Source: Dioscorea cayenensis subsp. rotundata
Lineage: Eukaryota; Streptophyta; Magnoliopsida; Dioscoreales; Dioscoreaceae
Direction of reading: 5' to 3'
Assembly (NCBI RefSeq): GCF_009730915.1
Contig: NC_052474.1
Coordinates: forward strand, 3,011,501 to 3,075,500
Length of the DNA stretch: 64,000 nt
The notes beneath the pieces were generated by a model. That model was given only the letters and a program-made list of their open reading frames with translations, made no database searches and was not told the origin of the DNA. The translations under genes and the position numbers were made by a program. This document shows, one piece after another, positions 1 through 64,000 of this stretch. Positions within the stretch are counted from its first letter, which is position 1; every line of letters begins with the position of its first letter.

Positions 1-654
1 TGTATTCTTCTTTGATACCCATTCATATCTAAGATTCATACTTGTTTTGAAACAGATGTCATATGTATTGCACAATTGATTAGAAGTTTCAATTGTTTGA
101 TCATTTCCACTAGAATGCTATGGCCAAGAACTGACGGGTGTGTGTGTATCATTCTGTTTAATTCACTGCATATATGCATCATTGAGTACCTTTGGATCAT
201 GTAAAATTTGTATTGCCTTTAAGATTTTACCAATTCTTCTTAAGACGTGGTTGTCACTGATATATAATACAACTGCTTTTATGCTCCTTGAACTAGCATA
301 GGATTCATTGTCCTGAGAACTTCTTAAAAATGCAACAAAATGATTTGATTTTGGCTAAAAGAATAGTGACTTACGTAGGATTAGTGATGGATTTCATGAT
401 CTTTAATTCTACTTATTTATTTAATTTTGTTGATAATGAACTAATCCACATAGAACTTGATAATTTACAAGAGTAGTGAAAACATAACTAGCGACTGCCT
501 ATAGCTAAAATACAGAGTGATCAAACGTAGTGTTCTACATGAGGGTGACAAATTAGTCATTAAAAAATTTATTTTCTTGGCAACCTGCCAAACTATTTTT
601 TTCTTCTCTCATCTTGTGGAGACTAACAAGCAGTACATGATGTGTCATTTTCAG
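1..654. other. AT-rich stretch, probably intron of the + strand gene ending at 916
   Basis: No reading frame that I can tie to a protein. It precedes the acceptor at 653-654 and is most likely intron of that gene. Confidence 0.3.
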
Positions 655-916
655 GTACCAGAGCGGGCACCACCTCGTTGATGTAACAGAGATATTTAAT
701 TTGCTCAACAGGGAAAAGAAACGGCGCCTCTTCAAGCTCATTTACTTCGTTTCTCTCCTCTTTCTATCCTTGTTTTGGTAAAACCTCAGCTCATTTTACT
801 ACTAATACTGAAAAGGGTCACCTGTCATCATATATATATATATATATATAACTGCAAGTCATGTATTCTTTTCTTGTTACAGGATGATATGGAGCGTTAT
901 GGAAGATGATGATTAA
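655..916 (+). CDS. 3' end of unrecognised gene with C-terminal membrane tail (last two exons)
   Basis: Two exons can be read with correct splice signals. The first runs 655-777 (acceptor ttttcag, donor TTTTG/gtaaaa) and the last 883-916 (acceptor cttgttacag, stop TAA at 914-916). Joined across the intron they give about 51 residues: a polar, basic stretch (HHLVDVTEIFNLLNREKKRR), then a hydrophobic segment of about 20 residues (LIYFVSLLFLSLFWMIW), then the acidic end SVMEDDD. Basic residues, one membrane span and a short acidic tail suggest a tail-anchored or multi-pass protein ending just after its last span. I do not recognise the family. Upstream exons must lie before the window or in 1-650, where I could not place any. 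The gene converges on enolase, with about 550 bp between the stop codons. Confidence 0.5.
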
Positions 917-1463
917 ATGGCAAATACCCAAATCATACTTGCAGTTGAGGAGTTTATAATGGGCACCAGAAAGAGCTCAGGCCTGCATGCTGATTTGATA
1001 GGTGTTTTTATCCTTCCAGGTTCCTTCTTCCAAATTAATGTAAGGTTACCACCCACCTGTTAAATTTGTGTTGATAACCAAGAAACTTTTTCCTGGTTTT
1101 GTCCTTCAAACAATACTGAAAGGATCCTTGCCTGTATCTTGTAACACAAACCATTTAATGCATGAACTAATTATTCTCTGCATGCAATCTGGTTTCCAAT
1201 AGTTCAGGGTATCTCAACGAAGAATAATTGATTAGGATATCAAAAACCGAAGACATTAGATTGTTCGACTCTAAAAGGGCTGATCTGGTTGATACAACCA
1301 ACACACTGCTAAGATTAAAACAAACAAAAAGAGGGTTTTGCATCATTTTAGTTTGAACCACATATGGCAACATTATTTTTAGTAGTCAACCCCAGAACAC
1401 TAGGATAATGCCACAAAACTAAAAATCATGCAGCTTCTGGTGAGATGAACTGCTACTGATCAT
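917..1463. other. 3' untranslated and intergenic space between convergent genes
   Basis: Lies between the stop of the + strand gene (914-916) and the enolase stop (1464-1466 on the minus strand). It must hold both 3' untranslated regions. No other structure seen. Confidence 0.5.
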
Positions 1464-6754
<5,291 letters not shown>

Positions 6755-7536
6755 CGCCTCCTCCACTCGCTCAAACTCTCCTTCAGCAACCGTTCAGAAC
6801 GAAGAACGAGGATGGAGAAAGCTATGAAACATCACTATTTATAGAAGCCTGAGAGTGGTATTACAGCCGTTGGATTGATAGACGTGATATTCGAATCTGT
6901 GGGTGAGATTCGCACATTGTATTTCCATTTCCAAAAATAAGAAAAAGAAAATAAAAATACTAATTACAAATTATGATTTGTTATGATTAAAATGAGCTAG
7001 AGCTTCACACATTGTATTTCTATTTCCAAAAATAAGTAAAAGAAAATAAAAATAGTTCTTTTTCAAAAAATAAAAATAAATATAGTTACAAATTATGATT
7101 TATCATGATTAAAATATCTCTAAATTATTATTTTTCCTAATTTGGCTCTCTCTCGGAATTTTTAAATAATAAATTCAGTTCCATTAAAATAAACTTCTGA
7201 ATAGATATAAGTACTTTGTTAGTAGTCTTTAGAATTAAAATTTTTATTGGTTTAATAAAATAAAATTTAAATTTTACTTTCATATATATATACACACACT
7301 TAAAATTTAGCAATATAAACCAAAAATAAAAGTTATTAAAAATCACATTTTAAAAGTTTTGAACAATTATCTTTCATGAATTTGGCGTGGTATAAAAATG
7401 AAAAAAAAAATTGTCACAAATTTAAAAGATATATATAATATTATTTGAAAAAGAAAAGATAAAATAGTATAGAAACTAGATTGGTGTCACTAATGCCTAA
7501 AAACTCGATCTTTTTCGGTGCTCCAGAGAGAAGGAC
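6755..7536. promoter_or_regulatory. Divergent promoter region between enolase (-) and CLPR2 (+)
   Basis: The two ATGs are 782 bp apart, head to head. The enolase side has a clear TATA box at 6835-6844. The middle (about 6950-7480) is extremely AT-rich, with two near-copies of a stretch around 'tgtatttc.atttccaaaaataag' near 6915 and 7010. No clear TATA box was found close to the CLPR2 start, which would fit a TATA-less plastid-protein promoter. Confidence 0.45.
6835..6844 (-). promoter_or_regulatory. TATA box of enolase
   Basis: On the minus strand this reads CTATAAATAG, a consensus plant TATA box about 80 bases upstream of the enolase ATG (6754). That implies a 5' leader of roughly 50 bases. 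Confidence 0.6.
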
Positions 7537-10500
7537 ATGGCGGCATCTCTCCACTACCCCGCCGCCTCCTGCTTGAACTCGCCTTCCATGAGGTCTCAAT
7601 CTTCATCTCCTTCTCACTTTCTTTGGATCTGCTTTGTTTTTGATGGCCCTTGATAGTGTTTTCTCTTCTAACCCGCTCTTCTTTTGATCTGTTTGCAGTT
7701 GCAAGACTAAGTCTTTCGTCGGATTGAAGCCCTTGTCCGCAGGTTTTTGCTTTTAATCTATGTTTTTTGAACAGTTCCCGTTTTAATGCTGGAGTGATGC
7801 TTTTTTGGTTCTGAGATCGTTTGTTCTCGATTGGGCAGGTGCTTTTGGTTCTGCGAAGCCGAATCTGAGTGCTGGTTTTCATTCGAAAGTCCATCAGAGC
7901 CTTTCATTGAGGTAAAATTGAAGAATTTTTTATCTTCATGGTTGCAATTGTTCAATGGAAGGCGTATTTGTTGCGTCTGGTGTGATTGGGTGGTTCATGG
8001 GATTTTAGGTTTCACTGCAACCTCATATTCAATTCACTTAGGCTTAGTTTCTAAATGTTAATCCCTACATTGTTGAAAAGCAATTGCTTGTTATCTTCCT
8101 GGATGTCTAATTTTGGTATCGAAAATTTTCATGCATACGAATAGTCATGCTTTACCAATTCTCAAGGTGCTCTTCGATAAATCTCATTCCAAGAGACTTT
8201 TTTTTTGGGTGTATTGTATTTTTATCATGTTTATTATGAAGAATTGATAGGTGATTTGGAAGATAAAACTGTTTATGAAGATAAGGCTTTACTGCTTTTG
8301 GTGAGGTTGATAGGCTAAAGATTGGCAAACTGGTTTATTGAAATGAAATTGAGACCATTTATGGATTCATATTGATGCCTTCTCCCAAAAGATTAAGGTT
8401 GTCAATACACCAAACATCAAACTTAATGTTATATCTCTAGTGTCATTATGAGTCTGCCTTCTGAAGGATTATTCTTCAAAGCATTCACTGTATTTTTTGT
8501 CACCTTGGTCTGATTAAAAAAACACATTTGGGAAAGAAGATTTATTCAACTAGTTAGTGTTATGCATTTTTTTGCTTAAGATATCTTGTATGTTGCAGGC
8601 TATCAAGCAGGAAGGGTATTCGCCCATGTGTGTATAATATGCCCATTGGTACTCCTCGAGTACCATATAGAACCCCTGGTGAAGGAACATGGCAGTGGGT
8701 CGATCTCTGGAATGCTCTTGTAAGATTTCATTTCATATTTCTGCAGAGTATTTAACAATTCTGCTATATCCTTTTTGAGTTTTATGTATAATATTGCATT
8801 ACTTAGTATCATATATTGTACTTTTGCAGTATCGAGATCGTGTTATTTTCATTGGTCAACCCATTGATGAGGAATTTAGTAACCAAATATTGGCTACAAT
8901 GTTGTACCTTGATAGCATTGAATCTTCGCAGAAGTTATATCTGTACATTAATGGCCCAGGTGGTGATGTAAGTAAATTATCAATTGGCTTCTATCTGTGT
9001 ATGCACCTTATATCAAATAAATATATTTATTACCCAACCTTGATAGTTATTCAGGGTTTAATATTTGAAAAATGATTGTAGTTACTTCCTCTGTAGCCTG
9101 GTATATTAGAATAACTTGCTTATCTCATTGCCATCATTTGCAGCTTACTCCAAGTATGGCAATATATGACACCATGCAAAGCTTGAAAAGTCCAGTTGCC
9201 ACCCAATGTGTAGGTTATGCCTACAACTTAGCAGCATTTCTTCTTGCAGCTGGAGAGAAGGTTTGATGGTTTGAATTTTTTCTACTTTATGCATATAACT
9301 TTATTTGTCAAAGCCAATAGGACTGCCTGGACTCAGATTTACTTTCTCAGAATATTGATTTTTGTTTCCTCGATGGTTTTGAATCTCATTAAGGGATAGC
9401 CGAACAGCGATGCCTCTTGCAAGAATTGCTCTACAATCCCCCGCTGGAGCAGCTCGTGGCCAGGTTTACCTTTTGATGATAAAGTTTCATTGACTTCATT
9501 GTTTGTAATGCCACCCATGTTTCTATTGTTTTCCTGATTTCTTTCACTCAGGCTGATGACATCCGTAATGAAGCAAATGAACTTTTACGGATCAAAGAAC
9601 ACCTGTTTGGAGAGCTGGCCAAAAAGACCGGCCAACCTCTTGAAAAGGTGTGTCTTGCTCAAATTTGATACTTTGCATGATTTTGCCAAATGTTTATGAT
9701 ATAATGTGGGGAGATGATTTAAGTATTTTTAGTTCTGATGAGAAGTGAATTCTTCTGTGTTATACAATTGTTAAGTTGTAAACTAGTTTCCCTGTGTAAT
9801 CACCAACATATTGTAACTTATCAATTACTCCTCTAGGTAGCTAATTTACCATATTAATTTTATAGCTACAAAACTGCAGAAAGTTTTAGCATTTGCCATT
9901 CTTCTTGTTGATTTCTATGCAGAAAAAGTGTCTTTGCACACATGTTAAGAAGGCTGGGAGTACTTCCTTCTCTTCGTTACGCAATTAATGTTTGAGTACC
10001 TTCAAGTTAATGTCGCTGGGTCAATCTTCTAATTCTACTAATAGGATATAGTGCGTTACAGTAATATTTTGATATCTGATTACATGTTAACCTTTTATGT
10101 TTAGCTTCTCTTGAAGGGCTAATTTTATGATGAGAATCAACTCTGTACAAAATTCATGAGTTGCAGATTGAGCATGAAGTACAAAAATCTTTTTTTGAGA
10201 AAGCATCACTCATTAAGGAAGGTTTTAGGGTTCATTTACTGCCTACCAAGTATACCAATTAACTATGCTATCACCAACTTGGAAGCTAGTTTTATGGTTT
10301 AAACCATTGATAAATTCATCTTGTCATATGTTGGGATAAAGTGTGATTCAACTAATTTAACTTCCATTATGCCAGTAAGTTTCTGCTTATGTTATAACCA
10401 ACATCAAACACTTTTGTAATGCCACAGATTAATAAGGATCTAAGCCGGATGAAGCGATTTACCGCTCAAGAAGCTCTAGAATATGGAATCATTGATCGTG

Positions 10501-10568
10501 TCCTCAGACCTGCAAGGATAAAGGCTGACGCTCCCCGCAAGGACTCTACGGGGCCTGGCATTGGTTGA
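7537..10568 (+). CDS. CLPR2: ClpR2, inactive subunit of the plastid Clp protease core, 9 exons, one apparent +1 frame step
   Basis: ClpR subunits are non-catalytic ClpP relatives that build the tetradecameric Clp core in the chloroplast stroma. Exons: 7537-7592, 7699-7742, 7839-7911, 8599-8719, 8830-8967, 9144-9260, 9394-9463, 9552-9647, 10428-10568. The N-terminal 55-60 residues are Ser/Ala/Leu-rich and look like a transit peptide. The mature part has [20 protein letters not shown], then the ClpP fold ([27 protein letters not shown]). The catalytic Ser position reads Asn ([14 protein letters not shown]) and the catalytic His position reads Gln ([10 protein letters not shown]), as in ClpR2 and not ClpP. 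The exons total 856 bases, one more than a multiple of three. The excess is in the first ten bases of exon 7 (9394-9403), where homologues have nine (Gly-X-Arg before TAMPL). Without it the product is 284 aa. This may be an assembly error. Confidence 0.92.
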
Positions 10569-10921
10569 TTGTCGTCCTGCTGACAAGTTGATCAAACCTC
10601 AAGCACTTGAGATTCAGATAGCTTTTTATGCTGCTGTGATTTATAAGGGAAATTTATTAAGATTGTAAATTGCTGATGATTTTGAACTTGATATGCTGTA
10701 CGAACAATTTGGTTTGTGTAACATTTTGAAGCTTATATCATTCAATGTTCTAGGATCCTCAATATTATCATTTGCTGGATGAATTTTTTGCGGTCAATCC
10801 CTGTAACGCTTTACAACACAATCAAATCCAATAAAAATAGATAAATTGGGATAAAACAATTTTATATTGAAATAAATATGTAGCCATTGCTAAAAAAGCT
10901 TATGACAATAAAATTAAGGAC
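10569..10921. other. Intergenic space between convergent CLPR2 and SICKLE-like genes
   Basis: 353 bp between two stop codons on opposite strands. It must hold both 3' untranslated regions. AT-rich, no other structure seen. Confidence 0.5.
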
Positions 10922-13585
10922 TTAATCTTGAACATCTGTTGCGTTATTAATAGCCTCTTCCAAAGATAGTGCAAGGTATTCAGCAAGACTTGACTGATGA
11001 GAATTATTACTAGTTTCAGTGCCACTTTCAACTACTTTGGCTTTCTTTGCCTGCAAAGATTTTGGGAGCCAGAAATCAGGGCCAGCTAAAGGCACAAGGA
11101 TATTCCCAACTACAGGTTTCAAGTTTTGCCAAGGATCTACAAGCATAGACTTGTTGTACAATTGCCCGGTCTCCTGCTGAGCTGAAGAACCACCCGGACC
11201 TCTTCCACCATGGCTCCATCCAGGACTCAGACTGTTTCTATGTCGACTTTCATGGTTAGAATGAAAGCTGCCTCTACCGGAATAACCCATTGGATTTCTT
11301 CCCCTTCCTGAACTTCCCCAGGTTGGGCTTGTAAACCCACCCCCGGAGTTATATGTAGGTCCCCGTGGTACAGAAGAATTAGGAGATCCTCTATACCCTG
11401 AGCAGGGCGCTCCAAATTGACCCGGGTGTCTCCATGAACCACCTGGTGGATAGTAAATCTGTGAACTTTGATTAGGAGATTGGTTCACATGAAATTGTTG
11501 GATTGGGGTATGTGGTGGATAATGCATCTGCAAGTTCTGATTAGGTGACTGGTTCATTGGGGTATGCGGTGGATAATGCATCTGCAAGTTCTGATTAGGT
11601 GACTGGTTCACCTGAAATTGTTGGGCGGGGGCATGACTGGCAGCCATCTGGAAGTTCCTTGGTCCGCCTGAAAAGACAAATTTGAGACAATCACAAACAT
11701 TTTCACAATATGATAGGTTTCACTTGTGCTTGAGGTGGAGATGCATCTATTAAAGAACATGAGTTACACATTACAAACTCGTCTATGAGGCCTTTAATAA
11801 TCACCCTAATTACTGAAACATCATCATAAATTGAGATACATGTCTCATTTAGCCATGTAGTTCTCCTATACAGAATATTAGGAGTGACATAAAGCAATAA
11901 TTTCCAATATTTTTCTCTCATCTTTGCTACTCCAAAGATATATCCATGGTCATTTCCAGCAAACCACAAGGAATCACTTAGGCTCCAAATTTCTTTGGAT
12001 TTAGCCCCTAAGCTAGGGGCTCATAGTCCATGCCATTTATAATTATGACCTATCTACAAATACCACTGCCTCTTGTGAATCATGGTTTCATTTCTAATCT
12101 GACTACTGAGAACTACCCCAATAATGAGAATGCAAGCCCTAAAAAACAGAAATAAGCTCAATCTCTCTTCATCTCGTTCAACCTGATATAAGATTGAAAT
12201 AGGTTGTTTTGATCATCTGTTGCTAATTATTTATTTTCCTTAATAAGAAAACATGTAAATTTTGTCTTAGTTTTCTATCATTTTCAATGATAAGCAAAGC
12301 TTTCTGTGAAAAAACTTCACTATAGGACAATCTAAGTAAGCAAAGTGTTCATTTAATTTCTAGGTTTTAACCCACACATCCAAAGGCAATCAGTCATACT
12401 GAGTGAAAAGCATCTGAATTCCTGCCCAACCATCACCACCACAAGACTGGTAAATAGCTATAGCATATGGATCAGTAGAATTGAAACAATAAAGGACTAT
12501 CTTCACACTATATTTGGCAAGATGAAAGCACAAGTTATGCAAGCAAAAATCTAGATCCATTTTCTCCCTTAAAGTAAAACAAGTAAAGGAAAGCTGATTC
12601 AACTATAATCATCAAAATAAGGTTGCAAAGTATGTAGCATTGAAAACATGACAGGATCTCGATACATAACCAAGAAAAGAAACGCCGCAAAGAAAAAATC
12701 TCTTCTATAGAACAAGCATTGAATTACATATATACATACACAGGTATAAAGGAAACATAGCAGCCATCATATTACGATGAAACCATGAATGTTAATTGAT
12801 CAGCATCACATCCAAGTATGTTGAAAAGTACAAAATTGTCTATATTCCAACATCAAATACGGCCACCCAAATTAGAATCTATAAGAATTTCACGAGTTGC
12901 AGATTCATTGATATATAAAGCTTCAATATTGACAACAATAGGTCATTTTACAATCTAAACGATCACTAACAAACTCGATAACATATGTAATTCATAATTA
13001 AAAAAAAAACTTCTAAAATTATCTTATAGACTACAAATGCAATCCAGGAGAAACGAATTCACAAACTCAGAACACATCATTCACTATAATTAAAAATAAA
13101 GGACATGGAAAACCAAAAGGAACTTCTCTAATGCACAAAAAGGTGTCAATTCTTAAACATCTAGAGAATAAAATAAACCCATGCATGCAAAATCCATAAC
13201 AATAAAAGATGAAGAAGAATCTAAACCCTAGTGAAAGAAATATATATATTTTTTTAAAAAAAAGGAATCAAGAGCGTGAATTACCAGAAGAGGGGGAAGG
13301 CGGAGGAGGCCGAGACACAGGCGAAGATGAGAAACCAGTATTATACGGGGGAAAGGCGCCTTTCCTCTTGGATCCAGAGAAGGCGGACATGGGGTCAGTG
13401 TAGTAATCGAATCTGGAAGACGGCGGAGTACTATCGATCCCCGGCGAGGAAAAAGGGGGATCATGGAGAAGGGGGTTGAAGAGACGAGGCAGAGGAGAAG
13501 AAGGTGATGGGGCGGAGGCGCCATCGGCGTCCATGCGGAGAGCTCGAAGCCTTTGGCGTCGCATCTCGGACGACTCCTCCTCCAT
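10922..13585 (-). CDS. SIC: SICKLE-like proline/serine-rich nuclear protein, 2 exons, 348 aa
   Basis: Arabidopsis SICKLE is a proline-rich protein that acts in microRNA biogenesis and intron turnover. Exon 1 is 13585-13285 and exon 2 11667-10922, joined in phase 1 across a 1.6-kb intron. I start at the internal Met of MEEESSEMRRQRLRALRMDA because SICKLE proteins begin with a short acidic stretch followed by an RRxRLxAMR-type motif; the frame stays open 34 codons further upstream (from 13687). The middle is low-complexity Pro/Gln/Asn and Gly/Ser/Arg sequence (SPTWGSSGRGRNPMGYSGRG). The C-terminus carries SMLVDPWQNLKPVVGNI and an acidic end. Exon 2 holds a near-perfect 54-bp tandem duplication. 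The family call rests on overall composition and the two end motifs, so it is moderate. Confidence 0.65.
11505..11612 (-). repeat. Tandem 54-bp duplication within SICKLE-like coding sequence
   Basis: Copies 11505-11558 and 11559-11612 differ at only a few positions. Each encodes 18 residues around NQSPNQNLQMHYPPHTP. A third, more diverged copy of the peptide (VNQSPNQSSQIYYPPGG) lies at the downstream (C-terminal) side. The unit length is a multiple of three, so the frame is kept. Confidence 0.9.
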
Positions 13586-13726
13586 GGTCGAAGAGTTGGG
13601 AAGCTGAGAACTAGGGCTTGGCGCCTTTTCAACTAAATCGAAGAATTGGGACGTCGTCAAGTCCAAATCCGAACTCGGACCCAACATTGATTTAATTCTG
13701 ACTCAAACCCGAGAGAAAGTTTAGAC

Positions 13727-13742
13727 CATCACTATATATAGG
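13727..13742 (-). promoter_or_regulatory. Likely TATA box of the SICKLE-like gene
   Basis: The minus strand reads CCTATATATAGTGA, about 145 bases upstream of the chosen ATG at 13585 and about 45 upstream of the alternative ATG at 13687. The position favours transcription starting near 13700 and leaves both ATGs possible. Confidence 0.4.
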
Positions 13743-14719
13743 TACTAGTTCGAGTGTGACTTGGAGCCCATTCATTTAATAAAATTGGTATTCTGGTATT
13801 ATTTAATTTATATACGTATAATAATAAAGTATAAACTAAGGATTAGAGTTTGTGTTTTATTTCCCTCATCAACAATATCAAATAAATGAAAACTAATATT
13901 CAACGTTCGTAGTAGTGTGTCGTGATGTCTCACATCACATGTTAGTCTGTCTCTATATAATAAATTTGTAAAGTCGTTAAGTCACTGTAATACCCTTAAT
14001 ATCTGCTTGTATTTTTTATTGTTGTTTTTGTAAAAAAAAAATAATCATCTTTTGGAACTGGTATTTTTTTTTTCCTCCGAGTAAAAAGTCAGAAAATCAA
14101 CTCCGATAACAATTAAGATGAATGAATTATTCACTTTATAGAAAAATTATAATAATTTGAGTCGTTGATGGCATCAATAATCTGCCGACATATTCCTCAT
14201 CCATTCAAGCAGCAAGATCCTGCTCAAAACAAGGAAAAGATAAATGATTAAGGCTTTCGGAGAAAAAGTTCTGTTGTTTAGGGTTACTCTCATAATTAGA
14301 AATAAAAAAAAGGCCAAAAAGAATATTAATAGAGTGCTTGCATTCATGAAACCCAGAAAACATTGGGTGGGTCTAGGTTCTGCAAATAGAGTGATCAGGC
14401 AAAAGATGTAAACTATTCAATTGCCATCAACACTAGAAAGAAATCAATCTAAGACAGATGGTGCTAGGCATTGTAAACATACTAACTCAAAAGTACTGGA
14501 ATATGCATAGAATTATAGAATTTAAATGCAGCAGCACAATACGTTCATATAGATATTTAATCTCTCTTTCCTGCTAGTCAACCTTAATCTAATCTATGCA
14601 TTTATACATAAATCAATCTAGATTACATTCAAATCTTCAAGCAACCTACTATATTGCTTTCACAGAATTGAAAACGGAGAATGATTACAGTTCTTGGCAA
14701 GCTTGAAGCAATCAGTGGC
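13743..14719. other. AT-rich intergenic stretch
   Basis: Contains short A and T runs and no frame I can support. It separates the SICKLE-like promoter from the orphan exon. Confidence 0.4.
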
Positions 14720-14836
14720 CTAGTCAAAGATATCAGCGCCATTCTCGTACTTGGATCCGAAGAAGCCAACCAGCAAGCTTGTTCTCCAACTCGACACCTC
14801 TAATTCAGTGCTCTCCCTTGGAGAAGTTTTTAATTT
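14720..14836 (-). CDS. Orphan terminal coding exon (38 aa), gene unknown
   Basis: After a good acceptor (ctgtatttcag, minus strand) an open stretch of 39 codons runs to TAG. It ends in SLLVGFFGSKYENGADIFD and begins KLKTSPRESTELEVSSWR. The composition looks like a real conserved protein end, not chance, and the third-position pattern is protein-like. It lies downstream of the AHL stop (15181) and upstream of the SICKLE-like gene, all on the minus strand. No upstream exon could be joined: candidate exons at about 15030-15045 and 15130-15160 are weak. It could be an alternative last exon of the AHL transcript, the remnant of a duplicated gene, or the end of a gene nested in the AHL locus. Confidence 0.4.
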   Translation of the reverse strand, partial: KLKTSPRESTELEVSSWRTSLLVGFFGSKYENGADIFD

Positions 14837-15180
14837 CTGAAATACAGAAGAAGATTTCGAGACTATTGCTCGGCATTCTCAAAGATTCAACCAGAGATTC
14901 ATTTTATGAGAACACATTAATGGTAACTTGGGTTTCAAACAATATTCCACAGCACACATTTCAGCACAAATGATTAAAAACCAGATGTTACAACAATGGA
15001 GATCAAAAACCAAATAACACAAATCATCCGTACAAGCTCATCCTGACATGGAGAACAGAATACATGCAGATAAACAAGCTTCATAAGTTAGATATTGCGA
15101 CAGAATCTGGGTTTATATTACTTGGTCGCAAGATTCTGGTCAGTAATGAACCCTGAAAAATGAGGCGCCTTCAGGCAAAT

Positions 15181-18100
15181 TCAACTACTTGGCAAAGAAA
15201 TGTTGATATCTGTTGAAGAGTTCCGATTATCTGGCATTGAATTTAGTGAGGGTGTCCAGTTTTCGGCCCGAAATGATGAGGAAGCTCCGACTGTTGGCTT
15301 GGCAGTCACTGAGCTCCGCTGCTCTTCTTGCTTGGCACCATGCGCCTCCTCTGTTTCCATGATTGAAATCGGCCTTGCAGTTGTCAATGGAGTTACTGAT
15401 GCAGGCTCATGTCTTGGCTTCTTTGACTTTTGCTCCATTTGGTAGCCGGGAATAAAGCTGCCGACAACAACCTAGTTTTGCAAGAAGTTAAGAGTGGTTT
15501 ATGTCACCAGAATACATTCTCAAGGATTCAAGGTAATCAATTATGAAAATATCCACAAATGCAATAGTTAGTGAAAACTGGAAAAAAAAAAAAAGTATTA
15601 CAGTGTACAACCTGATACTACAGCCCACATTGTTCTTAAAGAAACGAAGGTGTTAGGGTACTGTGTTCACCCCAATAAACAATGCCTGTTTTCATAAAAC
15701 GCCTATAATTTTACAAATTGAAACAAAAGCTGTACGTAAAAATAGAGCAGCAAGAGATCAATGCTGGATTTGAACTTTTGAACTTGAAGTCTGGTTAACA
15801 ATTTTCTGTCCAACTGACCCTGAAATATTTCTAAAATCATGACTCGGTGTTCAACATTAACATGAAATTTGCTTTCTTATGATTATTATAGTTTCAGAGC
15901 TAGAAGGATTACTATAACCTTTTTTAACTCTTATTGGAAAAATCATAATTATGTCATTTGGCATGACACATTACAGAAGGCACAAAAACATACAGATTAT
16001 AAGCATGCCTCACAGTACACCACAACCGACAAGATATCAGCAAGGAAAAAAAAGGAGAGAAATGAGAGACAAATCCAACAGCAAAGAATCTCATAACATG
16101 GAAAAGAAATTTGTACCTGCACAGGTCCAGCAGCCACCAATAGTCCAGCCAGACTTCCCCCGACAACACGCCCATCTGGACTGGCCAAAGATACACTAAT
16201 CCCACCATGTCGGCTCCTCGTCACCCCGTCATCAGTTGGCATAAATGATCCAGATAAAGAAAGCAACTCAAAGCGACCCTATGGAAAATGTCAGAATTCC
16301 AGCAATGTTATGCTTAACGGTAAAAATTCCAAATTGATGAATAAAATGTGCATCAAATACAAATATACAGCTGATGCAGTCAAGATATAGAACATTCAAT
16401 TATGAACTGAAGTTAAAAAATTGGGGAAGAAGATTGTTTCTTGTTCACATTCAGTTTTTGGATCACCAAAATTTTCCATGAAGAAAGAGTAGGGGTAACA
16501 ACACTAGAAAGTCCTGGTCATGAAGACTAACATGCAAATTAGATTTGTTCTATACTTAGCATCGAGTGGGCATGACTATTGGAGTCAAAGCTAACTCTAA
16601 ACTATTCCTATCAGTACATCGAGTTTCCTCCTTCTTTAGAGTCCTACACAACCAAACTTTTCGTAAGTAACAACCAAGCAAACATAAGAATATAAAGTAC
16701 AAGAATTTCTGGTCTTTGCACTCAAGCAGAAGATTCACAGCATAAGAAAATGGTGTTGCCCCTGGAGAACCAAGTGTAGACATATCAAGCTTTGAAAAAT
16801 CATGCCACCAATATCCCTTCAATAGTCGCACAAGACCACTTGAGGACTGTCATGGTATGCTCAGTAGCCATGTTTTCCATCTTTGTCATTTAAAACAAAA
16901 AATTTTGACAAGATTATTTTAGAAAAACCTTGTGTGGGTAATTGTTAATGGCATGAAATATCTCAATATGTCTTTATTTATTTATTATATTTAAAATTAA
17001 TCTTATGATAATAAAAAAATATATGCTTCATGTCTTTGTTTAATGGGATTAGAAGTTTATCTTGAATTTTTTATAATCAACATTTTTGGATTTATTGAAA
17101 GTACAAAATTAAATGTATATTGACTAATATATAAAGACAAATATCATATTTGATTTTCAAGAAAATGAAGAAATAGTTTTGACAAATGCGAACAAGCAAG
17201 AATTGTACGAGGACTCTCTATGACTATGATTTGTGATCATAGAGATCTATACAAATATAATGGTTGTTTTAACCCTTACCAACTTAATATTATTGTGCCT
17301 AATAACAAACACGCATAAACCTTTTCATAAAAAAAATATCTTGTTCTAGTATCCAAGACTTGATATTATTGCGTCAAAGTAACAAACATGCATAAACCAT
17401 TTCATAAAAAAATTATCTTGTTCTAGTATCCAAGATGTGATATAATTGCGTCAAGTAACAAACATGCATAAACCATTTCACAAAAACTTATTTTGTTTAA
17501 GCATCCAAGACAATTTACGTAAGGCATCATAACAATTATTTACCTTCTTTTTTCCTTTCTGCTTCCTTTTATTTTCTTTAATTTTGTTTGCCGTTTCTTC
17601 TTGTTTAAGTGTGTGGTGTAATATTCTTAAATATGTGTTAAATAATTTTCAATTATTTTAATATATTACGTGATAGATTATTACTCATTTCTTTAGTATG
17701 TTTCAATAGTCTCTAGTGTTTTTGCCTCCTATATACTATTATAATAATTATAATAATAATAGTTATTATTATTATTATTTAGCACTCATTAGAGCATCTC
17801 ATGGAATCATGGAATGTCATAACAAAAGAAACTTCAACCCTTAATCAAGTTGTCTCCTATCATACATTCTTAATGATTATCAATGGATGTCAAACAAACT
17901 TTTCACAAACTGATTTGATTGATAAACTCTAAAAATTAAGTTTTAAAAATTTATTTTTTATGAATTTCTAAAAAATGCAAAGATTATCCATTGAAGTTGA
18001 AAATATCTGGTTACTTTTCCATCAAATGAATTGAAAGGCCAACAAGAAGGAATCTCTATGGTATTCACTTATTAGGGCAAGGGGCAAGGGCCTATTTGTT

Positions 18101-21100
18101 AGCCAATTAATATTTTTTTTCATAGAAAATAAAAAGCCAACATGTTCGTGAATCCATTTTTTTAAAAAAATAGTTTTAAGAGTCAGATTTGACCATGTGA
18201 AATATTGATTTATACTGATTAATTTATTAATTATTAGATAAATTATTAAAATAAAATAAATAAGAATTTTTAAAAAAATATAGCATAGGTACACTAGGTT
18301 TGAGAATGTGATAATCCCCTTCATATTCTTGATGTTTGACCAAGGTAATAAAAATCAAGTAGATAAAAGAAAAATTGTTGAGATAAAGATTAGATGATTC
18401 TTCTGGGATGGGCAACTTAATTAGTTAATTATATATTATTTTAATTTAATTTGATGAAAAAGTTTGAAATCGGTATTATATATTTTTTAAAATATGATTA
18501 ACATAAAAATTTTTATTATTATAAGATATAAAAGGTAAACATCAATTTCAAAACATTTGACTCTTAATCCGACATTAAGGGGCTTAATCCCTAACCAAAC
18601 AAGAGTGGTGGAATGATTTACTTTCCCTAGTCATGCATTTATTCTTTATCCTCTCAGAGACATTTATTTGTAAATTAAACAAGATTTTTTGTTACCACTT
18701 CGTCAGCCTCTTAATAACAGAGAAATTGCCTTTGCTATCAGTCAAAATGAATTTTCACTTCCAGATTTTAAAAACACACTAACTCTGCTTGCTGATATCC
18801 TACACCACCCAAGTGTCTATCAATAATCAGTAATCAGTAATAAGGGCATAGCGTACCTTCCTAGTTTGACGGTTTATTAAGACATTTAAGGATGTTGCCT
18901 AACATTAGTTTATCAGCATATGATGTCATATCAAAGCAGACCAAATGTTTGCTCGGTTAAAGTAAGTTGCAGCAAAGAAAGTTACATTTACCGCTGCCAA
19001 TTCTACCATACTAGCATAAATACAACATTTATAAAAGTTACAAAGAAGATTTATGCAAGTATTAAAACTTGTTCAGAACTAAAACTGTGAGACTTCTTAA
19101 GAAAAGATTTAAGATGTCATACCTCATAAGTCAATGTACCACCAGAAGAATCAGGTTGACGAAGTGTGACATTAGATATGACACCGTTAGCTGACAAAAT
19201 ACAGATGGCTCGAGGCCCTTGTTGAGAAAATGATATTATCTTCATATTAACATCCTAGAAACACATGGAATGTTACTATGAGTAATAGATAGCAATTGGT
19301 CATAGATAGGTTCATTTAATTTCAAAGAAAGGAGAGAAGAAAAAAAAACCACAAAAATCAACTTTATCAATGACATGCGGATAAGTTTAAAATAACTCTA
19401 TTCCAACTACATAAAGTTTCGGCATCTGAACTCTTTGTGCTATAGGTGAGATTAGGTACCACAACTCCTAGAAATATGCATTTCTCACAAAGGTTATTAT
19501 GAGTATCACAATCAGCCAAAATTTCAAAGTGAGATTAAGTAAAGCCGCCGCTTGATCATGGTGGGAAGGTTTTGAATCTCTTGGAGGTTTCATCCGGTTC
19601 ATTCTATAAATGGGAAAATAAAACATGCCACATGAATTAATTGCAATCATGCAGCTTAGTATTCCAGCATTTTTAGATCAGAACCAAATAACTTGAATTC
19701 AAATTACTCTAGAAGCAACTCTGAAGAGAGCTCGTTGAGCAAAACATTTTATCATGAAAATCAAGTAATTTTATTTAAACGCTCTAAAAGTAAGTATCAT
19801 GATAAACTGTAAAAAACCCTCATCAGTAACGAAGAAAAAGAAACGATGGGATCATGAATAAAAGTAACTTCAAATGCCACAATAGAAACCAGAAAGTTTC
19901 AGGCTTCTCAAGCAAAGTCTAATCCTAAATCCTAATAAATAACCATATTTGCCGCACTATTTGGAATTATATTATCCTGGTAAAACTTTGTAAATTTACC
20001 ACAAATGTAATTTGGATAAAAAGTAAATACAATAGTGCCATAGATAACAGAGATTAACTTTGCTGCATATTAGAAAATCTCTGAAAATTCGGAGGTACAA
20101 TGTCATTTAGGTCCCAAGCCATACCTCACCGGCTGCTACAGAGATAACATGAGGTGTAAAGTTTGCACCAGCAGAACATGTCACCATTTCACCTGCAAAA
20201 TTATGAAATTTGTCATCTAACTCGTCAATAAACATGTCATGTATCCATAATGATATTTATAAAAATATACACCTCAAAATTCGATAAAATAAAAAGAACT
20301 GTCCCAAAAAGACAATTCTGTAAAATTGCATGTCCATATATGTTCTTGTTTTAGCTAAACTCAAAGAAGAAACAAGTAGCTAGTTGTGTCAGTAATAGCA
20401 CTCATTCAGCACCAAACCAGCAGAAGTAGATTGTGTAACTAATTAAATGTCAACAAGTCCAGCAAGTTGGCTACGATAGTTTTTGATTGACCGTGGACTC
20501 ACACCATTGACAGAATAGAGCTAGCTTCTATTCCATATATGAATGTTTCCTCAACTTATCGAACCCAGCATCTGAAAAATATTCCAATCATTATTAAAAA
20601 AAAAAGTGTGGGTGGGGTATCTAGAATCAAAATATGACCATTTTGGCATCTGATTTTTGGTTGCAGTAGCTCCATCTAAAAAAGGAATAAAAGAAGCAAT
20701 GAAGTTCCAAATGCTGTCCCAAACAGGATAGTTATGATACAGATTCCATAAATACCCATCAAACCCTAGAACAGTTACATCTCCCCACATGAAAACAACC
20801 CATTTCATGAAAGACATGAAGAAAGTGATTGCCTGGGGTCATCCCAAGCACCAAACAAATCCAAACAAAGTGAACAGGGAAACAAATTGATAGGAACAAC
20901 ACAAGCGTCAGTAGATATTACCGCACAAGACCACATGGCAGAAACTAGAAAGATACAAGGCATGATACCACCAGAAAAAGTCTATAACTATAGTGAAACG
21001 AATAACATCAAAATAAACTCACAAAGAGGAGAAAAGATCAACACTATTATCAATGAACTAAGCGAAATTAACACTTACCTAAGAAAAATTCACAATTACA

Positions 21101-21517
21101 AAACAAAAAAAAGGACTTCAACAAATCGCAGTAATTAACAATGAAAAGTACGAAATCTCCCCCATTAATAGAAGGAAACAACAAAAAAAGATGAAATTTT
21201 TAGGTGGTTATACCTAAAGGTTCCAGTTCAAACCCATGCTGGGACTTCTTAGCATAGTCCAATGGCCGCCCTCTACCCCGCTTCCCAAAATCCCCGCCGG
21301 CTGGCGCCGATGTCGAAATCGGCGTCGGATTCAGCGGCAATAACAAACTCCCATCAGGCCCATACTTCCTGGGCCTCCCTCTCTTCTTCTTCTTCTCCGG
21401 CACCACCACCGGCGATGGCGAAACCACCGGAGCCCCAACCGCACCTTGACTAGCTTTCTCGCTCCTCACCTCCTCCGCCGCCGCCTCCGCAGCACGCAAT
21501 CCCTCTTCTGTCTCCAT
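15181..21517 (-). CDS. AT-hook motif nuclear-localised protein (AHL, clade B), 5 exons, 318 aa
   Basis: AHL proteins bind the minor groove of AT-rich DNA through AT-hooks and multimerise through the PPC/DUF296 domain in the nucleus. Exons: 21517-21214, 20192-20125, 19254-19123, 16278-16117, 15471-15181. They total 957 bases with no frame break. Two AT-hook cores are seen: KKKKRGRPRKYGPDG (residues 42-56) and KRGRGRPLDYAKK (79-91). The PPC domain follows at about 105-225: GEMVTCSAGANFTPHVISVA, ISFSQQGPRAICILSANG, RFELLSLSGSF, GRVVGGSLAGLLVAAGPVQV. The end (SSTDINISLPSS) resembles the conserved tail of clade-B AHLs as I remember it. Two AT-hooks and four introns fit clade B, since clade A is intronless. 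Intron 3 is large (2.8 kb) and holds a tandem repeat. Confidence 0.95.
17283..17511. repeat. Three-copy tandem repeat, unit about 77 bp, in AHL intron 3
   Basis: The marker 'taacaaacatgcataaacc' or a close variant starts at 17303, 17380 and 17456, giving periods of 77 and 76. Each unit also holds 'ttttcataaaaaa', 'atcttgttctagtatccaag' (diverged in the last copy) and 'gatattattgcgtcaa'. The copies are slightly diverged, so the array is not brand new. Confidence 0.85.
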
Positions 21518-23511
21518 TCATAGATAAACCCACGCAAATCAGTAGAAATCCCACTTCAAACAAGCTTTTCCCGCCGGATCGGCGTCTCAGGAAGCAACCC
21601 GATTAGGGTTTCTAAGCTTCTCTCGAGCTTCCGCCATTGGAGCTCTGGCAACTCCCCCCCATCTCGCGAGAAAATCCGCCAATTTCTCGGACCGAACCCG
21701 GTTCACCAGCCCGCCGGTCGGAAACCGGTTTTTTCTGATCGGAAAACCGCGAACTTCTTCTCGTCCTCTTCGGATCCGATTACCAGCGAAAACCGGGAAC
21801 GATGAGAAAAACAAATACTAAAAAAAATTAAAAATTAAATAAAAGGAAAAAAAAAGAAAGAACGAAACAGAGAGAAAGAGTTCGAGAAAAGAAAGAAAAA
21901 GAAAAAGGAGGAAATAATTAGTGAAGAAAATTAAAAAAATATAAAAATAATAAATAAGAATTAGTAAAAATGAGTATATAATTATTAGTGAAAATGAGGG
22001 AATAAAATAACCAGAAAGAGCCACATAAATCCAGAGATGCGTTTCGGATTTTGGAAATAAATATAGTGGCGTCCATCACGCGTTAGGATTAAACAAGTAA
22101 AGAAATGGAAATTTGGAAATTTTAAAATAAAAGGAAATTTTAATAAAAAAAATAAAAATAAAAATTTTAAAAAAGGAAAGAAAAGGAGATGATGACTTTT
22201 GGATATTTAAATAATAATTATATAATAATTTATTGGGTTTGGTTTGGGTTTATGGGTTTTAAAGCTGGCGGGGAGAACGTTGGAGGCCCGCCTTTTGCCT
22301 GCCCACTCACTCGACTTGTCTTTTTTGTCCGTTTCTCTTTGAACTTGGACCTACAAAGACTTCCATATCCTTGCCTTTTCTGTTAAATTTCTTGTTTGCC
22401 ACCTAATTACCTGTTTTACTGATATTGTTATTATTATCATCATTACTAACAAACTGCAGTAGTATTATTATTAAGACACACACCAACATATGGGCTAAAC
22501 ACTGGATAAAGCATTTGCTTCCATACAGAAGTTTGGGTATTTAAATTTTATCCAATATATGATGAATAAGTGTACATTATATGCAGACAGTGATAGTGAA
22601 AGAATCTCTCGTACAGAAAAAATCATAAAAGACTCTCGATGTGGAAGTGGAGTAAAAATACATGATTAAATCATCAATTTATGACTGCATGCACGGCCTT
22701 GTTGTATTTGTTAAAATAAATAAATAATAGTATTGGGACAAACTTTTAAGCTATTTGGGTCTCAATGTAAATTAGGTCCAAGTCTTTAACATGAAGATGA
22801 CTACTGGGCCTGAACCCACTGCATCTTATCAAAGTTCGAATCTCGAGGCTTTTATCAGGTTTTTAATTAACTTGGATTAGTAGTAACCAAGATGTGTGAT
22901 CAATCTCCCCTTGCCCAATTTTACAAATTTAATTATGTGTGTAGTGTTAATTAATATTTTATTTAAATAAATTCTAATTTCATGATTGTTATAAAAAATG
23001 CGAACAAATTTTTGATATCTTGTCCCTTTCTCGTTGTTGTAATTGATAGATTAGCGAGAGACATTAAAATATAATAATAGTGCTTGGATATGTATTAAAA
23101 ATGGAATTTGGTATATGGACAAATTGGTTTATTCCAATTTTTATTCGAAGAATAAGATAATCAATAGAAAGTCGTATGAACAATAATGTTGATTTAAAAT
23201 ATAACTTATTTTGTCTTTTACTTGTTGCCTGTACACTGCCCAATTTAGTATAACTTACCATAATTTGAGCATATAATAAGTTCACAATAAATTCTTCAAA
23301 ATGAAGGCTTAATATTTTTAAAACATTAAAACAAAAAAACAAAGCAATGACACGTGGCTTATTATTAGGTCTGTTAGTATGGGTTTTCTGTAATAAAGTG
23401 TTTATTCTACCGATAGTTTATCCATGTTTATTAAATATATATATATATATATAATTATTATTTTAAAATAAATATTTATAAAATAAATAACTTTTACAGC
23501 CACTTTGTTTG
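21518..23511. promoter_or_regulatory. AHL upstream region and intergenic DNA
   Basis: About 21530-21800 is GC-rich compared with its surroundings and probably the 5' leader and core promoter of AHL. Beyond 21820 are purine-rich A/G stretches and then AT-rich DNA. No other gene seen. Confidence 0.4.
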
Positions 23512-23672
23512 CTCCCTGGTTCTGGAACTAAGGAATACCATGGTTTCAATTTATCATATTTTGACACGTGTTTTATATGATATTAATTTTTTATTCCATT
23601 ATGATTTGATGACACGTGTTAGATTTTAATAGGTTAGAATCAGGGAATACCCTGGTTTCAGAACCAGAGGAG
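23512..23672. mobile_element. Small TIR element (probable MITE), about 160 bp
   Basis: The ends are imperfect inverted repeats. The left end reads CTCCCTGGTTCTGGAAC..GGAATACC and the right end, reverse-complemented, CTCCTCTGGTTCTGAAAC..GGTATTCC. The interior has TGACACGTGTT-type motifs at both sides, so the whole element is roughly palindromic. An 8-bp direct repeat CTTTGTTT lies at 23503-23510 and 23681-23688, which could be a target duplication of hAT type, although the right copy sits 8 bp beyond the recognisable inverted repeat. No coding capacity. Confidence 0.55.
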
Positions 23673-23690
23673 ATGGCTTCCTTTGTTTAA

Positions 23691-24076
23691 GGGGGTGTTT
23701 ATTTCACTATAAGTAAGAGAAAATCAGGAAGTGAGGGAAGTGCAACTTTCGCTGAAGTGAGGGGAAGTAATATCACTTCCAGGACTTTTGTGTTTATTTG
23801 TTAGAAAGTGAGAATAGAACCGAACGACTTAGGTGTTTGATAAAGTTCTATGAGTTCAAAAAATACTTTAAAAATAAAAAGAAGTTAGTTTTTATATATT
23901 GACTCACTTCCCCCCACTTCAATAAAAAAAATACTAAAGTGGGCTTAATTCAAAATCCACTTCAGCAGAAATGGGAGAAGTGTCACTTCCTCCACTTCAG
24001 CACAAATGAACACCAGAGGAGGAAGTCAGATCACTTCCCCTCACTTCCCCCCACTTTCCCTGAAATGAACACCCCC
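23691..24076. mobile_element. Non-autonomous TIR DNA element (MITE), 386 bp
   Basis: Terminal inverted repeats: GGGGGTGTTTATTTCA at the left and TGAAATGAACACCCCC at the right, 15 of 16 matching. Subterminal regions are crowded with copies of GGGAAGTGA / TCACTTCCC in both orientations, as expected of transposase-binding repeats. There is no open frame. The GGGGGTGTTT end is common in PIF/Harbinger and hAT MITEs; no clean target duplication was found, so the superfamily is undecided. Confidence 0.75.
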
Positions 24077-26037
24077 TCAGTGATTAGAGACACTAACAAA
24101 AATGTCTCATGTGACATAAAATGGTGAAGATTGGTGAGAGTTTAAATCATTATTTAAAGTCGGATGACATTATACCCCTTTCAAGTGCGCCCATATGCGG
24201 ACGTCCCTTGATAGACGCGTTCGAGGTATTAACTCACATGTGATAGAGATACTAACATGTGCTTGTCTTTTATCAAAATAAATAAATAAATACTAAATAA
24301 AATAAAAAAACAACCACACAATGTTATTACCTGTAAAAAAAAAAAAAAATCCACAACGATCCTAGCTGATTATCCTTGATTATTTGTTTTTTTAGAAACA
24401 TAAATACTGATTTAAACATTCCACTTCTGATTTGGAGAAAAATAAAATTTATTTTTAATTTCTTATATAGGTAAAAGAGTTGCTTTGAATTATTTGCAGA
24501 CTTATAACTCCAGGGCAATTAAATTGATGCAATATGGCATACATAGCCGTTTAATAAGACAAGATTGTATGAAATGTAAGACAATATTAAGGTACAAATA
24601 ATAAATTAGAGTGATATCAAGATCAAGCTTACAACCAATCAATCCTCCATTATATATATTCTTGCTATTTGTTTCAAGAATAAGAAACACAAAAAATCAA
24701 ATGAAAACAAAAACAAGAATACATATAATGTGTTGGAAAGACATCAATAAACTGGATGCTCTTGTTTGGATAATATTAGCTAAATTTGCCGGCAGCTTTG
24801 GAGAAACCAAATGGAATCAAAACCTTGCATGTGAATCCAAGGCAGCATTCAACTTTGAATGAGAGTTTTAGATACGTTTTCTTTTTTATATACCCCCTTG
24901 CAAAACCTCATAGATTCGACGAAAGTCCTCGGGTTTTAAATTTACATAAAGAACATGATTTATAATTTATATATCACCAAATGTTGCATATTTTATTATT
25001 AAAAGATTTTAAAAATTAATATGATAGCTTTCACATATTTTTTTATTTTTTTGAAAATACACTTGAAAATATAAATTTATATTGAATCAAAATCAAGATA
25101 AATGGGAAGATATGACTCTTAGTTAGGTTTTGTCATAATGCTTGAGCTAACTAGTTAGGTACGGGCGCCGGCATTTCAGCAACTAAAAATGTTGGTTTGA
25201 TATGAATTATATGGATTTTTTTTATTGAAAACATTAGAATATTTTCACCTTCATATCATGTATGATTTTATTATGAAAGAAGCCAGTACCAAAAATGGAA
25301 GAAATACATGGAAAGAGTAGTCCATGTTGTGAAAAGTGAAAACACAACAGACAAAAGTAGCATGAGCTAATAAGGCTGTCTCTCAGTTCATGAGTTATTT
25401 GGACAATGGAGACAAGAGGAACAAGTTTGGACTAATATATAACACTAAAAAAAAAAAATATTTAGTTCTAAACTTTTCATTTTAAGTTTGGTAAATAATA
25501 ATAATATTACTAATAGTTGCAAAATAAAATTAAAACAATCCTTGTCAAAAAGATTGATGCACCAGATTTCACCAACCAATTAACCACTATTGATATTGAT
25601 TTTGATTTTGATTTTGCCAAAAAGAAAGATACTGTAACAGGTCACATGCTTTTGAAAAAAACCGCAACAAACCATGCAAAAAAAACCTAATCAAAGTCTT
25701 TTCAACAAGGAAAAGAAACATAACTTCAAACATAAGGAAAAAAAAAATCATTGAGTCACAAAAGGAAGTTGGTGAGACTAAGCATTCTGTCCACATTGGA
25801 GACAGAATCAAATCAAACTCATGAAGCATCAGTAGTACTAAATAGTTCCCTGTTTTCCCACAATGTACAAAAAAGATTCAATGGCAAGACAATAATAATC
25901 AGATGGTTCTATTCTCTTGTAAACTTTGAATCCTTCTTTTTCTCATATGTACACACAAACACAAAAACCCAACCACTGTTTAATTGAAGTAAAGGAATGA
26001 TATTCTGCACAAAGAGATAAGATACCTTGAAGTGGTC
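24077..26037. other. Intergenic AT-rich DNA
   Basis: No reading frame supported. Holds scattered poly(A)/poly(T) runs and the 3' side of the ACR gene. Confidence 0.4.
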
Positions 26038-27736
26038 CTAAGAACAGGATCTAATGAGCCCCAAGTTGAATAGATTCCTCTTAACTAAACTGCCTAAATA
26101 GAAAAGCCCAACCCCGGTGGCCTCTTCGCGGTCAGGTCTCTTCTGGCAGACCTGTTCCCGTGGTTCTTCCTTGACTGTGAGTACGCCAGCTCCGATTCTC
26201 TGTTGTATGCCAGCAATGGTCTTGAGATCGACCGGGTGGCCGGCGGAGCCAGTGACATAGAACACATTCACTGTTATATTGTCTCGAGTTGAGACCTCTG
26301 CTCTTGTCACTGAAAGACCATTTTCACGGAATGTGCGTGTTACATCGGCGAGCAAACCTCGTCGATGGACTGTACATAGTTCGAGTATCAATCCCTGCAG
26401 TAGATTAGGAAAGCTCTTAGCAAAATTTCACTAAATATATATACTGGTTTTGTTATCATACAAAGCAAGTTCAAGATTCATTTTATCAGAAAAGGTAATG
26501 AAAGTGTGCATTTTGGAAGGAAGATTCTATCTGCTATGCAACATTGAATGGCAAAATTGCAATCAAATTTGGGCGAAAGTTGAAGATTTGAACTGAGTTG
26601 AATGAATGATGTAGTTCATTTCATCAAATTGTAGCTAAAATTGCAGGAAAATAGAAATCGTAGTGAAGTGTTAATGCATTACCTCGGATGCTCTTCGCTC
26701 AATAGCAGCTTGCAAGCACTGAATCACACGCTGCCGCTCAGCCTCTGAGCTGATCGGAGTTCCATCCTTGTGACGAATGTAAAATTCCTGGAGAAAAAAA
26801 ATAAATTTCAGAAATAAGAACAAAAGATTTCAAAAAATGCAAGAAATTCCATTGAAACCAACCTGGTGAGCTCTATCTCCTTTGGTGTCGATAGTTCCAT
26901 GAAAGACGACGTACTCCATGTCCGTCAGGGTGCAAACAATGTCGAACAAGAGCTTCGGGCGATCCCGGCACTGAACGTTCACGACTGAGTACCCCCTCTC
27001 GATCCAGTTCTGAACAGAGACGGATGGCGCCGAGCAGGACTCCTCGCCGCCAGTCGACAAATCTTTCGTAGTCCCGGTCCTCGAACATCATCTGATGCAG
27101 CCTTCGATCAGCGTTCACACCAACCACTGTAGCCGCAGCCGAAACGGTGGCCCTGGAGCTGCGAATGTCGTCATCCCCTTTGAGCACATTCCTAAGCCGT
27201 GCTTCAATGCACTGGATCCTCTGCGCATCGTCGGCAATCGGGGAATCAGAGCCACCCTCGTCCTTGATAAAGGCGAGGGACGCGATCCGGCCGTTGTGAG
27301 TCCAGACGGTGGCGTCGGATACGCCACATTGGAGGTCGGAAAGGACGGCAAAGACCTCCGATAACAGTCCTGGGCGGTCGGTGCCGGTGAGTTCCAAAGC
27401 TGTGAAGCCATTAAGAACTTCAGATCTCGCTGAGCCACCAGTGCCCAAAGACCGCTCGATATACGAAATAACGCGGTCGTCGGCGAGCTTCCGGCCGAGG
27501 TGGTCAGTGACATGGAAGACGTCCATGAACCAGCGGCCATCAGAGGAGAAGTAAGCCTTGTTAATTGAAAGGTTTAGGTCAGCAAGCGCCTGAATAGCTT
27601 CAAGGAGGACGCCATGTTTGCGAGCGCTATCCACCTTGACAAGTGTGGCCGTGGGGCAAACAGCATTGTCGATGACTACCCTCGGGGTGTTCATCCTTGT
27701 GACGAACTTCTCATACTCATCCAAGCACCAGTCCAT
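26038..27736 (-). CDS. ACR-type ACT-domain repeat protein, 3 exons, about 444 aa, two apparent +1 frame steps
   Basis: Plant ACR proteins are built of repeated ACT (amino-acid-binding) domains and are thought to sense metabolites. Exons: 27736-26863, 26788-26683, 26394-26038. The start is [20 protein letters not shown]; a frame upstream to 27847 has no homology. ACT blocks seen: [60 protein letters not shown] and [20 protein letters not shown]. The family linker [13 protein letters not shown] is at about 27065-27105. The coding total is 1337 bases, two over a multiple of three. The frame steps by +1 just after DRDYE (near 27064-27067, an AAA run in the coding sense) and again after YIRHKDG (near 26760-26762, another AAA). 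With these allowed for, the length (444) matches the family. Either the copy is damaged or the assembly has insertion errors. Confidence 0.88.
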
Positions 27737-29215
27737 GCCGGCAAGTTCGCCGGAGAAGAGAGAAGAGAGGAAGAGAGCTCTTGTGTTCTGGAATCGAGGG
27801 CGTTGGAGAAAGAGAAGGAAGCAAAGCACGCGTTTCATAGTGAACATGGGATGCGAGTTTGAATATTTAAAGTTCGAAACCCAGTGCTATGCCTATGCGT
27901 CACATGCACTGGCCCCACCTCTCGCCACTAATTCTGCCACTAATTACATTTTCTTAGTATATATACATTTTAATACTTAAATTTTTTTTCTTCATAAACT
28001 TCTTTTTAATAAAATGACAAAACTTTACTGCGAGGTGAAGATTGTCTTATCCGTATTCTTTATTAACTTAGATAATATAAATATCAAATATATTCAATTT
28101 AGATTAGGTAATAATTAACCATTGATTAATAACTATAATTAACGTCATAGTAAAGATTTCGTAAAGTTACGTGAAATAACCGAGAAGTTATTTTATTGAA
28201 AAACCTTAATATTTTTCGGACATGAATTAAAATATATATACGTGGGACAAGGCAGGCCCGGAATAAGGAGTGTATCTTGCACCGCAAGCGCAGAAAAGCG
28301 GAATCCTGGTCCCGCATCGTGTCTCGTTGCGGTAGTTGACACCTTCGTGTAAGATAACCACGCCTGTCCCTCAATACCTACTCTTCTTTACCTTTCTCCC
28401 AATCCTACCCTCACTAACGCCGGAATAAAGAGGGTAAAACAGACAATTCCCCTTCTGCCGCCAAACTTATTAGATGCCAATCATATCAAGTTACAAATCT
28501 CAAAGACTAGTCTTTCCCGTTGGATTCCCACCACGCGGCTTAACAAATATTCTCTAAAAAAGACTTTTGAACAGTGAGTGATTAGAGTAATCATTACGTT
28601 GTCCTCACGCCTAATGAAGGGTAGATTAGTAATTTAAAGGGACCACGGCCTGCACTCAGGCCAGGATCGAAGGAAGTGGTCACTTTGGAGGCATGAACTT
28701 CATGCATGACTTACGTGTTACGTGGCAGCTTCTAACTGGACATGTGTTCGGTGCCACCTCGAAGTTGGCTTCCGAGTTTCGGTGCCCGTGTCCGCACATG
28801 TGCCGGCATTAAATCATGTCTCCAAACGTGTGAAACGACATCCACTTCTACTTACGAAGCCCATTAACGCCACCTCACTCCACTGTAGAATACGGCGTTA
28901 GTATCCCTTTTTCTATATTATATATATATATATTTTTTTTAAAAAAAAGGAAAATAGATTGAAGATGGCGGGAAACATGAAGAAGGTTTCCCGCTAGTGT
29001 TAACACGTCAGCAGCGTTGGGGATGACGTGGAGACCAAGGATTGATCCTTTAAGGGTCAAAGGGACATGACTGACGAGGTAGGCCAGGTGGAGCATAAGG
29101 TAGCCACGTGGCAATAGCCTGGTTGGCCGGCCACTACTACGGTTACCGGCTGGTGGTTGAGGACCACCTACCATTCGCGCCTTCTCTTCTTTTTAGATTG
29201 TTTCCCGCCTTTAAA
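27737..29215 (-). promoter_or_regulatory. ACR upstream region with several ACGT-core motifs
   Basis: Upstream of the minus-strand ACR start. A perfect G-box, CCACGTGG, is at 29104-29111. Further ACGT cores occur in TTACGTGTTACGTGGC (28711-28726), AACACGTCAG (29000-29009) and GATGACGTGG (29022-29031). Such sites bind bZIP/bHLH factors. They lie about 1.0-1.4 kb from the ATG, so their role is inferred. Confidence 0.35.
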
Positions 29216-31184
29216 TTTATGTATGAATTTTTATTTTTTATTTTGTTTAAATCACCAAACCAATTGATAAATAAATAATTATTGAATTTCTTGGGTTTTA
29301 AGTTTCAAAATGAATGCTAAAGTAAATGAACTCATGTGTTTCATCTAGTGACTAGTTTGAAATCTCATCTAACTCAGGCCAACTTATTTATCAAGACATT
29401 TATGTAAGAATTGGCATGGAAAATCTTTCAGAGGATATATACAGAACACAAGCTTGGGGTGGTGGCATTAATGCTTTCATGCAACACCCCATGAAGATCA
29501 CATTGAATGGGTGGATGGCATGAATGGCGAGCTGGTAATTTAGGGAGCACATGGGGGGTCTAATTAAACCTTTCTCACCTTCCTGCTTGGTTCCTAAATA
29601 TGTCCAGCAAGCATATGACAGTGATCATGTGATATGAGTTTCCCGATCTAACAATTGAAAGGAAAATTGTTTATTGTTTCATTTAAAATCAAATCCAGAT
29701 GACATGAGGAAGTAACTGCTATGAAGTATCCAAGGCAATGGAAACAGTTAACAGGCCAGTGAAGATACATGTAGTACATGTTCCTGTTCATCACCCTTAA
29801 AAATTATATACCAGTGAAAGGTCAATTAAAACACCGAGGAAGGACTCTCGGAGAAAGTTATATATAACCGTTAAAGGCTTTATAAAAGTCGAATACATTA
29901 ACAAATCCCTGATAATTCAAATTTTTCAAAAAATTAATCTTTTTATAAAATTATATTTTCACCTTTTATCTCTTCTCACTTTTTATTTCTTTTACTTCAC
30001 CAATAAATTCACCGACATCAGCTATCCTTCAGATAAGTCCCTGGTGCCGGGGCGAGGGGCAAGCTTTCCGTGGTTGAAGCAAGCCAAGGTTGGTTTTGTA
30101 GGCCGAGAGCGTTTCCGGCCTTGAGCTCGGTCACCGGGGCTGAGCGGGGCTATGTTCCTGATGACCCACCAACCTTGTTCGATCACTAGTGACAAGATAT
30201 ACCAACCACAAGGAGTTGAAATTTAAAAAAAAAAAATTAATGAAAATAAATTAGTATTTTAAAAAAAACAAAAACAAAGTTGGAGCAGTTTTTTTTTTTT
30301 CTTTCAAATAAGGGATGTCATTTAAAAAGACAAATAAGGGAATTTTAAGGAGCAAAGCAATGGTTATTTAAGAGAATGTTTCATTTTTGATGTGGACTAA
30401 TACATGACTTGCATGACTTACACAATCATGTACTGTTTTTTGTAAGGTACACACGCGCAACCCAAGACCCATGGTTAAGGAGGTACATGTTAAGTTAGTG
30501 AGCTCAGTGTTAGCCCTAATTGGGACAATCAAACTGATTGGTCAATTTACATTTAGATTGCATGAAAAAAATTCGTTTATGACAAGTTAATGAAAAATTT
30601 GCAAACCATCAATTAAATGCGATGTTTAGAGATTTCAAGGGTGTGTACACAAAATATAATATTTTCCTCCGCTTATACATAGTATACTTTTTCAAAGGTA
30701 TATATATATGCGGAAACAATTACAAAAACCAAAGCCAGAATCACTTAAGAAAAGAAAATGTCCCCAGAACACTTCCTGCTAAAAAAATAAATAAATAAAT
30801 AAATAAATAATAAATAATAAAAAAATTTAGTGTTTTTCCATTTCTCAAATTTGATATTCCCATGATCTAACAACGTAAAATTATTATAATTTGCAAGTAT
30901 ATTATCTGTGAGTGAATGCAACCGAAAAGCCAAATGATGGACAACAATGGAAACAATCACCACTACAGTTAAATTTCAACGCACTTGCATTGATCATCAT
31001 CAGGCTTGAAAGGATTGCACATGTTTGCATCAAATTTCCAAATCATCAATAGTTTGTGAGAAGGAAAAGGAAAAACCAGGAAAACCGTAAAACCACTATC
31101 CTTTCATCACTTCTCCATGCTGAGCAAAAGGAGTAGGAGAAATATTCAAGGGCAATGCATGTGGAGCTTAAGTTCGGCAATCAG
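29216..31184. other. Intergenic, AT-rich, with one GC-rich island near 30041-30180
   Basis: Mostly AT-rich without supported genes. The island at 30041-30180 is about 60% GC and stands out; on the minus strand one frame stays open for about 40 codons. I could not link it to a family. Confidence 0.4.
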
Positions 31185-34100
31185 TTAAAATACGACCAGG
31201 CGCAAATATAACACTACTTCGATTAGTTCACATCCTGGAAATTAAAACATTCAAATTGGGCTTAATAACAGTTAAAATTTCAAGACATTACTTCAGTCAA
31301 AAAATATTTATATGCAGTCCAAGAGGAATACAGACCTGATGCCCAAGTGAAAACTACACCAGTTGAAGAAGCTTGAGCCTTGTAAGATCCATGTTGATTG
31401 ATCATCCAACAGGACCACATAGTAAATGCAGTCAGACCTAAAACAACAATGATGATGAATTCAGCTTCAGAATACCTAACAATAATGACAGTCAAGTTTG
31501 TTGTTGGTACCAGAGTTGACGCTTTGATATCCATTCAAATCTCGGCCTGCTACCTGTGAAGAATTCAAGAACACCATGCAGATCTTGAAGTGAAAAATCC
31601 CCACCGTTACCTGTGATTGCAAAGTCTAAACTCATTAAACACATGAAAGCAAAATGTCTTTTAATCACCGTTTTTACGTACAATGATCCAAATGCTTTCC
31701 AAAAAAATTTATGTATCAGTAACAAATACAACCTTCTCATCAAACGCTCTCATAAAACATCTGATGGCCAGACAGCTATCGGATCTGACTTTTGATGAGT
31801 TTGAAATAAAGGAACATGGAAAAGGCAGCCAAGCAAAATCCGCTTTCAAATTACTGGCCGACTTCGGTGCTTGACCTTTAATCTTGTGTTCGACAAATTC
31901 AGCAAACAGAAGAAAATGTAAGCCTTCCTGCACAAACAGCTCAGCAAAATAAGTAAATCTCTAACAACTTACAATTCAGACAGCCTTAAACCCTGGTATT
32001 GACTATGCCTTGCCAATACAGCTGGTTTTCAAAATCACCATAAAGCTAGACACTCTGAAAACTGCAGTTAGATATCTGACTCAGTTTATATTACTGGAAT
32101 AAAATAAATAAATACCAACTAATTTTCAGAACCATCATAAACATATGACAGTTTTTTTCTAAAAAGCAAGCATGCTATTGGCCTCAAACTTTGAGGCCCC
32201 AAAACAGATTAAAATTACCATCATTGGTGAAGAGTTGTCCACAATATTGCAAATAAATATCAATGAAAAGAACAGTCTGCATTAAAATATCATTGAAGCC
32301 GCTTATCAATGCTACTAATGAGCCATAAGAGATGGTGCTCTTCACAGTTATTCCAGCTCCATTTCTAATGGGATCGATTATAGGCCATTGGAATAAGTAT
32401 ATCATACAACTAATTAGGAAAAGACTTCTTTTCACAACAGAGGCAATCAAAATGTGGCTCAGCTGCCGATCGGTTGTTGGTTCATCTGAACAGCAATATT
32501 CACACATCAGTATAAAAATTGTGTATGAATGGTCAAATGATGAGATTCAATCAAAACCAACTTAGCAAAGTAAAACAGCAAATCCAATATAAAGAAATAA
32601 ATTATTAACACTGTTTTTTAATCATGGAGCTTTCCTTTTTTTTTTTTTATGGGTACAAGTTTTGCTTCTTTTTTTTTTCTTTTTACTGTTTGTGTTTCGT
32701 AAGATTATGACATTGTTGCATAGAATGGGTTTCGGATAACATTTTGTTACAAAGTCCATTCGAATTGGGTTACACTGAGATAAATTGGGTAAAGTAAAAT
32801 ATTTACAACCAAGCAGACGCTGACAGGTTAACCAACCTCCTGGGTGCTAACCTAGTGTTTATGCGCAATGGATAAATACTTCATTCACTGATCGCTCAGG
32901 CAGTCACATGCTTAATACCACTTAAATGGACCATATACGAGCCTAGATAGTCTTTTTTTAATTATGATGGTGAGAATTGAACCATAAACTTGATTTTGAA
33001 GAGAAACACTCAAAATATCATACCACAAGGAGCAATTTGACCATTACAAATTCATGCAACAAAGAAAAATAAATCTATTTCTTGTCCAAATAAACAGGGT
33101 CACTGCTAAATATAAAAGCCTAACAGAAGAGAGAGCAAAGCTACAAACCTGATGATATCGAACAAATCATTCCAATAATCACAAGCTGAATGCCCGTAAC
33201 TGCAGATTCCAGAATGAAAAGGTAATTACAATGCAATCAAGAGAAGGTAACCATTGCACTAAGCTTTTACGGATGTTAAGCAGTTAATCTTACAGAAATG
33301 CAAGTAAAATAGCAAACTGAATGAACAAACAAACAAACAGGAGACTCGTAGAAGAGGACATAAAAGCAGCAGCAGTGATAAATCTTCTAAACGTGGTTTT
33401 AGATGAAAAGAGCATTCACCAATATCTTAGGCTAAGAGGAAAAACTATACCTGCTTTCACTTTTACAGGCGCCAGCTGGGCAAATCAGCTTACAATTTTA
33501 TCATGTCTTTCATTCCAAGAGAAGAAAAAACTCAAAGGAAAGTAAAATGAAAAAAAAAACCCTTGTTAGCTTCCTTGATTTGGAAAGGAAAAAGAATAGT
33601 TTTGGACAAGTAGTGTAAAAATTAGACTGAAATGAAACTATATATTGCTTTGGCATTTTACATGTATCCCAAGTAAAGTTGTTTCCCTTTTCTTTCATCA
33701 TCTTCTATCCAATTAAACACAGCCTATATAAATAAACCCATATAGAATCCAAGACACATTTCTAAATTCTAATACCCACATTCAAGGGAAAGATAGAGGC
33801 ACTTAAGAAAGCAGAAGTATGATTCTGTGATCTTTACAAGACAAGGTAGTTAATCGTAGTTTCTCAAGCTCAGCTACTAACAGGTCTAGAAAATACAAAC
33901 TTCACAGTCAAGATTACAAAGGCATCTATAAGTAACCTCTGATTGCAATGAAAATGCAAAGGAGAGGCACAATAAGAATACACATGCAGGATTTCATATA
34001 GGCTATGAGGTGAACAGTTAGATGAGAAAATGAAATAGCATTGGACAACGTGTCTGCAGAACTAAATTCAGCTTTTGTATCAGACAATAGATGGAGTAAA

Positions 34101-34402
34101 AAGCATTTCTGGCATGCCTTTATAATTATACACGTGTTTAAGAAAACAGCAATGTTAGAGTACAAACCATATCAAAAACTAATAATATAAGGGGCAAAAA
34201 TTAGCACATAAACTTGTCCATGTGATGCATGAGATTAAAAGAAAATGTAAATTGAGCATAATCTGCAAGAGCACGAGGAAGAATATGAAAATGAAAGCAG
34301 CAGAATATAAACTTCTAGAGATTACCATAGACCAAATAAAACAGGGAAGCTCATAACCTGTATGTATGCCAGTAACAAATGCATAAATCGGTACATCAAA
34401 TA
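31185..34402 (-). CDS. Probable multi-exon membrane protein, unrecognised (5' end not found)
   Basis: Seven exons with proper splice signals can be chained: 34402-34358, 33199-33149, 32485-32219, 31923-31876, 31610-31554, 31437-31336, 31234-31185 (stop TAA). All six introns are phase 1 and every internal exon is a multiple of three (51, 267, 48, 57, 102). The product of about 190 residues is rich in hydrophobic segments: IQLVIIGMICSI, SLFLISCMIYLFQWPII, LVALISGFNDILMQTVLFI, LHFLLFAEF, LTAFTMWSCWMI and LIEVVLYLRLVVF. This suggests four to six membrane spans. I do not recognise the family. The acceptor of exon 31923 is uncertain: the stronger-looking cag is four bases upstream (exon start 31927) and would break the frame. 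A 25-bp candidate microexon near 33450-33475 does not fit the phase. No first exon was found. Confidence 0.4.
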
Positions 34403-34886
34403 CTGAAAAAAAGAAGGGTAAAAGCCACATATGAATAGATGAAGGTGTCTATAATAGCAAGACGGTTTACACAATACCTATTGTGCAAAAACAGTGTATG
34501 AGGTAACCACCTCCATATCATTTACATGAAACCAAATTCCGTTCAACTTGCAGAGAACCATAACCATGCTCAAACTGATATAATGAAAGCAGTCAAAATA
34601 AATTTATATTCATGAGTTGGGAGGTACACCCGAATGAATTGGGTGAAACAAAGGTAGCCAGAATATCCATAACCTTCATACGCCTGAACATACCTAGTAA
34701 ACATGGCCGGTAGATAAAGGCAGTTTGCGTATAAAACAACCAACATTGCCACCTTGACCTTGAGGAACCTCCAATGAAAACACAATGACACCATGACGTG
34801 ATTTAAGTTTCCCCAGTGTACAAAATTTACAAACACTTCCCCTTCACCCAGGAGAGATTGGAAGCATGCTCAATCTACGCATTTCT

Positions 34887-36785
34887 TCATACAATCCTGC
34901 CATGCCTAAACCCTCCATCCCCAGCATCCCCACCAGGATCTAAGCCACCTGGGGAATCATACCACTTTGCATTGTCGTGATAGAAGCCATCCACCTGAAT
35001 GGCAACAAGATTTGTGTCTGCAACCATCGATCCATGATGCCTCAAGGGCTTTATCAATTTTGATTCTTCCTCCTCTTCCTCACCACAATTGAGAATGCTC
35101 TTCTCATCAAAGTCACTACAGTCTTCCTTCATTAACCACTTCTCCGACTTGCAGGACTCACTCATAAGCATCTTTCTATCTTGGCATTCTGCTGCCATCC
35201 TATCCCATGGCACAATAGCCCCTAGCGCTCGATCAAAGTCACTCTCATCCTCTTCAATAATCTCATTGCCTTTGCTGAAGACACTATCCTGCCCATCAAG
35301 GTGGTGATCATGGTCAGTTGTCCAATGCTGAACATCATCATCACCAACCACCAGAGGCCCATCAGAATGGTGGTGTTCACCTACACTTCTAAGCCTATGC
35401 AAGATATCTGAAAGTTCTCCAGACAGTGAGCCTAGCAGCTCTTGAGGCATCTTGGAAATCCTCCCCTCCAACAACCCAACCTCAACCCTAATCGCCTGAA
35501 CCTGCTGCAGGACTGCCAAATGAGGGTCAACACCATCATCCTTTCCAAGAAGGCCAACAAAAGATTCAGGCTCTGTATCTTCTCTAATCCCATAAATTTC
35601 TGGATCCCGATCAAAGCCCCCTTTGTTACCAACCAACCGATGAATTATCCTCGCATTTCCATCAAGCGGACCTGGTTCGTGCCCGGAGTGCACCGCAAAC
35701 AGTTTGAAGACAGCTGTGCCCTCCTCCTGGTACACAAAGGTCTTGTCTTTCTCATTGTAATTGGTAATTGGGACTATGGCGCGAATACGAAAGCCACAAC
35801 CACATCGTTTGGAGGCATAAGGCTCCCTCTTTAAAACCCGAGCTTTCTTGGATGAGGAGCCAGTGGCAGACGAGGGCTCACCAGCTCGGTGGCATGCATA
35901 ATCCTTCACCTCCGCCATGAAAGGTTTATACCGGATATACTTCTGCCGGATGCACAGCACCACCTTATGCTTGGCCGCCAGCTGCTGCAGTCTGCGCGGG
36001 ACATCACTAGCGGGCACATCAAACGACTCCGTATACTCAAACCTTCGCCTCTTGGATCTCACCCCAGCAAGAGCAAAGTGTGCACCACCTCCAGCAGTTA
36101 AGGATGGCGAAGAACAAACAGGGCAAGCCGCAAGGCACACGCGGATGAACGATTCAGGAATGCCATAAAACTTCGCCCCAACAGTCCACGACTGCTTGAT
36201 ACGGTCGACAGTCTCCTTGAGCCCGAGATGCCGCAAGTCAGCATCGGCATGAGAAGCAGCAACAATGTCCTGCCACTGGTCAACATAGGAGACACGCTGG
36301 GAGGGGTTGTTCTTGAAATAAAGCACACCACCAGCGCCGGCATAGAGTTTGTCCTGGATACGCTTCCAGGCAGTGAGATACGCGGTATCCTCATTACGAT
36401 CCTTCCACACCGACCTCCAGGACTTCAAAACCGGGCGAGGGGTAGCTGCACGGATCTCATCAGGAGTTGCGAGCCGCCCCTCTAGGATGCACCGGACCAT
36501 AAGACCGTGAGACTCACGATTGAAGGTATAGAATTGGGAGGAGATGTGGGGAGCTGGGTCAACAAGAGGCGGAGGCGGAGGCGGGCGCTGCTGCTGCTGC
36601 TGCTGATCTGGAGCTAGATTAGGGTCAAGGGTCAAGGTCAGGGTCAGCGTTGCAGGGAGAAGAAGGGGATGGTTTGAGGTCAAGCTTGAGGTCGTCGTCG
36701 ATATCGTCATCGTCATCATCGTCGTCGCGGAAGATGAGAGAAGAGAAGGAAGGAGGAGGGGGGTGGGGATCGGGGTCATCGTCAT
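34887..36785 (-). CDS. Host gene with integrase-like HHCC zinc domain and a second Cys/His-rich domain, 632-aa frame
   Basis: A single uninterrupted frame. Residues 75-225 form a well-structured block: FYTFNRESHGLMVRCI, LKSWRSVWKDRNEDTAYLTA, VSYVDQWQDIVAASHADADL, RHLGLKETVDRIKQSWTVGA, KFYGIPESFIRVCLAACPVC. The spacing His179-x6-His186-x34-Cys221-x2-Cys224, with HLGLKETVDRI after the second His, is that of the H2C2 zinc domain of integrases. Residues about 255-400 hold basic segments, RCGCGFRIRAIVPI and AVFKLFAVHSGHEPGP, a Cys/His arrangement reminiscent of WRKY-GCM1/FLYWCH-type fingers. The rest is acidic and probably disordered. No catalytic core is present, so this is read as an exapted host gene, perhaps a DNA-binding protein. 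The N-terminus is uncertain: an overlapping acidic frame from an ATG at 36969 (MPKSSSPSPTV, then Asp-rich) also looks protein-like. Confidence 0.75.
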   Translation of the reverse strand: MTMTPIPTPLLLPSLLSSSATTMMTMTISTTTSSLTSNHPLLLPATLTLTLTLDPNLAPDQQQQQQRPPPPPPLVDPAPHISSQFYTFNRESHGLMVRCILEGRLATPDEIRAATPRPVLKSWRSVWKDRNEDTAYLTAWKRIQDKLYAGAGGVLYFKNNPSQRVSYVDQWQDIVAASHADADLRHLGLKETVDRIKQSWTVGAKFYGIPESFIRVCLAACPVCSSPSLTAGGGAHFALAGVRSKRRRFEYTESFDVPASDVPRRLQQLAAKHKVVLCIRQKYIRYKPFMAEVKDYACHRAGEPSSATGSSSKKARVLKREPYASKRCGCGFRIRAIVPITNYNEKDKTFVYQEEGTAVFKLFAVHSGHEPGPLDGNARIIHRLVGNKGGFDRDPEIYGIREDTEPESFVGLLGKDDGVDPHLAVLQQVQAIRVEVGLLEGRISKMPQELLGSLSGELSDILHRLRSVGEHHHSDGPLVVGDDDVQHWTTDHDHHLDGQDSVFSKGNEIIEEDESDFDRALGAIVPWDRMAAECQDRKMLMSESCKSEKWLMKEDCSDFDEKSILNCGEEEEEESKLIKPLRHHGSMVADTNLVAIQVDGFYHDNAKWYDSPGGLDPGGDAGDGGFRHGRIV

Positions 36786-36969
36786 CGTCCATGAGAAGGA
36801 GTGAGTGGGGGAAAGGGGGAAGAAGGGGGTCGAGATCAGAGGAGTGATGAGGAGGGTTTAGGGTTAGGGTTTGGGATTGGGATTGGGATTGGGGATTGTG
36901 GGATTTGAGAAGAAGTGTTGGGGGCGTCATTGGGGTGACTGTCGGAGATGGAGATGATGACTTCGGCAT

Positions 36970-38689
36970 CCCAGCGCGCACGCTCTGCTCCTCTCGATCA
37001 ATTTCTCTCTTCTCACAAAAATACAATTCCATTGATTGCTTCTCTCTCTTTTTTTTCTTTTTTTTCTTTTTAAAAAAATAATATATATTTATATATATAT
37101 ATATATATATAGACCGCGAGTGAACTACAAATGTTTTGTGTAATATGAACCAATTAATCATTTCCAAACTCAATATAACCCATTTACCCTGTTATTAATT
37201 TTTTTTATATATAAATTAACGATAAGCATATTTTTTTTTCATTGTAATTAAGAACCAAGCTATGGTTCTTTGTTAATACTGTTTATTTACAATTTTTTAT
37301 ATATATATTTTTTCTAAAACGTCTGCAGATTATGTTGACTCCTGTATATATTGTTGGTAATGTATTCTATATATAATAATTATTTAATAAATATAAAGTA
37401 AGGGTTTGAAGACAAGGACGAGGAGGACGAAGCGCTGCCACGTGTTGGCTACTGCCCCGGTCGTCCGTTCATTGCAGATAAGATAGAATTTAGCTTTTCT
37501 TTTTATTTATCAGGAAAAATATATATATATATAAATATATATAATAACCTTTGTTGTTTTCTTCGGAAAGAGCTGTTATTGTCGGAACACCCAAAGATAC
37601 ACCGGTTGTTATTTATATATTTATAAAAATTCACTTAGTTAAATAAGCCACGTGTATATGATTTTGATTAAAATTAACCAACATGTGTGTGGGAGCAAAT
37701 TTTAAAATATTTATTTATATAATATACCTCTCTATTCTATATAGACTATTAAATATTGTAAATTATATAAATACTTATTTTAATTTAAGTGTAAATATAT
37801 AAAAAAAAAATTAAGTGTAAAGAATAAAATTAGATTAATATTTCTAAGGTATATATATATGTAAAGAATATTTACTAAATCACTGTTAAAATTTTTAGAA
37901 TTTTGATGCAATGAATAAAATAAATTTAATATTTTTAAAAATATATATGTAACAATATTAATTAAATAATTATTAAATATTAAAAAATAAAAGTGTATAT
38001 GCACTTTTTTTTATTATCATTAAATATGTAACATTATGTAACAATATGCATGTTAAGTAGAGAGGGTACACATGGTTTAATTGAAGGAATATACTAATAT
38101 TTGTCTTTAATTTTATTTTTATTGTTTACAAAAATAAAACCTTTTGCTCTTATTTCCTAATTATCAAAAAAAATCGAGAAAAGTAGATAAACCATTATCA
38201 AAATATTATCTAGCTAAATGAACAAAATATTATCCAAGTGAAACTTTATATCTTAATTGAAAATAAATTTAAATTAGTTTTGCATGAAAAAAAAAAAGTA
38301 ACAACGTTATATTTCCCCAAAAATAGGTTGACCAGTTGACCTCACAGTTAAGTTGGGCTCAAATAAGGGCTCAGTCTCATTCTCGAGCTTGTTAAAAATA
38401 GCCCAAGTTGGGCTCTAATCTCTTCATTTGCATTTGGGTTGAGTTGCTTGCACTGTGTTGGGCTCAAGTCAGGCCCACAATTTATAGAACAAAGATATAT
38501 GAAAGAATGAGCAAATCGAACATTATACCTTTGGATTTTCCATGTTTTGTTGTATCTTTTAATAATTTCCTCACAATATGCATGCCATTTTGATTAAAAT
38601 CTAATCAAATCAGTATAAATGTCTGATATCTTAAAAATATTCTGACAGAATTGAATAATCACAGAAAAATCATATGCAGACTTTATTAG

Positions 38690-38738
<49 letters not shown>

Positions 38739-39700
38739 GGAAGGACATCATTCCATAACTACATTATTCTTATGACATTAGTCAAATAGTCAAAATCCAT
38801 TTAAAAAAATTGCCTATACAATTATTCCAATACAGATATGATACTTAACTATTTTTTTAATAATAATAATAGTGTTTTATGTTTTAACGTCTCACTTAGT
38901 AAATAAATAAATACCATCCTTCTATCATAGTGTAATGCTTTGAGTTTACATGTTTACAAAAAAACACAGAAATTAGAAGAATATATATATATATATTATT
39001 TATAATAAATAATAAACACATCTCAATGATCTCATTTAAGGTCCTTTAAAGGTTTATAAAAAACAGATATATATATATATATATATATAAAAAGTTGCAG
39101 CAATCAAAGAAACAAAGTGAAAATAAATTCTTATTCTCGTGCCTTTGTGATTTTCTCACATGTAAGCTTTCATATTGGAAAATTCTTTAGCCGCTTGCTT
39201 TAATGAGCACACATTCCCACGGCTTAAAGAAAAAAACAAAACAAAAAACAAAAAACTTATGATCAAGTGATCCTATGAATCCACAAGAAGTGATGGTGCA
39301 CTGCTCCTTTGTTTTTGAGGTGACAACTGATGTGATTTTCTTTCCTCTCATTAATTAACTTCTATGCATGCGAGTAAAGTGGAATGACCACCTTTTCTTT
39401 GAGTCACTAATAATAATAATAATCATAATAATATATAATAAACATGTACTTATAGACATGAAAAAAAAATAGTATATCTAATATGTTTATATTAATATTT
39501 GATCAATCACTCAAATAAGATTGATATGTAATTAAAAATCACTTAAAAACAATACTTCTTTGTGTAATACACAAAAAACACTTCATGAGATGAAAAATAA
39601 CTTGGATAAAGAATAACTGTATATAATGTAATATACACTAAATTATTATTTTTTTATATGATAAATATATATATATATATATATATATATTAAGAGAACC
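36970..39700. other. AT-rich intergenic DNA with many (TA)n tracts
   Basis: No gene supported. Holds (TA)n tracts near 37090, 37515, 38692-38736, 38980 and 39068. The part next to 36970 is the upstream region of the HHCC gene. Confidence 0.5.
38692..38736. repeat. (TA)n microsatellite, about 45 bp
   Basis: The longest of roughly twenty (TA)n tracts in the window. Confidence 0.95.
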
Positions 39701-39951
39701 CATCATCTAGGGACTTTCCCTAGATTTCAAATCCAGGGACGTCCATAAGAAAGCTTATCTGATGAAAATACGACGGCTCTTATCATCGTAAAATAGTAGA
39801 AACCGCGTTTCTACGAGTCATTGACATCGATCATAAACAATGAAAAATACGTACATGATTTATATAATCAATCAACCATCGGATGATGATCCAACGGCTT
39901 AGATTTAAAAACATCCCTAAATTTAAAATCCAGGGACATCCCTAGATGATG
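39701..39951. mobile_element. TIR DNA element (MITE), about 251 bp
   Basis: Long imperfect terminal inverted repeats. The left end reads CATCATCTAGGGAC..CCCTAGATTTCAAATCCAGG. The right end, reverse-complemented, reads CATCATCTAGGGAT..CCCTGGATTTTAAAT..AGG. The match extends over about 40 bp with a few mismatches and a small indel. The interior carries GGATGATGATCCAACGGC and has no coding frame. Long TIRs suggest a Mutator-type MITE, but I see no 9-bp target duplication. Confidence 0.75.
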
Positions 39952-41423
39952 TTTTTCCATATATTAATATATAAATATGCTCTTATTAGTTAATAATTAA
40001 TAAGACCAAGACTGAATTGAATGATTAAAAACCAAAGAAGCAGCTCTGCACTGAAACCATTCTCTGACCTAAACTAGTTCTTCTAGTGCTACTCTTAATC
40101 CTCAAACTTAAGGTGTCCTTTTCAATCCTTTCAAAGTATACGTAAAAATATTGAATAAAATTAAAGCCTTGAGAGATTGATTGCTTTTAAACAGAATGGA
40201 CGGCCTAGATCTGATTATGATGATCAGTGTCTTTGAAACTTGATGGGCAGTACCGTCCTTTTCCCAGGCAGGACACTCAACCGGACGGCGCGGCGACGCG
40301 CCGTTATCAACTGTTCTCAAATAATAAAATTATTTTTAAAAAATGTATATATTGTACAAACGTGGGACCCACGAGGGACGACACGTAGACTGGTCTCTGT
40401 GGGCCCTGCTAGTTTTTTTTGAACGGCGAACTGAAGTTTTGACTTTTGTTTGTGCAAAAGCTAAGACCCCCTTGAATAAATCAAAATTTGAAACAAGTCC
40501 TGAAAAATTTATTTGCTTAATGAAGAGGGTGGGTGAGATAATTTAGATGAGTAAAAGCACTTGTTAATTAAGGAAGCTTACTAATATCACACTTGACTTA
40601 ATCCCTGAGAAACAATTAATGTCCATAATGTGGGATCATGACAAGAAGGTGATTAATTAATGAATTAAGACAAGGATTACAAGATACCGTGTTTGAAACA
40701 ACTTGAACTTAAGTGAGTAATCACTCATGGTTACTTCAAGTATCAACAACATATTTTTCTACATGAAGGAACAAATATTTTCTTTTTTGCAAGTGCCATC
40801 CTAAAGTTCAAAAGACAAGAATGGACAGCTCACCTTGAAAATTAAAAAAATATATATATATATATATACTGGCTAGCTCATTAAAACCCTAAACTAAACA
40901 AGTATTTTACGTGCATGATAAAAATATGGGTAGAGACTAGAGAGAAGCTGATCAAAGAAGACAAAAGGTGGCGTCCTTTGGCTTCTACGCATCATAAAGG
41001 CAACAACACCATCCCTAAATGTGAAACTAGACACGTTTCTCTCTTTCTTTCTCTCTTTGTCACACGTGGGAAGGACCAAATAAGTGAAGATAAGGGAAAT
41101 GAGGCAGTTGAGAGTTGCTGCATGGTAAACAACACATCACACACACACAGAAAGGTTGGAATTTTTCTCTGTGCCTTGCTTGCTTCACGCAAGGGGCTAA
41201 CTAGAGAGAGAGAGAGAGAGGTAGGGTTTGCACCAAGGCGTGGCTTTAAAGGCTCATCAATACAAAGAAAGGAAAAACAAACAAGAGGAAACAGTAACCC
41301 TTACAATAGTATAGACCCACCACAAATAGTTAGGACAAATTTCCTCCTAATAGATCACCCTTCACTCTCTCTTCCAACCCTCTCTCCTTTATCTCATAAG
41401 GTCCAAAAACACCACAAGAGATC
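39952..41423 (+). promoter_or_regulatory. Upstream region of the LBD18-like gene
   Basis: Contains ACACGTGGG at about 41063-41071 (G-box-like) and a (GA)9 tract at 41203-41220, a typical binding site for plant BPC/GAGA factors. No clear TATA box was identified. Confidence 0.4.
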
Positions 41424-42319
41424 ATGAGTGGCTGCACTAATAGCACCAGTGGCAGCAGTAGCGGCGGCGGTGGTGGTGGTGGTGCAAGCGGTGGTGCAAG
41501 TGGTGGTGGTGGTGTAGGAGGAGGAGGAGGAGGACCTTGTGGTGCATGTAAGTTTCTAAGAAGAAAGTGTGTGAACGGATGCATCTTTGCACCATACTTT
41601 GATTCAGAGCAAGGAGCAGCTCACTTTGCAGCAGTGCACAAGGTCTTTGGCGCTAGCAATGTCTCCAAGCTTCTTCTCCATATTCCAGCACACAAACGCC
41701 TCGACGCTGTTGTTACAATCTGTTTCGAAGCACAGGCCCGTCTCCGTGATCCTGTTTATGGTTGTGTCGCACATATCTTTGATCTCCAACAACAGGTGCA
41801 TTTTCCATAGTTTTACAAACTTCATACTATTCTTTTTTCTTTTTTTGGATAAAGACTTCATACTATTTTGATCCTGTCATTACAACTTATACATGTATGT
41901 ATTGTTTTTTTCTTATCCTTTGTATGTTGAAGGTGGTGAATCTTCAAGCAGAGTTGTCATATTTGCAAGCGCACTTAGCTACATTGGAGCTACCTTCACC
42001 TCCACCGCCACCGCCGCCACCACCGTTGCTTGCTCCATCACCTTTCTCAATATCAGACCTTCCTTTCACGTCTAGTCCGCCGACAACTCTAGACTTGTCA
42101 ACACTGTTTGATCCATTGAACCAACCACAATTGGCATCACAGCCGGTGCAGCAGCATGGAAGTAGCAGAGATAGAAGTAGTCTTGCTGATCAGATCAGCT
42201 CTGGAGGAGGTGATCTTCAAGCATTAGCTAGAGAATTACTTCATAGACATCATCATCATCATCATCATCAGCATGCAGCTTCTAGCCAGTCAGAGCCTGC
42301 ATCATCTCTACCAAAGTGA
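41424..42319 (+). CDS. LBD18: LBD18-like LOB-domain transcription factor, 2 exons, 252 aa
   Basis: LOB-domain proteins are plant-specific DNA-binding factors; LBD18 acts downstream of auxin in lateral root formation. Exons 41424-41795 and 41933-42319, with a short intron (137 bp) in phase 0. After a Gly/Ser-rich N-terminus, the Cys block CX2CX6CX3C is complete (Cys39, 42, 49, 53 in [15 protein letters not shown]). The GAS block follows ([20 protein letters not shown]) and then a class-I leucine-zipper-like coil ([20 protein letters not shown]), whose codons are split by the intron. Next come a Pro run, DLPF, and the C-terminal [12 protein letters not shown], which LBD18 shares as I recall it. 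A His tract (HHHHHHHH) follows. Poly-Gly and His runs come from simple GGT and CAT repeats. Confidence 0.93.
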
Positions 42320-42887
42320 TCATGTTCACATTAATGTTGTTGTTGTTGTCACAGTTGGTCACTGTTTCATTTGCTGAGATAGATAGAAAGAAAGGCTTTT
42401 ATATATAATCTTTCAGTTTGTAATCTATCTTTTTGATGAGGATTGATGTAGCTGGTCATTTTGATCCTGAGCATGCATTGGTTCTTTTTTTGATGTTATT
42501 AAGCCAGCAATCATTCCCTGGTCTTGTATTCATTAATGAGGATGAACAGGTACGCCAGTACTTTGAAGTGAAAAATTAAAGCTCTGTTTGTATATGTTCA
42601 TCATTTATGCTCATAAAAAGCCTGAAATGAATTTGTTTTTGAGTATTGTTAGAATTACAATTTACAATTAGTGTTGGTCATGTTTTAAAAAAGGATTACA
42701 TGCATGTTTAAGTAGTGGCGTTAATTAGATAATAAGATGAATGTTAATCAGTTTGTACGTACCTGACTTGTAGTGGTATATAGAGTGAAGAACATTAGAT
42801 ATCATTGCTACTTTTTTACATTATATTTAATTGAATTTATTTGACCAGGCTGACTTTTGTGAAAAAAAATTGAACTGCATGTCATTA

Positions 42888-43887
42888 NNNNNNNNNNNNN
42901 NNNNNNNNNNNNNNNNNNNNNNNNNNNNNNNNNNNNNNNNNNNNNNNNNNNNNNNNNNNNNNNNNNNNNNNNNNNNNNNNNNNNNNNNNNNNNNNNNNNN
43001 NNNNNNNNNNNNNNNNNNNNNNNNNNNNNNNNNNNNNNNNNNNNNNNNNNNNNNNNNNNNNNNNNNNNNNNNNNNNNNNNNNNNNNNNNNNNNNNNNNNN
43101 NNNNNNNNNNNNNNNNNNNNNNNNNNNNNNNNNNNNNNNNNNNNNNNNNNNNNNNNNNNNNNNNNNNNNNNNNNNNNNNNNNNNNNNNNNNNNNNNNNNN
43201 NNNNNNNNNNNNNNNNNNNNNNNNNNNNNNNNNNNNNNNNNNNNNNNNNNNNNNNNNNNNNNNNNNNNNNNNNNNNNNNNNNNNNNNNNNNNNNNNNNNN
43301 NNNNNNNNNNNNNNNNNNNNNNNNNNNNNNNNNNNNNNNNNNNNNNNNNNNNNNNNNNNNNNNNNNNNNNNNNNNNNNNNNNNNNNNNNNNNNNNNNNNN
43401 NNNNNNNNNNNNNNNNNNNNNNNNNNNNNNNNNNNNNNNNNNNNNNNNNNNNNNNNNNNNNNNNNNNNNNNNNNNNNNNNNNNNNNNNNNNNNNNNNNNN
43501 NNNNNNNNNNNNNNNNNNNNNNNNNNNNNNNNNNNNNNNNNNNNNNNNNNNNNNNNNNNNNNNNNNNNNNNNNNNNNNNNNNNNNNNNNNNNNNNNNNNN
43601 NNNNNNNNNNNNNNNNNNNNNNNNNNNNNNNNNNNNNNNNNNNNNNNNNNNNNNNNNNNNNNNNNNNNNNNNNNNNNNNNNNNNNNNNNNNNNNNNNNNN
43701 NNNNNNNNNNNNNNNNNNNNNNNNNNNNNNNNNNNNNNNNNNNNNNNNNNNNNNNNNNNNNNNNNNNNNNNNNNNNNNNNNNNNNNNNNNNNNNNNNNNN
43801 NNNNNNNNNNNNNNNNNNNNNNNNNNNNNNNNNNNNNNNNNNNNNNNNNNNNNNNNNNNNNNNNNNNNNNNNNNNNNNNNNNNNNNN
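42888..43887. other. Assembly gap, exactly 1000 N
   Basis: A placeholder of round length, so the true gap size is unknown. The frames that seem to cross it are artefacts. It begins about 570 bp after the LBD18-like stop. Confidence 0.99.
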
Positions 43888-45059
43888 TTTTGAGCACTTT
43901 AATTTTTTTTAAAAATTTATTTATTTAGGTACAATAGACAAGAGTTCTCCTTCTTGTGTTTTTCTAAGCAAAGCTATATATTATGGTTACATTTGTGGAG
44001 AGTTGACTTCTAGTGCAAATCAAGTTCTCATGTTATAAGTTATTATATAATAATATGTTAAGATATTTTATATATAAGCACCAAATTTTGGTTTGTTTGG
44101 TTGGGGATGAATTACTTAAAGTGGTTGGGTCGGAGATTTTGAATTTTAAATTTTGAATTCATTTTGGAAAGGTGAGAATTTTTATTTCAAAAAAAAAAAA
44201 AAACGGTGAGAATTTTATTTGGTGCTGCTGATTAAGTTTGAGTTTAATCAAACTAATGAAATAAATATTTTTGTAGTTAAATTATATATTTAAAATTAAT
44301 TATGGATGCTTTTATTGAAATATTAATTTTTTTAATTTTTGTAAACTTATAGGTCAACTAACCTTAATAAGTCCCATATTAATTGTCTATTTAAATACAT
44401 GTAATAAGTAGAAGTAGCCCAAAGACCAAATTGTGTGACATCGAATATTGATTAAAAAGAGAAATTATTAAAGAAAAACTAGAGTTGAGACTTACCCAGT
44501 CATGTTTTAACTTTACATTTTTATTATGAATAATAATCTTCATAAACTTTGAATAAAATAACTTAACAAGAAGTGAGTTTATTTTATTAAAAAAATTTCA
44601 AAATCATTTGGCACAAGCCCAATCCAAAGCCCAAGCATATGGTGATGAAGTCCTAGCTAGGTTAATTTGTCAAGCATTTCTACTTCACAAAAACACACAC
44701 TCTCAAAATTGAGTAGCTTGTTTGGGCAAACATGTAGTGAGTAAATGTCCACAAAAAGAGAAACATATCTCCAAACAATATATAAATCTCTTTGCAAAAG
44801 AAGGTATGCAAGCTTTTGCTTTTATATGGTTTGAATGAATTGAGAGAGAGTAGGACCATAACAAGAGGACCAAATTAATCATCATGCAGTGCTTATTAAC
44901 ACTCCATAGACCAACCAACACACTTGTTCATGGATCATCTTTTGCTACAAATGATGGTGGAGTCCAAGTAATAAGCAAAGAGGAAGAGGGGCCTCGTCAA
45001 CAAGGTCCACCCCTCCCACTAAATCACATCTTATAGACCTAAAATAGTTCCAAATACAA

Positions 45060-45091
<32 letters not shown>

Positions 45092-48000
45092 ATTATTAAA
45101 TATATCTAATATAATATAATAAATATATATTAAAAAATGAAAAATTTATGAGGTTTAGCTATTAATCTACCTTTTTTCACTCTTAAAAACAAACAAGCAG
45201 TAGTCAACAGGTATAAATCTTTGTATTTATGATTATAATGAAAATTTTATAAATTTTTATTTAAAATAGTATAAAGATAAAACTATTTTTTAAATATTAT
45301 AGTATTTTTATTGAAAATGTAATAAAGTTTGCAAGTCAAAATATTTGGTGAGATAGATATAAATTAGGCACTATTAGAAAAAAATGATTAAAGAGTGAAC
45401 TTATTTAAAATAGATTATAAGTGTTGCCTGTTATGACAAGTTAAAAAGAGAATCATTGTTTAAGATGGTATTGACATCAATGACATGTCTAGAGATGACT
45501 AGAAGAAGTAACATGTAGATGGTCGTAAAACATGTAAAAATAGGCTTAAGAAATATTTGACTATTTGGTAGAAATTTTACGCTATTCTTTATTTATTAAT
45601 TCTTTTTTACTTTTGATAAAACAAACGCCCTAGTGATGACTTTTGCTATTGTTGTATTATAGAGATAAAAAAAATTTTAAATGAGTTCTAATGAAGTTTA
45701 TCATAAACACAAATTCATGATTATGTTTATTATCAACAATACAATTATTATTAAGGTTATTATGAGGTCAAATCATATATGGTTTGAATATATATATTCT
45801 ATCAATGTTGAGTTTAAATATAATATATTATTTTAAATAGTAGTAATATTTAATTTATGTGTTTTATATAAATATCTTACATACAAATTAATTTTAATAT
45901 CATAACAAGTTCTATTGTTGTTCCTCATTCTTTATTAATACATTCATGGTTTGTCTACTTTATTAAAAATCTACTTTTTGAACCTTGTTTTTTCAGGATT
46001 TTTTTTATTTAATCATAAAGAAATAACACTAAAATACGGCACCATCTACTATTAAATCAGACACCGTGTCGATCACCATGATACTTATTACAGATAACAG
46101 TATAAAAAATAAAATAAAATACTTTTTGAGTAACTAAGAAATGGATGGTTTGGAATATGTAGTGTGCAATCTTTTCCTCTGATATTGGGTGATGGAGCCA
46201 GGGCACTTAGGCTTTGGTTCATTGATCCACTTGGAATTCCATTAAAGTAGATGTCTTTCTTTGCTATCTTTTTACCAACAAGTTGCACCACAAAGTGCAA
46301 TCTTTTGCTTTTAAAGTGTTTCTTGAATTCAATTCTCTTTGGTCAACATCTTTGTCTTAAAGTCAACTTCATCATCATCTAAAGTCAAAGGGCCAAAAGC
46401 TTTATGCTAAGGATTGGATATTGCATCCATCATTGGATTTGTGGTAGATAAATCATTTAACTGTTCCAAAAGTATACCAATATTCATTTATCTATTTTTT
46501 TTTTTTACAAATAAAGCTAAGATAAATTTTTTTAAATGTAAAACATTGGAGTAGAAATCACATGGTGGATTAAGATGAAATCCAATCTCGAACAAAATCA
46601 AAAATATTAATTCAACTTTTTGACAGCGCATAATATTTTTGATAAATATTATATATATATACTTTTTTAGGTGTGTAAAACGACCTCGTTCTGTAACAAC
46701 TGATAAATAGTAAATAAAATAAAATAAAATAAAATAAGAAATATAAAATAAATTTTGGGTGTCAAAATCGAATTTATAAAATAAAATAAAGAGCACGGGC
46801 TAACAAGATGTGAATAAAAAATTGATTTACATTTATCAATTCATATCATGGAATTATTTTTATTTTAATATCACATAAAAACCACTTTCAGGTTTTTAAA
46901 AAAGGGATTAAAAAAAGTAAAAAATTAGAATCAATTTCCAAATTTAAAAAAAAAACAAAAAAAACAAACTTTGAATAACAAGCATTGAGTATGATTCTAT
47001 TGTGAAGAGGAGATATTTTAAAAATGAAAAAAATAAAACATAAAATAAAATAAAATGATAATCATGGGGAATCCACGTCGTTGATCACAAAAGTCCAAAT
47101 GTCGAGGCATTCAAGCCGGCAACAAAGCTGATGATTGGACAACCGTTTGACCCGGTTGTCTTCCACCGCACGTGCACGCCGCACTAACTAAAAACATCCT
47201 CATGAAAACGACAAAAAAACTCACTAACTAACAAATATCTAACAGTTTTTTTCTCAATAAACACCCCTTTAAAATTTATAATTATTTTATCAAAATCACA
47301 ACATTAATTTCTTTTTGACAATTTTTTTTTTATGTAATGTATAATAATAATAATAATAATAATAATAGCGGGTGAGAAGCAAGGAGTGGAATGTAAAATA
47401 CTAAAATGTGGTTGGAGACGGGAGAAGCAATGAATGATAACAATGAGACTTATTAATGAGAGAAGAGGATTAATGTGAGTGGGGTTTAGTTGGTGGTGGA
47501 GGAGAGATCATTCATTCTTTCAAGTCAAAAGGAATGTCTACATTCTTCTGATTCCTTGTTTTTCACATATATTTTTGGGTCGCCTTCATTCTCTGAATGG
47601 TACCACTGGTGATTTATTTGGACATTTCTCATATTCTTTTCATATTGCCTCTTTCACGTATATATATATATAGAGAGAGAGAGTTTTTATTGTCTTTCCT
47701 TTTTTTTAAAAAAAAATAATAATAATATATAATAAAAAAAATAATACACAAAGAAAATTTGAAAAATGTTATGCTCTAGATTATTTTTACTTCTATTTCT
47801 AATAAAACAGTGATTTATTATTTAAAAAAACAAAAAAAAATGATAATATAATAAAAAAGCGATACAAGTCATGTAATTTAAAATTTTCTATGTAGTGATT
47901 AAAAAAATATGCTTTTGTATTATATGGTATTTTGTTTCTTGATAAAGAGTCCAATAATGAAAGAATATTTTATTAATTATTGTATTGATAGTACAATAGT

Positions 48001-48648
48001 AAAAACATACTTATTTCTGATTATTTTATGATATTAAGATATTGCAACTAATGAGATCAATTCTACAGTATAGAGACTTTGATCACTTAAATAAATGATT
48101 TAAGTTTGAACCCTTGGTGCCTTGCGCCAAAAAAAATAAATAAATAAAAACTTGTTGTGAGAGGTTTACTCCTCAATCCTTATAAGGCTCCTAATAGCTC
48201 ACTTCGAGAAAATTAATACATCAATAAATATATATATATATATATAAATAATAATAATAATAATTAGTTAAGTATATCTAAAGAATATATGATAAAAATC
48301 TCTTAAAAACATGCAAAAAATCATCCAAAAATGTTATGCCGTGCAATAAACAGTCTTTAATTGGCAAGTCGTTCCATTACTTTAGATCCAAAAAAAACAT
48401 CTAAGGAGATTTTCAACCGCTTTATATAATACAATTGTTGATAAATTTAAAAAAATAAAATAATACACTACAAAACTAAAATAATGGTTTTAGCTTAACA
48501 TTGTTCCAAGTAAAATCCTCCCACTATAAACTAACTTTTCATTATAAATTATTTCCACATCTCTTAAACGTGTTTCCCTTTCGAACTACGAAATCTTTGA
48601 CCGGTCTTGATAAATGATGTGGTTCAATAAAATTTTACATTTTTTTTT

Positions 48649-48683
<35 letters not shown>

Positions 48684-48804
48684 CAACATTGTGCCGCAGA
48701 GCAGCATATAAAAAGGTAACACCTTGAAAATGTTGAAAATATTTTGATATTGTGCAGATTTTTATATTTGATTGTGCTAAAACTGAGATAATATCAATAC
48801 TTCA

Positions 48805-48835
<31 letters not shown>

Positions 48836-49594
48836 CAGCATGCTGCATTTATCACATGAAATTTATTAATGCACAATCATCTCATGTGTAAATTAAAAAC
48901 AATAATAAATAACTGTCCTTTGATTTATTTGAAGGAAAAACACATGAAATTATTATTATCATCCTCAGCTCTAAAATGAATTCTCAAAACTTCCTATGAT
49001 TTAATCTTTATATATACATGATATCATAATTAAATTTGTATTAATTCAAAATATTTCGTTCAATATTTATGTAAGCAAATCATGATAATTTACAAAATAA
49101 AGTTTTCAAATGATTAATAGCCATTATTTCTTTCCTTTATCCGGATCACCATCATCAACCAACCCGCTTTTGTATAAATAATCACCCCCTAATCAAGATG
49201 TATTAAGTGAAATGTTAATTTCATTCATAAACCTTGACCAGTTAAACGTTAATATATATTATACTCGAGAAACAAAAACTATAAATTTAATAATCATCAA
49301 CTGTGAAAAAAAAAATCATTAACAATGCACTTGAGTTTATTACCTTCTAATCAAGGACAATAACCAAAATAGACACGTAACAATATTTATTAACCTGGTT
49401 TCTCTATTTTTATCTGACAAATAATAATAATAACTCAATTCAACCATTTCACTAAAGAGAGAGAGAGAAAAATCTACCACCCAAGAGAATAACATACACG
49501 ACGAATTTCAAACTCTGATAACAAGATATTATATATTTACAAAAATAAATAAAAAAATATAATTAAACTCGTAAAAATAGAAATAAATATATAT
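43888..49594. other. Gene-poor AT-rich region
   Basis: About 5.7 kb with no frame I can support. Contents: (TA)n(TG)n at about 45060-45090, (AAAAT)n at about 46712-46740, (TAA)n at about 47341-47367, (TA)n at 48651-48680 and 48807-48830, and a hairpin at 47138-47160. Confidence 0.5.
47138..47160. other. 8-bp perfect inverted repeat with 7-nt loop
   Basis: GACAACCG, loop TTTGACC, then CGGTTGTC. It sits in a locally GC-richer patch (47085-47185). No gene is attached. Confidence 0.5.
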
Positions 49595-49794
49595 TTGCAA
49601 GGCATAGTCCTCCCATTGAAAGCAGCAGCAGGTCCACCACCCTCACTTTCTCTTCTCCATTCCTTCATTTCAATTTACTTATTATATACTCCTCTCTATC
49701 TATCTATCTATATATCTTTCTCTCTATCTCTCTATATAACAAACACCAGTTATATCACCACCCACCCCTTCTCCCTTACCTTCCTTCCTACCAA

Positions 49795-51141
49795 ATGGCT
49801 TCAGATCAGCATCATCATCATCATCATCAGCATCAGCATCAGCATCAGCATCAGCATCCATGGCTTTCCTTTCTCAAGTCCGCCATGGCCACCATCTCCG
49901 CCCCTGACCGGAACAACAAGAAAGACAACAACAACCTCAACATCCTTGCCTTCGAGGTCTCCACTCTCATGTCCAAGCTCCTCTCTCTCTCCCGCTCACT
50001 CTCCGACTCTAACCTCTCCCATCTCCGTTACTCCATCTCCTCCCCCGGCGTCCGCAAGGTTGTCTCCGACGACGACTCCTTCCTCCTTGCCCTCATCTTC
50101 GCCGAGCTCACTGACTCCCTCCGCCTCATCTCCAACTCCATCTCCCACCTCTCATCCCGCTGCTCTAACCCCTCTCTCAGATCCTTCCCTTATGCTTTCA
50201 AAAACTTCGTCTCCTCCGGCGAGGACTCTCACCACTGGGTTTTGTCCTCCAAGGACATGCTTTACAAGTCTAAGAAGATGGACCGGCTCATCTCCTCCAC
50301 CTCTGATCTCCATTCTCAGCTCCATGATCTCGTCGACTCCGAACAACTCCTCAAGAAACTCCTCCACTGCAGCCATGAATTCTCTATGAACAAGATCACC
50401 ACCATCGCTGAGGCTCAACAAAGAGTGGTACGTCAACGGCAGCAGGTCGAGCATTTGAAGCAGGTTTCACTCTGGGGTTGCACCTTCGACGCTGCCGTCA
50501 AGCTCTTGGCTAGGTCTTGCTTCACAGTGTTCGCTAGGATTCTCCACGCGTTTGGCGCCGGCCATGCAGCGCCGCAGAGGAGCCTGTCCGCGGCGGTGTA
50601 CCCGGCTCCTCCTGGACCATTGATATCCGAGACTACCGGGTTGTTTGAGTGGAGCTCGAGGATGTTAGCCGCGCCGGAGATGACGCTCGGCGCGGCGGCT
50701 CTGGCGGCGAGGTACGCCAACGTGGTCATCGTTGTGGAGAAGATGATGAAAGCGCCGGGATCGGTCGGACAGGAGGGGCGGGACGAGTTGTACGGGATGT
50801 TGCCAGATGGCGTGAGGGGATTGGTCAGGAGGAGGTTGAGAGGGGTGGTGGGCCCGGCTTCCGATGCTGAGCTGGCAGTGGAGTGGAGGGAAGCCATATC
50901 GAGTATCATGGCGTGGCTGGGGCCGTTGGCTCACGACACTGTAACGTGGCAGACGGAGAGGTTCACGCCGGAGCGGAGGAGGAGCCACGTGGCAGGGGAT
51001 GTGGGGCCCATGCTGTGGAGAACGCTTTGGTTCGCCAACAGAGAGAAGGTGGAGGCCGCCGTGACGGAGTTGCTGGTTGGGCTTAACTACATTTGGAGGT
51101 TCGAACTCGAGTTGAGCTCGAGAAACAGGCTCAGAGAATAG
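49795..51141 (+). CDS. DUF3475/DUF668 protein of the PSK-SIMULATOR (PSI) family, single exon, 448 aa
   Basis: Proteins with this architecture include PSI1-3, which promote growth linked to phytosulfokine signalling; shorter members are uncharacterised. The N-terminus has a His/Gln tract (residues 6-21, from CAT/CAG repeats). DUF3475 follows at about 50-106: ILAFEVSTLMSKLLSLSRSL, VRKVVSDDDSFLLALIFAEL. DUF668 is at about 290-385: TLGAAALAARYANVVIVVEK, GRDELYGMLPDGVRGLVRRR. The last part has WLGPLAHDTVTWQTERF and ends in a basic tail. No membrane segment is seen. The gene is intronless and GC-rich compared with its surroundings. A TATA-like CTATATAAC lies about 60 bp upstream and a CT-rich leader precedes the ATG. 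The next gene, MATE, converges on it. Confidence 0.9.
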   Translation: MASDQHHHHHHQHQHQHQHQHPWLSFLKSAMATISAPDRNNKKDNNNLNILAFEVSTLMSKLLSLSRSLSDSNLSHLRYSISSPGVRKVVSDDDSFLLALIFAELTDSLRLISNSISHLSSRCSNPSLRSFPYAFKNFVSSGEDSHHWVLSSKDMLYKSKKMDRLISSTSDLHSQLHDLVDSEQLLKKLLHCSHEFSMNKITTIAEAQQRVVRQRQQVEHLKQVSLWGCTFDAAVKLLARSCFTVFARILHAFGAGHAAPQRSLSAAVYPAPPGPLISETTGLFEWSSRMLAAPEMTLGAAALAARYANVVIVVEKMMKAPGSVGQEGRDELYGMLPDGVRGLVRRRLRGVVGPASDAELAVEWREAISSIMAWLGPLAHDTVTWQTERFTPERRRSHVAGDVGPMLWRTLWFANREKVEAAVTELLVGLNYIWRFELELSSRNRLRE

Positions 51142-51901
51142 TTACAATTTGTTCTCTATGTTTTCCGTTTTCTGTTTCCACTTGTTTTCCAAAGTGGGTT
51201 TGGAGTGAATGTACAGTCATTTTGGAATTTGTTTTATGGGTGTATCAGTGTATGTATATTGATGGAAAATGAATGATGAGTGTGGAAATTGGAAATTGGA
51301 AATTGGAAAAATGGTTGTGGAGGGGGAGCAAAGTGGAGTGATTTCAGGTCTGGAAAACACTTTACTGGCATACAAGCACATAATAGAATGATTGCAATTT
51401 GCAAGTGTGTGTCTCAATTATGAATTATGGAAAGTGGGGATGCATCATGCAAGGTGACATGGGAATCAGTGTTGTGAGTTTTGTTTTGAGATCTTTACAC
51501 ATTAATCTGTTCTCACTACTTTCAATTCAATTGAGAATAAGAGAGAACAAGGGGGAGTGTGTTGCGTTGTGTTGTTCCCCTGTTTTTAATGAATGGTTAA
51601 AAGAAGTGGACGAATGGTGATGGGCGAGGCATATGGCTCACGTGGGAGGTGCTGCTGCTTCTTCTCCCGAATCTCGGATCACATGTTCTTTGGCTTGGCC
51701 TTGTTGAATAAAATGCATCTATTGATGGGATAAACATAATTGATCAATACTATTAAAATAAAATTCCATTCATAAGGAATTGTAGCTAGCTAGTGTACTG
51801 ATTAATTTTTTAAATTATCTGTAGGTTATAGCATCCCACAACCAACATGTAATCATTGTTATGAGTCTTATGACAACCATACAAGAAGAAAGGAAAAAAA
51901 T

Positions 51902-51932
<31 letters not shown>

Positions 51933-51948
51933 CTTATATAAATATAAA
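51142..51948. other. Intergenic space between convergent DUF668 and MATE genes
   Basis: Holds both 3' untranslated regions. A three-copy GGAAATT-type repeat lies near 51286-51308 and a (TA)n tract near 51912-51932. Confidence 0.5.
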
Positions 51949-53495
51949 TTAACAGAGAATTTCATCTTCTCTCTGTGTACCTTCATGTTGAACTTCAGTC
52001 ACTATAGAAGCCAACTTGTGAGCCTTGTCAGCTTCAGCAACCCAATCAATAAGAAGCACAAAAACAAGCAACAAAATGAAGCTAATGAAAGCACCAACAA
52101 GAAGCCCAAATAAAAGACCTGAAAGCCCCATTCCAAGCCTAAAAGAGAAGGTCACTGAGAGTGGCAAAGCCACAAGGTAAAACCCTCCAAGACTAGCATA
52201 CATTCCCATCCATGGCCTTGCTGTTCCCCTTGCTATCCCTCCACACACAGCCAAAGGGAAGTTCACCAGCTCAACAATAGCCATAAGCATCATGATCCTC
52301 TTTCACTAAATTAGTAACCAGCTTATCATGGCTGAACAACGAACTCCACTCTCCTCTCGCAGCAAACATCACTGATCCTCCAAAGAACCCAGAAATCACT
52401 GCAACACCTAGAGAAACATAGGCTGAGCTCCGAGCAAGCATGGCCCGGCCAGCACCAAGCTCATTAGACACACGTGTGGATGCACATGTGGCTAATGATA
52501 GCATTACAGAGAAGATCAGATAGTCAAAGTTAAGCATTACAGCAAGCACCACTACTGCTCTTTGGGCATTTGGTAGTCTCCCAGCCAGAAGAACAAGAAT
52601 CTCATAGCACCACCATTCAAGGCAAGTGGTCAAGCAACATGGTGCTGAGAGCTTTAGCAACCTAACCCACTCACTCACACTTTGCTCCAGCCACCCACCA
52701 CCTTTGTTCCCTTCTTTTATGAACAAGTATAATGCTAGCAAAATGGTGACAACTAGATCAGTGAGCCAGACGGCCATGGCCACACCAGTCATCCCCATGG
52801 CCTTTGAAAGTAAGATGTTGAGTGGAATATGTATGGCTAGACCTACTGCAGAGCTGAAGAGTGTTGGTAAGGTTATACCTTGTGAGCTGAGATAGGCTTT
52901 CAGTGGATATAGAAAAGAAGTCACAACCAAGTCAGGAAGAAGGTAAATAATATACTTCTTTGCAAGTTTAGTGATGTCTTCCTGTTGGCCAAAGAGGATG
53001 AGTATCTTGTCCAAGCTGAGCCACAGGAAGGAGATGGGAATACAAACAATCAAAAAGCACCAGGATAGTCATTAGGAGAGTCTTATGAAGAAGCTTATAG
53101 TTTCTAGCACCATAAGCTTGGCCACATATGGGCTCCATGGCGTAGGAGAGGCCGGCTAAGACCGAAAAGCCGGTGACATTGGCGAAGGTGAAGCCGAGAG
53201 TTCCTCCGGCCATGTGAAGCTCTCCAAGTCGGCCTAAGTAAGCAGTGGTGATGGCTGTCTTGAGAAACCAAGTGAGATTCATTGCGACCAAAGGAATTGC
53301 AATCCCTCTCTGCTCTTTGAGCTCTGAGAAGATGATGTGCTTCATGTCCATGAGCCATTTGGGAAAGAAGGATGAAGATGAAGATAAAGAAGGTGGTGGA
53401 GGTGATGCTATCTCTCTTTGAGTATATGCTTCTTCTGCTTCTTCTTCTTCTTCTTCAACCTTTGATGGCATGTTGCACGAGAGGTGGTGTTCCAT
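51949..53495 (-). CDS. MATE/DTX family transporter, intronless, about 514 aa, two apparent +1 frame steps
   Basis: MATE proteins are 12-span antiporters exporting organic cations, hormones or metabolites. The frame starts at 53495 with an acidic, Ser-rich cytosolic N-terminus. Family blocks follow: ELKEQRGIAIPLVAMNLTWF, AYLGRLGELHMAGGTLGFTF, SYAMEPICGQAYGARNYKLL, SFLWLSLDKILILFGQ, YLSSQGITLPTLFSSAVGLA, STRVSNELGAGRA and GGIARGTARPWMGMYASLGG. The lack of introns and the sequence style match the DTX48-51 (ADP1/BCD1/ELS1) clade. The frame steps by +1 twice: near 53052-53056 (a run of five T in the coding sense, before IVCIPISF) and near 52297-52298 (GG, before IMMLMAIVELVNF). The total of 1547 bases is two over a multiple of three. 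Nothing else is degraded, so assembly error is at least as likely as a pseudogene. Confidence 0.88.
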
Positions 53496-56400
53496 GTGAA
53501 ATCTGTTAGGATTCTTTGTTCTTGTTGGGATATGATGCGTGGAAGCATGCTAGTATCTCAAAGAATGAGCACATGAGACTTGTGATAGAGTCCAGTTTGG
53601 AGAAAGAGAACTAAAGCGTGAAAGAATTCAAGTTAGTGATAAGTATCACTTCATACTTTCCATCTCTTTCTTATAAATTACTATGGATTCTTTATTAGCA
53701 TATAGAGATAATATTCTTGTATATATATATATATCAATCAATTGGAGTATCTATTGATAATAAACTTCTTCTTTTTTTCTTTTTTTCTTTTTTTTGAAAA
53801 AAAAAACAAGAAGATTATTATCAATGGAGAATTAAGACATTAAGTAGTAGGGATTAGTGGGAAATGAGATAATTGAGGCATGCACATAAGTAATTGATTA
53901 TGAGGTGGATATCCACTAGCTAGTTAGGCAAATAAATTTAGCTGGGTATCACCATTATTGTTATCTTTATAAATCTTCAGGCTTTGATTGATTGATATGT
54001 GAAGGTCTATCAGTTTGTGCCACCCACTTAGCCTCGTCTTCCTCTTTATTGATTTTATTTATTGATTTTTTTTTTTAATTTATCTACTGTTTTTCTTTGC
54101 ATAAAGAGACTTCTTTTTTATCGCTTTGTTTCATTAATTAATAAGATAGTAACCGTGAAAGCAAGTTGGCAGGGAGGAATGGTTTTAAGTAATGGACCTA
54201 GATGGGCCAGAGTGCCAGCCCCACGGCCCATGCCATTGCTGTTCTCCATGGCCTAATTATGCCCTCGTCTTTTTTTTTTTTTTAATCTATTCAAAAATGA
54301 TAAATTATAAAAAAATATTTATATATATATATATATATACAAAATACAATAATAATTAATAGTTTTCGGGCCTTTCGGCTCCACTCTGTGCCGTGCAGAG
54401 TTAACGTTGCCCATATGTTAGTCAACCTAATTTAATTTTTCAAAAGAAAATAAAATTTTTAAGATATAAAGATATTTTAACTTTGGGAAGAATATCTTCA
54501 TCAAAGTTATCAATTAAAGTTATCAATGATAATATGTTGTTTATGTTTAGTAATTGAGTTATGTCTTCCTATTTTGGCTAATGGTTTATTAAATCAAAAC
54601 ATTATAGTAGCATCATGTTAATCCTCAACTGATACCATAAAAATTTAGAAGACACAACCTTGCCAACATGCTTCCATGTATCTTAATCTTCAAACTCCAA
54701 AAGTTATCGTATATAATAAATTACGAATGGAGCCTCACCTTTTTATATATGGGGAAAAAGAAAGCGGATGTTGATGACTATGAGAAGGATGCATCATCAT
54801 AGTTGCTTGCTTTGTAACTTTATCTTATTATTATTACTATTATTATTATTATTTTGTATTTTTATTCTTTTTGCATTTTGGGCATACTCAATGACTTCTA
54901 AAACTCTTCTTCTATTTTTAAAGGAACCAATAGTTTAGTTTAGTTTAGTTTAGTTTTTTTTTACAAAAAATTATTTTAAATTAGGTTCCGTTAGTGGGGA
55001 AGCGGAAATCATTATTTTGAAAGATTATAAGCTTCTCTTGTTAAATATATATATATATATATATATTTAATCCTTGAAATAAAATATACAACGTAACACA
55101 AGTGTTATTTTATCTGTGGAATAAAAGCTATGGCGTGATAAGCTAAAATTATCAACTTTCCAAATGAAACCCAAACACAATAGAAAGAATCCATGCAACT
55201 GTGTGTTAATACAAGGGAAAAGGCCCATAGAGCTCAAAGCCCAGACTTTGGATTTACATAGGATCATTATAAGAATATTTCTTCTAAATATATATAGAAA
55301 ATTTTATGATATGCAAAATATTATGTAAAAAGAATTTATGAGAACAATAAAAATATATAAAATATATTTATAATTAGGTACAATCTAAAATTTATATTAT
55401 TGGCCATAAATTACATAATATATATACATGAATAGAAGTGGATATACCATAATTTATTGAAATAGGAAGACAAAATATAGAATAACTAACATCACAAATA
55501 CTAATAAGAGAGGAATAAAATGATGCTAAAATAAAAACTACAAATCCACTGGTGGTGGTATGAAAAAGAAGGAAAAAAATAATAAAAGATAAAGAAAAGA
55601 ATGTGTAAATTTTTGATAGGGCACAAATTATGGTCATTTTTTTATTTTTTTGGGTTTCAAACTTTAATTTAAATTAAATTAGTTACTAAAGTTTAATTTT
55701 ATTTCACTAAGCGGTCAAATGAGGGAATCTGGTTTATTTTTTATGATCTGATATTAAAAATTTTTTATCAACAAATAAAATAGAAATTATTAACTGGGTG
55801 GATAGTGATCTACGCATGTACATGACAGAAATTTTTCAAAGATTCTACATCATCAAAAACAGAGCCGAATTTTTCTGAAAATCACGCAAAGAAACAAAAA
55901 TCGAAGTTTCAAATAATTAGTTTTTATTCAAATTAAAGTTTGAAACTTTGGACCTTAAAATAAGAAATGTTTTGGTGGAGTCCTAAAAATAAAAAATAAA
56001 AAATAAAAAATTACCCACGTTCAATCATCAGGCTACATATTGAGAATCACTTGCCTCGTTTTGGAGTTACTAGCTCATCCAGTGTTAGTGACCAAAGTTG
56101 CCTCAAAGCTAAGGTTCGTTCTGATAGTCTAAAAAGCTTCTTTAAGCTTGCCTTTTGGGGATGTGGTGTTGCATTTAACCACGCAACAAGTAAAATCCAC
56201 TTTTGTAAATTTTTAACTCCCAACTGGTAAACAGTAAGTAGTTGACTTGGGTGACCCTTTATTCATTTTTAACTTTTTCACTTTTGTAAAAGTAACATGT
56301 TCTGATGTTCTCATGAAATAAAAAAGTAATAAAATAAAACAGAGAACAAATTCTGAAATGCGTCTATAAACTTCATAGCAGTGTCATCTCCTAGTCATCT

Positions 56401-58221
56401 TGACATGCTGTGATGTGTCAAAGCTCTTTAGCATTGTCCTAAAACTTCTCTTTATCAAAAGAACACACACTACTTTTTCCTTTTTTTCATTTGAATCCAT
56501 GCAGTGAGCTATACAAAGACATTGATGAGAATTCTTGCCACCCTTTTGGAAATCCCAAAGGACCTCTTTTCCCATTTTTTACATCACAAATGGTATTCTT
56601 TGTTCTTTTGCCTTGTCTCCTCCTTTCTCTTCCAAGAGCACATGCATGGCTCCACCCTTGAGACTTTCTTACTTCTTTGCTGGCACCAGTGCGAACTCTG
56701 AACCACATGCCAAGGAGTTGGGATGGTCTCAACCTTAATAAATGGTATTTCATTAATTTCAATGTGATCTCATAAGTACTCACTTTCTTAGAAGGTGCAC
56801 TTAGTTTTTCTAGTTTTAGTTGCCAAAGTTGATTGTTTGGTTGTTGATATATATCCAAATGTTTTTATTAGTTGGGACTTGGTATTCAAATAATTCCTTT
56901 GTTTGCACCCTTATATAATTTTTGGGAGTTAGTACTTAGCATCTACCATTTTGTTTCTTTTTAAAATTTGTACTTAATTTTCTAATGAAGACGAATATGA
57001 GGTTGGAACAGCAATGCACAACCCCATGCATGCATGAAAGTGTTCAACCAAAACACGCTTGAAGAGTTTTAGTAGAGGAGGAGGTGGTTTAGGGTTTAAC
57101 TCCAATGGGGCCCTTGCTCTGTTGTCCTTATGAGAGGGGTATCCTTTGGGCAAGAGTAACATGGCCTTCATGTGCCTAACAGAGATTGGGGGGGTCACCA
57201 TCCCTCTCTCTTTCTTTCTCTCTCATTGTCTACACTTTTTACTGCTTATGTATTAACATGTGTTGCTGGTCCCCAGGGTTGATCTCACCAGTGAATATTG
57301 TTCACAGAACATGGGGGCACAATGAGTATGACTCTTGCCCAATCAAATTGTTTCATACTAAACTCAAGTCGATCATATATCTCTACATATCTATTTTATT
57401 TATACCTCCTAATTATTTAGTATTATGAAAATTTGGGTCATGAGTGTGATGCAGGTACAACAATGTACTCAAACTTGTATGTATCTGTCAATCTGTGTGT
57501 ATGTGTAGTATATGTACAGCATGCATGCCACAACCACCAACTTCAAGAAGAGTACATAAATAGTAGTACTTGGTTTAAACCTTTTGAAGGGAGTAGGCAT
57601 CACTGATCACTGAGTAGGTCTGCCTCTTGCAAGTGGTGAGGATGGTGTGGTCCCTCAAAAGGATGAATGATAACTGAGAAGAAAGAGATTTAAAGGATCC
57701 AAAGCACACAAGGGTACGGTCATGTACCTGCATACCACCACAACAGTGTGAGAGAGAGATAGAGAGAACAGCTCTTTAAATATTCTAACAAGATCATGAT
57801 CACAATGAAATCTTTCTCACTACTCTTTGTACGCCAAGGACCAACTGAAAACCGCTCAATTCTAGCATTCAAGTGGGCTTGCGTGCAGGACCAGTGATTC
57901 TCAAATACATGGCTAGAATTCCAAACTAGCTTTCAAGTGATGAGAGATTGAAACCAACCAAACGCACCAGTAACTTCATGCATGCATTAACTGCATGTGG
58001 ACCACGTACTACGTCTTAGCTTCACCAATAAATCTACTCCTTTGTTGTACGTAAACGTTGTAATAATAGTTCAGTTGCTTAAGAAAATATTATAAATTAA
58101 GGATATATATATATATATATATGATCAATGGATAGAGAGAGAGGAATCAAGCTGAGGGCCATGCATGTCCAAAGAAAAGGCAGCAAGAGGGATTAAAGCC
58201 CCAGACTTAGCGTCCTTTACT
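53496..58221. other. MATE upstream region and gene-poor DNA
   Basis: No gene supported over about 4.7 kb. Minus-strand frames at 56487-56858 and 56974-57201 look mildly protein-like but match nothing I know. (TA)n tracts lie near 54322, 55045 and 58105; 57200-57230 and 58261-58293 are CT-rich. Confidence 0.45.
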
Positions 58222-58293
58222 CTATAAACACAACCCCACAACCCACCCGTGCCTTGTCCTTCCCTCTCCCTCTCTCTCTCTTTCTCTCTCTCT
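58222..58293 (+). promoter_or_regulatory. SAUR core promoter and CT-rich leader
   Basis: CTATAAAC at 58222-58229 is a plausible TATA box. It is followed at about 58261-58293 by a CT-rich tract typical of plant leaders. A second TATA-like CATAAATAG near 58338 is nearer the ATG (58438), so the start site is not settled. Confidence 0.4.
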
Positions 58294-58437
58294 CATCCTT
58301 CCACATGCTCTTGTTTATTTTCTTCTCTTTCCCTTCCATAAATAGACCCCCTGACTCCATTCTCCCTTTCATCATCTCTTGTTTCTCATCATCCTCTTCT
58401 TCTCTTTGATCCCTCTAGTGCACAAACAAATCAACCT

Positions 58438-58755
58438 ATGGCTCTTAGGAAGAACAACAAGCTTTCACAGGCTGCAGCACTGAAACAAATACTGAAAAGA
58501 TGCTCAAGCCTCGGGAGAAAACAAGGGTATGGAGAGGAGGATGGGCTCCCACAAGATGTTCCCAAAGGCCACTTTGCAGTGTATGTGGGTGAGAATAGGA
58601 GTAGGTTCATAGTGCCTATCTCCTACTTAACTCACCCTGAGTTCCAAACACTGCTTCAGAGAGCTGAAGAGGAGTTTGGGTTCCACCATGACATGGGTCT
58701 CACCATCCCTTGTGAAGAGGTTGTCTTTCGTTCTCTCACTTCCATGCTTAATTAG
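58438..58755 (+). CDS. SAUR (small auxin-up RNA) protein, SAUR50/SAUR10-like, 105 aa
   Basis: SAUR proteins are short auxin-induced growth promoters; many inhibit PP2C.D phosphatases and so activate the plasma-membrane proton pump. The frame is intronless, as in the family. It has a basic N-terminus ([22 protein letters not shown]), then the SAUR domain at about 35-103: [60 protein letters not shown]. It ends FRSLTSMLN. The length is typical. The closest clade by eye is SAUR10/SAUR50. It is isolated, not part of a tandem SAUR cluster in this window. Confidence 0.95.
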
Positions 58756-58959
58756 TTAAACTCAACCATGAGAAGTACGTGAAGTCAAGAAGAAGAGATC
58801 ATGGAGGAGTTTGTTTGAAGGAAAGAAGTTGAGAACCATGTATGCATGTACATGCATGGCTTGTTTTCCTTCTGGTTTTTGCTCCTCTGTGAGTTTCTAA
58901 CTATTTAAAAAAAACCCAGTGAGACATGTTCATGGGTTTGATTTGTTGTACATTTTAGA

Positions 58960-58979
58960 GCGGCGTGCGGTTGCGCCGC
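58960..58979 (+). other. GC hairpin in the SAUR 3' untranslated region
   Basis: GCGGCG and CGCCGC form a 6-bp stem around the 8-nt loop TGCGGTTG, about 200 bases after the stop. It stands out in AT-rich flanks. A role in RNA stability is possible but unproven. Confidence 0.45.
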
Positions 58980-61900
58980 CCTGCAAGAGCTGATTCATTA
59001 GTTAATGTTGAAGTTCATTCCGGGGGCTCACTTCCCTGTTTTTCTATCTTTTTTTTATCTTGTTAATCATCTCATTCTTAGTTCTAATTATTTTAATGCT
59101 TCTTCTCATCATGGTGGTTCCATTAACAAAGAGAAAAATTATCATATATATATATATATATATATCCAAACTGTAATTTTCATAAGCAATAATCCCATAT
59201 ATATGTATGCAGATGTTGTTAATAAAACAGAGTAGAATGCAAATTGCTCATGTTTCACAGAAGATGAGAAATATTTATTTATTTATTTAGAAGAGTTTTA
59301 AAATTGTGCTATTATAATGGGAAACTAGCTCCAACCATTCAGGAGTGCAAAGTTTTGGAAACTTAAAGACTATATCATCCCTCTCTCTGTTTTATTTTGT
59401 AAGTGGGAATACCATATGAAGGTAAACATATTTAATTGGCTAGCTTTTACACTCAACATGTTACGGATAATGAATCATCTTCTATTTTATTGTTTATATA
59501 ATTATTCTTATTATTTTTGTGATAACTGATAACATGTGGAGGCTTTATTTTCCACAAAATGAATATAATATCTCCTGACAATGAATTAGAATACACAAAG
59601 CCCGGTGAAGAGAAAGCTCACATTCACTAAAAAGAAAAAGTGGTGATACCGATGAAGAGAGAGCGAGGACCATGATGTTGTTGAATCTGACTTGGTATCA
59701 CCAACATTGCCATTCTGATGTATTATTTATTAATTATACTCTCTGTTTTTTTGTACTATACTTAACAGTCATGAACTTTTTAAATTTGTGAGTTATCAAT
59801 TTTATTACTCCAGTACTGGCACCTTTTTCTCAGCATTAATTGTCACAAATATCTTGATTCTCTTCAAATCTGAAACTTCATGAAATCAATCTGCATGATA
59901 ATTATTAACAAGTGTGTCTCTGATAAATTAAATTAATATCCCCAAAGAGATCTCAAAGTGTGTCATTTATTTGTCTCAATCCCCCCCGCATGTGCATGCT
60001 GCCTTCCAAAAATGAAATTTCCTACTGTATTACTCCCAACTGTCAAGGCTCCACCCACTGTAGCCATGCTTGAAATCAGCATTCATGATCTAAGCTCAAA
60101 TCCATCCATTGATGTCACCAACCACTGTACAACCTTGGCAGTAAATTTAAATTTTTACTTTAATTTTTACTGCATGCCCCAAGTTTTTAATCCCCTCAAA
60201 TATATAGGACCACTGCAACAAAAAGGCTGCAAAGCCTCTCTCAAATCTCATCCAATCACAGACCACCTCCATCCACCTACAAAATATCTGGCTTGTATTG
60301 CACCTCTCCTCATCCACTAGTCCTAAACAAAATCATCTAACTCTTGTCTCTTTGCATGCCCATGCATTATGCATGCATGCACTAACATATATATATATAT
60401 ATATATACTATTATGCTAACATAGTAAAGAAAGAGGTCTTGCAGGACTAGGAAATTGAACCTGAAGGTTGTAATCAAGTTTAGTATCAAAAGGACAAGTT
60501 CTGTAATTGAAATCAAAAACAAAAGATTCACAAGAATCACAGTACTCTTCCCTTTTTCTTTTAGTACCATATTCTCTCTGTTAGATCTTTTCTGTCAGGA
60601 CTGTGGCACCAAATTTCAACTGTACATCTAATGCAAAAGCATGCATGAATGATCTTGTTTTCAACACTCCATTTAACTCCACAGTGAAGGAGTTGGATTT
60701 GGTGGATCTATAGGCTGTCTCATTAGAGTTATTTAAGTAATGCTCCCTAAGTATTGACAAAATGTACAGCCAAAGTAGGTTGGTTGCAGATACTGTTGAG
60801 TCTGGACCAACATTATGTTGATCTTCAGATGATGAACATATATATATATATATATATATATGTGGTGCATTTTGATCCACTAATCTTCCATTTAGTTTTC
60901 ATTAATCTTTATGTGAGTTTGTATATACAAGAGTGGTTGACCGTACTTGTGAACCAAATATTTCGGTGCATGATTTTAGAAATACATATATATATATGAT
61001 TAAGGATGATTAGTGTAAGATATATACAAACTAATAATTCAGAATGTCAAGTAAACGGAAACAATTAAATGATAACATAAAACAAGTTACAAGGACTACT
61101 TGCAAGCTACGAAGTGTACTTGAAAAATAAGATGAGGCTGTCAAACTAGCACAATATTTAAGAAGGGACGTGATTGGTTTCTGAGTAGTCTAAATCAATG
61201 AAAAAGACACTGTTTAGATGTGGTTTATTAGTAGTTCTCATCAGATAATATACCTCACAATTTGGCATGTTACATGATCCTCAAATACATAATGCATGAC
61301 CAAACTCTATATAAATCAGTCCAAATCAAGTATAAGATGATGCTTGAGAGTTGTTCATGAGTTGCTAACATATACCCTCCTCTGTCTTCTGGTCCAGTAT
61401 TCCAGGTAGGCTGGGTTGCTTTCCATACAGCTATATATATATATATATATATATATTTAGATGTATGTATGTATGTTGTATATGATAATATCATATTATA
61501 ATATATGTATAACAAGTACATGCAAAATGGTGTGCATGTGGGAAAGAGGACCCAAATGAAGGAGAGTGGAGGGAGGCAATGAAGTGTTTCAGATGAAGGA
61601 GGTTATCAATGGGCCAGGGCATGTCTGTGGGAGTGTTTTATTAATTAGGAATTGGGTCTATGATGATCAACACAGCTGGGTTGTGGCTGTGGTGACCATC
61701 ACTTAACCAACTAGGACTTGTTGATGGCCCCCACCTGTTTCTCCTCAAATTTCATATAGTATTTTTTATCATCCTAATAATATAATCAAGTTAAGTGCTT
61801 TTTTTAAAATTTATATCCTATGGAAAATACAAGGAAATACTGAAGGTTTGTATATATGTATGTATATATATATATATATATCCAAGAGTAATCAAGAAAC

Positions 61901-62577
61901 CACTTTAGTGATCCAAGTCCCTCAATCATATAAACCTTTAGCATTTCCTTGTATTTTTGCCATTGGAACTGTGAATATATTTTTAGAATAACTCTGTAAT
62001 TTGGAACTTTTTAATAATAAATAAAATTATCAATGAGACAGCTCATAAGTCATTGTGGTGAGGATAAGAATCATAAGATATAGAATAAAAAAATATGTGA
62101 CACAAGAGCACCAACCCAAAATACTGGAAAAGTACAAGTTGATAATCAATCTACCATACATGAAAATCCAAAAAGAAATCCCACAAATATTAATAATGGC
62201 TCTCAAATTCATTGCTAGCATTCAAGACAATCTCCAAAACAAATCAAAGTGTTATACAAATCTGAAAGAAGTACAACAAACTCATGAAATTAATAATTTG
62301 TCAGGACGAACATATGATGATGGTTCTTGGGTGGAGAAGGCCTTATTTCTTTCTATACAACAACAGATAATGTGACACTGCTAAACAAATCATACATATC
62401 AAAACTCATCTCCAAAGAAAGAAAGATATAATTCTCCAAGCAAATATACAGTGAGATTTCCTTGTGACAGGCACAAATTTTTCGGCTTCAGGTATCAGAG
62501 AGGCGGCCATTTATGAAGAATGGAAGTCAACAGGAGCAAATGGCTTCAAAATAAAAAGGATGAACTACATTGAGTTC
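58980..62577. other. Intergenic AT-rich region
   Basis: No supported gene. (TA)n tracts at about 59144, 60389, 60838, 61434 and 61861. A + strand frame at 59958-60320 (120 codons) is in slightly less AT-rich DNA but has no recognisable domain. Confidence 0.45.
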
Positions 62578-64000
62578 CTAGTGATCATTCTTGCTTTTGG
62601 AGAAAAATCGGCTGAAGCCACGTCCGTGTTTTTCAGTAACCATCATACTTGAAATGGAAGAAGACGACGATGATCTAGACGACCTTTGCTTTCTGGCGCT
62701 TAGAGCTAACTGGTGATCTTGGAAATGAGGTTGATTCATTGTCAGAAGGAATCATGTATCCATCTAAAGGAGATTCACCGCCGGTTATCCTTGTGTTGTT
62801 GCCGCCAACCTTTTCTGTCTCAGAGTAATCTGATTGTTGTGGGCTAGGAAGGCTTCGTGGATGAAAACCGCTTGAACTTGGTTCATCTTCGACAATGCCA
62901 TCACTCATTCGCCGCCCATCATTCAGAGAGGAGGCCATTAGCTCAGCTGGTGGACGCATGGCGTTTAGTTGCTTGCTGAGAAGAAATATGGTCTCTTGAC
63001 ATTCAGCAAGCTTCTCTGCAGCTGCAGCAATCTCCTTTTCCTGTTGAGTAACAAGATATATCATAAAGAAAACTATTTTGATAAATCATGGGAATATGTT
63101 TGTAAGAAAATTGAATTATGGAGAGATAAGAAAGGTTGATTCTGAGTAGTAGACAGAATTTAACTATTAATGAATTGTGAAAAACATCTTTCAAATGGAA
63201 GAATTCTAAATAATGATACAGGGTTATGGTTAATCAGTTGGGGAAATGGCACCAATAAGTTGACGATAATTCTGAAGTTGTGATTCAATTGAGTAGAAAC
63301 TAGAATGAAATCAGGTTACATCAAATTCCATACATGACATATCAATCAGAAAATCTTTACATCAGCAAGATTATCTAGAAATAGAAAAATAATTTATCAA
63401 TCATAAATATGAAAGCCAAGCTAAAAGTAGAAAAATTTTTGAAATATATATGTATGGCGCTCAACAAAAGGTATTATGCCCAACAACATTAGCTTAATGT
63501 GATAATATTATAGCATCAGTTAGTAAAGGAAAAGGAACAATCAGTTAGTCAATTTGCAGATAGTGTCATTGTCCATACCTGTTTTGTCTTGATGTCTGAG
63601 TCACCTTCCACAGGAATGGAACAAGTTGCACACTTCTCGTTCCTTCATGGAAATGAGAAGTCATGAGAGATCAACAAGAAACAGCAGTGAAAATATTCAA
63701 AGAGCTTAAATGCAAGCCTATAAAACACAAGGGACGCCCTAGAACCTACTAACAAATTTGAAATAAGTAATACTATAACTCTAAATGGCAACAAAGAAGG
63801 AAAAAAACGTCTCCCCGGAAGAGGAAGATATGCTTAGGTATATTGAGTCCTGACCTTTCCATCTTTTTCTTGAAGTTCAATGTATTTGACTAAATCATCT
63901 TGATGGCAACGCTTTTCTTCCTGAAGCTCATCATCCAAAGTTTCTGCCTTCATACGAAGCTGGTCTATCTCAGATTCTAATTCTTGAGTGCGAGATTCCA
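62578..64000 (-). CDS. Filament-like plant protein (FPP/DUF869), C-terminal part, two apparent +1 frame steps
   Basis: FPPs are long coiled-coil proteins; some bind microtubule- or MAG2-linked partners. The gene runs off the window end. Exons: 63855 to beyond 64000, 63642-63579, 63040-62578. Coiled coil (SRTQELESEIDQLRMKAETL) leads into NEKCATCSIPVEGDSDIKTK and then the conserved EKEIAAAAEKLAECQETIFL LSKQL. The tail has DNESTSFPRSPVSSKRQKAK, a Ser run, and EKHGRGFSRFFSKSKNDH, the usual FPP ending. Two +1 steps are seen. One is near 63863, where LQEK should pass through MERNEKC across the splice site. The other is near 62683-62684; without allowing for it the frame stops at 62675, 32 codons early. 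Flanking sequence is well conserved, which favours consensus errors. Confidence 0.85.

Follow-up and report, generated by a model that had tools for sequence, protein, structure and literature searches.

The 64-kb window, by which we mean the whole stretch of DNA that was analyzed, holds plant nuclear DNA, and the 11 genes examined in it amount to 12,259 coding bases. Pfam matches name the MATE, ClpP-type, ACT, FPP, DUF668, and SAUR genes; the names enolase, AHL, LBD, SICKLE-like, and FRS-like, as well as the assignment to ClpR2 inside the ClpP family, are assumptions, some of them carried over from an earlier reading. Over 34 introns, the splice sites comprise 33 GT-AG pairs and one GC-AG pair; exon ends were placed at splice dinucleotides, which makes the intact splice sites partly a matter of construction, and this does not apply to the exon phases. 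Self-comparison for duplicated DNA returned two short pairs, and tRNA and Rfam searches found no structural RNA that might carry insertions. After the LBD-like gene, exactly 1000 N occupy positions 42888-43887, probably a scaffold gap of fixed size.

In five of the genes, totaling 6,493 coding bases, the reading frame changes within coding sequence (Table 1). Each step was checked by three-frame reading and by locating the peptides on its two sides.

Table 1. Genes with changes of reading frame, and the steps placed in them (positions within the window)
Feature	Position	Strand	Basis and remarks
ClpR2-like gene	7537..10568	+	9 exons, 856 coding bases (1 mod 3)
+1 step, start of ClpR2 exon 7	9394..9397	+	Phase and profile spacing
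ACT-domain (ACR-like) gene	26038..27736	-	3 exons, 1336 bases (1 mod 3); ACT / ACR9 Pfam matches, phases
ACR exon 2, without the step claimed at 26760-26762	26683..26787	-	Single open frame, entered and left in phase 0
+1 step, ACR exon 1	27058..27062	-	Frame change RDYER / STGGEE; tracker places 27064 +1
Intronless plant gene, family putative (FRS-like)	34887..36969	-	2083 bases (1 mod 3); codon-usage tracker
+1 step, FRS-like gene, absent from earlier list	36621..36668	-	Codon-usage windows, frame 0 to frame 1
MATE (DETOXIFICATION-type) gene	51949..53495	-	Intronless, 1547 bases (2 mod 3); MatE Pfam; 5Y50, 5YCK, 5XJJ matches
Second +1 step, MATE	52294..52298	-	DTX14 spacing, MatE profile
+1 step in run of five, MATE	53051..53055	-	DTX14 spacing, MatE profile
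Filament-like plant protein (FPP) gene, 3′ part	62578..63998	-	Truncated by window end; Pfam PF05911
+1 step, last FPP exon	62686..62690	-	Frame 0 to 1; tracker places 62677 +1
+1 step, end of first visible FPP exon	63855..63868	-	Phase 0 at the end of exon 63998-63855, against phase 2 required by the next exon

Pieces of the MATE gene align with Arabidopsis DTX14 (5Y50) at residues 9-100, 100-354, and 367-449. At the first step, the last base aligned with DTX14 residue 99 is 53055 and the first aligned with residue 100 is 53053, which leaves one base over, and the MatE profile agrees; a frame tracker based on codon usage locates this step at 53003, 48 bases off the place given by homology. 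At the second, the 12 DTX14 residues 355-366 correspond to 37 bases, or 12 codons plus one, and the MatE profile continues from 112 to 113 over the step. By this spacing, both MATE steps are gains of one base. The total of 1547 bases and the two +1 steps given for this gene in the preliminary description were confirmed by the exon sum, by DTX14 and MatE spacing, and by the tracker.

For the ClpR2-like gene, the CLP_protease profile of Pfam matched four of the five exon pieces scanned (none on the 22-residue piece at 9398-9463), and all eight introns are GT-AG. Exon 6 (9144-9260) closes in phase 0, and good sequence restarts at 9398, one base late, with the stop of the first frame at or adjoining the step. 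Exon 7 has 70 bases, or 23 codons plus one; the Pfam positions that fall to it, 99-121, number 23 residues, and the profile passes from 98 to 122 across it, a spacing that shows the gain of one base. This exon is too short for the frame tracker, and the step is placed by phase and homology; the exon sum of 856 and the single +1 step described earlier both stood on these grounds. The 5′ end of the gene gave a candidate -1 step that was rejected, as the phase is recovered through exons 7699-7742 and 7839-7911.

The exons of the ACR-like gene sum to 1336 bases (874+105+357), or 1 mod 3, and not to the 1337 claimed before. In exon 1, RDYER closes at 27062 and STGGEE opens at 27057 in the next frame. 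Of the two steps claimed for this gene, the one at 27062-27058 is retained on the strength of this frame change and of the tracker, and the one at 26760-26762 was rejected: exon 26787-26683 is open throughout, with phase 0 on both sides, and its phases fit the total.

Two of the four FPP pieces scanned matched PF05911, at profile positions 768-812 and 836-869, and the stretch past the step at 62690-62686 had no Pfam match. Between positions 812 and 836 (23 residues) lie 73 bases, an excess of one codon plus one base or, alternatively, of two codons less two bases. The exon of the first FPP step is again too short for the tracker, and the step is based on phase and homology. Both +1 steps claimed for FPP were recovered, with the one described at 62683-62684 moved by a few bases to 62690-62686.

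An additional +1 step was found in the minus-strand gene at 36969-34887, which we take to be FRS/FAR1-like and which gave no Pfam match above the cut-off. Codon usage favors frame 0 for the N-terminal part of this gene and frame 1 for its body, and the tracker puts the step at 36627 at all penalties, a call that is independent of homology and was not blind, the second open frame having already been seen in the list of open reading frames. In frame 0, the third positions of a run of aspartate codons vary between C and T, the pattern that selection on this frame would leave, and the stop of the first frame is at or adjoining the step.

The enolase, SICKLE-like, AHL, LBD, DUF668, and SAUR genes, with 5,766 coding bases, have no steps, and all six, in agreement with the preliminary description, have coding lengths divisible by three and lack internal stops. 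A -1 step called in DUF668 by the first version of the tracker was rejected, as its reading frame runs uninterrupted to the stop and the DUF668 Pfam match covers residues 373-459.

Several features of these genes were recorded separately. Of the 16 introns of the enolase-like gene, 15 have a GT donor and one, after exon 1730-1674, has GC. Coding exon 2 of the SICKLE-like gene contains a 54-base tandem duplication (11502-11610, 98% matches) that is a whole number of codons long, and the AHL intron between exons 19254-19123 and 16278-16117 has a 77-base unit present three times in tandem (17282-17511, 86% matches).

The tracker was trained on the codon usage of other genes, charged an equal penalty for both signs, and was run at four penalties; the positions that it gives are rough. 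With stop codons strongly penalized, every one of the four penalties yielded two +1 steps in MATE and one each in the FRS-like gene, ACR exon 1, and the last FPP exon. Of eight other stretches, seven gave no step at any penalty (SAUR, part of SICKLE-like exon 2, two from LBD, two of the five AHL exons, and one of the 17 enolase exons). DUF668, the remaining one, had no step at penalties of at least 14 and showed a compensating -1/+1 pair at 10. At penalty 18 the first version missed the steps in ACR and FPP, and it produced the false -1 in DUF668 because stop codons were only weakly penalized; the null used with this version (codon-shuffled clean ORFs, 0 false steps) was therefore too easy. 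When one-base changes were planted in five genes, 278 of 300 +1 changes and 254 of 300 -1 changes were called correctly, with weak recovery of -1 changes in LBD (25 of 60). As planted steps of both signs are detected, the lack of -1 steps is not due to blindness of the tracker, and the earlier claim that there are none holds as far as tested, no -1 step having been accepted from either the tracker or the exon phases.

The corrected tally is seven steps, all +1, in five of the 11 genes, or one per 1,751 coding bases. Six of the seven +1 steps originally claimed are kept (one in ClpR2, one in ACR, two in MATE, and two in FPP), the second ACR step is dropped, and that in the FRS-like gene is added; the rate, put earlier at about 1 per 1.5 kb, becomes about 1 per 1.75 kb. 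One sign in seven of seven steps has a two-sided p of 0.016 against equal odds, a modest value, and the spread over the 11 genes is compatible with a single uniform rate (dispersion p = 0.23). The longest single-base runs touching the seven step intervals measure 3, 3, 5, 2, 5, 3, and 4, exceeding those of random coding intervals of equal width with P = 0.0026 for intervals set after inspection; an earlier form with six narrower intervals, likewise set after inspection, gave P = 0.0225. By spacing against relatives, three of the seven steps (both in MATE and the one in ClpR2) are one-base gains; for these three the count decided between a gain of one and a loss of two, and for the steps in ACR and the FRS-like gene and the second in FPP it did not. 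The pieces flanking the steps are open frames with intact splice sites, no further stop or lost splice site was found in the five affected genes, and larger deletions were checked where the profile or DTX14 spacing was countable.

We consider it very probable that the seven +1 steps arose as single-base insertion errors that persisted in the consensus of a plant genome assembled from long reads. All seven are one-base steps in otherwise intact coding sequence, and all are +1 with a tracker that finds both signs; the one sign, the one base, the uniform spread, and the otherwise healthy genes fit an insertion-type consensus error. The preliminary description had proposed this origin, and after correction it still explains the data best; an unlisted gene adds one more step of the same sign. 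Each error would have added one base, often at a short single-base run, and left exons, splice sites, and codons intact on both sides, and the extra bases would be absent from the plant itself. From the sign we would guess at a PacBio-type assembly of raw reads with little short-read correction. Real slippage mutations favor short runs too, which counts against the error reading.

Indel errors that cause frameshifts in long-read assemblies were reportedly described by Watson and Warr in 2019. The present case resembles those errors, as PMC12007338 describes them, in that one-base indels break otherwise intact conserved genes, and differs in consisting of insertions only (seven of seven) and in that the error is deduced from the sequence. 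In one bacterial long-read assembly, presumably made on a nanopore platform, the indels detected were mostly false deletions, and insertion errors occurred without a particular homopolymer (PMC12007338); this counts against the error reading, in that the insertion sign fits only some platforms. For an unpolished PacBio human assembly, 434 of 2,153 conserved transcripts were frameshifted, and 8 frameshifts were left once it was polished (PMC7466960). For Wolbachia wAu, a comparison of PacBio with Illumina gave 88 indels, mostly single-base PacBio insertions in homopolymers (PMC4223829), and our steps resemble these as probable single-base insertions that may likewise favor single-base runs; that genome is bacterial and its errors were shown with Illumina reads, whereas here some runs are only two or three long and the errors are deduced.

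The steps are present in the sequence as given, and the MATE and ACR families could each lose one copy, so that five genes might be real pseudogenes that independently gained recent one-base insertions, two of them twice. We regard this as improbable: no other stop or splice lesion and no -1 step accompanies the insertions, and the mixture of lesions expected of decay was not found, with larger deletions partly covered. If insertions accounted for between one quarter and one third of small indels in nature, seven of seven would have a probability of 0.00006 to 0.0004. Loss of ClpR2 is also severe: Arabidopsis clpr2 null mutants were strongly pale on sucrose medium (PMC5447895), which argues against real gene loss here, subject to the copy number of ClpR2 in this plant. 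The same source also weakens this argument, as a tobacco line with 3% of the normal CLPR2 transcript survived and set seed.

A mosaic of two haplotypes seems slightly less probable still; here a diploid genome would have been collapsed in assembly, and false frame steps would have come from stitching alleles together or from choosing the allele with the indel at heterozygous positions. Both signs would be expected of it, and one-base indel alleles are rare in conserved coding exons; a mosaic has been reported for Trypanosoma brucei (PMC8445201). Programmed +1 ribosomal frameshifting in the affected genes would agree with the sign of every step and with the position of the first-frame stop in ClpR2 and the FRS-like gene, and yet we find it extremely improbable, for the frame listings, judged by eye, reveal no common motif or stop spacing, the next first-frame stop follows the step at distances from none (ClpR2) to tens of codons (ACR and the first MATE step), and MATE and ClpP relatives can be aligned over the places of the steps in a single chain or profile. 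It is just as hard to credit that the extra bases exist in the plant and that it makes these proteins by widespread +1 recoding of nuclear messages. Consensus error is likelier than pseudogenes, a haplotype mosaic, or recoding, each taken singly.

Were the extra bases genuine, recoding of nuclear genes in a plant would be a remarkable finding; as biology, the steps most likely mean nothing, and we see no new biology in them. Their value is as a warning, since gene prediction would get five of the 11 genes studied wrong or class them as pseudogenes, claims of gene loss drawn from the assembly would be inflated, and gene predictions here need checking.
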